Assembly (NCBI RefSeq): GCF_900107265.1
Contig: NZ_FNPJ01000007.1
Coordinates: 1-64,000, forward strand
Length of the DNA stretch: 64,000 bases
DNA from: Nitrosomonas sp. Nm33
GTDB lineage: Bacteria > Pseudomonadota > Gammaproteobacteria > Burkholderiales > Nitrosomonadaceae
Direction: 5' to 3'
A model generated the notes under the pieces. The model had not been told where the DNA came from, searched no databases, and worked only from the letters and a program-made list of their open reading frames with translations. Shown here piece by piece: positions 1 through 64,000 of the stretch. Position numbers and translations under genes: made by a program. Numbering within the stretch: position 1 is the first letter of the stretch; each line of letters opens with the position of its first letter.

Positions 1-98
1 AGTGATCTTGTGTTTTCTCCGATGGCGCACTTGAATGCCTGCTTCTCTCATGAGTTTACGGATTTTGTAACGGCCGATTGGGTGGCCTCGCACAGCTA
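1..98 (-). pseudogene. IS3-family transposase (OrfB) fragment, truncated
   Basis: The minus strand reads without stops through a stretch containing GHPIGRYKIRKLMREAGI followed by a basic RHRRKHK tail. This matches the pre-catalytic part of IS3-type OrfB transposases, where a 'G-x-x-(I/V)-G-R-x-(K/R)-(I/V)-(R)-x-L-M-R' segment sits upstream of the DDE core. The N-terminal part is missing: going upstream in this frame, a stop appears near position 110 inside the neighbouring gene. The protein continues off the left edge, so it cannot be seen whether the catalytic core survives. I read it as a 5'-truncated insertion-sequence remnant. No terminal inverted repeat is visible. Confidence 0.6.
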
Positions 99-317
99 TT
101 AAACCATGTCATGCTGGTATTCCGGATGCCGTTCCACGAGAGGTCTAATCTCTTCGGCTCGCTCAGTCAGCTGTTGCAGAAAGTCGATATCCCTCTGTGA
201 CAATAGCTCTCCGCGGTCAACTCTTTCCTTGATTTCAAGGGCTCTTGGAAGCGTCATTTTCGTGAATCTCTCTAAAAGTGCCATCGCGACGCCAAGGTCT
301 TTCTCATTATCGGTCAT
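99..317 (-). CDS. small uncharacterised protein (72 aa)
   Basis: This is a 72-residue, highly charged, probably helical cytosolic protein with no signal peptide or membrane segment. I do not recognise the family. A strong Shine-Dalgarno (AGGAGG, about 6 nt before the ATG) supports a real gene and fixes the start. It lies 190 nt downstream of the 341-aa gene on the same strand and may share its transcript. Its stop codon abuts the IS3 transposase stub, so the insertion or its decay reached exactly to the end of this gene. The function is unknown. Confidence 0.55.
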   Translation of the reverse strand: MTDNEKDLGVAMALLERFTKMTLPRALEIKERVDRGELLSQRDIDFLQQLTERAEEIRPLVERHPEYQHDMV

Positions 318-506
318 GTTCTCCTCCTAATAATGGATTTAAAAAGATCACCCTGGTAGTCCTAGCTGGATAACCGTTGCGCCTGAATCATATGAGGCTT
401 TGTTCCAGCCAGTACCCTCACACGAGAGGTACAACACACCTCTTCCATTTTTTACAGTGGAAATGCACACCCTTATGATCAACTGTCATAGCACGCAGCG
501 TCATGC

Positions 507-1532
507 TTACAGGTAGCGCAGCGCTTCTCGCCAGACACTCGCTGGTTCGGGTATATCCGTTCGTGCAATATGTCCCAACAGTACGATCCCCCGTTCCCCC
601 GTTCCTGAAAAAATCTCAGTTAAAACAATTTCCTTTGACGGTACCGTTGATGAATCTTGAATCTTGATTCCCATGGAATCAAGGCGCAGCCGGATCTCAC
701 GAGATGCAAACCAGGCTGCAGGATGACTCAAAGTATCGATCACGCTTGCAAGACTCTCTTCCAGACCAAGATTATCGGTATGAAACTGTCCAAGTTCCCT
801 CTCGATTACCTCAATCTCCGCTTCCAAGGCAGCCAAGTCAGGATGCTGCTGCTCATGATCTGTCAGCATGGGATCGAGTCCCCAATTTCCTGCCTTCATG
901 GTATTGAGCTTTTGTTGCAGGAGATACCATTGACGATCTAACTCCCTCCGTTTGCTCCGTTCGCCCGCGATACGCTCCAGAGCCTTTTCGATCAGGAAAT
1001 CGAAGGCGCGTTTCTTAAGTTCTCGGCGGGTATCCAGCTCATTGCTGGTGGGTCCAAGATAACGATGATTCGAAAAATTAACGGTGACTTGCATCACCTC
1101 CCGGCGCAGAGTTTCACCCACAAGTTCTACCCCGAATACTTTATGCTCCTCCATCACCATACTCAGCAGACCGAAAATCTGCTCGGGAAAAGGTCCGGTC
1201 AAATCCGTCAGATAATTGCGTACAGTCTTGAAGTTGCCGAAAACTTCGCGCAGGTGGTCGGTCGAAACGAAGAACGCGCGTAAACACGAATCCTGACCAA
1301 ATGCTCGCGGACTGATTTCTATCGGCGCAGGCAAGGCATCAACAGTAGAAATTACATGATCGATGGTCAGTTCAACGGGTTGATGAAGCCGTTTCCGATA
1401 TTGCCCGATGGCACGGATACGTCGATCCGTACCATCTACCGCGCGCTCGATAGCTTTCTCGATCAAATCTTCAGGCAAACCTTTGTTCTGCTCGGATGTG
1501 CCTGTGAAAAGCGAACTCAGAAAACGCAACAT
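507..1532 (-). CDS. conserved hypothetical protein, coiled-coil rich (341 aa)
   Basis: This is a 341-residue soluble protein without a signal peptide. It is rich in charged helical stretches (for example EAEIEVIERELGQFH near residue 240), which suggests coiled coil. I recognise no catalytic motif and cannot assign a function. The start at 1532 follows a modest AGGCGA-like ribosome site. About 73 nt upstream is the predicted start of transcription from a copy of the ACGTG-N4-CACGT promoter module (1610-1653). This gene therefore probably belongs to the same regulon as the efflux and glycogen operons. It is the first gene of a unit that may also include the 72-aa gene downstream. Confidence 0.6.
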   Translation of the reverse strand: MLRFLSSLFTGTSEQNKGLPEDLIEKAIERAVDGTDRRIRAIGQYRKRLHQPVELTIDHVISTVDALPAPIEISPRAFGQDSCLRAFFVSTDHLREVFGNFKTVRNYLTDLTGPFPEQIFGLLSMVMEEHKVFGVELVGETLRREVMQVTVNFSNHRYLGPTSNELDTRRELKKRAFDFLIEKALERIAGERSKRRELDRQWYLLQQKLNTMKAGNWGLDPMLTDHEQQHPDLAALEAEIEVIERELGQFHTDNLGLEESLASVIDTLSHPAAWFASREIRLRLDSMGIKIQDSSTVPSKEIVLTEIFSGTGERGIVLLGHIARTDIPEPASVWREALRYL

Positions 1533-1609
1533 ACGTCGCCTGATTATAAAATTGTTGCTGTTTATAGGAAGATTAAACGCCCATTTTTAATAAGTCCTGC
1601 TATTCAAAT

Positions 1610-1653
1610 AGATTATTAGAATATGTAAGCTAAAAAAATACGTGCTAACACGT
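1610..1653 (-). promoter_or_regulatory. palindrome promoter module, copy 1 (341-aa gene)
   Basis: Read on the minus strand, a 14-bp palindrome ACGTGTTAGCACGT (1640-1653) is followed by exactly 23 bp, beginning with a T-rich tract, and then ATAATCT (1610-1616). With the hexamer AATAAT as the -10, the palindrome is centred near -41.5 and transcription would start near 1605. The same spacing occurs at four other places in the window. Confidence 0.7.
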
Positions 1654-1761
1654 AAGAATAAAAACGTTCCTTTGCTGGGTGAAATACGTTATTCGATTTG
1701 TAAATATATTCATGTTATTTAGCGCGGCCTGGATCAAATATTCTAGCTTTTGAGATTGAAT

Positions 1762-3417
1762 TTATGAGGAGATCTTTTTGAAGTGTCGATAGCGACGAAT
1801 CAGTTGATTGGTTGAACTGTCATGCCCGAGTGCAGGTTCTACCTTACTTTCAAGCTCCGGGATGATGCGCTGAGCCAGCACCTTGCCAAGTTCCACTCCC
1901 CACTGGTCGAATGGATTGATTCCCCAAATCGCGCCCTGGGTAAAAACTGAGTGTTCGTAGAGAGCGATAAGCTTGCCAAGTGCCTCCGGTGTGAGTCGCT
2001 GGGTAAGAATGGTATTGGACGGACGATTGCCCTCAAAGATCCGGTGTGGTACAAGCCAATCGGGTGTGCCTTCGGCCTTCACTTGTTCAATGGTCTTGCC
2101 GAAAGCCAAGGCTTCTGATTGAGCAAAGACGTTCGACAGCAGCATATCGTGATGCCGTCCAAGCGGGTTGAGTGTTTCAATGAAGGCGATGAAATCACAA
2201 GGGATAAGATTGGTTCCTTGATGAAGCAATTGGTAAAACGAATGCTGACCGTTGGTTCCCGGTTCGCCCCAATAGATTGGACTCGTGTTATAGGTAACCC
2301 GGGATCCATTAAGCGTAATCTGCTTGCCGTTGCTTTCCATCACCAATTGCTGCAGATAGGCAGGGAATCGCTTCAAGTACTGCTCATAGGGCAACACGGC
2401 AACAGCCTGGGTACCAAAGAAATCGGTGTACCACAATGTGAGCAAGCCCATCAGTACCGGGAGGTTGTTTTCAAACGGAGCCGTTCGAAAATGCTCGTCC
2501 ATCTGATGAAAACCATTCAGCATGGCCCGAAAGTTAGCCGGTCCGATGGCCAGCATGGTGGAAAGACCGATTGCTGAAGTCATGGAATAACGTCCACCAA
2601 CCCAGTCCCAAAATCCGAACATCTGCGCAGTATCGATGCCGAATTTAGCTACTTCCGCTGCGTTCGTCGAGACGGCGACAAAGTGTTTGGCGATAGACTT
2701 GGTGTCCCCACCGAAAGCGGCGAGCAGCCACTCTCGAGCCGTATGTGCATTCGTCATCGTCTCAAGCGTCGTAAAAGTCTTGGAAGAAACAATGAAAAGC
2801 GTTTCCGCTGGATCGAGATCGTGGACTGCTTCCACAAAATCAGTGCCGTCGATATTCGATACGAAACGGAATGTCATAGCCCGCTCGCTGTAATACTTCA
2901 ATGCCTCATAGGCCATTACCGGTCCCAGGTCTGAGCCGCCGATACCAATGTTGACGACGTTACGAATACGTTTGCCAGTGTGTCCCTTCCAAACACCGCT
3001 CCGCACGCGATCGGAAAAATCAGCCATCTTGTCGAGTACGGCATGTACTTGGGGCACCACGTTCTCACTGTCCACCACGATGGAAGCCTCCTTCGGAGCA
3101 CGCAGGGCGACGTGCAATACAGCGCGATTCTCAGTGATGTTGATCTTTTCACCGTTGAACATGGCGTCGATCCGTGGACGAAGTCCACTTTCTTCGGCCA
3201 GCTGCATGAGTAACTTGAGTGTTTCGTCGGTGACGAGATTCTTCGAGTAATCAAGGAAAAGACCCACCGCCTCAGCCGTCATGTGCTCGCCACGCTGGGG
3301 ATCATCTGCAAAGAGCGTTCGTAAATGGAGGTGACGAACTTGTTCATAATGAGCTGTCAGCGCTTTCCATGCATTACGTTCGGGGAGGGGTGGAATATTT
3401 CCTGTCATATTTGTCAT
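1762..3417 (-). CDS. pgi: glucose-6-phosphate isomerase
   Basis: Pgi interconverts glucose-6-phosphate and fructose-6-phosphate in the cytosol. Family motifs are clear: GIGGSDLGP (sugar-phosphate binding), the [13 protein letters not shown] loop, and the second family signature around [19 protein letters not shown] with the catalytic His. The product is about 551 residues, close to the 549 of the E. coli enzyme. I place the start at 3417, where AGGAG lies 9 nt upstream; the frame remains open for 14 more codons but has no ribosome site there. It follows pgm on the same strand with a 241-nt gap. In this locus it supplies fructose-6-phosphate for phosphoketolase. No copy of the palindrome module lies directly upstream. 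Confidence 0.95.
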
Positions 3418-3658
3418 AATGAGAATCTCCTCTAATTTACTTTCTGTATAACGACGCAAATCAAAATGATCGGGTCTATTCGCTCATCCAGGATACGACG
3501 GACTCCTTTTGTTCCTTCTTCCAAGAGTTTGGTAGTTCAAGCATCAAATTCACGGGGTGGACAAGCGGTAGAAACACTCGTGCCATTACGCAGTTTTGCT
3601 CATCCGTTCTTTGGTAGACTTTGCAGGATGTTCAGCCTGAATGCTCTGCATTAAAGAA

Positions 3659-5305
3659 TTACAATGCGGTACTGACTGCATCGCTCACGATCTGCTGAGC
3701 CTCGTTCACAATTGCGTTGAGATGATCTTCACTCTTAAAGCTCTCTGCGTAGATTTTGTAAATGTTCTCAGTGCCGGAAGGACGAGCTGCGAACCAACCA
3801 TTGTCGGTCACAACCTTAAGACCACCGATGGAAGCGTTATTACCAGGCGCCCTGGTCAACTTCATCCGGATGAGATCGCCCGCAAGTTCTGGGGCTGTAA
3901 CCGCTTCTGGTGATAGTTTTGCAAGCTTCACCTTCTGCTCGGGTGTCGCAGGCGCGTCGATCCGCGTGTAATGCAGTGTGCCAAATTCAGACTGCAGCTC
4001 CTGGTAATGCTCGCCCGGATCCTTGCTCGTGCGAGCAGTGATCTCAGCTGCAAGCAAATCCATGATCAGACCGTCCTTGTCCGTAGTCCACACCGTTCCG
4101 TCCTGCCGCAGGAAGCTGGCTCCGGCACTTTCTTCGCCAGCGAAACAGAGCGATCCATTAAGCAAACCGGGAACAAACCACTTGAAGCCTACCGGCGTCT
4201 CGCACAGCTGGTAACCCAGCTTATTGACCACTCGATCAATCATGCTGCTACTGACCAGAGTTTTGCCAACAACCACCTGGTCAGACCATTTTCTATGAGT
4301 CAGCAAGTAGCGAATCGCTACCGCCAGGTAGTGGTTGGGATTCATCAATCCTGTAGACGGAACGACCACACCATGTCGATCGGCGTCAGGATCGTTGGCA
4401 AAGGCGATGCGATACTGATCTTTCAGGTCCAGAAGTCGGGCCATGGCATACGGACTGGAAGGATCCATCCGAATCTTACCGTCATGATCGACTGTCATGA
4501 ATGAGAATGCTGGATCAATTGTCGGGTTAACGACGGTAATATCCAGCTGATAGACAGCGTTAATAGGCTCCCAATAGGGTTCAGCAGCGCCGCCGAGCGG
4601 ATCGACGGCCAACTTTAAGCCAGCCGCACGGATAGCGTCCATATCGACAACATTGCGCAGATCTTCGACATAAGGCATCACGAAGTCATCCTGATGCGTC
4701 GTGGTTGCCTTGATGGCGGAGGCAAAGGATAGCCGCTTGACACCGATATTCCCTTGGCGCAATAGTTCGTTGGCTCTCTGCTCGACCCATTTTGTTACAT
4801 CGACGTCAGCAGGGCCGCCATGAGGTGGGTTGTACTTGAAACCGCCATCCTCAGGCGGATTATGCGAAGGCGTGATGACAATACCGTCAGCGAGTTGCTC
4901 CTTACGCTCCCGGTTATAAACGAGGATCGCCCGCGAGATAACCGGGGTGGGCGTAACACCGTCGTCTTTCTGGATGATCGTTGTTATGCCGTTGGCTGCC
5001 AGTACCTCCAGCGCGGTACGTTGAGCTGGTCCTGACAAGGCGTGCGTATCTTTGCCCATGTAGAGCGGGCCGTTGATACCCTGACCTTGCCGATAGTCAC
5101 AAATAGCCTGGGTAATCGCCAGAATGTGTGCTTCAGTGAATGATCCGTGCAGTGGTGAACCTCGATGCCCACTAGTACCGAAACTGACTAACTGTGCGCT
5201 ATCCACCAGGTCAGGCCGGCGCTCGTAATACTCACGCTCAAGTCTCGCCAAATCGATGAGTATCTCTTTTGTAGCCGGTTTACCTGCAGCTGGTGAAATC
5301 GTCAT
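3659..5305 (-). CDS. pgm: phosphoglucomutase (alpha-D-glucose specific)
   Basis: Pgm converts glucose-1-phosphate to glucose-6-phosphate. The 548-residue product matches E. coli Pgm-type alpha-phosphohexomutases. It has FGTSGHRGS near the N-terminus, the phosphoserine loop [11 protein letters not shown], the metal-binding loop DPDADRHG, and a C-terminal RPSGTEN phosphate-binding motif. It sits just upstream of pgi, so the pair converts the glucose-1-phosphate released by the nearby glycogen phosphorylase. The 277-bp AT-rich upstream region has a possible sigma-70-like promoter (TTTACT and TATACA elements), but no copy of the palindrome module. Confidence 0.95.
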
Positions 5306-5582
5306 AACTCGTCTCCTTTGATAATATTCCGTCTAAAAAAACTGTGCACAAATTATCTTTTATATGCCTATAACATATTTTGCAATCGTAAGGTAACTGG
5401 AAAATTTACAATGTATAAAGAAAAGTAAACGCCCTTTTCCATCAGAAATTTAATCGCATAGTATTAAAATTAATTGTCATATGTGTTAATAAATCCAAAT
5501 TCCATGATTTATTTGGCATAAGATTATTGAATATCCTCCCATTTTTAAAATTTCTATAACGTAATGTTATTAAAACCATCAC

Positions 5583-7043
5583 CTATGGGGCCAGTAAATT
5601 TCCTTCTTTCACCGATTGCTCTCCCTTTAGCTGGGGTTCCGGAGCGAGCTGCTCAGCCTCATCGACCCAGCCACCGCCTGTCGCCTTGTAAACGTTTACG
5701 AGCTCAGTGTAACGATCAGCCTTCGAGCGTACTGCGGCAAGCTCTACATCGAAGAGCAGGTTCTCTGCGAAGAGTACCTCGAGATAACTCGCGTAACCAT
5801 TGTCAAATTTGGCCCGAGAGAGGCGAGCATATTCCTTAAGCGCCATGACGCGTTTCGCCTGAGCTTCGGCTTCCTCACGTTTCTTCACTGCTCCAATGAG
5901 TGCGTCATTCACTTCACGGAAAGCGTTTAGAATTGTCGCCTGATAAAAAGCAATCGCTTCGCGCTGGACTGCTTCGGCGGTTCTCACCTGCCCCGTGATG
6001 GCACCAAAAGTAAAGATCGGTCCTGCCAGCCCGGCAGCGACTGACCAGGTACTGGCTGGTCCCGTGAGGAAGTTGCCGAATGCGGTACTTGCCGAGCCAA
6101 GAAGACCCGTGAGCGTGATGGTAGGGAAGTATAACGACCTTGCCACTCCAACATTTGCGTTGGTAGCCACGAGATTCTGTTCCGCCTCCTGAATATCGGG
6201 TCGACGCTCAAGCAGCGTTGAAGGCAGATCTGGAGGAATTACCGGAGCAATGAGCTCATCAATAGTGTTGCCACGCGGGATAGAGTCGGGGTTACGGCCG
6301 AGTAGGATCGAGATAAGATTTTCCTGTGCAACGATCTGCTGCTCGATACCCGGAATTGTGGCAAGTGCGAGCTGGTATTGCGATTGTATTTGGGAGAACT
6401 CCGTCTGTGACACAACACCCCATTGGTAGCGGAGTTCAAAAATTCTCATTGTCTCTGCGTAGTTAGCTGCACTGGCGCGCGCTATCTCAAGCTGGCGATC
6501 AAGCGCGCGTAGGCCGATGTAACTTGCCGCAACACTTGTCACGACTGAAAGGATAACGCCCCTGCGGCCTTGCTCGCTCGCTAGTATTTGCGCTCGGGCT
6601 GCCTCACTCTGGCGTCGAATGCGTCCGAACAGGTCGATCTGCCATGACGCATTGAGAGCCGCCCGATAAAGCGAAAAGAAAGGGTCGCGACCTGGTGGAA
6701 GGACGGCTAACTTTTCCGTAGCGCGGTTTTGGCTAATGCTCGCGTTATAGCCGGTCTGTGGAAAGAATTGTGCACGGGTAGTATTCAACGCACCGATGAA
6801 CTGATCTACCCGAGCAGCTGCAGCCTGGATATCGCGGTTTTCACTCAACGCCGTTTCGATAAGTGCGTTAAGTGCGGGATCGCCAAACTGGGTCCACCAT
6901 CCGAAATTTGTAACTTCCGCTGCTTTCGGATAGTCAACTCGCCATTTCTCTGGCATCTCAATTGCCGGGCGTCGATAGTCAGGGCCCACCGCGCATGCAC
7001 TCAGTAAGGTAACTATGAACAAGGGAAGAATGACGTTGCGCAT
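5583..7043 (-). CDS. outer-membrane efflux channel lipoprotein (OprM/NodT family)
   Basis: This is the outer-membrane channel of a tripartite RND pump. The start at 7043 gives 486 residues and is supported by GGGAGG upstream; it lies one base past the stop of the RND gene. A lipoprotein signal with the lipobox LLSAC ends near residue 17 and is followed by AVGPDYRRP, typical of NodT/OprM proteins. Two OEP repeat regions with long helices follow, with the RRPDIQEAEQNL segment in the second half. As the third gene of a compact adaptor-pump-channel operon, it should span the periplasm with its two partners. Confidence 0.9.
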   Translation of the reverse strand: MRNVILPLFIVTLLSACAVGPDYRRPAIEMPEKWRVDYPKAAEVTNFGWWTQFGDPALNALIETALSENRDIQAAAARVDQFIGALNTTRAQFFPQTGYNASISQNRATEKLAVLPPGRDPFFSLYRAALNASWQIDLFGRIRRQSEAARAQILASEQGRRGVILSVVTSVAASYIGLRALDRQLEIARASAANYAETMRIFELRYQWGVVSQTEFSQIQSQYQLALATIPGIEQQIVAQENLISILLGRNPDSIPRGNTIDELIAPVIPPDLPSTLLERRPDIQEAEQNLVATNANVGVARSLYFPTITLTGLLGSASTAFGNFLTGPASTWSVAAGLAGPIFTFGAITGQVRTAEAVQREAIAFYQATILNAFREVNDALIGAVKKREEAEAQAKRVMALKEYARLSRAKFDNGYASYLEVLFAENLLFDVELAAVRSKADRYTELVNVYKATGGGWVDEAEQLAPEPQLKGEQSVKEGNLLAP

Positions 7044-7044
7044 A

Positions 7045-10000
7045 TTACTTATCCTCCCGTTTTGCTGGCAATCCCTCTTCGGAAACAGGAGCACGAACCG
7101 GAGCAGACACAGTCTCAGGTGTACTCTCACTCTCGTCATCATGCCCACCGCTTGCCGCTTTCTTGCTGGCAAACTTTGCACTGAGAGATTCCAGCAACCA
7201 GAAGAACAGCGGCACAAAGAAAATTGCAATTAGGGTAGATGCGAGCATTCCGCCGATCACACCGGTACCGATCGCGCGCAGGCTGTTTGCGCCGGGTCCG
7301 GTCGCGATTGCGAGCGGCACACAGCCGAGAATAAATGCAAATGATGTCATTACAATCGCACGCAATCTAAGCCCAGCTGCCTCAATAGCTGCCTCTCGGG
7401 CTGGCATACCATGACGAACGCGTTCAATGGCAAACTCGCAGATCAGAATTGCGTTTTTTGCAGATAAACCCACCAGCGTCACCAGACCAACCTGAAAATA
7501 AACGTCATTTTCCAGCCCGAGAACCCAGGTCAGCAGCAGTGCGCCCAGTACTGCGAAAGGAACTGTGAGCACCACTGCTATGGGAAGCGTCCACTTCTCG
7601 AACTGTGCGGCGAGCAGCAAAAACACCACGATCAGGCCAAAGATAAAAGCTGATGAGGAGGTGCCGCCCGCGCCTTTCTCCTCCAGTGCCTGCCCTGCCC
7701 AGGAATAAGCAAAGTCACCGGGCAGTGTTTCGTGCGCTACTTCCTCCATCACCCGGATCGCGTCTCCCGAGCTATAGCCTGGAGCCTGGCTGCCAGTAAT
7801 CTTTACTGCTGGGAAAGCGTTGAAGCGTGTCATCAGTTTCGGTGAAACAACATAGCGGGTTGTAATCAGCGCCGACAGCGGCACGTTAGCGCCACTCGAT
7901 GAGCGAACGTAGACTTTGCTGAAATCCTCCGGCCTTGCCCGGTAGTCCGCGTCCGCCTGAATAATAACGAACCACACACGGCTGAACAGCGAGAACTGCC
8001 CAGCCAATTGGGAGCCGAAATAAGCCTGCATGGTGTTAAAGACATCGGCTACGTGCACACCCAGCACTTCGGCCTTGTTACGGTCGAGATCGACGAAGAG
8101 CTGCTGGCTATTTGCGCTGAACGTCGTGTTCACTGCCTGCAATTCTTTGCGCTCACGCGCTTTTGCAAGAAACGCCTTGAGGGCAGCGTCCGTCGCACGC
8201 GGATCACCTGATCCGCGGTTCTGGATGTAAAATTCAAAGCCCCCAGTGGTACCCAGGCCTGGGATCGAAGGTGGATTAACAGCGAAGGCCCTACCATCCT
8301 TGAGTGCAGCGAATTGTGCATTGAGCCGCTTCAGTGTATCGAACGACAGCAGACTTGCGTCCTTGCGCTCTTCAAAGAGCTTCAACAGACCGAACATGAC
8401 CGCAGCGTTATTGTCCTGCTGACTGTCAACAAAGCTGTAGCCGTTCACCGTACCAACATCCTGTACTGCGGGATCCCGAAGAATAATCTGCTCCAGTTCC
8501 TGACTGAAGCGGCTCGTGACATTCAGACTCGCTGTATCGGAAACCTGGGTAAGCACAAAGAAATAACCCTGGTCCTCATCCGGCACAAAGCTTGCCGGCA
8601 GGATGCGAAACATCACCAGAATGCCGATCACCACAGCGCCAAATACGATGAGCGAAACCGGCCATAGTTGTATGACGCGGGCAACCCTGCCCAAAAACCC
8701 ATGCTGGAGAGACTCAAATCCATTTTCAAATGCCTGAAAGAAACGGTTCTTCTTGCCATGATGCGTCTTGATAATGATTGCAGCCAACGCTGGTGACAAT
8801 GTCAGCGCCATGATGCCCGAGATCACCATTGAGATGGCGATGGTGATTGCAAACTGCTTGTATAGTAGTCCGGTCATTCCACCGAGAAATGCAACCGGCA
8901 GGAACACAGCAAGCAGCACCAGCACGATCGAAATCAGCGCCCCTGCAATCTCTGTCATCGCCTCCTTTGCGGCAGCCAGTGGTGCGAGCCCTTTCTTGGT
9001 GATGTTTACCTCAACATTCTCGACCACCACGATGGCATCATCCACCACCAGACCGATTGCCAGGATCATACCGAACATAGTGAGCATGTTGACCGAAAAT
9101 CCGAACAGATACATGCCGACAAAGGTACCCACGATGGACACCGGTACTGCCAGGATTGGAATCACGGTTGCTCGCAGCGATTGCAGGAAGACAAACACCA
9201 CTAGAACCACCAGTACTACCGCTTCGAAGAAGGTATGCACCACCTTGTCGATCGAGTAAAGAGTGAACTGGCTGGTATCTAGTACGATCTTATAATCCAG
9301 GCCGCTGGGAAATTTCGCTTTCAGCTCCTCCATTTTCTTGCGCACACCCTTCGCGGTTTCAACTGCATTTACACCTGGCTGCTGATAGATGCCGATAGTT
9401 GTCGCAGTCTTGCCATTCATGCGGCTTGGCATAGAATAATCCCGTTGGGAAAGTTCGACTCGCCCAATGTCCTTAATGCGGACAATAGCGGCACCCTCTT
9501 TTGCAGTACGGACGATGATGTTCTCGAACTCTTCAGGCTTAGTGAGCAATCCCTGTGCTGTCACGACATACTGCTGCTCCACTGAAGGAGGCATCGGTGA
9601 AGCGCCGAGCAGGCCGATACCGAAGGTCTGGTTCTGGCTTTGAATTGCTGCACTCACCTCGCTTACTGTGATGCCAAGCTGAGCCATGCGATCAGGTCGT
9701 AACCACACACGCATCGCGATATCGGGCAGACCGAATGTCTTCGCACGATTAGCCCCAGGCACGCGCTTTAATTCGTCGAGCACATAAAGGTTGGCGTAGT
9801 TGGCAATGTAGGCGGCATCGTAGCGTTCATCCGGCGAATAAACCGATACCACCATCATGATACTAGGTGACTTCTTATCTACCGTGATTCCCTGCTCGAC
9901 TACCACCTTCGGCAACTGGGACATCGCCTGGCTCAGGCGGTTCTGCACGTTGACCTGATTGATATCCGGATTGCTGCCCTGATTGAACACGACGACGATC

Positions 10001-10269
10001 TGAACGTTACCGCTCGAGGAACTGGTTGAATAGAAATAGAGCAGATTATCCAATCCATTCAACTGCGCCTCGATGGGTGCTGCCACATTGTTTGCGATCA
10101 CCTCGGCGGTGGCACCTGGGTAGCGTGCGTCGATCGTGACCTGTGGAGGCGCCATGTCAGGATACTGCTCGATCGGTGAGACAGACATCGACACCGCACC
10201 AGCGAGTACGATCAGAATCGAGATGACTGTCGAGAGAATCGGTCGGTCAATAAAAAAGTGGGTGAACAT
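7045..10269 (-). CDS. RND multidrug efflux transporter (MexB/AcrB, HAE1 type)
   Basis: This is the inner-membrane proton-driven pump subunit, 1074 residues, the usual HAE1 size. It starts with the FFIDRPI segment and first membrane helix, followed by a large periplasmic porter domain. The proton-relay pair DD is in GLVVDDAIVVVENVE in TM4, near residue 405. A second porter domain and six more helices follow. The C-terminal tail after residue 1040 is charged and poorly conserved. It lies 12 nt after the adaptor gene and 1 nt before the channel gene, so the three are translationally linked. The substrate cannot be told from sequence; hydrophobic drugs or endogenous toxic metabolites are typical. 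Confidence 0.95.
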   Translation of the reverse strand: MFTHFFIDRPILSTVISILIVLAGAVSMSVSPIEQYPDMAPPQVTIDARYPGATAEVIANNVAAPIEAQLNGLDNLLYFYSTSSSSGNVQIVVVFNQGSNPDINQVNVQNRLSQAMSQLPKVVVEQGITVDKKSPSIMMVVSVYSPDERYDAAYIANYANLYVLDELKRVPGANRAKTFGLPDIAMRVWLRPDRMAQLGITVSEVSAAIQSQNQTFGIGLLGASPMPPSVEQQYVVTAQGLLTKPEEFENIIVRTAKEGAAIVRIKDIGRVELSQRDYSMPSRMNGKTATTIGIYQQPGVNAVETAKGVRKKMEELKAKFPSGLDYKIVLDTSQFTLYSIDKVVHTFFEAVVLVVLVVFVFLQSLRATVIPILAVPVSIVGTFVGMYLFGFSVNMLTMFGMILAIGLVVDDAIVVVENVEVNITKKGLAPLAAAKEAMTEIAGALISIVLVLLAVFLPVAFLGGMTGLLYKQFAITIAISMVISGIMALTLSPALAAIIIKTHHGKKNRFFQAFENGFESLQHGFLGRVARVIQLWPVSLIVFGAVVIGILVMFRILPASFVPDEDQGYFFVLTQVSDTASLNVTSRFSQELEQIILRDPAVQDVGTVNGYSFVDSQQDNNAAVMFGLLKLFEERKDASLLSFDTLKRLNAQFAALKDGRAFAVNPPSIPGLGTTGGFEFYIQNRGSGDPRATDAALKAFLAKARERKELQAVNTTFSANSQQLFVDLDRNKAEVLGVHVADVFNTMQAYFGSQLAGQFSLFSRVWFVIIQADADYRARPEDFSKVYVRSSSGANVPLSALITTRYVVSPKLMTRFNAFPAVKITGSQAPGYSSGDAIRVMEEVAHETLPGDFAYSWAGQALEEKGAGGTSSSAFIFGLIVVFLLLAAQFEKWTLPIAVVLTVPFAVLGALLLTWVLGLENDVYFQVGLVTLVGLSAKNAILICEFAIERVRHGMPAREAAIEAAGLRLRAIVMTSFAFILGCVPLAIATGPGANSLRAIGTGVIGGMLASTLIAIFFVPLFFWLLESLSAKFASKKAASGGHDDESESTPETVSAPVRAPVSEEGLPAKREDK

Positions 10270-10281
10270 AAAATCGCCCGC

Positions 10282-11463
10282 CTATTTCTGCGCAGCTGCA
10301 GCTGGTTTGGCTACTGCTTTATCATTACCCGCTGCTGGCTCCATAATTTTGACCGACTGACCGGGAACCACCTTGAGCATGCCTTCCACCACAATCCGGT
10401 CACCGGTCTGTAGTCCGGTCAAAATCACAATGTCTTTTTCTCCTTCGTAGTCACCCACCACTACCGGCCGCACTTCCGCTGTACCGTCCGGCTTGATCAC
10501 GTACATGATGTGACCGTTCGAACCCTGCTGCACCGAAAGCTGCGGCACCACGATTGCGTTCGGCCGCAACCCACCCTTCACGTATGCCGTCACGAACATA
10601 CCTGGACGGAGCTCTCTATTGGGATTTGGCAGCACCGCACGCACCATAAAAGAACCGGTGTCCTGGCTGAACGATGGATCGGTAAAGTTAATTTTTCCTC
10701 TTCCCGCAAACGGTTTTCCGTCAGGAAGAACAAGCTCTACGTCGTAATCTTTATTCTTGGGCAGGATAATTAATCCTTTTTGGCTTTCCTCGCGGATGCG
10801 TGCCATCTGGTTCTGGGAAACGCTGAACGTAACCCACATCGGGTCAATCGCAGCAACATAGGTGAGGTTAGCGGTTTCTGCCATCGCATTCACAAACGTA
10901 CCCTCACGCTGGAGTGAGCGGCTTGCAAGACCCGTCACGGGGGAGCGTATAGTGGTATAGCCGAGATTCAGTTCAGCTTCCTTCACTTTCGCATTTGCTG
11001 CGAACACTGCCGCTCTTGCTGCGTCGAATTCTCCCTGTGCTCGATCCAGATCAGCCTGTGAAAGCGCGTTCTGTTCAGTGAGCGGTTTCACACGCTTGAG
11101 ATTGGCATCCGCTGTTCTAAATCTCGCCTGCTGAGCTTGCAATACACCGCGAGCAGCTTCTAACTCAGCCTTGAATGGTTTTTGATCGAGCTGAAACAGC
11201 AGTTGCCCTTCTTTCACCAGCTCACCTTCCTGGTAAGCAATGCGGTCGAGAAAACCTGAAACGCGGGCGACGATATCAACTTGGCGCGAGCTTTCGGTTT
11301 GTGCCACGAAGTTGGGTGTGTAAGGAATATTCCGAGGAGTGACGGTCATTACAGTCACTTCGGGCGCCGGGCGCTGCTGTGGGGCAGACGTTTCCCTGGA
11401 GCAACCAGTTAGAATGGAGATAGTAGCGAAGACAAGGGTAACAGTGAGAACTTGTATGTACAT
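10282..11463 (-). CDS. RND efflux periplasmic adaptor lipoprotein (MexA/AcrA type)
   Basis: This membrane-fusion protein links the RND pump to the outer-membrane channel. The start at 11463 is preceded by AGGAG and gives 393 residues with a lipoprotein signal ending in ILTGC. The barrel-sandwich half-motif VSGFLDRIAYQEGELVKEGQLLFQLD and a helical hairpin follow, then the second lipoyl half ending GYTTIRSPVTG. The same frame is open upstream to an ATG at 11547, but that would put the lipobox too far inside. It is the first gene of the efflux operon and is driven by a palindrome promoter module about 100 nt upstream. Confidence 0.92.
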   Translation of the reverse strand: MYIQVLTVTLVFATISILTGCSRETSAPQQRPAPEVTVMTVTPRNIPYTPNFVAQTESSRQVDIVARVSGFLDRIAYQEGELVKEGQLLFQLDQKPFKAELEAARGVLQAQQARFRTADANLKRVKPLTEQNALSQADLDRAQGEFDAARAAVFAANAKVKEAELNLGYTTIRSPVTGLASRSLQREGTFVNAMAETANLTYVAAIDPMWVTFSVSQNQMARIREESQKGLIILPKNKDYDVELVLPDGKPFAGRGKINFTDPSFSQDTGSFMVRAVLPNPNRELRPGMFVTAYVKGGLRPNAIVVPQLSVQQGSNGHIMYVIKPDGTAEVRPVVVGDYEGEKDIVILTGLQTGDRIVVEGMLKVVPGQSVKIMEPAAGNDKAVAKPAAAAQK

Positions 11464-11566
11464 AGATAAACTCCTATAAGCTCCTTGAAGTCGCCATGTG
11501 GCGCGGGGGCACTCAAAATAGTGAATGGAAAAAAATACCTCCTTCATTAAATGCTAATGCATAAAT

Positions 11567-11610
11567 AGATTATGCAAATGCGCTAATTAAAAAAATACGT
11601 GTGAGCACGT
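11567..11610 (-). promoter_or_regulatory. palindrome promoter module, copy 2 (RND efflux operon)
   Basis: On the minus strand, ACGTGCTCACACGT (11597-11610) is followed by exactly 23 bp starting with a run of T, then ATAATCT (11567-11573). Predicted transcription starts near 11562, leaving a leader of about 99 nt. The module begins only 5 nt beyond the restored end of ppk2. Confidence 0.7.
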
Positions 11611-11615
11611 AATAT

Positions 11616-11735
11616 TCAATAAACCTCCGGAATCCAGCGCCGGTCGACCATGGTCGCCAGATCGTCATAAGCGTTCTTCGTGATACGCTTGGGTAGCTTG
11701 ACTTTCTTGTGTGGTATAGGCTCGTAGGGGATCTG
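11616..11735 (-). pseudogene. ppk2: displaced C-terminal tail of ppk2 after frameshift
   Basis: Downstream of a four-C run (GGGG on the plus strand at 11727-11730), the ppk2 frame loses similarity to PPK2. One frame over, the reading continues as PYEPIPHKKVKLPKR, then DRRWIPEVY and a stop at 11616. That ending is typical of class I PPK2 proteins. Removing one C restores a single 280-residue reading frame. This is either a recent frameshift mutation or a homopolymer sequencing error. Confidence 0.8.
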
Positions 11736-12459
11736 TTTTCAGAAAATGTGCAATTAAATTCAGGCGCGCACGCTTCTTGTCGTCGGAGTGCACGATGTGC
11801 CAGGGCGCAAAATCCGTGTCAGTCGCTGCCAGCATTTCATCACGCGCACGCGAATAATCGTACCAGCGCTCACGAGAGGGCAAATCCATCGATGACAGCT
11901 TCCACTGACGCACGGGATCATCGATACGCGCGTGGAAACGACGCTCCTGTTCTTCATCACTGACCTCCAGCCAGTACTTGATGAGATAGATGCCATTATC
12001 CACGATTTGCTTCTCGATAAACGGACACAGTTCCAGAAAACGGCGATGCTGAGCTTCGGTACAAAAACCCATCACATGTTCGACACCAGCGCGGTTGTAC
12101 CAACTGCGGTCAAAAATGATGATCTCGCCTGCTGCAGGAAAATGCGCCATATAACGCTGCATATACATCTGCGTTTTCTCACGATCGGAAGGAGCTGGCA
12201 AGGCAACAACCCTGAACACGCGTGGACTCACACGTTCAGTGATCGCCTTGATAGTGCCCCCTTTACCAGCTGTGTCGCGCCCCTCAAACACGAGGATAAT
12301 GCGCTGTCCAGTAGCGATTACCCAATTCTGCACGACGCACAATTCTGCCTGCAGATCGCGCAACAACTTCTCGTAATTCTTACGCTTGAGTTTGGATCTA
12401 TCCTCATCGCGCGTATTCGTATTCTTCTCTGGAGATTCATGGGTACGCGCCTTTTTCAT
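11665..12459 (-). CDS. ppk2: polyphosphate kinase 2 (class I type), frameshifted near the C-terminus
   Basis: PPK2 transfers phosphate between polyphosphate and nucleoside diphosphates, usually to make GTP or ATP. The Walker A-like FEGRDTAGKGGTI, the FDRSWYNRAGVE motif with catalytic Asp/Arg, and the lid-module RRFHARIDDP are all present. I choose the start at 12459 because AGGAG lies 8 nt upstream; six further upstream codons are open but lack a ribosome site. After residue ~245 the frame is wrong: the last ~20 residues are out-of-frame and the genuine tail lies in the next frame (ending at 11616). All catalytic motifs precede the break. It is the last gene of the phosphoketolase-glycogen operon, 27 nt after sulP. 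Confidence 0.88.
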   Translation of the reverse strand: MKKARTHESPEKNTNTRDEDRSKLKRKNYEKLLRDLQAELCVVQNWVIATGQRIILVFEGRDTAGKGGTIKAITERVSPRVFRVVALPAPSDREKTQMYMQRYMAHFPAAGEIIIFDRSWYNRAGVEHVMGFCTEAQHRRFLELCPFIEKQIVDNGIYLIKYWLEVSDEEQERRFHARIDDPVRQWKLSSMDLPSRERWYDYSRARDEMLAATDTDFAPWHIVHSDDKKRARLNLIAHFLKTDPLRAYTTQESQATQAYHEERL

Positions 12460-12486
12460 GATCATCACTCCTTTCATTAATAGTCA

Positions 12487-14205
12487 TCAATTGCCATCAT
12501 CCGGAACTCCGCCGTGTGCCTCCCGCTCCAGGATAGTCTCGACTGCAGAATGGACGGAAAAGAAAATATTCTCTGCACCAATCTTCTTACCCAGCCCCAT
12601 TGGTTGACTGTACTTACGCATATACAGTTTCGGTCGGGCAACTACTAGATGTACGCCGCGGCTCTGCAGCTCGGTGATCAGATCATCGATAGCCTGTGTG
12701 CCGGTAATGTCCATCTGGCTGATGGATTCAGTATTGAGCACAAACCAGCGTGGTTTGGATTCAGCGTCATCCACCAGAGACAATATTCGTGCCTTGAAGT
12801 AATCGGCATTAAAAAACAGCAGCGGAGCATCAAAGCGGTAGATGATCATACCCGGGACCGGTCGTGCATCCTCTGACAAACTGAGATCATTGTAGCCTTC
12901 CATCCCTGGAACAATACCCAACAGCGTATCTGCAGGCCGGTAAATCTTAATCAGCACATGCAACAGCGCCAGCAAAATCGCGATCACTACCCCCGGCAGA
13001 ACGCCAATAATCAGCACTCCTACCATTGTCAATAAGGATAAGCCAAACTCGAAATGATCAATCGTATGCAATCGCCTCATGCCCACCACATCCAGCAAGC
13101 CCCATGCAGAAAAAATCAACACCGCAGCCAATGCTGGTACTGGCAAGTGCCCCAGCGGCTGCGTCAAAAACAACACAACTCCAGCAGTGGTCAGTGCAGC
13201 AACCACGGATACTAATTGGGTCTTGCCACCACTCGCATCATTGACTGCTGTACGCGAATCAGCACCGGTAATGGCGAATCCACCGCACAGGCCCGATGCT
13301 ATATTGGCTAAGCCGAATGCACGCATCTCCTGATCGGCATTGATGCCATAACCATTGCGCGCAGCAAAGCTTCGTGCTGTGAGCATGCCGCTGGTGAAGC
13401 AAACGATGACCAAACCGATCGCGCTCATAAAAATAGTCTGCACACCCTCATAGCCGAGACCGGGCAGAACAAATGACGGCAGTCCGGACGGTACCTCACC
13501 AACCAATTTAACCGCGCGTGTATCCAGTCCTATCAGGAACACTATCAGACTCGCGACCAGCAGTGCGATCAGTGCCGCTGGCGCCCGTGGGGCGTAGCGT
13601 CGTGTCAGGATTAGCAGCGCCAGAGTGGCGAGTCCCACGCCCAAGCTGTAACCATGCGTCTTGCCAAGGCGTCCAGCCAGCTCCAGCAGTGATGGTCCGA
13701 AATCCCGGTTCACCACCGCGACACCAAACAGCTTGCCCAGTTGTCCGGCGATGATGCTGAGTGCAATACCGTTGAGATAGCCGATCAGAATTGGCCGTGA
13801 GAAAAAATTTACGATGAAACCCATGCGCGCCATCCCACCGAAAACCATCAGGAGGCCCGCCATGATCGCCAGCGCAGCTGAAAGCTTCAGGTAATATTCC
13901 AGATCACCCCCTGCCATCGGCAGCAGCAGTGCAGCAATCATCGCACAGGTAGCCGCATCCGGCCCGAGCACCAATTGTCGCGATGAGCCAAGCAAGGCAT
14001 AAACCAGTAATGGCAAGATACTCGCATAGAGACCGACTTCAGGCGGGAAGCCCGCGAGGTTAGCATAGGCGATCGCCGTGGGCACCTGTACCGCAGTGAC
14101 CGAGAATCCAGCAACCACATCACGTGTTAACCACTCTTTGCGGTACTGGCGCAAATCACGCAGCAGAGGTATCCAGTCACTCAACTTGTCCGCCGCCCTT
14201 TCCAT
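12487..14205 (-). CDS. SulP family inorganic anion transporter with STAS domain
   Basis: This 572-residue inner-membrane protein has about a dozen hydrophobic helices, starting around VVAGFSVTAVQVPTAIAYA (the SulP amphipathic entry). It has a C-terminal STAS domain (residues ~440-555) with the conserved SQMDITGTQAI segment. Family members carry sulfate, bicarbonate or dicarboxylates; the substrate here cannot be read from sequence. Its start overlaps the end of ackA by 29 nt, showing tight translational coupling. Bicarbonate or a small organic anion would fit the neighbouring carbon-metabolism genes, but that is inference. Confidence 0.9.
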   Translation of the reverse strand: MERAADKLSDWIPLLRDLRQYRKEWLTRDVVAGFSVTAVQVPTAIAYANLAGFPPEVGLYASILPLLVYALLGSSRQLVLGPDAATCAMIAALLLPMAGGDLEYYLKLSAALAIMAGLLMVFGGMARMGFIVNFFSRPILIGYLNGIALSIIAGQLGKLFGVAVVNRDFGPSLLELAGRLGKTHGYSLGVGLATLALLILTRRYAPRAPAALIALLVASLIVFLIGLDTRAVKLVGEVPSGLPSFVLPGLGYEGVQTIFMSAIGLVIVCFTSGMLTARSFAARNGYGINADQEMRAFGLANIASGLCGGFAITGADSRTAVNDASGGKTQLVSVVAALTTAGVVLFLTQPLGHLPVPALAAVLIFSAWGLLDVVGMRRLHTIDHFEFGLSLLTMVGVLIIGVLPGVVIAILLALLHVLIKIYRPADTLLGIVPGMEGYNDLSLSEDARPVPGMIIYRFDAPLLFFNADYFKARILSLVDDAESKPRWFVLNTESISQMDITGTQAIDDLITELQSRGVHLVVARPKLYMRKYSQPMGLGKKIGAENIFFSVHSAVETILEREAHGGVPDDGN

Positions 14206-15391
14206 GGTTTATCAGCGCCAGCGTATGGCGCGCGATCATCAATTCTTCGTTGGTGGGTATAACCCAGACTGAGACCCTGCTGTCCTCCGCTGACGAGATA
14301 CACGGACCACCACGCACATTGGCAGCGGCATCGATCGATACACCCAACCAGGCACAAGCTTGCAGGATACGCTCACGGATCACCGGTGAATGCTCGCCAA
14401 TTCCGGCTGTGAACACTAGGCCATCCACTCCGCCAAGCACCGCTGCAAGGGCTCCGATCTGTTTGACGGTATAATGCACGAAATACTCAACCGCCAATTG
14501 CGCGCGTGACTCGTGGCTTTCCAGCAGGATACGCATATCGTTGCTGATGCCGGACAATCCAAGTAAGCCAGATTCCTGGTATAACAGCTTTTCCAGTTCA
14601 GCACTCGATAAGCCGCACTGATTGGTGAGATGCAGTAACACCCCTGGATCGAGGGCGCCTGGTCGCGTTCCCATCGGAACCCCATCAAGTGGCGAAAAAC
14701 CCATGGTCGAATCTACACTCTTGCCTGCTTGCAGTGCGCACAGACTCGCCCCATTGCCGAGATGGGCCACGATCACCCGCCCATCCGCAATCTTGGGCGC
14801 GATCTTCGGCAGCATCGTTGCAATGTATTCGTAGGAGAGGCCGTGGAAACCGTAACGCCTTACCCCGGACTCATAATATTCCCAGGGTAACGCATAAAGA
14901 TCAGCAATCTGCGGGTGGGCGCGGTGAAACGCGGTATCGAAACACGCAACCTGTGGTACCTGCGGTTGCTTTTCACGTATTGCACGTATCGCTGCCAGAT
15001 TATGTGGCTGATGCAGAGGGGCGAGCGGAATCAATTGCTCCAGCATTGTATGAATCTCTGTATTAACCAGCACAGGACTGGAAAATTGGGTGCCACCATG
15101 CACCACGCGATGTCCAACGGCAAGTAGCGACTCATGTTGCAAGTGCTCACGCAGCCAGGTGCCGACAAGCGAAATTGCGTCCCCCACTGTGGCAACTTCC
15201 GGAATGGTAAAATCAGATTCAATGAGCATAGCACCTGTACCGTTTCTTGCTTTTAGACATGGACGAGCACCGATACCATCCATCTGTCCGCGCACAACCA
15301 GTTGCAAGTTTCCGGCATCATCCACGTGAAACACCGAAAATTTCAGACTGGATGAACCCGCATTGACGACCAGAATAATACTGCTGTTCAT
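14177..15391 (-). CDS. ackA: acetate kinase
   Basis: AckA interconverts acetyl-phosphate plus ADP with acetate plus ATP in the cytosol. All family motifs are present in 404 residues: VNAGSSSLKF at the N-terminus, YGFHGLSYEYI, HLGNGASLCA (phosphate binding), MGFSPLDGVPMGTRPGALDPG, and the C-terminal FTAGIGEHSP. It overlaps glgX by 4 nt at its start and sulP by 29 nt at its end. There is no pta gene beside it. Phosphoketolase at the head of the same operon makes acetyl-phosphate directly, so AckA is the ATP-yielding last step of a phosphoketolase shunt. Confidence 0.95.
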   Translation of the reverse strand: MNSSIILVVNAGSSSLKFSVFHVDDAGNLQLVVRGQMDGIGARPCLKARNGTGAMLIESDFTIPEVATVGDAISLVGTWLREHLQHESLLAVGHRVVHGGTQFSSPVLVNTEIHTMLEQLIPLAPLHQPHNLAAIRAIREKQPQVPQVACFDTAFHRAHPQIADLYALPWEYYESGVRRYGFHGLSYEYIATMLPKIAPKIADGRVIVAHLGNGASLCALQAGKSVDSTMGFSPLDGVPMGTRPGALDPGVLLHLTNQCGLSSAELEKLLYQESGLLGLSGISNDMRILLESHESRAQLAVEYFVHYTVKQIGALAAVLGGVDGLVFTAGIGEHSPVIRERILQACAWLGVSIDAAANVRGGPCISSAEDSRVSVWVIPTNEELMIARHTLALINHGKGGGQVE

Positions 15392-17556
15392 GTACGTGCC
15401 TCGAGCACAACCACACTGCGTGGCCTAACCGGGCAGGATTCTCCGGTTATTGGCATCTGATTCTCGCGAACAAGGATATCCGCAGGAGCAGATTGGGCAG
15501 TGTCGATTGCCAGATGCCAGCATTGGGTACGCAAGGGCGGTAAAGGCGCATCCAAGGACTGGTCCGACATATTCAGCACTACGTGCAGGTCCTCTTCGTC
15601 CTCACGCTGACCGGCAATAGTAAAAGCAAGTATTCGCGCCTGTGGATCATACCAGAGCGGCTCGTTGAGCCTTACTCCGTGCCAAGTAATATCCGCGTAA
15701 TCGCGGCCGGGCATCGGTGCGCCAGTAAAGAAACGATTGCTGGTAAGACTGGGATGGCGCCGGCGCAGCGCAATCAATTCACGGGTATAACGCAGCATGT
15801 CGCGGTTACGCTCGGTAAGTCGCCAATCGAACCAGCTTAACTCATTATCCTGACAATAAGCGTTGTTGTCACCATGCTGCGTACGCAGCACTTCGTCGCC
15901 GGCTAGCAGCATAGGTACACCACGCGATAGCATGAGAATAGCCAGTAGATTTTTTGCCTGCTGCCAGCGCAGCTTGCATACTGCCGGATCGTCGCTCTCG
16001 CCCTCGACACCGCAGTTCCAGCTCATATTGTCGTTGCTGCCATCGCGATTGTCCTCCCCATTGGCCTCGTTATGCTTGCTGTTGTAGCTCACCAGATCGT
16101 AGAGGGTAAATCCATCGTGGCAGGTGATGAAATTGATACTGTTGGCCGGCTTACGCTCGTCGTGAGCATAGAGATCGGCACTGCCAGAAATGCGTGCCGC
16201 TATTTCACCAATGAGCCCGGGATCACCACGCACAAAGCGACGCATCACATCCCGGTAACGGCCATTCCATTCAGACCAGGCCATGCCAGGAAAAGCGCCA
16301 ACGTGATATAAGCCAGCTGCATCCCAGGCCTCAGCAATCAACGGAACCTGGGAGAGTATGCGTGAGGACTCAATAGTCCAGGGTAGAGGTGGATTAGCCA
16401 GCGGCAAGCCATTGTCTCCGCGTGCAAAAACACTGGCAAGATCAAAGCGAAATCCGTCCACCCCCAGTACCTCCACCCAGTATTCCAGACAATGCACGAT
16501 GAATGCCGTCACCACCGGATGATTGCAATTCACGGTATTGCCGCAGCCAGTAAAGTCAAGGTAACGGCGTCGGTCAATGGCATCAAGGTGGTAAAAAATA
16601 TCATTGGCAAGGCCCCGGAAATGGATCACTGGTCCAGTTTCTCCACCCTCCGCCGTGTGGTTGAAAACCACATCGAGCAGTACACAGATATCAGCCGCAT
16701 GCAAAGCATCGACCAAGTCGCGAAACTCCCGAGTGGCGCGCACTGGATCGATGCAATAGCCAGGATGCGGCGCCCAGAAACTGTGCGTGCTGTAACCCCA
16801 ATAATTGTGCAGCTCACGAGCTGCAACGCCAGGCTGAATATCCTGTGTGTCAAAGGCCATCACCGGCAGGAGCTCGACGTGAGTCACGCCTAGCGCCTGC
16901 AGATAGGGAATCTTCTCCTTGAGCGCAGCAAAAGTGCCAGGGTAAGCTACCCCGGAGGAAGGATGGTGGGTAAAGCCACCCACGTGCAGCTCGTAGATCA
17001 CCGCCCCTTGCAGGTCGGTCTGCTTGCAGCGCAACGTTGTATCGGTTGAGATCCGAGGGAGCGGTTCGGCAACAATGGCACGTAAGCTTTTCGAGTCGCT
17101 ATCCTGCTCACTGCAGGCACGCTTGCGATCCCACAGCGTATCGCTCACCGCCTGCGCCCAGGGATCGAGTAATTCTTTGCCAGGGTAGAAACGCCTTCCA
17201 GTCGCGGCAGTATCGCTGGGTCCATCCATGCGCCAAGTGTAATGCGTCCCGACTGGCAGCCCCTCGATGAATACATGCCAGAAAAAAAAACTACGGTTAT
17301 GTTCGGGATCGAGGAGAATTACCTGAAATGGCATTGGACTATCCGCAGCAGCATACAACAGCAGTTCTGCCCGGTCTGCATGTCGACTAAAGATGCAGAA
17401 ATTCACACCTTCCGCGCTGACAGTAACACCGGATGGAAAGCGACTTCCAGGCCTAATCGTAAAAGGCGGCGAAGTCTTATGGTAAGTCGCCGAGGCCAGG
17501 TTGGTTTCGTCTACGTTATTCTCCGCTTGTATGCTCCCTTTATTTTGTGGCTGCAT
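15388..17556 (-). CDS. glgX: glycogen debranching enzyme (isoamylase type)
   Basis: GlgX hydrolyses alpha-1,6 branch points in phosphorylase-limited glycogen. The 722-residue product has an N-terminal CBM48-like domain (around SAEGVNFCIFSRHA), followed by a GH13 barrel. Catalytic positions are visible: the nucleophile Asp in DGFRFDLAS, the acid Glu in PLIAEAWDA, and the transition-state Asp in FITCHDGFTL. It lies 11 nt after glgP and overlaps ackA by 4 nt. With GlgP it gives complete breakdown of branched glycogen. Confidence 0.94.
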   Translation of the reverse strand: MQPQNKGSIQAENNVDETNLASATYHKTSPPFTIRPGSRFPSGVTVSAEGVNFCIFSRHADRAELLLYAAADSPMPFQVILLDPEHNRSFFFWHVFIEGLPVGTHYTWRMDGPSDTAATGRRFYPGKELLDPWAQAVSDTLWDRKRACSEQDSDSKSLRAIVAEPLPRISTDTTLRCKQTDLQGAVIYELHVGGFTHHPSSGVAYPGTFAALKEKIPYLQALGVTHVELLPVMAFDTQDIQPGVAARELHNYWGYSTHSFWAPHPGYCIDPVRATREFRDLVDALHAADICVLLDVVFNHTAEGGETGPVIHFRGLANDIFYHLDAIDRRRYLDFTGCGNTVNCNHPVVTAFIVHCLEYWVEVLGVDGFRFDLASVFARGDNGLPLANPPLPWTIESSRILSQVPLIAEAWDAAGLYHVGAFPGMAWSEWNGRYRDVMRRFVRGDPGLIGEIAARISGSADLYAHDERKPANSINFITCHDGFTLYDLVSYNSKHNEANGEDNRDGSNDNMSWNCGVEGESDDPAVCKLRWQQAKNLLAILMLSRGVPMLLAGDEVLRTQHGDNNAYCQDNELSWFDWRLTERNRDMLRYTRELIALRRRHPSLTSNRFFTGAPMPGRDYADITWHGVRLNEPLWYDPQARILAFTIAGQREDEEDLHVVLNMSDQSLDAPLPPLRTQCWHLAIDTAQSAPADILVRENQMPITGESCPVRPRSVVVLEART

Positions 17557-17567
17557 GGCAACCTACC

Positions 17568-20087
17568 CTATAATTTCACCGTCACGGCTTGTACGTTCCA
17601 GATTTCGTCACAATATTCGCGGATAGCGCGGTCAGAGGAGAATTTGCCGCTGCGTGCAGTATTGAGAATGGACATACGTGTCCAATTTTCCTTATCCTGC
17701 CATGCAGCACTTACACGCTCCTGGCACGCGACATAGGCGGCGTAATCAGCCAGTACCAGGAACGGATCAGAATAGATCAAGTTATCGACAACAGGACGAA
17801 ACACTTCGGCATTCCCGTGGGAAAAGTGTCCGCTGTTGATAAGTTCCAGTACTGCGCGCAATTCAGGATTACTGGCAACATAGTCAGCCGGGCGGTACCC
17901 TTCACGCTTAATCCGCTCTACCTCCTCGGCGGTAAGGCCAAACAGGAAAAAGTTCTCCGCACCTACCTCCTCGCGTATTTCCACGTTGGCACCGTCGAGT
18001 GTACCAATGGTGAGCGCACCGTTGAGCATAAACTTCATGTTGCCGGTACCGGAAGCCTCTTTGCCGGCAGTGGAAATCTGTTCCGACAGATTGGCAGCCG
18101 GGTAGATAAGCTGAGCATTCTGGACATTAAAATTGGGTACAAAAGCCACCTTCATGCACATATTCACATCTGGATCGGTGTTGATTGTCTCGGCCACGGC
18201 ATTGATGAGCTTGATGATACACTTGGCCATGAAATAACCGGGTGCAGCTTTACCACCGAAAATAAAAACGCGCGGTGGAATCTTGAGCCCTGGATTCTCT
18301 TTCAGGCGACGGTAGAGCATAACGATATGCAGCACGTTCAAATGTTGGCGCTTGTATTCGTGAATACGCTTAACTTGGATATCGAAAAGCCAACTTGGAT
18401 CAAGCTCGATTCCGGTATGTGCGCGGATGTAGTCGGCCAAACACTTCTTATTGGCTTCTTTAACCGCACGCCACTCACGTCGGAATGCAACATCATTGGC
18501 CTGAGCTTCGAGTTGGCGCAACGGCCCCAGATCTGCTGGCCATTGCTCGCCAAGTGTCTCATTGAGCAAAGCGCGTAATCCTGGGTTAGCGAGTGCCAGA
18601 AACCGGCGCGGCGTGACACCGTTGGTTTTGTTGCTGAAGCGTTCTGGCCACATCTCGTAGAAATCCTTTAGCACACTTGCCTTGAGCAAATCAGAGTGCA
18701 GTGCGGCGACGCCGTTAATAGCGTGACTGCCGACGGTGGCGAGATGCGCCATGCGCACGCACTTCTCACCCTCTTCACCGATCAAGGACATCCTTGCCAC
18801 ACGCGCATCATCGCCCGGAAAACGTGCACGTACCTCATCAAGAAAACGACGGTTAATTTCGTAGATAATTTCCAAATGTCGCGGCAGCAACGCCTGGAAC
18901 ATCGACAATGGCCAAGTCTCCAAGGCCTCGGGCAACAGCGTGTGGTTAGTGTAGCCGAAGGTTTGCACGGTGATAGCCCAAGCCTTATCCCAGTCCAGTC
19001 GCCGTTCATCTACCAGCAGGCGCATCAGTTCGGCTACCCCGATGGACGGATGCGTATCGTTGAGCTGCACAGCATAGCTTTGCGCAAAATTCTCTATCGG
19101 CACGCCAGCAAGATCCAAGATGTGAAGCATATCCTGCAGTGAACAGGAAACGAAGAAATATTGCTGGCCCAGGCGCAGACGTTTGCCGATCTGCGGCTCG
19201 TCGTTAGGATAAAGCACCTTGGTTACTGTTTCAGAAATCACTTTGTCATCCACCGCCTGGTAGTAATCACCGATGTTGAAAGCCTGGAAGTTGAAAGACT
19301 CAACCGCTTCGGCACTCCACAGCCGCAAGGTGTTGCAATTGTTAACATCATAACCCTGGATCGGCGTGTCATAGGCAGTGCCCTTTACCACCCGATACGG
19401 CACCCAACGTATACGATCGCTACCCGCTACATCGCGGTAATATTCAGTGTGACCACCCCAATTGACATAGTAAACGACTTCGGGTTTGGCAATCTCCCAC
19501 GGATTGCCATAGCGCAGCCACTTGTCGGTGATCTCCGTCTGCCAGCCATCATGAATCTCCTGGTCAAAGATGCCGAATTCATAGCGGATACCATAGCCAA
19601 TGGCTGGACGTTGCAGCGTTGCCAGTGAATCGAGATAGCAGGCAGCGAGCCTTCCCAAGCCGCCATTACCCAGTCCTGGCTCCTCCTCACACTCCAAGAC
19701 GGTATCGAGATCCTGCCCGAGTTCAGCCAGCGCAGTACGGGCCTCTTGTTCAATATCGAGATTCAGCAGATTATTACCAAGATGCGGCCCCATGAGGAAT
19801 TCCGCCGAGAGATAGCAGACGACCTTGCGGTTGAGATCAAAAAAGGTCTGGCTGGTATTGACCCAGCGCTGCTGCATGCGATCGCGCACCGCCAGGGCGA
19901 GCGCATAGTAATAATCATGCGGTGTCGTAACCACCTGCAAGCGACCCATGGAATAGCGCAGGTGATCGGTTACGGCTTGTTTGAGTGCAGCGGCCTGCAT
20001 ACCAGTGCGGACATCCAACTCTGCAAGACCTTTTGTGGTGACTGGTGCGGCAGTTTTTGCTTGTTTCAGGGGTACTTTGCTGTCCAT
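17568..20087 (-). CDS. glgP: glycogen (alpha-glucan) phosphorylase
   Basis: GlgP releases glucose-1-phosphate from alpha-1,4 glucan using inorganic phosphate and PLP. The 839-residue product matches GT35 family size. It has the GNGGLGRLAACYLDS active-site segment near residue 140 and the PLP motif EASGTGNMKFMLNGA with the Schiff-base Lys near residue 685. It lies between the LOG gene (103-nt gap) and glgX (11-nt gap). Its product feeds Pgm and Pgi, encoded about 14 kb downstream on the same strand. Confidence 0.96.
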   Translation of the reverse strand: MDSKVPLKQAKTAAPVTTKGLAELDVRTGMQAAALKQAVTDHLRYSMGRLQVVTTPHDYYYALALAVRDRMQQRWVNTSQTFFDLNRKVVCYLSAEFLMGPHLGNNLLNLDIEQEARTALAELGQDLDTVLECEEEPGLGNGGLGRLAACYLDSLATLQRPAIGYGIRYEFGIFDQEIHDGWQTEITDKWLRYGNPWEIAKPEVVYYVNWGGHTEYYRDVAGSDRIRWVPYRVVKGTAYDTPIQGYDVNNCNTLRLWSAEAVESFNFQAFNIGDYYQAVDDKVISETVTKVLYPNDEPQIGKRLRLGQQYFFVSCSLQDMLHILDLAGVPIENFAQSYAVQLNDTHPSIGVAELMRLLVDERRLDWDKAWAITVQTFGYTNHTLLPEALETWPLSMFQALLPRHLEIIYEINRRFLDEVRARFPGDDARVARMSLIGEEGEKCVRMAHLATVGSHAINGVAALHSDLLKASVLKDFYEMWPERFSNKTNGVTPRRFLALANPGLRALLNETLGEQWPADLGPLRQLEAQANDVAFRREWRAVKEANKKCLADYIRAHTGIELDPSWLFDIQVKRIHEYKRQHLNVLHIVMLYRRLKENPGLKIPPRVFIFGGKAAPGYFMAKCIIKLINAVAETINTDPDVNMCMKVAFVPNFNVQNAQLIYPAANLSEQISTAGKEASGTGNMKFMLNGALTIGTLDGANVEIREEVGAENFFLFGLTAEEVERIKREGYRPADYVASNPELRAVLELINSGHFSHGNAEVFRPVVDNLIYSDPFLVLADYAAYVACQERVSAAWQDKENWTRMSILNTARSGKFSSDRAIREYCDEIWNVQAVTVKL

Positions 20088-20190
20088 GATTGTTGGTTCC
20101 TCTCAAAATCATTCTGTGCTTTACTCGTTTCCGGTTATTCTCGTTTTGTAGCAAAATTCTTCTCAATAAACATACATCCACTCGGCTACT

Positions 20191-20946
20191 TCAGGGTCTG
20201 ATTTCGGTAGTCCTGCTTCCGGCATGTTCGGCTAACCAGTGCGCATAGTGTTCCCGCACAATGGCAATCGCTTCATCGGCGGTATCCACACAGCATGGAA
20301 TCTTCATATCTTCTACGTTAGCCAATTCGAATCCGGGACGTAACATCATCTGCGTCGCCCAGTCGACCAGTCCTCGCCACATCGGACCAGTAAAAATTAG
20401 CGGCGTATCATGCAGATGCCTCACCTGCAATAGCTGCCAAATCATCGTGGATTCGAGCACGGTACCGATGCCGCCCGGCGCCACAATGAAAGTATCGGAC
20501 AGCAGTACGAAGTGGTGCAAACGAGTGAAGAATGTCTGATGCTCGAAAGCTTCCTCGACGAATGGATTAACCTCTTGTTCAAACGGCAGCTTCACACGGA
20601 TGCCGATGTTGTGCGCCCGCTCCGGCGCTTTGGCCGCTTCCGCACCTTCGTTGGCGGCCTGCATCAGGCCCGGTCCCCCACCTGTCACAATATCGCAGCC
20701 CATAACCGCCAGCGCTTCTGCCATGCGCTTAACCTCTTTATATATCCAGTGTCCAGGTTGAGTGCGCGTCGAGCCGAAAATCGTGACGCGATAGTGCTCG
20801 CGCCTGGAAGGGCGCAGACGGGTTAGATTGTTCACCGCCGCCCATAGACCGAAGATCGTCTCAACGAGGATGCGCTTCACCGCTTCCTCATCAGCCAAAC
20901 TGACAGTTGTCGGACCTGTAATGGATGATGAGGATTGCTTACTCAT
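20191..20946 (-). CDS. LOG family (Rossmann-fold nucleotide-binding) protein
   Basis: The product carries both LOG motifs: GGGPGLMQAAN near residue 95, and PGGIGTVLEST near residue 160. Characterised LOG proteins cleave nucleoside 5'-monophosphates (cytokinin ribotides or AMP) to a base and ribose-5-phosphate. At 251 residues it is of the longer TIGR00730-like type. I choose the ATG at 20946, where GAGG lies about 9 nt upstream. An ATG eight codons earlier would overlap xfp by 13 nt but has no ribosome site. It is the second gene of the xfp operon. A role in nucleotide salvage yielding ribose-5-phosphate for phosphoketolase is possible but unproven. Confidence 0.85.
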   Translation of the reverse strand: MSKQSSSSITGPTTVSLADEEAVKRILVETIFGLWAAVNNLTRLRPSRREHYRVTIFGSTRTQPGHWIYKEVKRMAEALAVMGCDIVTGGGPGLMQAANEGAEAAKAPERAHNIGIRVKLPFEQEVNPFVEEAFEHQTFFTRLHHFVLLSDTFIVAPGGIGTVLESTMIWQLLQVRHLHDTPLIFTGPMWRGLVDWATQMMLRPGFELANVEDMKIPCCVDTADEAIAIVREHYAHWLAEHAGSRTTEIRP

Positions 20947-20957
20947 GTTACTTGGCC

Positions 20958-23354
20958 TCAATACGGCCATACCCAGTTGGTGAACTCATCCTTGTCGGTA
21001 CCATGCTCATGCGCATAAGCCAAATTGAGGATGATCTGATTCTTCATCTGCTCTTTCAAATGCGCCGCCTTGGCAGCAAGCCCAGGAACCCGATCAATGA
21101 CATCGATCACCAGCGTAAAACGGTCGGTCTGATTCAAGATCGCAAGCTCTAGCGGAGTATTGATGTTGCCGCGTTCTTTGTAACCCCGCACGTGCAGATT
21201 TTCGTGGTTCTTGAAGCGGTAAGCGAGTTTGTGAATCAACCAAGGATAGCCGTGGAAATTAAAAATCACTGGTTTGTTGGTCGTGAAAAGACTGTCGAAT
21301 TCCCGGTCGGTTGAGCCGCATGGGTGTTCGGTTATCGGTTGCATTTTGTAGAGATCCACCACGTTGACAAAACGTACTTTCAGATCAGGAAGATGCTCGC
21401 GCAACAAAGCAGTCGCCGCCAGTGCCTCCTGGGTAGCCACGTCACCGCAAGATGCCATCACCACATCCGGCTCCACCCCCTCATCGTTGCTGGCACGGCG
21501 CCAAATACCGATACCCTTGGCGCAATGCACGATCGCCTCCTCGATGGTGGTGAACTGCAAATGTTTCTGTTTGTCGGCAACAATGACATTGATGCAATCG
21601 GTTGAACGCAGACATTGATCTGCAATCACCAGCAAGGTATTGGCGTCAGGCGGCAGATAGATGCGGGTGACACTTGGACTCTTGTTAGTAACCAGATCGA
21701 TGAAACCGGGATCCTGATGCGAAAAACCGTTGTGATCCTGTCGCCAAACGGTGGAGGATAAGAGTATGTTCTCCGACGCCACTGGAGCGCGCCATGGTAC
21801 ATGGTTTTTGGAGATATCCAGCCATTTGGCGTGCTGATTGAACATGGAATCGATTACGTGGGCGAAAGCTTCGTAGGTATGAAAAAAGCCGTGCCGGCCA
21901 GAAAGAAGATAACCTTCCAGCCAGCCAATCAGAGTGTGCTCGGAGAGCATTTCCATCACCCGTCCATCACGGGACAATTCGCCGCCATCGGCATCCTCAG
22001 GTAACAAATCCGCCATCCAAACCTTCTTGCTCACCTCATAGATCGACTGCAGGCGGTTAGAGGCCGTCTCATCGGGGCCAAAAACGCGAAAGTTGGTCAT
22101 GTTGTTGCGCATCACATCACGCAAAAACTCTCCGAGTGGTTTGGTATTCTCATACAGCACCTTGCCGGCCTGTTTGACCTCCACCGCATAGTTGCGGAAA
22201 TCCGGCAGTTTGAGATCTTTGCGCAGCAGGCCACCGTTGGCATGCAGATTGGCGCTCATGCGTCGCTGCCCCTGTGGGGCGAGCTCACGCAGCTCGGAAA
22301 TGAGCCGGCCGCTCGCGTCGAACAGTTCTTCTGGCTTGTAACTGCTCAACCAGTCTTCCAGCAGTTTCAAATGCGCTGGATTGGTACGCACATCCGAGAA
22401 GGGTACCTGATGCGAGCGCCAGGAACCCTCAGCCTTGTGACCATTGATTTCCTTCGGCCCCGTCCAGCCTTTTGGCGTGCGCAGCACGATCATGGGCCAA
22501 CTCGGCAACTCAGCCTTGCCGCTCGCGCGCGCCGCTTTCTGGATAGAGCGAATTCCACTAATGACAGTATCGAGCGTCTGCGCCATTGCCTGGTGCATGG
22601 AATCGGGATCGTCACCTTCTACAAAATAGGGTGTGTACCCATAGCCGTGGAAAAGCGCCGCCAGTCGATCGTGACTGATGCGTGCGAGGATGGTCGGATT
22701 AGCAATTTTGTAGCCATTGAGATTCAAAATTGGCAGTACTGCACCATCGCGGATGGGGTTAATAAACTTGTTCGAATGCCAGGCGGTAGCAAGTGGTCCG
22801 GTTTCGGCTTCGCCATCACCCACTACGCAGGCAACGATCAGATCCGGGTTATCCAGACAGGCGCCATAGGCATGAGACAGGCTATAGCCCAGCTCGCCGC
22901 CCTCATGAATGGAGCCAGGTGTTTCCGGGGTAACGTGCGAGCCGATTTGACCGGGGAAGGAGAATTGTTTGAAGAACTTGCGCAACCCCTCCGTGTCTTC
23001 ACTCTTGTCGGGATAAACCTCAGAATAAGTGCCTTCTAGATAGGTAGGTCCGATAACGCCCGGCGCCCCATGTCCAGGTCCGGCCATAAAAATCATGTCA
23101 AGGTCGTCACGCTTGATGACTCGATTGAGGTGCAACCAGACGAACGATAGCGCCGGGCTCGCACCCCAATGGCCGAGCAGTCGATGCTTGACATGCTCGA
23201 TCTTGAGCGGTTCCTTGAGCAGGGGATTGTCACGCAGATAGATCATGCCCACCGAAAGATAGTTGCAGGCGCGCCACCAGGCGTTCATCGCGCGCAACTC
23301 TTCTGCACTGAGTGGATTGCTGACAGTTGCAGGTCTTTGTCCGGTGTAGTTCAT
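20958..23354 (-). CDS. xfp: xylulose-5-phosphate/fructose-6-phosphate phosphoketolase
   Basis: Xfp is a thiamine-diphosphate enzyme that splits xylulose-5-P or fructose-6-P with phosphate to acetyl-phosphate plus glyceraldehyde-3-P or erythrose-4-P. The 798-residue product has family segments such as [21 protein letters not shown] and the ThDP motif [14 protein letters not shown]. The start at 23354 is fixed by AAGGAG 8 nt upstream. It is also fixed by the promoter module at 23398-23441, which excludes the in-frame ATG at 23420 from the predicted transcript. It heads a seven-gene operon whose other enzymes break down glycogen and convert acetyl-phosphate to acetate and ATP. Confidence 0.95.
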
Positions 23355-23397
23355 CGTCAGAACTCCTTTTTTATTTTTATAAAGGGATATAGCACAC

Positions 23398-23441
23398 AGC
23401 CTATATAAGTATCCTTGCAAAAAAAATACGTGCGAACACGT
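23398..23441 (-). promoter_or_regulatory. palindrome promoter module, copy 3 (xfp-glycogen operon)
   Basis: On the minus strand, ACGTGTTCGCACGT (23428-23441) is followed by exactly 23 bp with an initial A plus eight T, then ATAGGCT (23398-23404) where the other copies have ATAATCT. The overlapping TATATA could serve as the -10. Predicted transcription starts near 23393, giving a leader of about 39 nt before xfp. Confidence 0.68.
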
Positions 23442-23697
23442 AAAAATAGTCTCATTAACAAATACAAACGATCAAAATTCTTCTTTCTTTTGACTCAAAT
23501 TGCCGAGTCTCCGAAAAACCTGGGGCAGTTCAGAAACTTGCACAGATAATTTATGGTGGAGCTCCATTGGTGTATCTTTGGAAAACTGAGAAGCAGCATA
23601 GCCTTCAGATCCTGTGATTGAAACCACGGTATTTATGATCATGCTGGTTTTACAATCCAGGTAGTGTGTGTCGACTTGATTTAAAAGGAGCATAAAG

Positions 23698-24567
23698 ATG
23701 AAAAGGGGATTACTGATGGGTGCTTTTTTAATTTCACTTTTTGAGTCTGCCTATGCACTTGAAGTACAGGGACATCGAGGTGCTCGTTGGGTGCGACCAG
23801 AAAATACTCTTCCAGCCTTTGAATATGCATTGCAAGTGGGCGTGGATACCTTGGAGTTAGATACGCTTATAACCAAAGATGGACAAGTAGTCGTTCATCA
23901 TGATCCGATGTTAAATCCTGATATTTGCTTAGATCCTCAAGGAAAGAAAATCACAACCCAAATTCCCATTCGTTCACTGACATTGAAGGAGTTAAAAGCT
24001 TATGACTGCGGTTCCTTAGTCAACCCAAGCTTCCCTCAGCAAGTAGCTCAACCCAAAACACCCATTCCAACCCTCAATGAGGTATTTGAAATGGTTAAAA
24101 AATCAAAGCTTCCCGCTGCAAAAAAAGTGCATTTCAATATTGAAACAAAAAGTGAAGAGGCTCACCCTGAATACTCGCCTTCGCCCGAGGAATTTGTAAA
24201 GCTTGTGCTAGCGGTCGTGAAAAAACATAACCTCATGAGTCGAGTGATTTTGCAATCCTTTGACTTACGCACTTTAAAAGTTGCACGCCAATTAGAACCT
24301 AGGCTATCTCTTTCCATTTTGATCGAAGATAGACCTCCAGAAGCAGGTACTCTGGTACAGTTAATGAAAGCCTATCAGGCACAAATTCTTTCGCCAAATT
24401 ATGAATGGCTGACGGCACAAGATGTTGCAGAGGTCCACAAAATGGGAGCCCGCGTAATTCCATGGACTCCTAACACGGAAGAAGATTGGCAATCAATGAT
24501 TGAAAAAGGCGTAGATGGCATTATCACTGACAATCCCAAAGAACTTATTGATTTTCTTAAACGATGA
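23698..24567 (+). CDS. periplasmic glycerophosphodiester phosphodiesterase
   Basis: GDPD enzymes hydrolyse glycerophosphodiesters to glycerol-3-phosphate and an alcohol. A signal peptide (MKRGLLMGAFLISLFESAYA, cleaved after residue ~20) directs it to the periplasm. The mature protein opens with the catalytic motif HRGARWVRPENT, then ELDTLITKDGQVVVHHDP with the second catalytic His. The C-terminal WTPNTEEDW...GVDGIITDNP is also typical. AAAAGGAG precedes the ATG. Its codons are clearly more AT-rich than the glycogen operon next to it, and it is transcribed in the opposite direction, so it may be a separate acquisition. Phosphate or glycerol salvage is the likely role. Confidence 0.9.
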   Translation: MKRGLLMGAFLISLFESAYALEVQGHRGARWVRPENTLPAFEYALQVGVDTLELDTLITKDGQVVVHHDPMLNPDICLDPQGKKITTQIPIRSLTLKELKAYDCGSLVNPSFPQQVAQPKTPIPTLNEVFEMVKKSKLPAAKKVHFNIETKSEEAHPEYSPSPEEFVKLVLAVVKKHNLMSRVILQSFDLRTLKVARQLEPRLSLSILIEDRPPEAGTLVQLMKAYQAQILSPNYEWLTAQDVAEVHKMGARVIPWTPNTEEDWQSMIEKGVDGIITDNPKELIDFLKR

Positions 24568-24611
24568 ATGAACGTGCAATTTAACCGATTACTGCTTCAA
24601 ACTTATAACAT

Positions 24612-24655
24612 AAGTGCTTGCACGTATTTTCTTAACCGATATATTTCGATAATCT
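24612..24655 (+). promoter_or_regulatory. palindrome promoter module, copy 4 (glycine-zipper gene)
   Basis: This is the only plus-strand copy: AAGTGCTTGCACGT (24612-24625, one mismatch in the left arm), exactly 23 bp, then ATAATCT (24649-24655). Its 23-bp spacer closely resembles that of copy 5, including TATATTTCG just before ATAATCT. Predicted transcription starts near 24660, about 167 nt before the next gene. Confidence 0.65.
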
Positions 24656-24826
24656 GTTGAAGCGTTATTCATAACAAACCCCCAGGATGAGTAATAGATT
24701 TTCCTTTATCGGCAGCAGGAGAAATTCAAAATAACCTGTTAGAGGAAAATTCAATATCAACTAAGGCTGGGGATATATCTATTCCCTCTAAAGCTATAAG
24801 AGTGATGATTTCTGAGGAGATAAGCC

Positions 24827-25246
24827 ATGTTTAAACCAATATCCATTCATCTGGTCATCGGTGCCTTCGGTGTTATCTTTGGTAGCTCGGTGCTTGCACA
24901 AGACGATGCATTGTTTCAACAAACCCAAGCCGAGTGCCAGAGTATCGCTCAACAGCAAACTGGCTATAATCCCAGCGCTGACCAGCCACAAGTAGGCGGC
25001 CGAGCCAGAGGCGCGGCCGCCGGCGCTATGGCAGGTGCCGCAAAGGGTAGAAGCGAAGCTAGTCAACACGGACACGTTTCTGAGAGCGTAACTGAAGAAT
25101 ACACTCGTAGTCAGATGGAAGAAAAAGCAAAGATGGGGGCTGCTGCAGGCGCGGCCAAACAACGCCAAGAGCGTCGTCAGGACAGAAGAGATCAGAATGC
25201 TTACAATGAGGCGTTTGCTTCCTGCATGGCCGCTAAAGGGTTCTAG
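24827..25246 (+). CDS. exported glycine-zipper-like small protein
   Basis: This is a 139-residue protein with a signal peptide ending at SSVLA/QDD (residue ~24). A Gly/Ala-rich stretch GGRARGAAAGAMAGAAKG follows (residues ~57-75), resembling glycine-zipper segments, then a charged region and a second AAAGAAK stretch. It ends AYNEAFASCMAAKGF, a C-terminal pattern with one Cys seen in small exported glycine-zipper proteins. Another Cys lies at AECQ near residue 37, so a disulfide is possible. GAGGAG precedes the ATG. The long leader carries promoter module copy 4. An envelope or stress-related role is likely, but the function is not known. Confidence 0.75.
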   Translation: MFKPISIHLVIGAFGVIFGSSVLAQDDALFQQTQAECQSIAQQQTGYNPSADQPQVGGRARGAAAGAMAGAAKGRSEASQHGHVSESVTEEYTRSQMEEKAKMGAAAGAAKQRQERRQDRRDQNAYNEAFASCMAAKGF

Positions 25247-25400
25247 GCAGGAAAATAAAAAACTTGTTCAATCACATTATCTACCATAAATGAGATTCAT
25301 GTTTCTGGTTGAATGAAAGGGTTTATTTGCACTAGCTAAAGCTTAGCCTGACCTTCCATCTGCGAAGATCAGCTACTGCGATATGTTTCCTGGAGTAAAC

Positions 25401-26084
25401 ATGGTGCAAGAAAAAGCCCTCACTCATAATCGTTTGAAGACCCCACGTGCGGCGGCTGTGGCTGGTATTGTATTTTCCGTGTTGTATATCATCAACCTCG
25501 TACTCATCCAAATTTCAGCTCCAGCAGATCCGCATGATGCTGGAACTTGGCTGGCGAGTAACTGGAAGTCTATCAATCTGGCACTGTATCTGCAACCGTT
25601 CGTAGGCATCGCCTTTTTATGGTTCATCGGCGTGCTGCGAGACCGAATTGGACACTACGAAGACCGCTTTTTTGCCACTGTCTTTCTCGGAAGCGGCCTA
25701 TTGTTTCTTGCCATGCTGTTTGCTTCGGGCGCAGTGGCGGCAGGCCTTTTATTCAGCTACAGCGCCACACCCGACAAGTTTATCGAATCAGACATCTACA
25801 CATTTGGTCGCACCGTAGTGCACCAAATCGTCAACGTATATGCGATGAAGATGGCGGGGGTGTTTATGATCTCAACCTGTACCGTCGCCGTCCGTACAAA
25901 AATTCTCCCGCGGTGGATTGTGTTTCTTGGCTATGTAATGGCGCTGTTGCTGTTACTGAGCGTCGGGTATTTTAAATGGACGCCGCTGGTATTTCCATTA
26001 TGGGTGCTGCTGGTCAGCACATATATTTTGCTAACGAATCTCAGGAACAAACCGAACGCGGCTTCTCCAGCGGATAAATCATAA
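25401..26084 (+). CDS. uncharacterised integral membrane protein (six TM segments)
   Basis: This is a 227-residue inner-membrane protein with about six hydrophobic helices: AVAGIVFSVLYIINLVLI, a segment after LYLQPFVG, FLGSGLLFLAMLFASGAVA, MAGVFMISTCTVAV, IVFLGYVMALLLLLSVGY, and the last near PLVFPLWVLLV. The start at 25401 is preferred because GGAG lies 5 nt upstream; an ATG six codons earlier has no ribosome site. I do not recognise a catalytic motif. It lies 154 nt after the glycine-zipper gene on the same strand and faces the AI-2E family gene convergently, with 40 nt between stops. Confidence 0.7.
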   Translation: MVQEKALTHNRLKTPRAAAVAGIVFSVLYIINLVLIQISAPADPHDAGTWLASNWKSINLALYLQPFVGIAFLWFIGVLRDRIGHYEDRFFATVFLGSGLLFLAMLFASGAVAAGLLFSYSATPDKFIESDIYTFGRTVVHQIVNVYAMKMAGVFMISTCTVAVRTKILPRWIVFLGYVMALLLLLSVGYFKWTPLVFPLWVLLVSTYILLTNLRNKPNAASPADKS

Positions 26085-26124
26085 CTGCTCCCAAGACGAC
26101 ACTGCGCTGCTTTGCAGTGCAGGC

Positions 26125-27207
26125 CTACCGAGATAAAGATTCCATATTCAACCAGGCCTGAAACAGCTTATAGCCCAACGTCAACACAATAGCGCCGACG
26201 AACAGTCCGACGATACCGGATAACAACATACCACCGATAGCGCCCAGAAAAATCACCACCATGGGCACGCCAACACCACGTCCCAGCAACAACGGCTTTA
26301 ACACGTTATCCAGCACCATAATTAAAATGTTCCAGATCAGGAATATCATTGCGGTGAGCGTATCACCGGTTGCGAAAACGTAGATAATGGCTGGAACCAC
26401 AATGAGTCCCACCCCGATCTGCACCACTGCCAAGATCAGGCATAACAACGCCCATATTCCTGCACCGGGCACACCAGCAAAGATAAAACCCACACCTGCC
26501 AACAATGCCTGGATGACGGCAACGCCCAATATACCACGGACAACACTGCGAATTGTGGCTTCGGCAAGGTTGGCAAAGTCATCGCCGCGCTCGCCCACCA
26601 ATCGCCTGGATATACCATGGGCGAGCTGATAACTGCTCTCGGAATGAGCCAGCAAGACACCGGCAATCACGAACGCAGCAACAAATATGATTATCCCCAT
26701 ACCCGCACTGGCAGCGGCGTCGACTAACCAGGCGCCGGCCGCTTTGAGTTGGGGTTGCACTAGCTTCAAAGCCTCAACCAAATTCGTTGAGGCAAGATCC
26801 CACATTTTCGCGATGGGTTCACCGATGAGGGGCCAATTCCTGACAGCTTCTGGCGGCGGTGGAATAGCAAACTGCCCATGGAGAAATTGCTCCGCTAGTG
26901 TTACGACGTTTTGCACCAGTAATTTCGTCAACATGACGGTAGGTACCATTAACAGCGCCAGCAAAACAGTGATAAGCAGCATTGCTGCGATTACGCGCTG
27001 ACCGCCAAGTAGATTGACCAGCATGAGATAAAGAGGATGAATTGCCACTGCAATAATGATTCCCCACACCAGCGGGATAATAAACGGCTGCAATATTTGA
27101 AAACACCATATCAGCACGATCGCCAGCACACCCAGGCGTATGACCGTTTCCGCCACTTTACTGGACAAATCATCGCGTGGAGGAGGTGTGATATTTGAAG
27201 TCATCAT
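26125..27207 (-). CDS. AI-2E family transporter (PerM/TqsA type)
   Basis: This 360-residue inner-membrane protein has the layout of the AI-2E exporter (UPF0118) family. Two N-terminal helices (VLAIVLIWCFQILQPFIIPL) are followed by the I-A-I-H-P-L motif after helix 2. A soluble insertion comes next (residues ~100-150), then the conserved VPGAGIWALLC region. A C-terminal helix cluster contains DNVLKPLLLGRG and VPMVVIFLGAIGG. Family members export autoinducer-2 or act as Na+/H+ antiporters, so the substrate is open. AAGGAG precedes the tandem ATGs at 27207/27204. A leader of about 176 nt separates it from promoter module copy 5. Confidence 0.88.
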   Translation of the reverse strand: MMTSNITPPPRDDLSSKVAETVIRLGVLAIVLIWCFQILQPFIIPLVWGIIIAVAIHPLYLMLVNLLGGQRVIAAMLLITVLLALLMVPTVMLTKLLVQNVVTLAEQFLHGQFAIPPPPEAVRNWPLIGEPIAKMWDLASTNLVEALKLVQPQLKAAGAWLVDAAASAGMGIIIFVAAFVIAGVLLAHSESSYQLAHGISRRLVGERGDDFANLAEATIRSVVRGILGVAVIQALLAGVGFIFAGVPGAGIWALLCLILAVVQIGVGLIVVPAIIYVFATGDTLTAMIFLIWNILIMVLDNVLKPLLLGRGVGVPMVVIFLGAIGGMLLSGIVGLFVGAIVLTLGYKLFQAWLNMESLSR

Positions 27208-27387
27208 GGACTCCTTATGCGTTATTTTGAGCTTGCATGCGATGCGCCGGTTTCACCCTCAGCTAAGGAAAACACCCTAAGGGTATGACGGACTAATCTG
27301 ATTCTGTACAACCGTTATCGCGTTGTTCGATAATTTCACTCTCCTTGGCAATGGACAGGAAAAATAAACGCTATTTATATTAAGAAT

Positions 27388-27431
27388 AGATTATCGAAAT
27401 ATACTGACTAAAAGAATACGTGTAAGCACGT
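27388..27431 (-). promoter_or_regulatory. palindrome promoter module, copy 5 (AI-2E family gene)
   Basis: On the minus strand, ACGTGCTTACACGT (27418-27431) is followed by exactly 23 bp, then ATAATCT (27388-27394). Predicted transcription starts near 27383. The rest of the 467-bp gap between rpoN and this gene (27208-27674) shows no gene that I can support. Confidence 0.7.
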
Positions 27432-27674
27432 AAAGCAACCCTTGTTAACAGGCAATCAAAAAATTCTTTCTCGAATCCAAGCTAAGCCATAGGTCAAAAG
27501 TTTGGATATATTTCTACCTTTCAGGGATTTGAATCTTTACTTAAGCAAAGGAAAGCTTCATCTTTATCGATTGTTAAGAAAACTAAATATTCTGGAAATA
27601 CTCAACCATCCTGAAACTGATGGATTAGCATTAACAAACCAGAATTTTGGTTACAGCCAACATGCTTGATGCTA

Positions 27675-29138
27675 TCAAACCATTTTACGAAGGTTAGTCG
27701 GCGGAATATGCATAGCTTCGCGGTATTTCGCAACAGTACGGCGCGCAACAATAATTCCCTGCTCTGCCAGAATCTCGGAAATCCGATTATCAGTAAGCGG
27801 CCTTTTCTGATCCTCATCTTGTATCAATTGTTTGATTAAGGTACGAATTGCAATAGCAGAGCAGGCCCCGCCGCTGTCAGTTGCAACATGGCTTCCAAAA
27901 AAATACTTAAGTTCAAATATGCCGTGTGGTGTATGCATAAACTTTTGTGTGGTAACACGTGACACGGTAGATTCATGCAAATTCAGAGCTTCTGCAATTT
28001 CCCGCATGACAAGCGGGCGCATGGCAACTGCGCCATGCTCAAAGAAAGCCTGTTGGTGCTCAACTATCATAGTAGATACTCTAAAAATTGTTTCAGAACG
28101 CTGCTGAATATTCTTGAGCATCCACTTGGCCTCATTAAGTTGACTCATCAGCATTTGAGTCGAATCATTTCGATCACGCTTTAATATATCAGCATAAAGT
28201 TGATTAATACTGAGACGAGGAATTGATTCAGGATTTAGTTTTGCTAACCATGTTCCCTTAAGTTTAGTCACAATCACGTCAGGGATGACATAACGCGAGA
28301 CAGTTGAATTGAACGTACTACCTGGCTTGGGATTCAATTGAGTAATAAGTTGCTGCACAGAACGCAGGCAATCATCATCACAATGCAATAACTTCCTAAT
28401 TTGTTTAAAATCTTTTGAAGCAAGTATCTCAAGATCGTGCTCCACAAGTAAAATTGCCTTCTGACGATAAGGAGTTTCTTCAGGAAGCGCCTGCAGTTGC
28501 AAGAGTAAACACTCTTGTAAATTGCGCGCACCTATACCGGGTGGATCCAGTTGTTGCAAATATTTAAGCGCAGTCTGCAAGTCTTCTAGATGAATGTCCA
28601 ACTCTACTGGCAACATCTCTAATAATTCTTGCAAATCCTGCATAAGATAGCCATCATCATTCAGGCTATCGATTAATATCCCCACGATTTGACGGTCACG
28701 CTCGCTGATCTGGCTCAAGCTGATTTGCATAATAAGATGTTCGCGCAGATTGGGAGGATTTATCATCTGTTGTGTAAAATCCCATTCATCTTCGTCACTT
28801 TCTCGATGACTGGAAAAGGTTTCATGATCACCCAGCCAATGAGTATCTTCATTTGAAGGTAGAATCAATTCACCTTCATCCTTCTCTGGATGCTGCGCGC
28901 TATTCGACTCAACTGACGAACTCGTTATATCTGAGGATAACGAGTTCGAGAAACCTTCTGCAGAAACTTGCTCATAATCAGTTCCATCGCTTAATTCCAG
29001 CAGAGGATTATTTTGTACGATACGCTCTATTTCCTGATTTAGCTCAATTGTAGAAAGTTGCAGTAATCTAATTGACTGTTGCAACTGTGGCGTAAGCTTA
29101 AGACTGGCAGTTAATTTAAGGTGAAGAGTAGGTTTCAT
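27675..29138 (-). CDS. rpoN: RNA polymerase sigma-54 factor
   Basis: RpoN directs RNA polymerase to -24/-12 promoters that need an AAA+ activator. The 487-residue product begins with the Gln/Leu-rich activator-interacting region (LKLTPQLQQSIRLLQLS). It continues through an acidic region II (residues ~60-110) and the core-binding domain. It ends in the RpoN box ARRTVAKYREAMHIPP. It follows lptB by 54 nt, the usual lpt-rpoN order in proteobacteria. The hpf and ptsN genes often found downstream are absent; the next gene is the AI-2E family exporter with its own promoter. Confidence 0.97.
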   Translation of the reverse strand: MKPTLHLKLTASLKLTPQLQQSIRLLQLSTIELNQEIERIVQNNPLLELSDGTDYEQVSAEGFSNSLSSDITSSSVESNSAQHPEKDEGELILPSNEDTHWLGDHETFSSHRESDEDEWDFTQQMINPPNLREHLIMQISLSQISERDRQIVGILIDSLNDDGYLMQDLQELLEMLPVELDIHLEDLQTALKYLQQLDPPGIGARNLQECLLLQLQALPEETPYRQKAILLVEHDLEILASKDFKQIRKLLHCDDDCLRSVQQLITQLNPKPGSTFNSTVSRYVIPDVIVTKLKGTWLAKLNPESIPRLSINQLYADILKRDRNDSTQMLMSQLNEAKWMLKNIQQRSETIFRVSTMIVEHQQAFFEHGAVAMRPLVMREIAEALNLHESTVSRVTTQKFMHTPHGIFELKYFFGSHVATDSGGACSAIAIRTLIKQLIQDEDQKRPLTDNRISEILAEQGIIVARRTVAKYREAMHIPPTNLRKMV

Positions 29139-29192
29139 GGTTTTGAGAAAGCAGCGGCCACCTATCTGGCTTCATGAATCGAATACCCATAT

Positions 29193-29915
29193 TTAAAGTC
29201 GAAAATGCTCTCCTAGATAAACCTCCCTCACCCGTTCGTCACCTATAATGTCATCGGGTTTACCGCTGGCAAGCACGATTCCTTCACTGATTATATAGGC
29301 GCGATCACATATTCCTAATGTTTCTCTCACATTATGATCGGTAATCAACACGCCGATCCCACGCTCCTTGAGAAAGCCAATCACTTTCTGGATATCCATG
29401 ACCGCGATTGGGTCTACTCCTGCAAAGGGTTCATCCAAAAGAATAAAGCTTGGTTTTGTTGCTAAAGCACGCGCAATTTCTACACGCCGCCGCTCCCCGC
29501 CCGATAGGCTAATACCCGAGCTCTCCCGCAAATGACTAATATGCAAATCTTGCAACAGGCGATCCAGTCGTTGCTGAGTTTCAGCAGCATCAAAATTCTG
29601 CAACTCCAATACTGCCAGGATATTATCTTCGACCGAGAGGCGTCGAAAAATGGAAGCTTCCTGAGGTAAATAACTCAAGCCAAGGCGCGCCCGCTGATGA
29701 ATCGGCATTTTGCTCAAGTCACGGTCATCCAAATGGATTTCACCACTGCCTAATGGTATCAGCCCCACTACCATATAAAAACAAGTGGTTTTGCCGGCTC
29801 CATTGGGACCGAGCAAACCAACAACCTCGCCACTTCCGATGGAAAAGGACACATCTCGGACTACTGCACGAGATTTATAACTTTTCATTAAATGATCAGC
29901 TTTAAGTACGCTCAT
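29193..29915 (-). CDS. lptB: LPS export ABC transporter ATPase LptB
   Basis: LptB powers LptFG to extract lipopolysaccharide from the inner membrane. The ~240-residue protein has Walker A (GPNGAGKTT), the Q-loop at YLPQEAS, the ABC signature LSGGERRR, Walker B with DEPFAGVDP, and the switch His in ITDHNVRE. I prefer the ATG at 29915 (MSVLKA) with GGA 8-9 nt upstream; an upstream ATG adds four residues. It sits 39 nt after lptA and 54 nt before rpoN. Confidence 0.96.
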
Positions 29916-29954
29916 GATATTTTCCAAGTGATCTATTCCAGTAGCACAAAAAAA

Positions 29955-30506
29955 TTATTCTTCAGCATCTCCTGTTTTGGGCAACTTTCTAGGTTGTATG
30001 ATCACTCGTACTCTGCTCTCCGAACTCTCTTTAGCTTTTTTCTCCTTGCTACTCATAACCTGAAAGAAATCACGCGTAATATCATAAGAAATATAGTCGC
30101 CCTGCACTTCATCCTCTCCTCGCTTTAATCGCGCCTTGTCAAATAACTCGATTTTGTTGGTTTTTTCATTATATTCTACGCGCTGACTCCAACCCTCAAC
30201 ATATTCGTCAACACCATCGCGTTTCTCCCGATAATAGACAAGATTTCCGTAACCGGTCGCATAGCGGAAACCTTTGAGATCCTCTTTCAAGATGGCCTTA
30301 TCTGCCCGAATGACACGCGTTCCTTGAGTGAAAATAACATTACCCGTAAAGGTGCTTGTGCGAAAATTATCCCTGAGTTTGTAATCTTCAACTGTGGCAC
30401 TATCTGCTTCTATATGAATCGGTTTGTCACGATCAGCACGTTCTGCCAGAATGGGATTTGAAAATAGTATGCTAAAGAACAAAAAGACGAAAAAAAATAC
30501 ATTCAT
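29955..30506 (-). CDS. lptA: LPS export periplasmic bridge protein LptA
   Basis: LptA forms the periplasmic beta-jellyroll bridge carrying LPS from LptC to LptD. The 183-residue product has a signal peptide ending NPILA (residue ~21), then the OstA core: KPIHIEADSATVED, FTGNVIFTQGTRVIRADKAI and the repeated short beta strands. The C-terminal ~30 residues are charged and rich in Lys and Arg. It lies 26 nt after lptC and 39 nt before lptB, giving the standard lptC-lptA-lptB operon. Confidence 0.94.
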   Translation of the reverse strand: MNVFFFVFLFFSILFSNPILAERADRDKPIHIEADSATVEDYKLRDNFRTSTFTGNVIFTQGTRVIRADKAILKEDLKGFRYATGYGNLVYYREKRDGVDEYVEGWSQRVEYNEKTNKIELFDKARLKRGEDEVQGDYISYDITRDFFQVMSSKEKKAKESSESRVRVIIQPRKLPKTGDAEE

Positions 30507-30532
30507 TTTTTATGATAATTTAGTTGGGCTCG

Positions 30533-31129
30533 CTACTTCTTATTCGAAGATCGATCAGCACTCTGATGCCTTTTATCCATTCGCGCTTTTACCCTTGATT
30601 TCAGATCAATTCGCTCCGTTCGATCATTCAACTCCATTCCTACCGCATTCACGACAGTATTATCCATCCTTGTTATCGTCACCGGTTGGTCTGTTTTTGC
30701 AATTTCAGCGTCAGGGATCAGATGTAGAAATTCAGTTTTCATCGTCACCTTATCTGCATCCTTTTCTCTAATGATGATCACGTTCCCCTTGAGATAGATA
30801 TTATCCTTACCACCGGCAAACTCAGCATAATCAGCGCTTATTCGTACCAACGGTTTATCCGGCTGGATACGGGAAAAATCAACCTGTTCAAAATCGGTCA
30901 TATCTCCTACCGGATAATGGGTCAACACATCTGCAGAAAAAAGAAGCTGACGTGCTTTATCATGAGCCACTTCGACACCCGAAAGATTTTCAATAATATA
31001 GTCAGGTTGATGATTTAAATCGTAATCTTCACGGATTCTTGGATGTTGGATCGTTTGATCCAGCCAGAATGTTAACAACACAAGTATCATCAAAATAGCA
31101 ATAGGGCCTGGAAGCAAACGACGGATCAT
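30533..31129 (-). CDS. lptC: LPS export membrane-anchored protein LptC
   Basis: LptC is the bitopic inner-membrane protein that passes LPS from LptBFG to LptA. The 198-residue product has a single N-terminal membrane anchor (PGPIAILMILVLLTFWLD) and a periplasmic OstA-like domain with PDYIIENLSGVEVAHD, AEFAGGKDNIYLKGNVII and a basic tail. It is the first gene of the lptCAB-rpoN cluster. The KDO genes kdsC and kdsD, which usually precede lptC, are not here; the upstream 397 bp is non-coding and leads into nadA on the other strand. Confidence 0.92.
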   Translation of the reverse strand: MIRRLLPGPIAILMILVLLTFWLDQTIQHPRIREDYDLNHQPDYIIENLSGVEVAHDKARQLLFSADVLTHYPVGDMTDFEQVDFSRIQPDKPLVRISADYAEFAGGKDNIYLKGNVIIIREKDADKVTMKTEFLHLIPDAEIAKTDQPVTITRMDNTVVNAVGMELNDRTERIDLKSRVKARMDKRHQSADRSSNKK

Positions 31130-31402
31130 CTCACGGCACCATTTTTTTTCTCATGACAATCTCCTATACCCGCTACTAAAGCAGTGGTGAACAAAATAGC
31201 GAGAGAATTGCTTGGGAATAACAATCTATATTCGTTAACTACAAAAAGCTTAACTGTTTTATGCACCAAGCTATTTAGTTTTAATCAGCAAATGAATAAT
31301 CCAAGCGCTTGTAATTTAATTTGGCTGGATAATTATATCAAAGTCACACTCTAATCAACCAAACAGTCAAAAATGCTGTTTTTATTGTTGGCTAGTGTTC
31401 TT
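31130..31402. other. non-coding stretch between lptC and nadA
   Basis: This is the main part of the AT-rich 397-bp gap between two divergent genes. It should hold the lptC promoter on the minus strand, but I cannot point to convincing -35 and -10 boxes. No gene or repeat is visible. Confidence 0.4.
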
Positions 31403-31446
31403 CAGATAGAAATAAAAACATCAAGGATTCTATCTGGGATTTTTTA
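31403..31446 (+). terminator. orphan terminator-like hairpin upstream of nadA
   Basis: A perfect 9-bp stem, CAGATAGAA (31403-31411) with TTCTATCTG (31428-31436), encloses a 16-nt loop and is followed by GGA and six T. It has the form of a plus-strand intrinsic terminator, yet no plus-strand gene precedes it in this window between 31130 and here. It may end a small RNA or insulate nadA. Confidence 0.4.
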
Positions 31447-31459
31447 TGCTTTGTCCTCT

Positions 31460-31488
31460 TTAGACTTGAATCCCTGCCACAATATGAT
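31460..31488 (+). promoter_or_regulatory. probable sigma-70 promoter of nadA
   Basis: TTAGAC (31460-31465) and TATGAT (31483-31488) are separated by exactly 17 bp, close to the sigma-70 consensus. The predicted start lies about 30 nt before the nadA ATG at 31527. It sits just downstream of the hairpin at 31403-31446. Confidence 0.55.
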
Positions 31489-31526
31489 TATGTTAATACA
31501 TTTTCCAATCAAATTTTTAAATAACC

Positions 31527-32627
31527 ATGCACACAAATGCCATCGATTTTGAAAACTTTGAATTGTTGCAGGATGAAATCTGTGCACAACGTATTATCGC
31601 TGCCAAAGAAAAACTAGGAAAACGTGCTGTTATTCTGGCACACCATTATCAACGAGCCGATGTATATCGGCATGCAGATCTGACGGGAGATTCTTTGAAA
31701 CTGTCTTATCTCGCCGCGAAAACGGATGCTGACTATCTGGTTTTTTGTGGCGTGCATTTTATGGCAGAAGTTGCAGATATCCTCTCAAGTTCGGAACAGA
31801 TTGCTATTTTACCTGATCTCTCAGCAGGCTGTTCGATGGCTGATATGGCCAATCTCGCCAAAGTAGAAAGAGCGTGGCATGAACTAGCTGAAATACTTGA
31901 TCCCGATGAAATGGTCACACCTGTGACTTACATTAATTCGAGCGCTGATTTAAAAGCTTTTTGTGGAGAGCATGGCGGCATAGTTTGTACCTCCAGTAAT
32001 GCTACTAAAATCCTGCAATGGTCGTTTGCACAGCGCGAAAAAGTGCTATTCTTTCCTGACCAGCATTTAGGACGCTGGAGTGGTTATAAATTGAATCTTC
32101 CCCTAGAACAAATGCCCGTATGGGATTTTGATGAACCCATGGGAGGATTGACCGAGGAACAAATCAGAAAAGCCAAGATCTTGTTATGGAAAGGACATTG
32201 CTCTGTGCATCAAATGTTCCAACCTCAACATATTCTGCGATTTCGCAATCAATACCCTGAGGGTTTGGTCATTTCGCACCCAGAATGCAGTTTTGAAGTT
32301 TGCAAAGCTTCCGATTATGTCGGTTCCACTGAATTCATTATCAATACCATCCGTGAAGCCAAAGCAGGGACACGCTGGTTGGTAGGTACCGAATTGAATC
32401 TGGTTGGACGCATTGCTGAAGAATTCAAATCTCAGGGAAAAATCATTCAGTTCATGTCACCTATGGTGTGCATGTGTTCGACCATGGCACGAATTGATCC
32501 TCAGCATCTAGCATGGTCACTGGAAAATCTCGCAACAGGTAGTGTAGTCAACCAAATCAAGGTGCCGGCCCATGAAGCAAAGCTTGCCAAATTGACACTT
32601 GAAAGAATGCTTGCTGTTTCAAAGTAG
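31527..32627 (+). CDS. nadA: quinolinate synthase
   Basis: NadA condenses iminoaspartate with dihydroxyacetone phosphate to quinolinate in de novo NAD synthesis, using a [4Fe-4S] cluster. The 366-residue product has the N-terminal AVILAHHYQRADV motif and DYLVFCGVHFMAE. Three conserved cysteine regions match the cluster ligands (VFCGVHF, HPECSFEV and SPMVCMCSTMARID). NadB and NadC are not in the window. A good sigma-70 promoter lies immediately upstream, so it is probably transcribed alone or with the next two genes. Confidence 0.96.
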   Translation: MHTNAIDFENFELLQDEICAQRIIAAKEKLGKRAVILAHHYQRADVYRHADLTGDSLKLSYLAAKTDADYLVFCGVHFMAEVADILSSSEQIAILPDLSAGCSMADMANLAKVERAWHELAEILDPDEMVTPVTYINSSADLKAFCGEHGGIVCTSSNATKILQWSFAQREKVLFFPDQHLGRWSGYKLNLPLEQMPVWDFDEPMGGLTEEQIRKAKILLWKGHCSVHQMFQPQHILRFRNQYPEGLVISHPECSFEVCKASDYVGSTEFIINTIREAKAGTRWLVGTELNLVGRIAEEFKSQGKIIQFMSPMVCMCSTMARIDPQHLAWSLENLATGSVVNQIKVPAHEAKLAKLTLERMLAVSK

Positions 32628-32694
32628 TAAGATGGGATATATTCAATGCGTCAGGATTTTGACTTTCTGATTATGCAATTTCTTATAGCTATCT

Positions 32695-33447
32695 ATGATC
32701 GATAAACTGCATATTGCTACCTACAATATCCACAAAGGCTTTTCCTATTTCAATCATCGCTTGGTATTGCACGAATTACGCGATCAGCTGCGCTCCCTTG
32801 ATACTGACATCGTTTTTTTACAAGAAGTGGTTGGAGAGCATAGCAAGCATGCTTCCCGTTTTGAAAACTGGCCAAACAGCTCTCAACATGAGTTTTTGGC
32901 AGATTCGGAATGGCAAGATTTTGCTTATGGCAAAAATGCGGTCTACGCCGAAGGTCATCATGGTAATGCCATTCTCAGCCGCTTTCCTATTATAAGTTGG
33001 GAAAACGAAGACATTTCATCTCATCGTTTTGAGAACCGTGGCTTACTCCACTGTGAAATCAGTATTCCTGGCTGGAAGGAAAATTTGCACTGTATTTGCG
33101 TTCATCTGGGGTTATTCAGGCGCGGCCAGCGCAGGCAACTCGAAGCGATGGAGAAACGTATCAAACAACTCGTTCCACCTCATGCTCCACTTGTGATTGC
33201 GGGAGATTTCAATGACTGGCATGGAACAGCCAGCCGCATCCTGATGAAACACCTAAAACTCACCGAGGTTTTTGAACAGACCCATGGTAAAACCGCCCGC
33301 AGTTATCCTTCTATTTTCCCATTACTGCGCCTTGATCGCATCTATATCCGTGGCTTTCGGATAAAAAATGTATGTGTGCATCAAAGCCGCCCCTGGTCAA
33401 GAATTTCTGATCATGCAGCTTTGTCAGCCAATATCGTCCGTGCATGA
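32695..33447 (+). CDS. endonuclease/exonuclease/phosphatase family protein (YbhP-like)
   Basis: This 250-residue protein has the EEP fold motifs: ATYNIHKGF (metal-binding Asn), FLQEVVGE (catalytic Glu), VIAGDFNDWHG (catalytic Asp/Asn), LDRIYIRG and the C-terminal ISDHAALS with the catalytic His. It overlaps the next gene, a ClsB-like cardiolipin synthase, by 4 nt. The same pairing occurs in E. coli, where ybhP lies beside clsB (ybhO). A role in phospholipid or phosphodiester metabolism is therefore more likely than DNA repair, but this is not settled. Confidence 0.88.
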   Translation: MIDKLHIATYNIHKGFSYFNHRLVLHELRDQLRSLDTDIVFLQEVVGEHSKHASRFENWPNSSQHEFLADSEWQDFAYGKNAVYAEGHHGNAILSRFPIISWENEDISSHRFENRGLLHCEISIPGWKENLHCICVHLGLFRRGQRRQLEAMEKRIKQLVPPHAPLVIAGDFNDWHGTASRILMKHLKLTEVFEQTHGKTARSYPSIFPLLRLDRIYIRGFRIKNVCVHQSRPWSRISDHAALSANIVRA

Positions 33448-34613
33448 AGTTATCCCATTTCATCAAAGGTAACCGGATTACATTGTTACATAATGGTGCG
33501 GAATATTTCCCAGCACTGGAAAGCGCGATTGATGCGGCCAGTCAGGAAATTCATCTACAGACTTATATTTTCAAATACGACCTAACAGGCATCAGTATTG
33601 CTAACGCGTTAAAGCGTGCCGCCCAGCGTGGAGTCGCCGTTCACCTGTTGATAGACGGTTATGGCTCTCTTGATTTTCCCGAGAAAGCCATTCAGAGCCT
33701 GCTTGCTGCAGGTGTTCAAGTTTTGCATTACCGGCAAGAAGTTTTTACTTTTCGGTTCAGGCGCTATCGATTACGCCGCCTGCATCGTAAACTTGCCGTC
33801 ATCGATGCCCGTATCGCTTTTGTGGGGGGGATCAACATCATCAATGATCATCAGAAACCTGGCGAACCTTTACCCCGTTTTGATTATGCAGTAAAAATAG
33901 AAGGACCCTTGCTTACCACCATTCATTCTACAGCCAAACGTTTATGGATGCTGGTTGCCTGGGCGCACTTCAAAAAACGCTGGACTACTCATCTCGAGTT
34001 GCAGCCTACGACAAAATCGGTCGGTAACCAGCGTGCAGCATTTGTCATCCGCGACAATCTTCGCCATCGCCGTGACATTGAACGCACTTATCTCAAAGCA
34101 ATCTCCACTGCCTGCAATGAGATCATTATCGCCAATGCTTACTTTCTTCCTGGCAGAAATTTTCGACGCGCCCTTATCTATGCAGCCCGCAGGGGCGTAT
34201 CGGTTATCCTACTACTTCAAGGAAAAATTGAGTACCGCATACAATATTATGCGACACGTGCCTTATATGGTAATTTGCTGGATGCTGGCATCAAGATTTA
34301 TGAATATCAAAAGAGTTTTTTACATGCTAAAGTAGCCGTCATTGATCACTACTGGTCAACGGTCGGTTCTTCCAATATCGATCCCTTGAGTCTGCTAATG
34401 GCGCGCGAAGCCAATGTCATAATTCTTGATCAGGCATTTGCAATGGAACTGAGAACTAGTCTGCAACAAGCCATGGAAGACTCTAATCCCGTATCAAAGA
34501 TATATTGGGGAAAGCAATCCTGGATAAATCGATCCTTAAATTGGATTAGTTATTACATCGTTCGAATTTTGCAGGGAATGCTGGGTTACGGCCAAGAAAG
34601 AACGCGTGTCTGA
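33444..34613 (+). CDS. clsB: phospholipase D family protein, cardiolipin synthase B-like
   Basis: This 389-residue protein has two HxKx4D phospholipase D motifs, HRKLAVID (residue ~115) with the GG-N context FVGGINI, and HAKVAVID (residue ~295) followed by VGSSNIDPLS. These are the two catalytic half-sites of bacterial cardiolipin synthases, which join two phospholipid head-group units. It lacks the two N-terminal membrane helices of ClsA, matching the ClsB group. The ATG overlaps the stop of the YbhP-like gene (ATGA), which supports a shared function and a shared transcript. Confidence 0.9.
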   Translation: MKLSHFIKGNRITLLHNGAEYFPALESAIDAASQEIHLQTYIFKYDLTGISIANALKRAAQRGVAVHLLIDGYGSLDFPEKAIQSLLAAGVQVLHYRQEVFTFRFRRYRLRRLHRKLAVIDARIAFVGGINIINDHQKPGEPLPRFDYAVKIEGPLLTTIHSTAKRLWMLVAWAHFKKRWTTHLELQPTTKSVGNQRAAFVIRDNLRHRRDIERTYLKAISTACNEIIIANAYFLPGRNFRRALIYAARRGVSVILLLQGKIEYRIQYYATRALYGNLLDAGIKIYEYQKSFLHAKVAVIDHYWSTVGSSNIDPLSLLMAREANVIILDQAFAMELRTSLQQAMEDSNPVSKIYWGKQSWINRSLNWISYYIVRILQGMLGYGQERTRV

Positions 34614-34676
34614 AACTTGTGCGCCAGCACTTGTTATGCAGGTGCCACTAGCTGTCTGTAGAATTGGAATGCAAGA

Positions 34677-35453
34677 TTATTCCTGAGCTGAAACAACCAC
34701 CCTATTTTGTGTGCTCAAATCTATTCGTCCAATCAGTGGCAATTTAATCGCAATCGGGCTGTGAGAGAAGCCAAATGTCAGCCCAAGAAAATTGATTTCA
34801 AATCCCTCAACCTCACTGACAATGACTCCCAATAACCCAAATAAAGACCACTGCCAACCTCTGCCACTGGGGGCGACCGCAGTCATGCTACTTCCAAGAT
34901 AATCCTTGCCGATTGCCGTAGGGGGTAAATCTAGCGCTAGCTCTGGTACAGCACGCGAGATCCAGGCAGTAAAGGTATTTGAATTTGGGCCTGGCCACAT
35001 GGTGTACTCCCGCGCATAGGGATAGCTCAACGCTGCTTCTTCAATACGGCTAATCAATACATCCACGCCATCTCCACGCTTCTCAGCCAACAGGATTGGC
35101 ATGCTACCAAACCAGCGTCTGTCTGGTTGTTGCTGATGAATTGACACGACTGAACCACCTCGGCGCAAATACCAGCCAATGACTTCATAGACTGTGTAAG
35201 TTCGGGCAAAGGATGGTTTCACCGCAATCCAGGTATGAACACCGAAATAGCCTCGCCAACCATAAGCACGCGCACCATAAACCTGTATGATCGCTTCCGG
35301 AGTTTGTTCAGGATCGGGCGCCAACCCTACAGGTTCGCGACTCGCAGTTTGCCAGCCCGCATTGACATGCTCCGTGACAAAATGAATTCCTAAAGTCGTT
35401 GTAAATACCACGAGCAATAAAAGCCTGACGATAGTCATTAATTTCATTTTCAT
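34677..35453 (-). CDS. DUF3750 domain-containing protein
   Basis: This 258-residue protein has one N-terminal hydrophobic segment (LMTIVRLLLLVVFTTTLGIHF), which is a signal anchor or signal peptide. The following domain contains VYGARAYGWRGYFGVHTWIAVKP, EYTMWPGPNSNTF and PPTAIGKDYLG. I recognise these as the DUF3750 family. No function is established. The pattern of conserved His, Trp and Asn residues suggests an enzyme acting in the periplasm, but no reaction can be named. It faces clsB convergently, with 63 nt between stops. Confidence 0.8.
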   Translation of the reverse strand: MKMKLMTIVRLLLLVVFTTTLGIHFVTEHVNAGWQTASREPVGLAPDPEQTPEAIIQVYGARAYGWRGYFGVHTWIAVKPSFARTYTVYEVIGWYLRRGGSVVSIHQQQPDRRWFGSMPILLAEKRGDGVDVLISRIEEAALSYPYAREYTMWPGPNSNTFTAWISRAVPELALDLPPTAIGKDYLGSSMTAVAPSGRGWQWSLFGLLGVIVSEVEGFEINFLGLTFGFSHSPIAIKLPLIGRIDLSTQNRVVVSAQE

Positions 35454-35667
35454 TAAAAAACAAACGGAAAATGCTGTGATTTGTGATAATTGAATCAGTC
35501 ATCAACACGACTAGACGATATGATTATTAGTGTTGAGTTACGATATCAGATTATTAAAGAAGCATAGAGTTCTGGCAGCGCGCGCTTCCCTTTTTCACAT
35601 CATTGAGGAATTTCTAATATTGAGTCGTTCCAGTTACTTTCATTGGTCCCTTCCTCGCCACTCTCTG

Positions 35668-35970
35668 TTATTGATTATTTTCAGTATGTTCACTTTTTTC
35701 GCTTGGCCAGGCACTAAATGGAAAAGGTAGCTGCTCACTATTAAAGGTGAGAAAAGTAATGATCTGATAAACATACGTTGCCAAATTCTGACCAAATTTG
35801 AGTAGCTGTACATTAGTATTGCCTGACAGCACAATTGAGAAAAACTGAAATATCATGACTAGAATAATCAAAAATTCCATAAAGCCATAGACCAAGATGA
35901 ACAACAGCATGTAAAGCCCGCGCACCCATGTCTCAGTTTTTTGTAATCGTTGTTTAATCTCATCTTTCAT
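35668..35970 (-). CDS. DUF4389 domain-containing membrane protein
   Basis: This 100-residue protein has two membrane segments around LLFILVYGFMEFLIILVMIFQFFS and the conserved NxxLxxFGxxLxxYxYQIxxFLTF region characteristic of DUF4389 proteins. The C-terminal tail is hydrophilic with acidic and His residues. GAGG precedes the ATG at 35970. No function is known for the family. It stands alone between the DUF3750 gene and the degenerate region that begins near 36.1 kb. Confidence 0.8.
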   Translation of the reverse strand: MKDEIKQRLQKTETWVRGLYMLLFILVYGFMEFLIILVMIFQFFSIVLSGNTNVQLLKFGQNLATYVYQIITFLTFNSEQLPFPFSAWPSEKSEHTENNQ

Positions 35971-36148
35971 AAAATTTCCTCATAAAAGTATCCAATTTAT
36001 CCAGTATCCCTATTTTTGTATAGAAACATAAGTGATTCTATCATTGCATCGATTGTGCATTTGCTATAACTCAGAATAATTGATTTACTCATCACGGTTG
36101 ATCTATTTTCTTGGAAATCAGAATCAGTCTTGGCGTAGCATATCACCT

Positions 36149-36443
36149 TATTTCGGAAGGACGAGCTAAACCCCGAGCTGGAAGCGCGTTACCAGGCCAA
36201 TCAACCAGGGAATCGCCCGACAACTGCATTTCAGCCTGACCAGCAAGAAGTCATTGGATGTCGTACTGTCAGTCAACGGCGTACTGATTGTTACACTCGA
36301 ATTGAAAAACCCGCTCTCCGGCCAGACAGCAGCCAATGCCATCCGCCAATATCGCCACGATCGCGATACGTGAGCTGATTTTTCAGATCACCAAACGTAC
36401 CTTAGTGCATTTTACGGTGGATACGGAAGAGCACACATGACGA
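36149..36443 (+). pseudogene. hsdR: type I restriction enzyme R subunit fragment (hsdR remnant)
   Basis: Split over three frames, this reads FRKDELNPELEARYQAN, then ARQLHFSLTSKKSLDVVLS continuing to VTLELKNPLSGQTAANAIRQY, then RELIFQITKRTLVHFTVDTEE. This order and wording match the N-terminal nuclease domain of HsdR, including the Asp and E-L-K of its PD-(D/E)xK site. One frameshift lies near 36205-36220 and another near 36366. The fragment stops where the amidase pseudogene begins. The rest of HsdR, HsdM and HsdS are absent. Confidence 0.75.
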
Positions 36444-36908
36444 CGCGCCGCATGTTATTGCCCAACCAATCAGCCACAGAAAATCCAGGGCAGGTTTTAT
36501 GGACATCCGGCAGATCGCGATGACCAAGCACGCGCGGGGGCTCTCCGTTACCAGATTTCAGCAGCACAATATCCGTCACCAATCCGCACACATTACGTTC
36601 CAGGCTTTTCCATTGCGCGGAGGTAAACTTGTTGGTGCCAACCAGGCAGATGCCAATGGATTTGCTGTTAAACCCTTCAGTATGTGCACCGACTTCGTCG
36701 AAGTGCCGGCCAATAGCGACCGCTCCATTGGTATAAATGACGAACTGATAACCAATGGCGGCAAGATCAGGGTTTTGTCTTTGCCGAATTCAGCAGAACG
36801 CTTGAATTCGCGCTTGCGGTGCCATTGGTCAATCTCTTCAGCAGAGACATGTTTCCCATTAGGGGTGGCAGAGCAGTGGATGATTATGCTTTTAATTAGT
36901 CTAGTCAT
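36412..36908 (-). pseudogene. phage-type N-acetylmuramoyl-L-alanine amidase (endolysin), frameshifted
   Basis: From the ATG at 36908 the frame reads IIIHCSATPNGKHVSAEEID, the start of a T7-lysozyme-like amidase_2 domain with its first zinc His. After ...KRSAEF (near 36790) the similarity jumps one frame and continues as NPDLAAIGYQFVIYTNG. It then passes GRHFDEVGAHTEGFN (second His) and VLGHRDLPDVHKTCPGF (third zinc ligand and Cys), ending at 36412. One missing base (probably TTCC read as TTC) explains the break. Everything else is intact, so the inactivation is recent or is a sequencing error. No other phage genes are adjacent. Confidence 0.75.
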
Positions 36909-37050
36909 ACCGCCCAGTATCGGGCAGTATGCATGACAGATAAATTAAAGGGGTTTATGTTGTGGTGAGGGCAGTTAGTTAATAGTTATGCTAATCGCTC
37001 TTCGTATATGGATTATGTACTATTGAACAAACCAAATAAATAACAAAAAC

Positions 37051-37956
37051 ATGGAAATAACAATACATCAGCAAATCTACTATTCCAACAAGGATTTGGT
37101 GCCCATCCGTGAGATAGCTGAAGGATTGCTTGCTTTGGAAGCCGTCATAAAACAATCTCCCAAGGTATTGGAATCTTTGTTTCCTGGAACAAAAATAGAG
37201 TCTGTAGAAGTATTTATTAATGAATTAAAGTCTGACAGCATATGGGAGAGCTTTGTTATAAAGTTTGTTTTTGGCAGTCAGGATAAATTTGATCAGTTCG
37301 TAACCAATCTTCGTGAGAAAGTTGGTATGGATAATATTATGAATAACCCGAACTTGTTTACATCGATTCTTATTACCATGCTTCTAATCGGCGGAGCATA
37401 TTCGTTAGGAAAGAGTGATAGCGAAGATAAAGTAGAACGCATACCCGTTATAGAAGCAAATAATAATACGATCATCAATATTGGTGCAGGAATGATGGAA
37501 ATGGATGCTAAAGATTTCAGAACCATTATAGAGGGCGCTATCAAAGATAAGAATCAATTAGCCAGAAATACTATAGATGTTATAAAACCAGCAAAACGAG
37601 ATCCTGACGCCACTATCACCTTTGATAAAAATGATGATTTGAAAATTACTGCTAATACGATTAAGGCTATGCCTAAACAGCATAAAGAGACCGAACGTGA
37701 AGAGCTTATTGAAGATTTTAAAAGTATTTTTATGGAAGTTCGCGCCATCGATCTCGATAGCCAGAAGACTGGCTGGGCAGCAATCATTCCTGATTTAGGC
37801 ACGAGAAGAATACGTTTGCAGCTTGACCCCACCATAAATTTAGAAGAAGTATTTGAAAAGCGTAGGTTCAATGGAAATGTAACTGTCGTATTCAGATATG
37901 ATAAATATCATAACAAGATACCTTATCTTGTTTTTCTTCGTGAAATAAATGAGTAA
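37051..37956 (+). CDS. orphan AT-rich protein with one membrane segment (301 aa)
   Basis: This is a 301-residue protein that I do not recognise. The N-terminal ~110 residues are soluble. A single hydrophobic helix (FTSILITMLLIGGAYSLG, residues ~107-125) follows, then a charged, lysine-rich C-terminal domain of ~170 residues ending in strand-like repeats (WAAIIPDLGTRRIRLQLD, GNVTVVFRYDKY). Base composition is clearly more AT-rich than most of the window, and the ribosome site is weak. It lies between remnants of a restriction system and a phage lysin, which suggests horizontal origin and possibly a defence or phage-related role. That is only context. Confidence 0.6.
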   Translation: MEITIHQQIYYSNKDLVPIREIAEGLLALEAVIKQSPKVLESLFPGTKIESVEVFINELKSDSIWESFVIKFVFGSQDKFDQFVTNLREKVGMDNIMNNPNLFTSILITMLLIGGAYSLGKSDSEDKVERIPVIEANNNTIINIGAGMMEMDAKDFRTIIEGAIKDKNQLARNTIDVIKPAKRDPDATITFDKNDDLKITANTIKAMPKQHKETEREELIEDFKSIFMEVRAIDLDSQKTGWAAIIPDLGTRRIRLQLDPTINLEEVFEKRRFNGNVTVVFRYDKYHNKIPYLVFLREINE

Positions 37957-38469
37957 GGGCGAACACAAGATTCGCCCCAAAATTCCATATTTACCAGGTA
38001 TGTTCCATTTTTTACCAGATAAATTCCATTTCGATTCAGTTTTGTTTCATACTGCTGGCCTGGGTCAATGCCTCCCGTGCGGCCTCGTATTCCTGATTGA
38101 GGAAGGCGGTGAGGATGGGAGCATTTCAGCCAGCGTAGGGCGCAATAACCATCGGGCATTGCGCCGAATGAAAGCTTGTATGATGTGATTGATAAAGATT
38201 TATAAATGCAGGTTATGTAGATGTGATCCGCGCTTGCAGAAAGAGCGACACCAGGCTTCACGATAACGCTATTATCGTTCTCATGAATCTCCTTTCGATC
38301 CATCCCCAGTCGAGTCGCGCGAAACAGCTGCCTCTTCCTGGGAATATGCGCCATTCAATCAATTTTCAGCTCAGAATGGAGGCCAAAATATTTCGACAGA
38401 ATCTGTAAAATCAGCCCCGGCCGTGTGATTCCTCTCGCTCACTTAAGCTAAAACCGGAGGCATCATCTG
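37957..38469. other. degenerate stretch without a supported gene
   Basis: This is part of an 807-bp gap before ppc. On the minus strand a short frame near 38063-38140 reads ILTAFLNQEYEAAREALTQ and then ends, which looks like the decayed end of a longer protein I cannot identify. Other open frames here have no ribosome site or family resemblance. It is probably a scrap of the same decayed island as the hsdR and amidase pieces. Confidence 0.35.
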
Positions 38470-38684
38470 AGAGGTTGTGAAAACGAATGTAATGAGTTTC
38501 GCCAATAAATCTACTACGCACTCCAATCGCTGTGTTGGACGGTACTCGCTCCTCGCCTATCTCCTTGATATGTGGCTACGCTAAAACTTCGTTTTATCGA
38601 AACTCACTTCGTTCGTTTTCGCGTTGCTGTGTTCCATCCGCCTTGCGCTTGGAGTGTTCGCTACGATTTTTTTCGCAACCTCTG
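38470..38684. repeat. long imperfect inverted repeat downstream of ppc
   Basis: The left arm (38470-38501) runs AGAGGTTGTGAAAACGAA and on to GAGTTTCG. Its complement occurs in two pieces on the right: CGAAACTCACTTCGTTCG and on (38598-38620), and TTTTCGCAACCTCT (38671-38684). Between them, GCTGTGTT is repeated and ACTCCAA has a complementary copy. The layout suggests a folded repeat of MITE or REP type rather than a simple terminator. It ends about 80 bp from the ppc stop. Confidence 0.5.
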
Positions 38685-38763
38685 ATTCCATCGAGTTGCT
38701 GATGCTTGAGCCTCTTCCTGAATTACCCTCAAGAGAACAAATTTTAATCATCAACTTCCTGGC

Positions 38764-41562
38764 TTAACCCGTATTTCTAAGCCCTGCTGCAACGCCATTA
38801 ATCGTAAGATGGATAGCGCGATGTACTTGCTCTACATCATCACCAGCACGATAACGACGCAACAACTCAATTTGTAAATGGTTAAGCGGGTCTATATAAG
38901 GAGTACGAATACGAATGCTGCGCGACAAGGTAGGATTCTCCTGTAGCAACTCTGTATGCCCCGTTATTGCAAATAACCATTTTACGCTACGCTCCCATTC
39001 TGCTTGAATGCGCCCAAAGATTTGGGTACGCAATGTCACATCAGTGACTAATTCAGCATAGCGTGAAGCAATCCCCATATCGGTTTTTGCCAATACCATG
39101 TCTATATTCGACAACAATGTCTGCAAAAATGGCCACTTTTGATACATTTCCTGCAATAATTTTAACCCTGCTTCCTCTCCTTGCGCTTGCTGAACAAATG
39201 CTTCAATCGCCGAGCCAAAACCATACCACCCTGGAAGCATTGTACGATTGAGACTCCAACTGAACACCCATGGAATAGCCCGTAAATCTTCAATTCGATC
39301 AGAAGGTTTTCGGGAAGAAGGCCGACTGCCAATATGCAGCCCGGCAATTTCCCGAATCGGAGTTGATTCCTGGAAAAATTGTTTAAAACCTGGCGTTTCA
39401 TATACCAGATTTCGATAGACTGCAAATGCAGTGGATGAGAGTGTTTCCATTACTTGGTAATACTCTGCAGCATTTTCCCGAATTGCATCAGGACTCATCA
39501 ATGTCGCTTCAATCGTTGCGGCAACCAGTGTTTCAAGATTGCGGCGTCCTATTTCAGGATCCGTATATTTGCTCGCCACAACCTCTCCCTGTTCGGTCAG
39601 CCGTATCTGTCCATTAACACTTTTCGGTGGTTGAGCCATGATCCCCTGGTAGCTAGGCCCTCCACCCCGTCCAACAGTCCCCCCTCGCCCGTGAAACAAA
39701 CGTAGTTCCACCTTATGCTTGGCAAAAACTTTCGTCAATTGAATTTCAGCTTTGTATATTTCCCAGTTGGAAGTAAGAAAACCACCATCTTTATTACTAT
39801 CCGAATAACCGAGCATGACTTCCTGCACATTCCCACGAGAATCCAGCAGTTTACGATAGTATGGCAACGAAAATAATTCATCCATGATGATGCTGCAATT
39901 GCGCAAATCCTCAATGGTTTCAAACAAAGGAATAATATTCAGGCCCAACTGCGGATTCTCGCCAGCCTGGAGTAGACCAACCTCTTTCAATAATAGCGCG
40001 ACCTCCAGGATATTAATGACACCTGTTGTCATGGAAATAATGTAATTCGGCAGCGCAGTATGACCAAAACGGCGCTGGATTTCTGCTGCCATTTGCAAAA
40101 TTCTCAATTCACTTTGTGTTGCTTCGGAGTAGCTCAAATAGGGTGAATGGAGTAGTCGCAAACTACTGATTTCCCGTAACAGCCATTTCATGCGCTCAGT
40201 TGCCGACAGCTCGAGATAATTATCCCGATGTGTGCTGCACGCAAATAACTCCGCAATAACCTGTTCATGCACTTTACTATGCTGCCGCATATCGAGTGAT
40301 GCAAGGTGGAATCCAAATACATCAGCCGCCCGACGTAAATTTCGCAATGCCCCCCGCGCCAGCCAATCTGATTTGTGCTGTTTGAGTGAATTGATCACGA
40401 TATCAAGTTCATGCACAAACTCTGCGCTATCTGCATAAGGTTCTGTTGGATTAACATGCTGTCGTTGCATCACTGCAAAACCGCGTTGCTGACTTGTTGC
40501 AGCCAAACGTGCATAAATGCCGAGAAATGCTCGTCGATACGGTTCATCGACGCGACTAGCGGGAATATCTGGCGAGGCGGCTGCTAATTGTTCAAGTTCA
40601 TCACTTACTTTGATCAGGCGCTCAGTCAGACTCATGGTCTGGCCAATCTTGCTGACTTCGTCCATATAAAAATCCAACACGAGGGCAGCATGACGCTCTG
40701 CTGCATGCAACATGACCTGATGCGTAACAAAAGGGTTTCCATCGCGATCTCCGCCTATCCAGCTTCCAATACGCAAAAAAGATGCGATACGAGGGGCATC
40801 TCTACCCAGGTGACGCTCCAGCAAATCCTCAATCTTTGCATAGATATAAGGTATCTGACTCAGGAAGGTATACGTATAATAAATCAGGCCATTTTCGATT
40901 TCATCATGAACGGTAAGACGTACCGACCGCAGCATACGGGTTTGCCATAAGATCTGAATGGCAGCACGCAATGCTTCTTCATTGTGACGCAATTCGTTAG
41001 GAGTGAGCTGGATGCGATCACGTTCCTGCAGTAAGCGTTGAATAGTCAATTGACAATCGAGTATGCTCCTGCGCTGAACTTCGGTAGGATGAGCCGTCAA
41101 TACCGGTGATACCATGGCTTTAGCAAAAAAATTACCCAAACTTGTGTTATCTATGCCACTTGCCAGCACACGTTCCAGTGCGAGCGTAACACTGCCAGGT
41201 TGAGGTGAAGAGCCTTGACGCAAATGAGCACGTCGCCGACGGTTATGGTGCAGATCTTCCGCAATATTGGAAAGCAGTGAAAAGTAACTAAATGCACGTA
41301 CAACGGCGATAGTCGCCTTATTGCTTAATCGATTCAAGATCGCGTCAAGCTCTTGTCGCGCCTTGGGATCTTGTTCACGACGAAAGCGAACTGCCGTTTG
41401 GCGAATAGTTTCGACCAATTCAAACGTCGCATCCCCCTCCTGCTCCCGCAAAGTATCCCCCAGCATGCGCCCAAGCATACGAATGTCCTCACGTAAAGGC
41501 TTATCCTTTTCCTCGCTCATATTATTGTCAGAATAAACGCTTACGACAGCGTCAGAACTCAT
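38764..41562 (-). CDS. ppc: phosphoenolpyruvate carboxylase
   Basis: Ppc adds bicarbonate to PEP to form oxaloacetate and replenishes the TCA cycle. The 932-residue product has the motif VLTAHPTEVQRRSI (catalytic His), EVMLGYSDSNKDGG, the FHGRGGTVGRGGGPSY glycine-rich loop, GSRPSSRKPSDRIEDLRAIPW, and the C-terminal RNTG end needed for activity. The start at 41562 follows GGGAGA about 10 nt upstream. It is longer than the 883-residue E. coli enzyme. It is transcribed divergently from hemC, with a 122-nt gap. Confidence 0.96.
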   Translation of the reverse strand: MSSDAVVSVYSDNNMSEEKDKPLREDIRMLGRMLGDTLREQEGDATFELVETIRQTAVRFRREQDPKARQELDAILNRLSNKATIAVVRAFSYFSLLSNIAEDLHHNRRRRAHLRQGSSPQPGSVTLALERVLASGIDNTSLGNFFAKAMVSPVLTAHPTEVQRRSILDCQLTIQRLLQERDRIQLTPNELRHNEEALRAAIQILWQTRMLRSVRLTVHDEIENGLIYYTYTFLSQIPYIYAKIEDLLERHLGRDAPRIASFLRIGSWIGGDRDGNPFVTHQVMLHAAERHAALVLDFYMDEVSKIGQTMSLTERLIKVSDELEQLAAASPDIPASRVDEPYRRAFLGIYARLAATSQQRGFAVMQRQHVNPTEPYADSAEFVHELDIVINSLKQHKSDWLARGALRNLRRAADVFGFHLASLDMRQHSKVHEQVIAELFACSTHRDNYLELSATERMKWLLREISSLRLLHSPYLSYSEATQSELRILQMAAEIQRRFGHTALPNYIISMTTGVINILEVALLLKEVGLLQAGENPQLGLNIIPLFETIEDLRNCSIIMDELFSLPYYRKLLDSRGNVQEVMLGYSDSNKDGGFLTSNWEIYKAEIQLTKVFAKHKVELRLFHGRGGTVGRGGGPSYQGIMAQPPKSVNGQIRLTEQGEVVASKYTDPEIGRRNLETLVAATIEATLMSPDAIRENAAEYYQVMETLSSTAFAVYRNLVYETPGFKQFFQESTPIREIAGLHIGSRPSSRKPSDRIEDLRAIPWVFSWSLNRTMLPGWYGFGSAIEAFVQQAQGEEAGLKLLQEMYQKWPFLQTLLSNIDMVLAKTDMGIASRYAELVTDVTLRTQIFGRIQAEWERSVKWLFAITGHTELLQENPTLSRSIRIRTPYIDPLNHLQIELLRRYRAGDDVEQVHRAIHLTINGVAAGLRNTG

Positions 41563-41684
41563 CTCAATGTATCTCCCATCTACTAAAACTTTGGTTATTC
41601 ACGCATGCTACAGTCTATATTATGATCGTCCATGCTAAAATGATTCGTGTCTGAAAGTTTTGTAATCTTTTCATATTAAGATCA

Positions 41685-42635
41685 ATGTCAAATTTATTTA
41701 CCCCCCCTTCTAAAATTACCATTGCTTCACGTGAAAGTCTTCTTGCCATGTGGCAAGCAAATTTTATTCGGGAAAAATTACGTGAATTATACCCGCAAAC
41801 CGAAATCAACATACTTGGCATGACCACACAAGGCGATCAAATTCTTGATGTCTCTCTTTCAAAAATTGGTGGCAAAGGATTATTCATCAAGGAACTCGAA
41901 CAAGCTCTGGAAGATGGCCGTGCAGATATTGCCGTTCACTCCATGAAAGATGTGCCGATGAACATGCCATCAGGATTTATGCTGGCTGCTATTGCTGAAC
42001 GTGAAGATCCCCGTGATGCTTTTGTTTCAAACAAATATACTCACCCTGACGAATTGCCTGCCGGTAGTGTAGTCGGAACCTCTAGTTTAAGGCGCGAGTC
42101 TCAGTTACGCGCACGATACCCACATTTGCAAGTTCAATCCTTGCGTGGAAATGTTCAGACCCGCTTGCGGAAACTGGATGAGGGTCAATTTACCGCCATC
42201 ATTCTAGCAGCAGCCGGACTAAAGCGCTTGGAACTGACTTATCGGATTTCTTCAATACTTGAACCTGAAATAAGCTTACCTGCAGTTGGTCAAGGTGCAC
42301 TTGGCATAGAATGCCGCAATGATCGAGCTGATTTGGCATTACTGATGCAACCTTTACATCATGTTGAAACAGCATATTGTGTTGAAGCAGAGCGAGCAAT
42401 GAGTCGCGTATTGGGAGGTAGTTGCCAAGTGCCGCTAGGAGGATTTGCAGAAATCACGGATGATGTACTCACTTTGCGGGGTTTTGTAGCTAATCCCGAT
42501 GGAACGAACATGATAAGTGATCAATTAAACGGTAAGCCGGAAGCGGGTGTTGCACTTGGTCAGCAATTAGCAGAGAGTCTCAAGAAACAAGGCGCTGATG
42601 AAATTTTAGCAGCCTTAGCACAACCCCATGATTGA
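41685..42635 (+). CDS. hemC: porphobilinogen deaminase (hydroxymethylbilane synthase)
   Basis: HemC polymerises four porphobilinogens to hydroxymethylbilane in haem synthesis. The 316-residue protein has [41 protein letters not shown] (substrate-binding Arg residues), [15 protein letters not shown], and the dipyrromethane cofactor Cys in GGSCQVPLG (residue ~245). It heads hemC-hemD-hemX-hemY and is divergent from ppc. High haem demand fits a nitrifier rich in c-type cytochromes, which is inference. Confidence 0.97.
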
Positions 42636-42644
42636 AGGTGCAGC

Positions 42645-43433
42645 TTGCCAGAAACGCAAACATTAGCAGGGTTATACGTTTTAGTCACACGCCCGGCACA
42701 TCAAGCCACTCATCTGGTTAATGAAATCAGGAAGAGGGGTGGCAATCCGGTATTATTTCCTGTTCTGGAGATATCCGACACAAATAATCCTCAGCATCTT
42801 CTAAAGGCTATTGACCGTCTCGATGAATTTGATTTGGCAATTTTTGTTAGTCCAAATGCTGTTGATAAAGCAATCCGTCTGATCCAGGCTCATAGAACAT
42901 TGCCACCAAACCTGAAAATTGCTGTAGTAGGAGAAGGAAGCGCTAATAAGCTCAGACAGTATGGAATAAATGACATTATCGTGCCAACTTGCCGCCATGA
43001 CAGCGAAGCCTTGCTTGAAATGCCGGAATTACAGCAAGTGCCAGATAAAAACATTGTTATTTTTCGTGGGAATGATGGACGAAGATTATTGGGTGATACC
43101 TTGATTCAACGAGGGGCTCGATTAGAATATGTTGAATGCTATCGTCGTGACAAACCTAAAACAGACGCATCCCTACTGTTGGATAGCTGGTCAAATAATG
43201 CGTTACACGCCGTTACAGTGACAAGCAGTGAAGGGCTGCATAATTTATTTGACATGATAGGTAAAGTTGGCCAACAATTGCTAAAAAAAACCCCTTTGTT
43301 TACTGCGCATGAACGAATCGCTTATGTTGCAAAAGAACTTGGTCTTACAAATATACACGTTACTGCTGCTGGAGATGATGGATTAGTACAAGGATTGCTG
43401 GAATATTTTCTATCAATTAAAAATCAAGCATAG
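42645..43433 (+). CDS. hemD: uroporphyrinogen-III synthase
   Basis: HemD closes hydroxymethylbilane with inversion of ring D. The family is diverse, but the 262-residue product has the typical N-terminal LYVLVTRPAHQA, FVSPNAVDKAI, KIAVVGEGSANKLRQYG, ENIVIF-like VIFRGNDGRRLL, and a C-terminal VTSSEGLHNLF. The start is a TTG at 42645, with GAAGGTG about 5 nt upstream; it lies 9 nt after hemC. The position between hemC and hemX confirms the call. Confidence 0.93.
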   Translation: MPETQTLAGLYVLVTRPAHQATHLVNEIRKRGGNPVLFPVLEISDTNNPQHLLKAIDRLDEFDLAIFVSPNAVDKAIRLIQAHRTLPPNLKIAVVGEGSANKLRQYGINDIIVPTCRHDSEALLEMPELQQVPDKNIVIFRGNDGRRLLGDTLIQRGARLEYVECYRRDKPKTDASLLLDSWSNNALHAVTVTSSEGLHNLFDMIGKVGQQLLKKTPLFTAHERIAYVAKELGLTNIHVTAAGDDGLVQGLLEYFLSIKNQA

Positions 43434-43446
43434 CTTCTCGAAAATC

Positions 43447-44232
43447 ATGAATAGAGAGATTAAAACGGCCCCACCAAAATCATCCCACCTGAGTGGTTCG
43501 ATTCTATTGTTTGTTATTTTTATAACGATCGCTTTCTTGGCATGGCAATGGGCAGATAGGCGAGACTACATCATCGATATTCAGCGATCCATGGCTGGAT
43601 ATTTAACTAACGTTGACTTTCTGGGTAAGAGACCACGCCAGCTTATCGCTGAAGTGCAAGCTGCTATACATGAAACCCAGCAGCGACTGAATAGACTGAA
43701 TAAACTGCATGCAGAAGTGATTGCCTCTCCCGAGCAACAAGAAGCGCTAGAGAAGCTCTCAAATTTGCTCGAAAAGATTGATGCATTACCTTTAGCGATG
43801 GATGCTCATTTAATAAAAGTTAATCTTCCGTTTGAACAGCACGCATTACAAGATAATCGTTGCTATAAACTCATTAATGATATTTGGAGAGATCTTCAGC
43901 AATTTATAATTATTCAGAAAATTGATAATCCAGAAATTGAATTGCTATCCCCTTCTCAACGTGAGCTTCTACGAGAAAAGATAAAACTACAATTGTTATT
44001 GGCGCAATTTTCCCTTCTTTCTTATGATCAAACAAACTTCCAGACAAATCTGGAAACTGCAACAAAATTGGTCAATCGCCATTATGACAAACAAGCAGAA
44101 TCTGTTACCGATCTACTTAATCAATTAGATCAAATACATGATTATACAATTGATAAGGCGCTATCAAATGTTTCAGAACGTCTTGATATAGTGCACATTT
44201 ATCAGCCTAAACGTAATGAGGAGAGTAAATGA
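43447..44232 (+). CDS. hemX: HemX-like membrane-anchored protein
   Basis: This 261-residue bitopic inner-membrane protein has one N-terminal membrane helix (SGSILLFVIFITIAFLAWQW). A long predicted coiled coil (residues ~65-120) and an all-helical periplasmic domain follow. HemX proteins are annotated as uroporphyrin-III C-methyltransferase-like, but no SAM-binding motif is visible and enzymatic activity is doubtful. It overlaps hemY by 4 nt and follows hemD by 13 nt. A scaffolding role in the haem pathway is usually assumed. Confidence 0.85.
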   Translation: MNREIKTAPPKSSHLSGSILLFVIFITIAFLAWQWADRRDYIIDIQRSMAGYLTNVDFLGKRPRQLIAEVQAAIHETQQRLNRLNKLHAEVIASPEQQEALEKLSNLLEKIDALPLAMDAHLIKVNLPFEQHALQDNRCYKLINDIWRDLQQFIIIQKIDNPEIELLSPSQRELLREKIKLQLLLAQFSLLSYDQTNFQTNLETATKLVNRHYDKQAESVTDLLNQLDQIHDYTIDKALSNVSERLDIVHIYQPKRNEESK

Positions 44233-45407
44233 AATTGGTGCTCTGGGTGTTAGCTCTATTTGCTACAGCAGTGGCTATTGTGATCGCCGCTCAACATGAT
44301 AGCGGTTCTGTATTAATGATCGTGCCACCTTATAGGATTGAGCTGACGATTAATATTTTTATCATTTCATTGATTACTGCTTTCTTTATTTTCTATTTGT
44401 TAGTCAGGCTGATAGCAAGAGTATTAGGATTAAATAGACAGTTACATCATAAAAAAATTAATGAAACAATGCTTGCTGCTGTGAAAGCGTTTTTTGAGGA
44501 GCAATATGATAAAGCCGAGAAAGCTGCAGCGACAGTATTAAAACTAAAAAGCCCTCCTGTTATTAGCGCGATTAACGCAGCTATTGCAGCACGTGCAGCC
44601 CATCATCAAGCAAACTATTCACAACGCGACCATTATCTAGACATTTCGGAACAAAAGGCTCCCCAAGAAAAAGCGCTAAGGCTTGTAACTCAAGCAGAAC
44701 TATTGCTTGAAGAGGGACGTCATGAAGAAGTCTTAAATGCCTTACGATCCCTTTATTCAATTGGTGGGCTACAAAGTACAGCTGTCCTTCAATTGGAATT
44801 AAAAGCGCAGCAGATGGCCCAAAATTGGGATGCAGTTCTAGAATTGACGAATATTCTTGAAAAACGCTACCCCATAGATAAGACATTAATTGAACAAATT
44901 AAGCATCGTGCTCATTTAGAGAATATTAAGAAACATGCATTGAATTTAGAATTACTTAATAAATACTGGAACAATTTATCTCCAGCAGAAAAACTTGATA
45001 GCAGATTAGCTGCAACTGCTGCTCGTGCTTACATGGCATTGAATGAGGTATCAACTGCTCAAAAAATTATTGAACAAAGCATTGATAATAAATTGGATGC
45101 CGAACTGATCTCACTTTATGCCAAATGCTTGGATGGCAGTGTAAGCTGGCAAATCCAGCGAGCGGAAGGCTGGCTAAGAAAGCATCCTAACAATGCTGAA
45201 TTATTACTAACACTTGGAAAATTATGTACTTACTGTGAATTATGGGGTAAAGCGCAGAATTACCTTGAAGCAAGCTTGTCGATTGAGTCAAGCCGTGCCG
45301 CTCATCTTGCCTTAGCGCAATTATTCGAAAAGCTAGATAAGCCTGAGTTAGCTGCAGATCATTATCACAAAGGATTAGGGTTCACATTAAAGAAATTGAA
45401 TATATAA
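44229..45407 (+). CDS. hemY: HemY N-terminal domain TPR protein
   Basis: This 392-residue inner-membrane protein has two N-terminal membrane helices (LWVLALFATAVAIVIAAQ and INIFIISLITAFFIFYLLV) separated by the HemY-typical DSGSVLMIVPPYRIE. A set of TPR-like helical repeats extends to the C-terminus. It is the proteobacterial HemY, not the oxygen-dependent protoporphyrinogen oxidase of the same name in Bacillus. It overlaps hemX by 4 nt. Its stop is 2 nt from the end of the convergent ferredoxin-reductase gene. Confidence 0.9.
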   Translation: MKLVLWVLALFATAVAIVIAAQHDSGSVLMIVPPYRIELTINIFIISLITAFFIFYLLVRLIARVLGLNRQLHHKKINETMLAAVKAFFEEQYDKAEKAAATVLKLKSPPVISAINAAIAARAAHHQANYSQRDHYLDISEQKAPQEKALRLVTQAELLLEEGRHEEVLNALRSLYSIGGLQSTAVLQLELKAQQMAQNWDAVLELTNILEKRYPIDKTLIEQIKHRAHLENIKKHALNLELLNKYWNNLSPAEKLDSRLAATAARAYMALNEVSTAQKIIEQSIDNKLDAELISLYAKCLDGSVSWQIQRAEGWLRKHPNNAELLLTLGKLCTYCELWGKAQNYLEASLSIESSRAAHLALAQLFEKLDKPELAADHYHKGLGFTLKKLNI

Positions 45408-45409
45408 AT

Positions 45410-46453
45410 TTATTCGACAGGATTGCCTGTCGATGGTGAAAATATATCAGAGAAGAAATTTTCAGCCGGCAGATTTCTCAATTGTGTAAAATCTTGATAA
45501 GCAGCTTTAATCATAAGCGGTGAGCCACAAGCGTATACTTGGTAGTTTGCTAAATTCTCGAAATCCTCAAGAATTGCTCTATGCACCAATCCAGTCCTAC
45601 CCGTCCAGTTATCTGTCGGTAGTGCATCCGACAATACTGGAATGAAAGTAAAGTTTTTATGTTGCTGTTCCCATTCTTTTGGTAATTTCTCTAGATAAAG
45701 ATCTGCCTTCGTGCGCACTCCCCAGTAAAGCGTCATTTTTCTGTTGTACTTATAAATGTTTTCAGTATAAAAAATATGCTCGAGTATGCTTTTTACAGGA
45801 GCAAAACCAGTACCGCTAGCAAGAAAAATAATAGGGATATCAACAGAGTTATTGCGCAGGGTAAAAGAACCGAGGGGACCTTCGAAACGAAGGATATCCC
45901 TCTCTTTCATATGCGAGAAAACATGCTCCGAAAATACCCCTCCAGGATACTTACGTGCATGAATTTGCAAAAATTCGTCATCATAGGGTGCATTTGCCAA
46001 CGAAAAACTACGACGCTTTCCATCTTTCAATAGAATATCGATATATTGACCTGGAAGAAATTGTAATCGCTCGTTTGTGGGTAATTTCAAGTAAATGATC
46101 ATCACATCAGGTGCAACGCGTTCCAGCTTGTGCACGCGACTTGGCATTATCCTGATTTTAATATCCTTAATAGCATCTACTTCACGGCATTCGATAATCA
46201 AATCAGATAATGGCTTAGCACAGCAAAACAACGCTAAGCCATGCTGCTTTTCAGTATCTGTAAGCGTTTCTTGATTATATCTGCCATAATCAACAGTACC
46301 CTGCATAATTTTTCCCTTACATGCCCCACATGAGCCGTTACGGCAACCGTAAGGAAGCGAGTACCCTTGCCGCAATGCAGCTTCAAGTATCGTTTCGTGA
46401 GGTTCTACAGTAAAAATATGATTACTCGGCTTAATAATGATTTGATACGACAT
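45410..46453 (-). CDS. 2Fe-2S ferredoxin / FAD-NAD(P)H reductase (CDP-6-deoxy-glucoseen reductase type)
   Basis: This 347-residue electron-transfer flavoprotein has an N-terminal plant-type ferredoxin domain with the cluster ligands in GCRNGSCGACKGKI plus a later FCCAKP. An FAD-binding domain follows (RSFSLANAP), then an NAD(P)-binding domain with ASGTGFAPVKSI and the end YACGSPLMI. The order matches CDP-6-deoxy-delta-3,4-glucoseen reductases and oxygenase reductases. The partner is unknown, since no oxygenase or dideoxy-sugar genes are near. It is convergent with hemY. Confidence 0.88.
   Translation of the reverse strand: MSYQIIIKPSNHIFTVEPHETILEAALRQGYSLPYGCRNGSCGACKGKIMQGTVDYGRYNQETLTDTEKQHGLALFCCAKPLSDLIIECREVDAIKDIKIRIMPSRVHKLERVAPDVMIIYLKLPTNERLQFLPGQYIDILLKDGKRRSFSLANAPYDDEFLQIHARKYPGGVFSEHVFSHMKERDILRFEGPLGSFTLRNNSVDIPIIFLASGTGFAPVKSILEHIFYTENIYKYNRKMTLYWGVRTKADLYLEKLPKEWEQQHKNFTFIPVLSDALPTDNWTGRTGLVHRAILEDFENLANYQVYACGSPLMIKAAYQDFTQLRNLPAENFFSDIFSPSTGNPVE
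45414..45433. terminator. perfect 8-bp hairpin at the hemY/reductase convergence
   Basis: TCGACAGG (45414-45421) pairs perfectly with CCTGTCGA (45426-45433) around a 4-nt loop. It lies inside the last codons of the reductase gene and just past the hemY stop. There is no clean T-tract on either side, only AT-rich sequence, so it may be a weak bidirectional terminator. Confidence 0.4.
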
Positions 46454-46497
46454 TTTCTCGTGAGTAAATGAAAAAACTATTGATAAAATAAGTAATA

Positions 46498-47406
46498 ATG
46501 AAAAAAATGCTTTTGATTGTAGGATGTGGTGACATCGCCTTCCGAGTGGCGCCGTTACTGCGTAAACGCTACCGGTTACTAGGTTTATGCAGAAAACCGG
46601 AAAATTTCTGCAAATTACGTACCCACAGAATTACACCCATACTCGGTGATCTTGATCAGCCAGACAGTCTCGATAAACTTGCGGGAATGGCACACGCAAT
46701 ACTCCATTTAGCTCCGCCGCCCAGTTATGGTTTAAAAGATTCACGTACTACCCATCTGTTAGCAGCTCTGACTCGGCAGACTTTAGCAAAAAGAAGAATA
46801 CTACCACAACGGCTAATCTATATCAGTACCAGTGGGGTATATGGTGATTGTAAAGGCGAATGGGTAAGCGAGAACCATCCACTCAATCCAACTAACGAAC
46901 GTGCATGGCGACGCGTTGATGCAGAAAGACAAATTAGAAATTGGGGGTTACGCAACGATGTGCAAGTTTCCATTATTCGCGTACCTGGAATTTATGCAGC
47001 TGATCGCCTGCCTCTTGCACGCCTACGACAAGGTACACCCGTACTTTCAACAGATGAAGACAGTTTCACCAACCATATCCATGCAGATGATCTTGCTCGT
47101 ATTATTGCTGCAGCACTTCATTATGGAAAATCAGGCAGAATCTACCATGCGAGTGATGATTCACATTTAAAAATGGGCGATTATTTTGATCTGGTGGCCG
47201 ATCATTTCGGTTTGCCACGCCCACCAAGAATTCCTCGCTTTCAAGCAAATAAATATATATCGCCTAGCTTGATGTCATTCATGAATGAATCGCGCCGTTT
47301 AACAAACACTCGCATAAAACGGGAACTACATATCAAATTACTTTACCCTACTGTTACCAGCGGTATCGCTAAGGCAATCCAGCATGAATCTAACGAACAT
47401 TTATAG
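46498..47406 (+). CDS. NAD-dependent epimerase/dehydratase (SDR family, YeeZ-like)
   Basis: This 302-residue Rossmann-fold protein starts MKKMLLIVGCGDIAFRVA, a variant GxGxxA nucleotide-binding motif. It has the catalytic YISTSGVYGD segment followed by a WRRVDAERQIR region where the usual Tyr-x3-Lys is replaced. IIRVPGIYAADRLPL and FTNHIHADDLARI follow, as in extended atypical SDRs such as YeeZ. The substrate is unknown. It is divergent from the ferredoxin reductase (44-nt gap) and is followed by a good terminator, so it is probably monocistronic. Confidence 0.85.
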   Translation: MKKMLLIVGCGDIAFRVAPLLRKRYRLLGLCRKPENFCKLRTHRITPILGDLDQPDSLDKLAGMAHAILHLAPPPSYGLKDSRTTHLLAALTRQTLAKRRILPQRLIYISTSGVYGDCKGEWVSENHPLNPTNERAWRRVDAERQIRNWGLRNDVQVSIIRVPGIYAADRLPLARLRQGTPVLSTDEDSFTNHIHADDLARIIAAALHYGKSGRIYHASDDSHLKMGDYFDLVADHFGLPRPPRIPRFQANKYISPSLMSFMNESRRLTNTRIKRELHIKLLYPTVTSGIAKAIQHESNEHL

Positions 47407-47447
47407 AATCTAAGTAAATCGATGATGATTGCCGTTAAATCCCAGGA

Positions 47448-47476
47448 TGGCGTCGATCATTTTTGACGCTATTTTT
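47448..47476 (+). terminator. intrinsic terminator after the SDR gene
   Basis: GGCGTC (47449-47454) and GACGCT (47465-47470) form a 6-bp stem (one G-U pair) around a 10-nt loop. ATTTTT follows directly. It lies 42 nt after the stop of the upstream gene and 100 nt before pilC. Confidence 0.55.
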
Positions 47477-47575
47477 AATAATATTAGTAAACTCAGCAAT
47501 CTTAAAATTTTGTGGAATTATCCTAAAAAACCACATTTAGGATTATTAATAATACTGGGATAACAAGGAGTTGGT

Positions 47576-48799
47576 ATGTCGACTGTGGTGGAACGTCCAG
47601 ATAAGAAAGTCAAAGAAATTAGTTTCTCATGGGAAGGTAAAGACAGATCTGGCAAAGTAGTTAAAGGGGAAATGCGCGCAGCAGGTGCTATCGTTGTCAC
47701 ATCTACCCTGCGCCGTCAAGGTATCCGGGTCACAAAAGTTACCAAAACAAAATCGAAGGGAACAATTAGGGATAAAGACATTACTTTGTTTACGCGTCAA
47801 CTTGCCACCATGATGAAATCTGGCGTTCCCTTGTTACAAGCCTTTGATATCGTAGGTAAGGGGCATAGTAACCAAGCGGTTGGTAAGTTATTGATGGATA
47901 TAAAAATGGATATTGAAACTGGGAATAGTCTGGCAAATGCCTTTCGAAAATACCCGCTCTACTTTGATTCCTTGTTTTGTAACCTTGTTGCAGCAGGAGA
48001 AGCAGCCGGCATTCTTGACGAGTTGTTAGATCGTTTAGCTACTTATAAGGAAAAAATTCAAGCGATTAAAGGAAAAATCAAATCTGCACTATTCTACCCC
48101 ATATCAATTATAGTAGTTGCCTTTATCATTACAGCAGTTATTATGATTTTTGTCATTCCTGCCTTCAAAGAATTATTTCAGAATTTTGGAGCTGATCTCC
48201 CAGCTGCGACGTTGATAGTCATGGCCATTTCGGATTTCTTTGTCGATTACTGGTGGGCCATTTTTGGCGGAATTGGGCTTAGTCTTTATACTTTCTTTTA
48301 TGTATGGAAACGTTCAGCTGCTATGCAGCGTGTTATGGACCGGCTTGCATTGAGATTACCTATTTTTGGAGAGGTAATCAGAAAAGCGACTGTTGCACGC
48401 TGGTCTCGCACGCTTTCCACCATGTTCGCTGCAGGTGTTCCACTTGTTGAAGCAATGGATTCAGTTGCAGGTGCTGCAGGGAATCACGTTTATTTTGATG
48501 CTACTAAAAGAATTCAGATAGAAGTGAGTACAGGGAGTAGTTTAGTAGATGCGATGACGCAGACAAATGTGTTTTCTAACATGGTTCTACAAATGGTAGC
48601 TATTGGAGAAGAATCTGGTTCGCTGGATTCCATGTTAAGTAAGATCGCAGATTTTTTTGAAGCAGAGGTGGATAATGCGGTGGAAGCGCTATCAAGCCTA
48701 ATGGAACCAGTTATCATGGTGGTTCTTGGCACACTCATCGGGGGCATGGTTGTCGCAATGTACTTACCTATCTTCAAAATGGGCCAAGTTGTTGGCTAA
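47576..48799 (+). CDS. pilC: type IV pilus inner-membrane platform protein PilC
   Basis: PilC is the polytopic platform of type IV pilus assembly. The 407-residue product has two T2SSF domains, each with a conserved GxPLLxAxxIxxxG-type pattern (SGVPLLQAFDIVGKG and AGVPLVEAMDSVAGA) and F..LVAAGE / MVAIGEESG motifs. There are three hydrophobic regions, including IIVVAFIITAVIMIFVI, and a C-terminal MVVAMYLPIFKMG. AAGGAG precedes the ATG. It is followed by pilD after 32 nt. The motor gene pilB, usually upstream, is absent here. Confidence 0.95.
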   Translation: MSTVVERPDKKVKEISFSWEGKDRSGKVVKGEMRAAGAIVVTSTLRRQGIRVTKVTKTKSKGTIRDKDITLFTRQLATMMKSGVPLLQAFDIVGKGHSNQAVGKLLMDIKMDIETGNSLANAFRKYPLYFDSLFCNLVAAGEAAGILDELLDRLATYKEKIQAIKGKIKSALFYPISIIVVAFIITAVIMIFVIPAFKELFQNFGADLPAATLIVMAISDFFVDYWWAIFGGIGLSLYTFFYVWKRSAAMQRVMDRLALRLPIFGEVIRKATVARWSRTLSTMFAAGVPLVEAMDSVAGAAGNHVYFDATKRIQIEVSTGSSLVDAMTQTNVFSNMVLQMVAIGEESGSLDSMLSKIADFFEAEVDNAVEALSSLMEPVIMVVLGTLIGGMVVAMYLPIFKMGQVVG

Positions 48800-48831
48800 T
48801 TCCTGTTTATAACCAATCTGTTAAATAATAC

Positions 48832-49692
48832 ATGACATTAATCGAGTCTTTTCAGAATACATCGACAATTTTCATTGCTTTTAGCACCATTATTGGAGTA
48901 ATGGTAGGTAGTTTTTTGAATGTAATCATTCATCGACTTCCCAGAATGATGGAACATGCATGGCACCAACAATGTGCTGAATTACGTGGAGAAAATATTC
49001 ATAATTTACCGGTATTCAATCTTGCAACACCTCGCTCTACTTGCCCTCAGTGTGGACATAGAATTGCCGTACTCGAAAATATTCCTATAATCAGTTATTT
49101 ATTCCTACGAGGATATTGCTCACAATGCCATACGCGTATTTCCCTTCGCTACCCGATTGTCGAAGGGTTGACAGGTATTATGAGCGGTTTTACTGCATGG
49201 CACTTCGGATTTGGCTTGACAGCCCTTGCCGCCTTGCTCTTTATTTGGGCAATGATTGCACTTACCTTCATAGATTTTGATAGGCAATTATTGCCAGATG
49301 CTATTACATTACCTTTACTCTGGATCGGGCTTTTATTTAATATGGATAACGGTTTCATTGATATCCGATCAGCTATCATAGGCTCAGTTGCCGGTTACCT
49401 TGTTCTGTGGACCATTTATTGGAGTTTCAAACTCACTACTGGAAAAGAAGGGATGGGTTACGGTGATTTCAAGTTACTCGCTGCAATTGGTGCATGGCTA
49501 GGCTGGCAGATGTTACCATTAGTTATTCTGTTTTCCTCATTTGTGGGAGGAATAATAGGTATCATGTTGATAATTATTAAGAAACATCAGAGAAACACCA
49601 CAATTCCGTTTGGCCCCTATCTTGCTGGAGGAGGTCTAATCGCCTTATTCTGGGGGAATAAGATCAACCACGCTTATCTTGGCTTATTCTAA
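48832..49692 (+). CDS. pilD: prepilin peptidase / N-methyltransferase PilD
   Basis: PilD cleaves and N-methylates type IV prepilins at the inner membrane. The 286-residue protein has GSFLNVIIHRLPRMM, a cytoplasmic zinc loop with CPQCGHRI and CSQCHTRI, and the two catalytic aspartates in FIDFDRQLLPDAIT and GMGYGDFKLLAAIGAWLG (the GxGD motif). Several membrane helices follow. It lies between pilC and coaE; coaE starts 3 nt after its stop. Confidence 0.96.
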   Translation: MTLIESFQNTSTIFIAFSTIIGVMVGSFLNVIIHRLPRMMEHAWHQQCAELRGENIHNLPVFNLATPRSTCPQCGHRIAVLENIPIISYLFLRGYCSQCHTRISLRYPIVEGLTGIMSGFTAWHFGFGLTALAALLFIWAMIALTFIDFDRQLLPDAITLPLLWIGLLFNMDNGFIDIRSAIIGSVAGYLVLWTIYWSFKLTTGKEGMGYGDFKLLAAIGAWLGWQMLPLVILFSSFVGGIIGIMLIIIKKHQRNTTIPFGPYLAGGGLIALFWGNKINHAYLGLF

Positions 49693-49695
49693 TAC

Positions 49696-50316
49696 ATGCC
49701 TTTGATCATTGGCTTAACCGGAGGGATAGGTTGCGGTAAATCTACTGCTACAAAGTTCTTTGCTGTGCATGGTATTGACATTATCGATACGGATGAAATT
49801 GCACACGAATTAACGCTGCCAGAAGGCAAAGCAATGGACGTCATTAAAAAGGCATTTGGTACAAACTTTATTACTAAAGATGGTTCTCTAGACCGGAATA
49901 AAATGCGTGAACTGGTGTTTTCAGATCAAATTTTCAAGGATAAACTTGAAGCCATCCTGCATCCGCTTATCTATCATGAAGTAATACGCCGCGTTAGCTT
50001 AGCGACCTCTGCTTATATCATCATTGTTGTACCATTACTGTTGGAATCAGAGGTTTTTCAAAAACTAGTCCATCGAATTTTGGTAATCGATTGTACTGAA
50101 CCATCGCAGATCTCACGTACAATTGCACGCAGCAAACTAGACGAACGAGAAGTACACGCTATCATGGCAACACAAGTTTCACGAAAAGAACGCCTAGAGC
50201 AAGCTGATGATATCATTGTCAATGATCAGGACCTTGATCATCTGTATAAGCAAGTTGAAATGCTCCATCTGAAATATCTTGCCTTATCAAGAGACAAATT
50301 GAGCAAACCTGCTTAA
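49696..50316 (+). CDS. coaE: dephospho-CoA kinase
   Basis: CoaE phosphorylates dephospho-CoA in the last step of coenzyme A synthesis. The 206-residue product has the P-loop GLTGGIGCGKST and DTDEIAHEL. The lid and adenine region RILVIDCTEPSQISRTIAR is followed by QVSRKERLEQADDIIVND, all standard for the family. It starts 3 nt after pilD, as in many beta- and gammaproteobacteria. Confidence 0.96.
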   Translation: MPLIIGLTGGIGCGKSTATKFFAVHGIDIIDTDEIAHELTLPEGKAMDVIKKAFGTNFITKDGSLDRNKMRELVFSDQIFKDKLEAILHPLIYHEVIRRVSLATSAYIIIVVPLLLESEVFQKLVHRILVIDCTEPSQISRTIARSKLDEREVHAIMATQVSRKERLEQADDIIVNDQDLDHLYKQVEMLHLKYLALSRDKLSKPA

Positions 50317-50424
50317 CTAACCTTATTGGTTTTAGCTTAAGAATCAAACTTTCATACAGAAATGATATCTCATAGCGTATGATTCTATTATGTTATTATT
50401 ACTTTACGTATCATAACTACTACC

Positions 50425-51180
50425 GTGATTTGCTACGAACACCCCCTCAATGAACGCATTCGCACTTTGTTGCGACTTGAAGATCTATTTAATAAAGTTG
50501 ATTTCTTTTCAGTATGCGACACATCTATTGAACATCATGCTGCACTTGTCGCGTTATTTGAGATTCTTGATGTAACCGGGCGGGCTGATATTAAATCGGA
50601 TTTGCTGCAAGAGTTGGAACGACAAAGAAGCATGCTGGAAGGTTTACGCAAGAACCCGGAAATCTCTGAAGAAGCATTAAACCGCATGCTCAATGACATT
50701 AAAGTCACATTCAAAGATTTACTTAATATTCCTGGCCGAATAGGTGGACATTTACGTGATAATGAATGGTTAATGAGCATCAAACAACGCCTGAGCATTC
50801 CAGGCGGAGCATGTGAATTTGATTTACCGTCCTATCATTATTGGCTAAGTATAGCGTCAGAAGTGCGTCATCATGATTTTAATGAATGGATCACTCCATT
50901 ATTACCTATACGCAGCAGTTCTAATATCGTATTAAAGCTGCTGAGAAACAGCGGAAGAACTTTTCGCCATACGGCATACCAAGGTTTATTTCAACAGACT
51001 GATTCTAGTCATTTAGCACATCTGCTGCGTCTGAAAATCGATAAGGAACTTCCGTGCGTTCCTGAAATCAGTGCTAATAAATATGCACTTAATATCCGTT
51101 TTATCCCGTTTGGATCAGATCAGAAAATGGGTGTCTACGAGGAAGATATTGATTTTGAGTTAACTTACTGTAATTTATAG
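50425..51180 (+). CDS. zapD: cell division protein ZapD
   Basis: ZapD bundles FtsZ filaments at the division ring. The 251-residue product has the family pattern YEHPLNERIRTLLRLEDLF at the N-terminus, IKQRLSIPGGACEFDLPSYHYWL in the middle and RFIPFGSDQKMGVYEEDIDFEL at the end. Translation starts at a GTG (50425). It follows coaE after 108 nt and precedes yacG by 12 nt, the conserved coaE-zapD-yacG order. Confidence 0.95.
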   Translation: MICYEHPLNERIRTLLRLEDLFNKVDFFSVCDTSIEHHAALVALFEILDVTGRADIKSDLLQELERQRSMLEGLRKNPEISEEALNRMLNDIKVTFKDLLNIPGRIGGHLRDNEWLMSIKQRLSIPGGACEFDLPSYHYWLSIASEVRHHDFNEWITPLLPIRSSSNIVLKLLRNSGRTFRHTAYQGLFQQTDSSHLAHLLRLKIDKELPCVPEISANKYALNIRFIPFGSDQKMGVYEEDIDFELTYCNL

Positions 51181-51192
51181 CTATCTAAAGTA

Positions 51193-51393
51193 ATGAAACA
51201 AACTATTGTTAATTGCCCTCAATGCGGTGAAACTATAACTTGGAGTACAACAAACCGTTATCGCCCTTTCTGCTCTGAGCGTTGCAAAATGCATGATCTA
51301 GCGCAATGGGCAACAGAATCTTATCGTATATCAGAGGCTGAACAGGAAGAGGAGCATGTGACTCTCAACAACAAATCAGATACCTTTAGTTAA
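51193..51393 (+). CDS. yacG: DNA gyrase inhibitor / zinc-binding protein YacG
   Basis: This small protein (66 residues) has four zinc ligands in [11 protein letters not shown] and [14 protein letters not shown]. YacG binds GyrB and inhibits gyrase in E. coli. The tail (TESYRI...EEEHV) is acidic. It lies 12 nt after zapD and is convergent with the Nudix/ThiE gene. Confidence 0.95.
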
Positions 51394-51435
51394 TTCTGCA
51401 TTTTTGTAGTCGCGAATAAGCTCAAATTATGACGT

Positions 51436-52386
51436 TCATTTGTCTACCCAAACATCTCGTAACATGGCGATACCATGCCCACCCTGTTGCAGGGCAATAG
51501 CCAAATCCGTCTGAACCAAGCCACCAAGCGCATAGACAGGTAAAGAATAATCACGTATCAATGAAGAAAATTTTTGCCAGCCTAATGTAGTTAATCCGGG
51601 ATGGCTTACAGTTGGTAAGACGGGTCCTAATACCACAAAATCCACCCCGATGCGCTCTGCCTGATAAAGTTCCTCAGCATTATGACAAGAAGCTCCACAC
51701 CAATTTACATCAGGGCGGCTAGATAGCGACATTAACTGTGCAGAAGTTAAATGCACACCATCCGCACCCAATTCCCGAGATAGCAAAATATCGCTATTGA
51801 TGACTACCTTAGCCTCGAAGGTATGCGCGCGCCTGATAATTTCGCTTGCTAACCAGCAAAACCTATCACTTGCCAGCGATTTTTCACGAATCTGCAAAAA
51901 CTTCAAGCCCTGCTGCAAAGCATGCTCAAGCTTATGTAGCATAGCTTCTTCACCTAACTCTGATGCATTGGTAATCGCATAAATGGGTGGTAAAGCAAGT
52001 CCGCGCATCACCGGAAAGTTAGCCGGCAACAAAGGTGTGACTGACAGGTTATCGACCGTTTGCCAGGATAACAGCTGTCTCTCGCGTCCGAATGGTTCTC
52101 CATACCAATCAACCACTCGGTAAAAATGCAAACGAACCGTTGCATGCGCATAAGTAAATACCCGTGTAATCCAGGGATAAGCTTGCTTGATCTGGATGCC
52201 GAGCTCTTCTTGCAACTCCCGGCCAAGTGCTTGCAAGGCAGATTCACCCGCTTCAATTTTCCCACCAGGAAATTCCCAATAACCAGCATAAGGCTTTCCT
52301 TCCGGTCTGCTTGTTAGCAGAAAATGACCATTTGGTCGAATGATGACTGCCGCAGCCACTTCAACAAATGGAATAAATTGAGTCAT
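51436..52386 (-). CDS. Nudix hydrolase fused to thiamine-phosphate-synthase-like domain
   Basis: Residues ~1-130 form a MutT-type Nudix domain with the box GGKIEAGESALQALGRELQEELGI, which hydrolyses nucleotide diphosphates such as 8-oxo-dGTP. Residues ~150-316 are a ThiE-like TIM barrel (LQIREKSL, VVINSDILLSRELGADGVHL, GASCHNAEEL, YALGGL). Such fusions occur in many beta- and gammaproteobacteria. It is not clear that the second domain makes thiamine phosphate; it may act on an oxidised thiamine or nucleotide. It follows the DUF815 ATPase gene by 19 nt. Confidence 0.9.
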   Translation of the reverse strand: MTQFIPFVEVAAAVIIRPNGHFLLTSRPEGKPYAGYWEFPGGKIEAGESALQALGRELQEELGIQIKQAYPWITRVFTYAHATVRLHFYRVVDWYGEPFGRERQLLSWQTVDNLSVTPLLPANFPVMRGLALPPIYAITNASELGEEAMLHKLEHALQQGLKFLQIREKSLASDRFCWLASEIIRRAHTFEAKVVINSDILLSRELGADGVHLTSAQLMSLSSRPDVNWCGASCHNAEELYQAERIGVDFVVLGPVLPTVSHPGLTTLGWQKFSSLIRDYSLPVYALGGLVQTDLAIALQQGGHGIAMLRDVWVDK

Positions 52387-52405
52387 GAAATTGCTTGCCT
52401 ACAAA

Positions 52406-53293
52406 TTACAACGAGTTGTTTTGAGAAAGACGATGAAACTTATATTTGCCAGTCCAATCTCGTGCAAATTGCCAAGCTACTCGTCCACTTCGGGAGCCAC
52501 GCGTAAGCGCCCATCGCAGCGCCTCTTCCCGTGCCAGTGCAGTCATTTTTCTGATACCGTAAAAAGCAAGCCAGTAACGAACAATCTCCAGGTATTGTGC
52601 TTGATCAAAAGGATAAAACGAAAGCCATATGCCAAAACGCTCTGACAATGAAATTTTTTCCTCAATAGTCTCATTGGGGTGAATATCTCCGTCGAGATGG
52701 CGCGTCTCAAGATTATCCCGCATAGCCTCAGGCATCAGGTGTCGACGATTGGAAGTCGCATAAACAAGCACATTATCAGATGCCATCTCAATTGAGCCAT
52801 CCAAAACAACTTTTAGTGCTTTATAACCTGGTTCATCGCTTTCAAATGACAAATCATCGCAGTACAAAATAAAACGCTCTGGTCGCTGAAAAACTCGCTC
52901 AACAATATCATGCAAATCAATGAGATCATGTTTTTCTACCTCGATTAGCCGCAACCCCTTGTTTGCGTATTTGTTCAACAACGCTTTCACCAAAGAAGAT
53001 TTTCCGGTACCTCGTGATCCAGTCAATAAAACGTTATTAGCGGGGTAGCCCAGGACAAACTGATACGTATTTTGATCGATCAGCTGCTTTTGTTCATCAA
53101 TGCCATGTAATGCATCAAGTACGATGTTATGAGGATGGGTAACTGGCTGAAGATATCCAGCATTTGCTTGCTTGCGCCATCGGAATGCTATCGCAGAATC
53201 AAGATCGGCATCTCGCTGCTTAGCAGGAAGCACGTTTTCGATACGGATAAGCAGTGCATCTAACCGTTCGTAGAATAAATCAAGCTCATTCAT
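52406..53293 (-). CDS. DUF815 family AAA+ ATP-binding protein
   Basis: This 295-residue P-loop ATPase has Walker A LLTGSRGTGKSSLVKALL and Walker B RFILYCDDLSF. A sensor-1 region VYATSNRRHLMPE and a C-terminal lid follow. This matches the DUF815 family, which has no settled function and usually sits between argJ and the Nudix/ThiE gene in betaproteobacteria, as here. It lies 6 nt after argJ and 19 nt before the Nudix gene, so the three form one operon. Confidence 0.9.
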   Translation of the reverse strand: MNELDLFYERLDALLIRIENVLPAKQRDADLDSAIAFRWRKQANAGYLQPVTHPHNIVLDALHGIDEQKQLIDQNTYQFVLGYPANNVLLTGSRGTGKSSLVKALLNKYANKGLRLIEVEKHDLIDLHDIVERVFQRPERFILYCDDLSFESDEPGYKALKVVLDGSIEMASDNVLVYATSNRRHLMPEAMRDNLETRHLDGDIHPNETIEEKISLSERFGIWLSFYPFDQAQYLEIVRYWLAFYGIRKMTALAREEALRWALTRGSRSGRVAWQFARDWTGKYKFHRLSQNNSL

Positions 53294-53299
53294 AACAAA

Positions 53300-54529
53300 T
53301 CAGCTCCGATAATCTGCATTGATTTTCACATAGTCGTAAGAAAAATCACACGTCCATATTTTAGTTGCAGCTACGCCACGATTTAATACCACTCGCACCG
53401 TGATTTCAGATTGCTTCATCACACGCTGACCATCCTCCTCACAATAGCTTTTGGCTCTGCCACCATGTTCTGCAACCAAAACTTCATTCAGGTAAAGCTG
53501 AATATTGTTGACATCGAGATCGTCTATGCCAGCGTAACCAATCGCAGCAAGTATCCTCCCTAGATTAGGATCAGATGCAAAGAAAGCCGTCTTGACTAAT
53601 GGCGAGTGAGCAATTGCATAAGCGACCTGAGAGCATTCTTCCAGCGTGCTTCCTTTTTCCACCTGCACCGTAATAAATTTAGTCGCACCTTCCCCATCTC
53701 GTACAATCATCTGAGCCAACCTTACAGCCACCTCCGTAATTGCATTTTGCAGTAAGCTAAACTCCGGGCTTTCCCGATCAATACTCTGCGAGTGATTTGC
53801 CTTGCCAGTTGCTATCAATAGCAAAGCATCATTGGTGGAGGTATCACCATCTACCGTAATACGGTTAAAAGAATGATCCGCAACATGGCGCACCATCTCC
53901 TGTAACAACGATTGAGATATCTTGGCATCTGTTGCGATATATCCCAACATGGTTGCCATATTCGGATGAATCATGCCCGATCCCTTGGCAATACCCGTTA
54001 TCGTGATTGTTGTGCCATGGATTTGAATCTGACTGGAAACGCCTTTGGGAACAATATCGGTCGTCATAATCGCTTGTGCGGCAGCAAACCAGTTATCACA
54101 TTTAAGGTCGCTCACTGTTCGAGGCAAACCCTCAATAATTCTGTCAACTGGTAATGGCTCCATAATGACGCCTGTGGAAAACGGTAATATTTGCTGGGGC
54201 TGGCAGCCAAGCAACTTAGCCAGCGCAGTACAAGTCGCCCGTGCATGGGTAATACCTTCTTCTCCCGTACCAGCGTTAGCGTTACCGGTATTAATAACCA
54301 ATGCACGAATTGAGCTGGCTACAGAGAGATGTGCCTTCGCCACTACGACTGGTGCAGCACAAAAGCGGTTCTTGGTAAAAACACCCGCTACTTTTACATT
54401 TTCATCAAGCGCAATAACCAAGAGATCTTTCCGATCAGGTCGTTTGATTTCTGCTTCAGTAATACCCAGAGATACGCCCTGAATCGGTAACAATTGTTGA
54501 GGTAACAAGGGAGGAATATTAACCGGCAT
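53300..54529 (-). CDS. argJ: bifunctional glutamate N-acetyltransferase / ornithine acetyltransferase
   Basis: ArgJ recycles the acetyl group from N-acetylornithine to glutamate in arginine synthesis. The 409-residue precursor self-cleaves before the Thr in [18 protein letters not shown] (residue ~190), and that Thr becomes the nucleophile of the beta chain. [12 protein letters not shown] near residue 80 and the C-terminal [19 protein letters not shown] are also diagnostic. It heads argJ-DUF815-Nudix/ThiE and is divergent from tusA. Confidence 0.96.
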
Positions 54530-54665
54530 ATAATAAAATTATTAAAAAATACATTATCGTAACTTATCTTCGGCTGGAGGTTTCAACAATCTGAAATCAG
54601 GCTATTTGGTACCTTATGCCATACCCGGTAAAATTAAGTAAAATTACTTATAAAAAAGGAGAAGT

Positions 54666-54893
54666 ATGAATTTTGACAAGGAACTCGATGTACGTGGACT
54701 AGTTTGTCCATTACCCATACTACGCACCAAAAAATCTCTAACAGATATGACTCACGGACAAATACTGAAAATTGTCGCTACTGATCCCGCTTCTATCATT
54801 GATTTTCAAGTCTTTGCCGAACAAACGGGTAACCAACTATTATCTTCAGCTGAAACAAGCGGTGAATTTTTATTTTACTTAAAAAAGAAATAA
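54666..54893 (+). CDS. tusA: sulfur carrier protein TusA (SirA family)
   Basis: This 75-residue protein has the CPxP motif in LDVRGLVCPLPILRTK, whose Cys carries persulfide sulfur for tRNA thiolation or other sulfur transfer. AAAAAGGAG precedes the ATG. It stands alone between argJ (divergent) and pmbA (convergent). The following 247 bp shows no supported gene; two short overlapping frames near 54940-55070 are too weak to call. Confidence 0.95.
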   Translation: MNFDKELDVRGLVCPLPILRTKKSLTDMTHGQILKIVATDPASIIDFQVFAEQTGNQLLSSAETSGEFLFYLKKK

Positions 54894-55140
54894 CTCATTT
54901 CACCAGATAAATAAGCTGATCCATGGAAAAATAACGATCAATGCCAATAATTAAGAAGGATAAAGAAGACCATTCCACCATTTATGTCAAGAGTTCTCAC
55001 CGATAAGAGCGTTACCCTACGCGAACAAAATATTCGTAAAATCAAATGGATGCATCAAAAAGAGACTTGAATATTTAATGGTACAATCTAAGCATGCAGC
55101 AAATTTCTTCACAAGCTCCAGTTATCTTCTGCAATTCGAT

Positions 55141-56499
55141 TTAATGCCCGGCAACTGTCATACGCTCTATCAGCAGCGACCCACATTGCTTGGAGCCATG
55201 AACTATTCTATCGCTCCCCACCCCCACTATTCCATGCAGCATTTCTTTTAAATTGCCAGCGATAGTAATTTCCTCAACTGGATAACATAGCTCACCATTT
55301 TCTACCCAGAAACCGGTAGCACCTCGTGAATAATCTCCTGTTACTCCATTCACACCCTGACCGAGTAATTCTGTTACTAACAACCCTTTGTTCATTTTTT
55401 TTAGCAAATCAGGAAACGACAGGGGTGTGGAATTTTCCACAATCAGATTATGATTGCCTCCTGCATTACCGGTCGTACACAAACCAAGCTTACGTGCCGA
55501 ATAGCTACCGAGAAAATACCCTTGCACAATCCCGTTCTCAACCACGTTTCGTTCATGCGTCGCTACGCCTTCATCATCAAACGCACAGCTTGCCAGCCCC
55601 TTCTTAATATGAGGCAATTCACGTATTCGAATATCCGGCGAGAATACTTGTTTCCCCAAACTATCCAGCAAGAATGATGATTTACGGTAAAGGCTGGCTC
55701 CGCTAACAGCTTGAATAAAATGCCCGATCAGACTCGAGGCAATTGATGCCTCAAATAATACGGGTACTTCACAGGTAGCAATTTTTTTCGCACCCAAACG
55801 AGCCACAGCACGCTTTCCCGCTTTTTTGCCCACATCATTGAGGGATTCTAGATCAGCTGCATCACGCGCCACGGTATACCAGTAATCGCGCTGCATAGCA
55901 TCACGCTCTGTTGCAATTACTGCACAGCTAATACTGTGTCGCGAAAGAGGATATCCTCCCATGAAACCATAACTATTCGCGTATACGAACTGAGAAGAAT
56001 TAATCGAAACAGTTGCTCCTTCCGAGTTGGTAATGCGCTTATCGATTGCAAATGCCGCTGTTTCGCAACCTTGCGCAAGCTCAATTGCTTGTTCGACTGA
56101 CAACTCCCACGGATGATACAAATCGAGATCAGGAAACGAAGTTGCCAGCAACTTCGCATCAGCCAATCCTGCACAATCATCTGCGGCGGTATGTCGTGCA
56201 ATAGAAAGTGCAGCCGCTACCGTATCACCGATGGCTTTTGGGGAGAAATCTGAGGTACTTGCATGACCACGATTTTGACCAATGTATACTGTCACAGACA
56301 ATCCCTTGTCTCGCGTGTGCTCAATAGTTTCCACAGTACTTTGTCGAACTGTGACATTCAAACCACAACCATCAGATACATTGGCTTCACATGCACTGGC
56401 ACCCCCTTTCTGGGCGTGGTCCAGAATATCGCGTGCAATCTGCTGAAGTACTCCAAAGGGATAAGAAAAATGTTGAGATGACGAGATATCATTATTCAT
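55141..56499 (-). CDS. pmbA: metalloprotease-like protein PmbA (TldE)
   Basis: PmbA/TldE is the non-catalytic partner of the TldD metalloprotease, which matures microcins and acts on CcdA-like antitoxins. The 452-residue product has the VRQSTVETIEHTRDKGLSVTV start, TVAAALSIARHTAADD, the C-terminal half with TGNAGGNHNLIVENST and TGVNGVTGDYSRGATGFWVENG. It lacks an HExxH motif, as expected for TldE. TldD is not in this window. It is divergent from darP. Confidence 0.94.
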   Translation of the reverse strand: MNNDISSSQHFSYPFGVLQQIARDILDHAQKGGASACEANVSDGCGLNVTVRQSTVETIEHTRDKGLSVTVYIGQNRGHASTSDFSPKAIGDTVAAALSIARHTAADDCAGLADAKLLATSFPDLDLYHPWELSVEQAIELAQGCETAAFAIDKRITNSEGATVSINSSQFVYANSYGFMGGYPLSRHSISCAVIATERDAMQRDYWYTVARDAADLESLNDVGKKAGKRAVARLGAKKIATCEVPVLFEASIASSLIGHFIQAVSGASLYRKSSFLLDSLGKQVFSPDIRIRELPHIKKGLASCAFDDEGVATHERNVVENGIVQGYFLGSYSARKLGLCTTGNAGGNHNLIVENSTPLSFPDLLKKMNKGLLVTELLGQGVNGVTGDYSRGATGFWVENGELCYPVEEITIAGNLKEMLHGIVGVGSDRIVHGSKQCGSLLIERMTVAGH

Positions 56500-56626
56500 A
56501 TAATTAACTTTATGAAAATCAACTCACAATGAAGTCAATATAATCGTTTTAAGGTAAATTTAATAAGATTAGTACTCAAAGAGCGATATGATAACAGCTT
56601 CTCGTTATTGCATTACATAGCTAGCC

Positions 56627-57151
56627 ATGCAAAATAACCTAAAACATGATTCTGAAGAGGAATCTCCGCTCAGCAAGACACGCCGCAAACGTGCCATGCA
56701 CGCATTGCAGGATATCGGCGAGCAGTTGGTTGCGCTTGATCCCCAACAAATAGCTGAGCTTGATTTACCAGAAATACTCAGGGACGCCCTCTTTGAGGCT
56801 AAACGTATCACCAAGCATGAAGCACGTCGGCGCCAGCTCCAATATATTGGCAAGCTGATGCGAGAAATTGACGTAGCGCCCATTCAGGAGAAAATTAATG
56901 CGAGGCAAAATGCAAGCTTACACCATACTGCATGGTTACATCTTCTGGAGCGATGGCGCGAGCGTCTTCTAGCGGATGAGGCAGCTTTTACTGAATTTGG
57001 ACAACAATATCCCGACGCTGATTTACAACGTTTGCGAGTACTCGTTCGCAATACTACCAAAGAGAAACTTGCAGGAAAACCTCCTAAAAACTTCCGCGCC
57101 CTGTTTCAGGAATTACGCGCGATCATTCCTGAAAAAGTACCTTCAAATTGA
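56627..57151 (+). CDS. darP: ribosome biogenesis factor YjgA (DarP)
   Basis: DarP (DUF615) binds pre-50S particles and aids peptidyl-transferase centre maturation. The 174-residue helical, basic protein has LSKTRRKRAMHALQDIGEQL at the N-terminus and the conserved EAKRITKHEARRRQLQYIGKLMR segment. It is divergent from pmbA, sharing a 127-nt region, which is the usual gene pair in proteobacteria. Confidence 0.94.
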   Translation: MQNNLKHDSEEESPLSKTRRKRAMHALQDIGEQLVALDPQQIAELDLPEILRDALFEAKRITKHEARRRQLQYIGKLMREIDVAPIQEKINARQNASLHHTAWLHLLERWRERLLADEAAFTEFGQQYPDADLQRLRVLVRNTTKEKLAGKPPKNFRALFQELRAIIPEKVPSN

Positions 57152-57202
57152 TCTCAAAAGATAAGCGGGAATAATCGCAGATAATCGATATAAGCTATCT
57201 CA

Positions 57203-58210
57203 TTAATCGATAGATTCGCCTATCAGGTAAGCCAGAAACTTTTGGCGTGTTTCTTTGGAAGTGTCCCTGAATAATCGATACAGTGCATGTTGATCAGGGT
57301 CCTGTAGATTCATCTCTATCCCCCATAACGGCGCAATGGTCGTGGGTAAATTTGAGTAACGTACGTCAACCAGAAGATCAGGATACTCAGGCTGAATAGC
57401 AACAAAACCAGCAGAAAAAACGGTAAAACGAGAAATATCCTTTGCTAAAGTTGAATCCTTAGGCAGTTGATCCAGAAACTGATCGATCGTGAATTTTTTG
57501 ATGGATTCTCCTGGATAGATGCGAGGTTGCGAAAACAGGCCAACCCGAATCGCATCGACATAGAATTTTCCTTCTGTTTCATAAATTGAACGCCACAATA
57601 CCAAATTGGCCAAAGTCGGTTTAACCAACAACTGCTCAGCGACATGGCCTCTGGAAGCAACCAGAGCTACAGCAGTTGCTTCTGCGCGTTGTAACTGTAC
57701 CCAGCCAAGCACAAGATAAAGAGTTGCGATGATTAAGCCAATTTTTGCAGCCATGACTGCCTTCTTCTTGTAAGCGCAAATGACTGCGATCAGCAGTATC
57801 AAGGTAAAAATGGGATCAACGACAGAAACAATATTAAACGCAACCCGTTCCTCGCTGACTGGCCAGAATAAATGGGTACCGTAGCTGGTCAATGCATCTA
57901 GCACACCGCTTAAGCTATAACCCAAAAAGCAGAACAGGTATAGGCGTCCAAAAGATAGCCGCTTCCGAAGAAATGGCCACAGAATAAGCGCCGCAATCAA
58001 GCCACCGAACGGAACAAAGAAGATGGAATGCGTAAAATGGCGATGAAATTCCACAGTTAATAAAGGATCATTGGCTGACTGAATCAGAATATCCGCATCT
58101 GCAAGTAATCCAGCAAAAAAACCAACGCCTGTAGCTAAACGCGTTTCATTTTGCCGCATACTTGACTGAGCAAGACTGGCACCCAACAATCCTTGAGTAA
58201 GTAGATCCAT
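57203..58210 (-). CDS. membrane-bound metal-dependent hydrolase (YdjM/YbcI-like)
   Basis: This ~335-residue protein has an N-terminal YdjM-type (DUF457) membrane domain. LLTQGLLGASLAQ, GFFAGLLADADILI and HRHFTHSIFFVPFGG carry the conserved Asp and His residues, and four to five hydrophobic segments follow up to residue ~175. A soluble C-terminal domain (residues ~180-335) contains strand-rich AIRVGLFSQPRIYPGES. I prefer the ATG at 58210, since the only start further upstream is a TTG at 58219 and no ribosome site favours it. Its role is unknown. Confidence 0.85.
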   Translation of the reverse strand: MDLLTQGLLGASLAQSSMRQNETRLATGVGFFAGLLADADILIQSANDPLLTVEFHRHFTHSIFFVPFGGLIAALILWPFLRKRLSFGRLYLFCFLGYSLSGVLDALTSYGTHLFWPVSEERVAFNIVSVVDPIFTLILLIAVICAYKKKAVMAAKIGLIIATLYLVLGWVQLQRAEATAVALVASRGHVAEQLLVKPTLANLVLWRSIYETEGKFYVDAIRVGLFSQPRIYPGESIKKFTIDQFLDQLPKDSTLAKDISRFTVFSAGFVAIQPEYPDLLVDVRYSNLPTTIAPLWGIEMNLQDPDQHALYRLFRDTSKETRQKFLAYLIGESID

Positions 58211-58450
58211 ACTTAACAAATATTTACAAAAAGACGGATAGTTAGTTTAGCTTATTTGATCGATAAATGAACGTTGAAGCTTCCGAATAAATTTACGCAA
58301 AACCAATTGTACCGTCTGCCTTCCAGGTACCGGCAAAATATCCGAGTTAAAGTGGTATTGAGCATGCTTCTACTGAAGCCATCGTGGTCGCGGATAAGTT
58401 TAGGGTATTATTTCGAGGAATAGCGTACGATTGTTAAGAAAGTGAAAATG
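58211..58450. other. non-coding stretch before an orphan hairpin
   Basis: This is the left part of a 589-bp gap. No frame here has a start, a ribosome site and family resemblance. The plus-strand terminator-like hairpin at its right end hints at a small plus-strand transcript. I cannot find a convincing promoter for it. Confidence 0.3.
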
Positions 58451-58454
58451 GGGA

Positions 58455-58505
58455 TATAGAAAGCTGCAGTAACCTGCAGCACACTTTCTATAAAAAGGTT
58501 TTTTT
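58455..58505 (+). terminator. strong orphan hairpin with U-tract
   Basis: An outer 8-bp stem, TATAGAAA (58455-58462) with TTTCTATA (58485-58492), continues into an inner 7-bp stem, GCTGCAG (58463-58469) with CTGCAGC (58474-58480). It has a TAAC loop and a 4-nt ACAC bulge. AAAAGG and seven T follow (to 58505). No plus-strand coding gene ends nearby, so what it terminates is unknown. Confidence 0.5.
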
Positions 58506-58799
58506 AATGAGAACAACACCACGCCATCGTTAGGTACTACTGATTCAGTTATATCACTGCTAATAGTTGCAGGTCATAATACTCGCACCCTTTGCTAATG
58601 AGTACTTTACAAGTATGGTGTGCTTCCATAGTAAAACTCTTTGCAAACCATTTCTTTTTACATTTCCAGATCATTTGATTGACAAATAATATAGATAAAA
58701 CAATATCTTATACCAGCCAAAATCCTATCGTAACCTGATTGAAAATGATCCTCCAACATCAATTAGTTACATACTACTTCTTCTGGTCGAAATTACAGC
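58506..58799. other. non-coding stretch upstream of the hairpin on the minus strand
   Basis: This AT-rich 294-bp stretch lies downstream of the GlcG-type gene. No gene, repeat or clear terminator for the cysK-cysE-glcG unit is visible. Confidence 0.3.
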
Positions 58800-59216
58800 T
58801 TAAAGAGAATCTGGATTAAGTGTATCGATTCCCGCTTGCGCAATTTGTGCATCTTGATGAGACCTTACGCCACTCACGCCGATCGCGCCCACAAATTGAT
58901 TACCGAGCACAATAGGCAGCCCGCCTTCAATGGGTATTGCTCCAGATAAACTTAAGTAGCGCACATGCCCTTGATTGACTTGCTCCTCCAGTATTTTAGT
59001 TGGTCTCCGAAAAGCAATGGCTGATCTGGCCTTTTGTATGGCAACTTCAATACTGCCATACTGCGTATTATCCAACCGCATCAAGTAAAGTAAATGACCT
59101 CCTTCATCAACAATAGCAATCACTACTGGCCAATTATTGCGCTTGGCCTCCGCTTCTGCAGCTGCAGCGATTTCTTTGGCGTCCTCAAGTGTCAGAAAAA
59201 GTTTGCTATTTGCCAT
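58800..59216 (-). CDS. GlcG/HbpS-like heme-binding family protein (DUF336)
   Basis: This 138-residue cytosolic protein has the DUF336 pattern: LTLEDAKEIAAAAEAEA, VVIAIVDEGGHLLYLMRLD, KARSAIAFRRPT, and the C-terminal VLGNQFVGAIGVSGVRSHQD. Relatives include GlcG and the haem-binding HbpS. There is no signal peptide, so an extracellular HbpS role is unlikely. It lies 20 nt after cysE and is the last gene of the cysK-cysE unit. The function is unknown. Confidence 0.9.
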   Translation of the reverse strand: MANSKLFLTLEDAKEIAAAAEAEAKRNNWPVVIAIVDEGGHLLYLMRLDNTQYGSIEVAIQKARSAIAFRRPTKILEEQVNQGHVRYLSLSGAIPIEGGLPIVLGNQFVGAIGVSGVRSHQDAQIAQAGIDTLNPDSL

Positions 59217-59236
59217 CTCTGTTCCTCAATATAATC

Positions 59237-60187
59237 CTATATCCCTGCTCCACTTTCGAATATTTCATGACGCATCTGCGCTTGGGTAATATGGCTGCCA
59301 GCTGGCACGCTGCGTGTCAACCAGACGTTCCCGCCTATTGTTGAGCCATGTCCGATGGTAATACGCCCCAGGATAGTAGCCCCCGCATAAATTACAACAT
59401 CATCCTCGACAATGGGATGCCGCGGTATACCTTTCACCAACGCCCCGTACTCATCTATCTGAAATCGTTTTGCACCTAATGTAACAGCCTGATACAGCCG
59501 CACATTGCGGCCTATAATGGCAGTCTCTCCAATGACTACACCCGTGCCATGATCAATAAAAAAGCTGCCACCAATCTGAGCACCTGGATGTATTTCTACT
59601 CCAGTCAGTGAGTGCGCTATTTCTGAAATCATGCGTGCAATCAGTGGCACACCGAGTCGGTGCAACTCATGCGCGAGCCGATAGTAAGTAATGGCCAAGA
59701 TGCCCGGATAACATACCAATACTTCATCTACGCTGCGCGCTGCTGGATCACCTTCGTAAGCGGCAACAATATCGCTTTCCAGTAAACTGCGAATCGCAGG
59801 TAAACGCCTGGCGAATGCTTGCGTGATATCTATTGCCCGTTCACGATCTTCGTCACTAGGGTTTTCCAAACCTGAGATAAAATGTAATTCATGCTGTATT
59901 TGTACCAGCAGCGTACGTAGAGTAGTATTCAGAGTGTGCCCAACATAATGATCAACTCCCTCATCTGCAAGATCAGCCGGACCCAAGCGATTAGGAAACA
60001 TCGCCGCACTCAAGCCCTCTGCAACACCAACCAGAATTTTACGTGAAGGAAGTTTGGGAGGCCTTCTATGCTTTTGTCGATTTTCCAGCGATGCTAACCG
60101 CAGGGCACGTAATTCTCCAACGATATGATCAATCTCAAGATAGGTACTTCTTAACTGGAGATCACTGATTCTATTGACGTTAGTCAC
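59237..60187 (-). CDS. cysE: serine O-acetyltransferase (EpsC type)
   Basis: CysE acetylates serine with acetyl-CoA as the first step of cysteine synthesis. The 316-residue protein has an N-terminal helical extension of ~190 residues. A left-handed beta-helix of hexapeptide repeats follows: [21 protein letters not shown] with the catalytic His, [10 protein letters not shown], and [12 protein letters not shown]. The length and extension match the EpsC group rather than short E. coli CysE. It overlaps cysK by 4 nt, so the two pathway enzymes are co-expressed. Confidence 0.95.
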
Positions 60188-61164
60188 TCTATATTTAACC
60201 CCTGTTCATTAAACATACCTTCGAAGAGTATACTGCTCAAATAACGTTCACCAGAGTCTGGCAAAATGACAACGATCGTTTTGCCAGCATTTTCTTGACG
60301 CTTAGCATGCCGAATAGCTGCTGCAACTGCGGCACCACAGGAAATACCAGAAAGCATCCCTTCTTCCCGCGCAAGACGGCGCGCATATAAAACAGCCTCT
60401 TCATTACTGACCTGTTCCACTTCATCTACCAGGGAAAGATCAAGGTTATCCGGCACAAAACCAGCGCCAATTCCTTGAATCTTGTGAGGCCCTGGTGTTA
60501 AAGGCTGACCCGACCGCTGCTGCGTAATAACGGGGCTGGCAGCCGGTTCAACAGCAACAGATGTAATCGCTTTACCTTTGATGTGTTTTATATATCGGGA
60601 AACGCCAGTCATCGTGCCACCTGTTCCTATTCCCGCAACAAAAATATCAATCGCACCATCAGTATCTTGCCAGATCTCAGGGCCTGTCGTTTGTTCGTGT
60701 ATCGCTGGATTAGCAGGATTCTTAAATTGTTGTAACAACACAAAGCGATCAGGATCGGAAGCAACGATTTCATTGGCCTTTGCAATAGCGCCTCCCATTC
60801 CCCGCTGACCCTCTGTCAGAACCAGCTTGGCACCAAAGGCAACAAGTAATTTGCGACGTTCGGTACTCATGGTTTCCGGCATGGTCAAGGTCAATGGCAT
60901 ACCTCGTTCAGCAGCGACAAATGCCAAGGCAATCCCGGTATTTCCACTCGTAGGTTCTACTAACTCCTTACCAGGACCGAGCAATCCTCGACGCTCTGCA
61001 TCATCGACCATTGCAGCGCCAATTCGGCATTTGACTGAATATGCTGGGTTACGCCCCTCAATCTTTGCTAGCACAGTCGCTACTGCGCCATCAGTAATCC
61101 GATTAAGACGAATTAACGGCGTTCGCCCAATTGATTGTGAATTCCTTTGATACAAATTTGACAT
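60184..61164 (-). CDS. cysK: cysteine synthase A (O-acetylserine sulfhydrylase)
   Basis: CysK replaces the acetyl group of O-acetylserine with sulfide using PLP. The 326-residue product has the Schiff-base Lys in [11 protein letters not shown] (residue ~45), [12 protein letters not shown] (substrate loop), [14 protein letters not shown] (phosphate cup) and [11 protein letters not shown]. The wording follows CysK rather than CysM. It is the first gene of cysK-cysE-glcG-like and overlaps cysE by 4 nt. No sulfur-responsive operator was identified. Confidence 0.95.
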
Positions 61165-61519
61165 GAGATATTCCTTTCTTTACCGCCATTGGCGTATCTA
61201 CATTAATTATCTGAGTAAATATTAAATACCAACAAATATTTAGTGCGTTATTTTAGCTGGCATTGCATATTTTGTTACAGCACATCAATGACTACACTTA
61301 AAATTTATATGACATTAAATTAGGCTCAAATAATATAATGAAGCATCAAGCAGATATTAATAGAGAATATAAAAAAATGGCACGTTCCCGATAACCACTA
61401 AAGGCAATTAGCCCAGCTATATGTTACCAAAGGATGGCTAGCGTTTACCTGGAAAGTAGCATCAATCTATCTCATAAATATCTATCCTCCTTTCCTTCCT
61501 GACTGCAATTAAATCCAGC
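61165..61519. other. non-coding stretch between cysK and the MASE1 sensor gene
   Basis: This 355-bp AT-rich divergent region must carry promoters for both flanking genes. I see no clear -35/-10 pair, palindrome or small gene in it. Confidence 0.35.
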
Positions 61520-64000
61520 ATGAAATTGCACTTACTAAACTCGCTTGAATTTCCCATGATGCGAGTTATCGCCCTAACGGCAGCTTATTTTATAGCCGGA
61601 AAGCTGGGACTAAGCATGCCCTTCATTGGTTCTAACATTACCTTGTTCTGGCCACCTACCGGAATATCACTAGCGGCTATCTTAGTATGGGGACCTTCAT
61701 GCTGGATTGGCATTTTTCTCGGTGCGCTCTTAGTTAATTTAACTACGGGCGAACCTATCTTCTCCACTGCACTTGAGATCGCTATAGGCAATACTCTTGC
61801 TCCGACATTCGGGGCGCTGATGCTGAAAAGAATCATAGGATCTCAAAACATTTTTAGACGAGGTCGAAATGTAGTTATTTTTATTCTGATTACTGCTGGT
61901 TCGATGCTATTGAGCGCGACCGGTGGCACGCTCTCTCTGTACTTTAATGGCCTGCTATCAAGCGACTTAGTATTTGACGCTTGGCTAGGATGGTGGCTAG
62001 GAGACATAATCGGGGTAATGATTTTTTCCCCTCTACTGCTAGCCTGGGCAGCCAATCAAGCAAATCCTGACCTTCGTCATCCTCGACTCGGATTGGAATT
62101 CTTCCTGGTCATAAGTAGCTGTATTGCCGTAACCTGGCTGGTATTCGGTGATGCTCTGGCGCTGGGCCACCTCAAGTTATCGCTCGCCTTCTTGGTATTC
62201 CCCCCCTTGATTTGGGCAGGGTTACGCTTCAATATCATAGGCATTTCTATTGTATCTGCAGCAATTACTTTACTTGCCATCTGGGGGACCTCACAGAATC
62301 TCGGCCCTTTTTCTCAAGGCCATCCCCAGCTAGATCAGTTAGTCTTGTGTATCTTTGTGGCAACCGTTGCGCTCATCTCGCACATAATGATCGGTATTCA
62401 GGCTAGCTGGCGCCAAGCAGAGCAAGGCTTGCGTGACAGTGAATCGCGCCTGCGTATGGCACTGGCAGCATCTAACCAGGGTCTTTATGACTTCAATATG
62501 CAAACAGGAGTAGCAACTGTCAGCCCTGAATATGCTCGTATGCTGGGTTATGATCCAAAAACCTTTGAGGAAACCATTAACTATTGGCGCGATCGCCTTC
62601 ATCCAGAAGATCGCGAGTCAGCCTTTCAAATTTACAAAGATTACCTCAATGGCTTACGCAAAGATTATCAGGTGGAATTTCGCCAGCTCACTCAGCAAGG
62701 TGATTGGAAATGGATACTTTCTCTGGGCAAGATGGTCGAATGGGACGACCAAGGATATCCGCTACGCATGTTGGGTACTCATACTGATATCAGTGAGCGT
62801 AAAGCTAAGGAGTTCGCTTTACGCCAAAGCGAAGCTGCACTTCGCCGTGCACAATCCCTAGCCAAACTGGGTAGCTGGCATTTAAATCTGAAAAATAATG
62901 TACTCACCTGGTCTGAGGAAGCTTTCAAAATTTTTGGAGTAAAAGATAGTACTCTCCTCAATTATGAGGACTTTCTGGCCTGTGTGGTACCAGAAGACCG
63001 GGATTGGGTTGATTGTGCCTGGCGTGCAGCCTTGCAAGGTGCGCCTTACGATATCGAACACCAAATTAACGCCAATGGAAAAATTAAATGGGTTAAAGAG
63101 CAAGCTGAGATCACATCTGATAGTAGTGGCAGAGCAATTGAAGTGCTTGGTACGGTTCAAGATATCAGCGAACGTAAATTTGCAGAAGAAGTAGTCAAGC
63201 AAGCGAAGACATTACTGCAAACAGTTATTGATGCAACCCCAGACTGGATTTTTGTCAAAGATAAACAGTATCGTTTTGTATTGGCAAATCAGTCATTTGC
63301 CAGCAGTCAAGGGCTTAAACCAGCTGAGATGATAGGTAAACCGGATACTGATTTCTGGTCTGAGCATCTGTGTTATGGTGATCCAGCTCAGGGAATCAGA
63401 GGGTTTCACACGGATGACGATGAAGCGATTGCCGGTAAAACAGTACATAACCCTGCGGATCCTGCGACGCTCGCAGATGGGCAGCTACGCTGGTTTGATA
63501 CCTGGAAGCTGCCAATGCGGGATGCCAATGGTGAAGTAATTGGTGTCTTGGCGTATGCCCGTGACATCACTGATCGCTTAAATGCTGAGTTAAAATACCG
63601 AACACTGATCGAGCAAATTCCAGCGGTAACTTACATCGCTAACATCAATCCTACTGCAGATACTCTCTACGTTAGCCCACAAATCGAATCACAGCTCGGC
63701 TTTAGTGTTCAAGAATGTCTTGATGATCCACAAATGCGGATAAAACAAATTCATCCGGATGACAGGGAAAAAATCATCGCTAGCTTGTCAGCCAGCTTTA
63801 TGACGGGTGAATCTTACAATTTGGAATATCGTATTTTTAAAAAGGATGGCAATATTGCCTGGGTTCGGGATGATGCCATTTTACTAAAAGATGGAGCTGG
63901 AAAACCATTATTATTTCAAGGCGTCCTGTTTGATATCACGAATCAAAGACAAACCGAAGAAAATCTAAAATCAGCCATAGAAGAACTGCGTACTTCTGAA
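61520..64000 (+). CDS. MASE1 membrane sensor with multiple PAS domains (partial, runs off the right edge)
   Basis: An uninterrupted frame of 827 codons reaches the end of the window. Residues ~10-290 are a MASE1 sensor with about eight membrane helices and the family segments AYFIAGKLGLSMPF, LFWPPTGISLAAILVWG and WWLGDIIGVMIFSPLLLAW. Four PAS domains follow, at roughly 307-425, 434-553, 560-687 and 690-813. The first three are closed by TDISERK, QDISERK and DITDR, and the last ends FDITNQR. Such proteins usually end in a GGDEF/EAL or histidine-kinase module, which would lie beyond the window. The ATG at 61520 is chosen because it precedes the first helix; the ribosome site is weak. Confidence 0.88.
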   Translation, partial: MKLHLLNSLEFPMMRVIALTAAYFIAGKLGLSMPFIGSNITLFWPPTGISLAAILVWGPSCWIGIFLGALLVNLTTGEPIFSTALEIAIGNTLAPTFGALMLKRIIGSQNIFRRGRNVVIFILITAGSMLLSATGGTLSLYFNGLLSSDLVFDAWLGWWLGDIIGVMIFSPLLLAWAANQANPDLRHPRLGLEFFLVISSCIAVTWLVFGDALALGHLKLSLAFLVFPPLIWAGLRFNIIGISIVSAAITLLAIWGTSQNLGPFSQGHPQLDQLVLCIFVATVALISHIMIGIQASWRQAEQGLRDSESRLRMALAASNQGLYDFNMQTGVATVSPEYARMLGYDPKTFEETINYWRDRLHPEDRESAFQIYKDYLNGLRKDYQVEFRQLTQQGDWKWILSLGKMVEWDDQGYPLRMLGTHTDISERKAKEFALRQSEAALRRAQSLAKLGSWHLNLKNNVLTWSEEAFKIFGVKDSTLLNYEDFLACVVPEDRDWVDCAWRAALQGAPYDIEHQINANGKIKWVKEQAEITSDSSGRAIEVLGTVQDISERKFAEEVVKQAKTLLQTVIDATPDWIFVKDKQYRFVLANQSFASSQGLKPAEMIGKPDTDFWSEHLCYGDPAQGIRGFHTDDDEAIAGKTVHNPADPATLADGQLRWFDTWKLPMRDANGEVIGVLAYARDITDRLNAELKYRTLIEQIPAVTYIANINPTADTLYVSPQIESQLGFSVQECLDDPQMRIKQIHPDDREKIIASLSASFMTGESYNLEYRIFKKDGNIAWVRDDAILLKDGAGKPLLFQGVLFDITNQRQTEENLKSAIEELRTSE

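Follow-up and report, generated by a model that had tools for sequence, protein, structure and literature searches.

The 64-kb stretch analyzed here (64,000 nucleotides of Nitrosomonas sp. Nm33, hereafter the window) carries a promoter-like module in five copies and raises the question of which regulator reads this module and what that regulator controls. A scan of the window finds exact copies of the palindrome ACGTG-N4-CACGT at 1640, 11597, 23428, and 27418 and a one-mismatch copy, AAGTGCTTGCACGT, at 24612, where the earlier note on this DNA had placed its five-copy module. The four exact palindromes compare with 0.01 expected, and none of 100 shuffles reaches four; the palindrome alone at two or fewer mismatches is not enriched in the window (11 observed, 17 expected), and it is thus the tail beyond the palindrome that makes the module. 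This tail consists of a T-tract following the operator and, 23 bp from the palindrome in five of five cases, of ATAATCT (four modules) or ATAGGCT (one module), with every copy facing its downstream gene, so that the spacing and orientation given in the earlier note hold throughout. The N4 layout described there stands as well, but the arms, taken to be 5 nt, are 6 bp long (TACGTG...CACGTA). The modules, with their putative −10 elements and downstream genes, are as follows.

Module 1, 1610..1654, minus strand: operator TACGTGTTAGCACGTA at 1639-1654, T-tract, −10 TAATCT at 1610-1615, predicted +1 at about 1603; downstream, a 341-aa ORF (507-1532, minus strand) with no family match in Pfam or NCBIfam.
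Module 2, 11567..11611, minus strand: operator TACGTGCTCACACGTA at 11596-11611, −10 TAATCT, predicted +1 at about 11560; downstream, HlyD-family (10285-11463) and AcrB-family RND (7045-10269) genes.
Module 3, 23398..23442, minus strand: operator TACGTGTTCGCACGTA at 23427-23442, −10 TAGGCT, predicted +1 at about 23391; first gene, phosphoketolase (listed ORF 20958-23420; 798 aa when read from the ATG that has a ribosome-binding site), then a same-strand run of LOG-like, glycogen phosphorylase, acetate kinase, SulP, and PPK2 genes (family scan of the run without the 722-aa ORF 15388-17556).
Module 4, 24611..24655, plus strand: operator TAAGTGCTTGCACGTA at 24611-24626 with one mismatch, −10 TAATCT, predicted +1 at about 24662; downstream, a 139-aa ORF (24827-25246, plus strand).
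Module 5, 27388..27432, minus strand: operator TACGTGCTTACACGTA at 27417-27432, −10 TAATCT, predicted +1 at about 27381; downstream, an AI-2E family transporter gene (26125-27207, minus strand).

A search of the window against Rfam gave no match. Copies of this kind might stem from a dispersed repeat, from duplicated promoters, or from chance, and a few pairs of sites do have common flanks; module 1, for instance, agrees at 80% with a site on contig C89 over the 276 bp upstream. Among 56 sites from three genomes (see below), however, a flank comparison gives only 11 in-register same-genome matches beyond the module, which rules out a dispersed-repeat origin for most sites. A weight matrix trained solely on 32 sites of two other genomes (G011 and G018), with the window's own genome (G000) excluded, scores the window sites at 41 to 65 bits and the next window position at −9.5, against maxima of −16.1 to −4.5 on 10 shuffles of 2-base blocks. 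An origin by repetition or chance is therefore hardly credible.

Scanned genome-wide, as the earlier note had proposed, the exact palindrome occurs 11 times in G000, mostly outside genes, and its reversed control not once. Nine of the 11 lie outside ORFs of at least 60 aa, and the other two sit in long ORFs and have neither a T-tract nor a −10-like sequence. A T-tract is found in seven of the nine, with a −10-like element at spacing 23 in six and at spacing 22 in one (G000:C48:741), and the remaining two have a weaker tail. The promoter geometry was then taken from the 56 sites, which were chosen in G000, G011, and G018 by palindrome and T-tract with up to three mismatches; G000 contributed 18 of 22 candidate places, most with flanks that had already been viewed, and four with three mismatches were omitted. 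ATAATCT is matched in at least five of seven positions at spacing 23 in 40 of these 56 sites from three genomes, and the runner-up spacing (15) accounts for eight. Alignment A1 and model R1 were built from 46 of the 56 after ten sites with a poor or displaced −10 had been dropped, and −10 conservation in A1 is hence partly selected.

In the site alignments, the most strongly conserved −10 letters are T39, A40, and T44, and position 42 is variable. T, A, and T in this arrangement are what a sigma-70 −10 hexamer usually conserves, which favors TAATCT over NATAAT as the hexamer, two bases beyond the earlier reading; a start 7 nt past this hexamer would put the operator center at −43.5 and not at −41.5. 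A less biased test of the geometry comes from 37 sites near a kinase gene (described below), for which the palindrome was the sole selection criterion. Each of T39, A40, and T44 is found in 34 of these 37 partly orthologous promoters, which are not 37 independent cases although their spacers differ strongly. TANNNT lies exactly 23 bp past the 16-mer in 33 of the 37, in the direction of the divergent gene, with the next best gap at eight of 37; in the kinase direction, TANNNT occurs at no gap in more than six. CGATAA resembles the −10 element of the flagellar sigma factor, which was considered and set aside, no TAAA being seen by eye at the right distance.

CRP/FNR class II operators center at −41.5. 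Of the interpretation in the earlier note, a conserved activator-type module of fixed geometry and a regulon survive, whereas the pattern of T39, A40, and T44 would move the center to −43.5, away from the CRP/FNR position. A palindrome on the −35 side of a promoter would also suit a repressor whose operator overlaps that region; inspection of the modules by eye shows no consensus −35, however, and a spacing kept rigid in 33 of 37 promoters despite diverged spacers is that expected for polymerase contact, so we regard a repressor as highly improbable.

To follow the module through the genus, model R1, a model of sequence only from the 46 sites of G000, G011, and G018, was run on 85 Nitrosomonas genomes with stricter filters, under which weak matches are lost. 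At E ≤ 0.5, six genomes stand out with 25 to 35 matches (G018, 35; G085, 34; G086, 31; G075, 30; G000, 27; G011, 25), and the other 79 have 0 to 8 each; the motif-rich G075, G085, and G086 were absent from R1 training. Conservation in related genomes, also raised in the earlier note, is thus borne out. In a survey of one genome per species (84,980 species, a listing possibly without the window's own genome), 22 of 23 stretches with the strict module belong to Nitrosomonas, with N. communis Nm44, MAG mag.23, Nm34, Nm132, and MAG SJ634 as carriers. The remaining stretch, in a promoter-like place in Ulvibacter, was taken as chance, as was one stretch in viral contigs, which lies within ORFs. Since the strict module is almost wholly confined to N. 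communis and other Nitrosomonas, we infer that the window's own genome belongs to the N. communis group. Several sites in other species read TACGTA-N4-TACGTA or mixed forms, and the operator is accordingly written TACGTR-N4-YACGTA; the T-tract characterizes the N. communis group, and many kinase-proximal sites elsewhere lack it.

Which regulator, then, would bind this operator? The earlier note saw no regulator gene in the window, and among the ORFs scanned there is one exception, the RpoN (sigma-54) gene at 27675-29138. That note favored a class II activator of the CRP/FNR family, a reading in keeping with N4-spaced inverted arms around −41 beside a weak −35, with the presence in G000 of three CRP/FNR genes above the Pfam cut-off (a fourth, weak match was left out), and with modules upstream of three CRP-like genes in G018 (Nm34). 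In G000 and G011, however, nothing matches the 268-aa CRP-like family of Nm34 despite the 27 and 25 model matches there, and its absence rules it out as the regulator. Two other CRP-like genes show no genus-wide association with the motif (p = 1.0 and 0.18), and one of them is missing, at E ≤ 1e-30, from G085, a genome with 34 model matches. The three CRP/FNR genes of G000 have no operator at 11 of 12 positions in the surrounding 5 to 7 kb, so that a CRP/FNR gene with the motif at its own promoter, which the earlier note proposed to look for, is not found among them. Together with an operator center that would lie at −43.5, these results, with FNR itself examined by neighborhood, make a CRP/FNR activator quite improbable, and the regulator is probably of another family.

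Six GerE-domain genes are present in G000, one of which, accompanied by a FixL-like kinase gene, sits amid three module-like sites on contig C71.

Kinase/regulator pair, G000:C71:8949-11065, outside the window: a 498-aa PAS-PAS-HisKA-HATPase kinase and a 207-aa REC-GerE response regulator (RR).

The RR matches PF00072 (2.1e-30) and PF00196 (4.6e-19) and so belongs to the NarL/FixJ family as defined by REC plus a GerE HTH; its best relatives of solved structure are 1yio (3e-52), which we take to be StyR, and FixJ 5xso (6e-48). Against the NCBIfam FixJ equivalog, the RR scores 217.6 bits, below the cut-off of 255, and the kinase scores 210.8 bits against NCBIfam FixL, below the cut-off of 850, while the kinase core matches FixL-containing chimeras (1.7e-43). 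The first kinase PAS is related to the heme PAS of FixL, a heme O2 sensor with its proximal heme histidine in the PAS domain within the stretch RHEHDGY. Both histidines of that stretch align with D and Y in the Nitrosomonas kinase, and FixL-type heme oxygen sensing is therefore unsupported.

An RR ortholog (E < 1e-40) occurs in 54 of the 85 Nitrosomonas genomes; neighborhoods were fetched for 42 of these, with a kinase match in 41 (in L268, the best match lies about 6 kb from the RR and is not adjacent). Of the 41 loci, 28 have the operator at ≥11/12 between 94 and 197 bp ahead of the kinase start, most commonly at about 108 bp, and 37 have it before the kinase at ≥10/12, leaving four without a site. 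The 260 bp before the kinase start hold 28 sites at ≥11/12 in 10,660 bases, versus 22 in the remaining 692,323 bases (binomial p = 7e-38). Among control palindromes in the same loci, GATCAR-N4-YTGATC occurs 30 times versus 50 for the operator, and the other seven occur 0 to 15 times. Near eight other G000 regulators (the three CRP/FNR and five other GerE genes), the operator at 11/12 is absent. A further 27 loci of RR relatives (L303-L329; three from Nitrosomonas, 24 from other genera), with flanks mostly short of the kinase start, gave no clear operator result.

The motif also tracks the RR across the genus. Of the 85 genomes, 21 have a best R1 match below E = 1e-3; every one of these carries the RR, and none of the 31 RR-less genomes has such a match. 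This line was chosen after the table was seen, and a line at E < 0.05 separates the groups less well (a match in 32 of 54 RR-bearing and seven of 31 RR-less genomes). The association (Fisher p = 1.4e-5; 2.5e-4 without the six motif-rich genomes) is computed from counts that are not independent, because the species are related. For these counts, G103 (a 73-residue fragment, E 3.5e-25) was scored as RR-less and genomes G004 and G078, with partial matches, as RR-bearing. In 33 of the 54 RR-bearing genomes, the N. communis-trained model has no match at E < 1e-3. The genus-wide test covered one of the six GerE genes and the two CRP-like genes, FNR being examined by neighborhood. The FixL/FixJ-like pair thus has the operator adjacent and tracks the motif, whereas the three CRP/FNR genes lack an adjacent operator and the two CRP-like genes followed across the genus do not track the motif, a result that speaks against the regulator named in the earlier note.

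Because the −10 geometry faces the divergent gene, the kinase-side site would be a target promoter, with no sign of class II autoregulation. The same geometry would suit another activator that reads the operator and counts the gene beside the kinase among its targets, the fixed-spacing TANNNT pointing away from the kinase, and our regulator search covered the CRP and GerE families only. Yet the operator persists by the kinase while the divergent gene changes between genomes (by eye, a DUF2934-like, CBS-like, short exported, or other small protein; by Pfam, DUF2934 in G011 and CBS in G000), and the motif co-occurs with the RR. Another activator is on these grounds unlikely, and the RR beside the kinase remains our candidate.

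Known FixJ-class systems offer points of comparison. FixJ motifs reported as GTAMGTAG and GTACGTAG (PMC4999443, PMC13327599) share the letters TACGTA with the operator, and both kinase core and RR match alphaproteobacterial FixL/FixJ; unlike that system, the Nitrosomonas sensor PAS lacks both FixL-stretch histidines and the scores fall below the NCBIfam cut-offs. Few FixJ targets are known (PMC4999443). StyR, TodT, and TmoT, also of the FixJ family, resemble the present case in a 16-bp 6-4-6 inverted repeat, a REC-GerE regulator, and the best solved match; the module differs in its letters (TACGTR) and in its many predicted targets, and the StyR/TodT operator, reported as ATAAACN4GTTTAT (PMC5874301), is not matched. 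At the positions of K175, V176, and H179, which that paper names as contact residues of StyR, the Nitrosomonas RR has E, I, and S. For the TdiR group (anaerobic toluene), likened here by operator and kinase layout, the same paper proposes the operator GGTGTTCGCACC, which shares the GTG-N4-CAC core and of which the inner GTGTTCGCAC is present letter for letter in module 3. The kinases of this group, TdiS, resemble the Nitrosomonas kinase in combining a tandem pair of PAS domains with a single transmitter (PMC5874301), whereas the outer arms of the operator and the gene set differ. The literal operator string ACGTGNNNNCACGT, in this spelling, was not found in the literature searched, nor was a description of this regulon in titles and abstract beginnings, subscription journals being mostly outside the scope. 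The operator and regulon are new, and the regulator is of a known kind. To our knowledge, little is known of the regulons of ammonia oxidizers.

Several genes downstream of modules have no family match. Beyond the window, predicted targets in G000 include CHRD proteins, DUF2934 proteins, a transketolase, a flavodoxin-fold protein, and a cation efflux protein; on C71, weaker-tail sites precede CBS, S30AE-plus-cold-shock hibernation factor, and Hsp20 genes, and relatives add a cold-shock protein, DUF533, a TIGR04073 protein, and an sll1863-family stress protein. With its phosphoketolase-glycogen, ribosome-hibernation, Hsp20, CBS, cold-shock, CHRD, and efflux members, the predicted set suggests a stress or dormancy regulon. 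The mycobacterial dormancy regulator DosR/DevR, a member of the NarL subfamily (PMC3029386), invites comparison, since genes for Hsp20, CBS, a hibernation factor, and a nitroreductase lie within the Nitrosomonas regulon or next to it. Its operator and lineage differ. A scan of the C71 region finds no module before the nitroreductase gene.

Our joint reading, to which we assign a probability of about 0.82 from sequence comparison, is that the modules are sigma-70-type promoters activated by the FixJ/StyR-like RR of the C71 pair as part of a stress or low-energy program. A phosphorylated dimer of the RR, the 207-aa partner of the 498-aa kinase outside the window, would occupy the 16-bp inverted repeat TACGTR-N4-YACGTA at about −43.5, beside RNA polymerase, and stand in for the absent −35 contact, with TAnnnT, usually TAATCT, serving as the −10. 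More tentatively, and at somewhat under even odds, a Nitrosomonas FixJ-class system without the FixL heme ligand may directly run a dormancy/energy-stress regulon convergent with that of DosR. This regulon would be of small size in much of the genus and would have grown to 25 to 35 promoters in the N. communis group through recruitment of one rigid module, including a fermentative route of phosphoketolase, acetate kinase, and glycogen breakdown.

The module yields an operator, a candidate regulator, 25 to 35 predicted sites per N. communis-group genome, and predicted starts, and with these in hand the whole scheme is testable via a single regulator. If true, it would provide a route by which a nitrifier may switch into a survival program and a clear case of regulon expansion with a fixed promoter geometry.

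The strict form of the module was matched outside Nitrosomonas once in Ulvibacter (locus L137), where a 915-aa ORF comes after it, and once in a viral contig (L156), where it sits within ORFs; both are put down to chance. Several module copies (L026, L032, L034, and others) partly share a leader, roughly AATAAAAAGGCGTTTATT, located about 10 to 40 bp past the −10 element, which could form a leader hairpin.

Upstream of module 1, ≈276 bp (window about 1660–1935) are 80% identical to the flank upstream of a second site in the same genome, and this common upstream region is a copied one:
G000:C89 near 46470 (locus L122), site with flank matching that of module 1

The window also encodes RpoN, adjoined by an LptC gene and a gene with an LptA/LptD_N domain:
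27675–29138, − strand, RpoN (sigma-54) gene

Genes downstream of sites in the related genome G011 include the following:
L082:3175–4503, TIR plus SIR2-like protein, module-like site upstream
L080:1322–2701, sigma-54-dependent activator-like protein, module site upstream
The former unites a domain pair of defence type in one protein; the top NCBIfam match of the latter is RtcR, with a score under the RtcR cut-off.

In Nm34 (G018), all three CRP-like paralogs at these loci (268–275 aa) have a module upstream:
L105 1958–2764, − strand, CRP-like paralog
L107 1956–2783, − strand, CRP-like paralog
L108 3282–4088, + strand, CRP-like paralog
Because the module precedes each of them, Nm34 may possess a second regulator layer, fed by the predicted FixJ-type system (a FixL/FixJ-like kinase/regulator pair).
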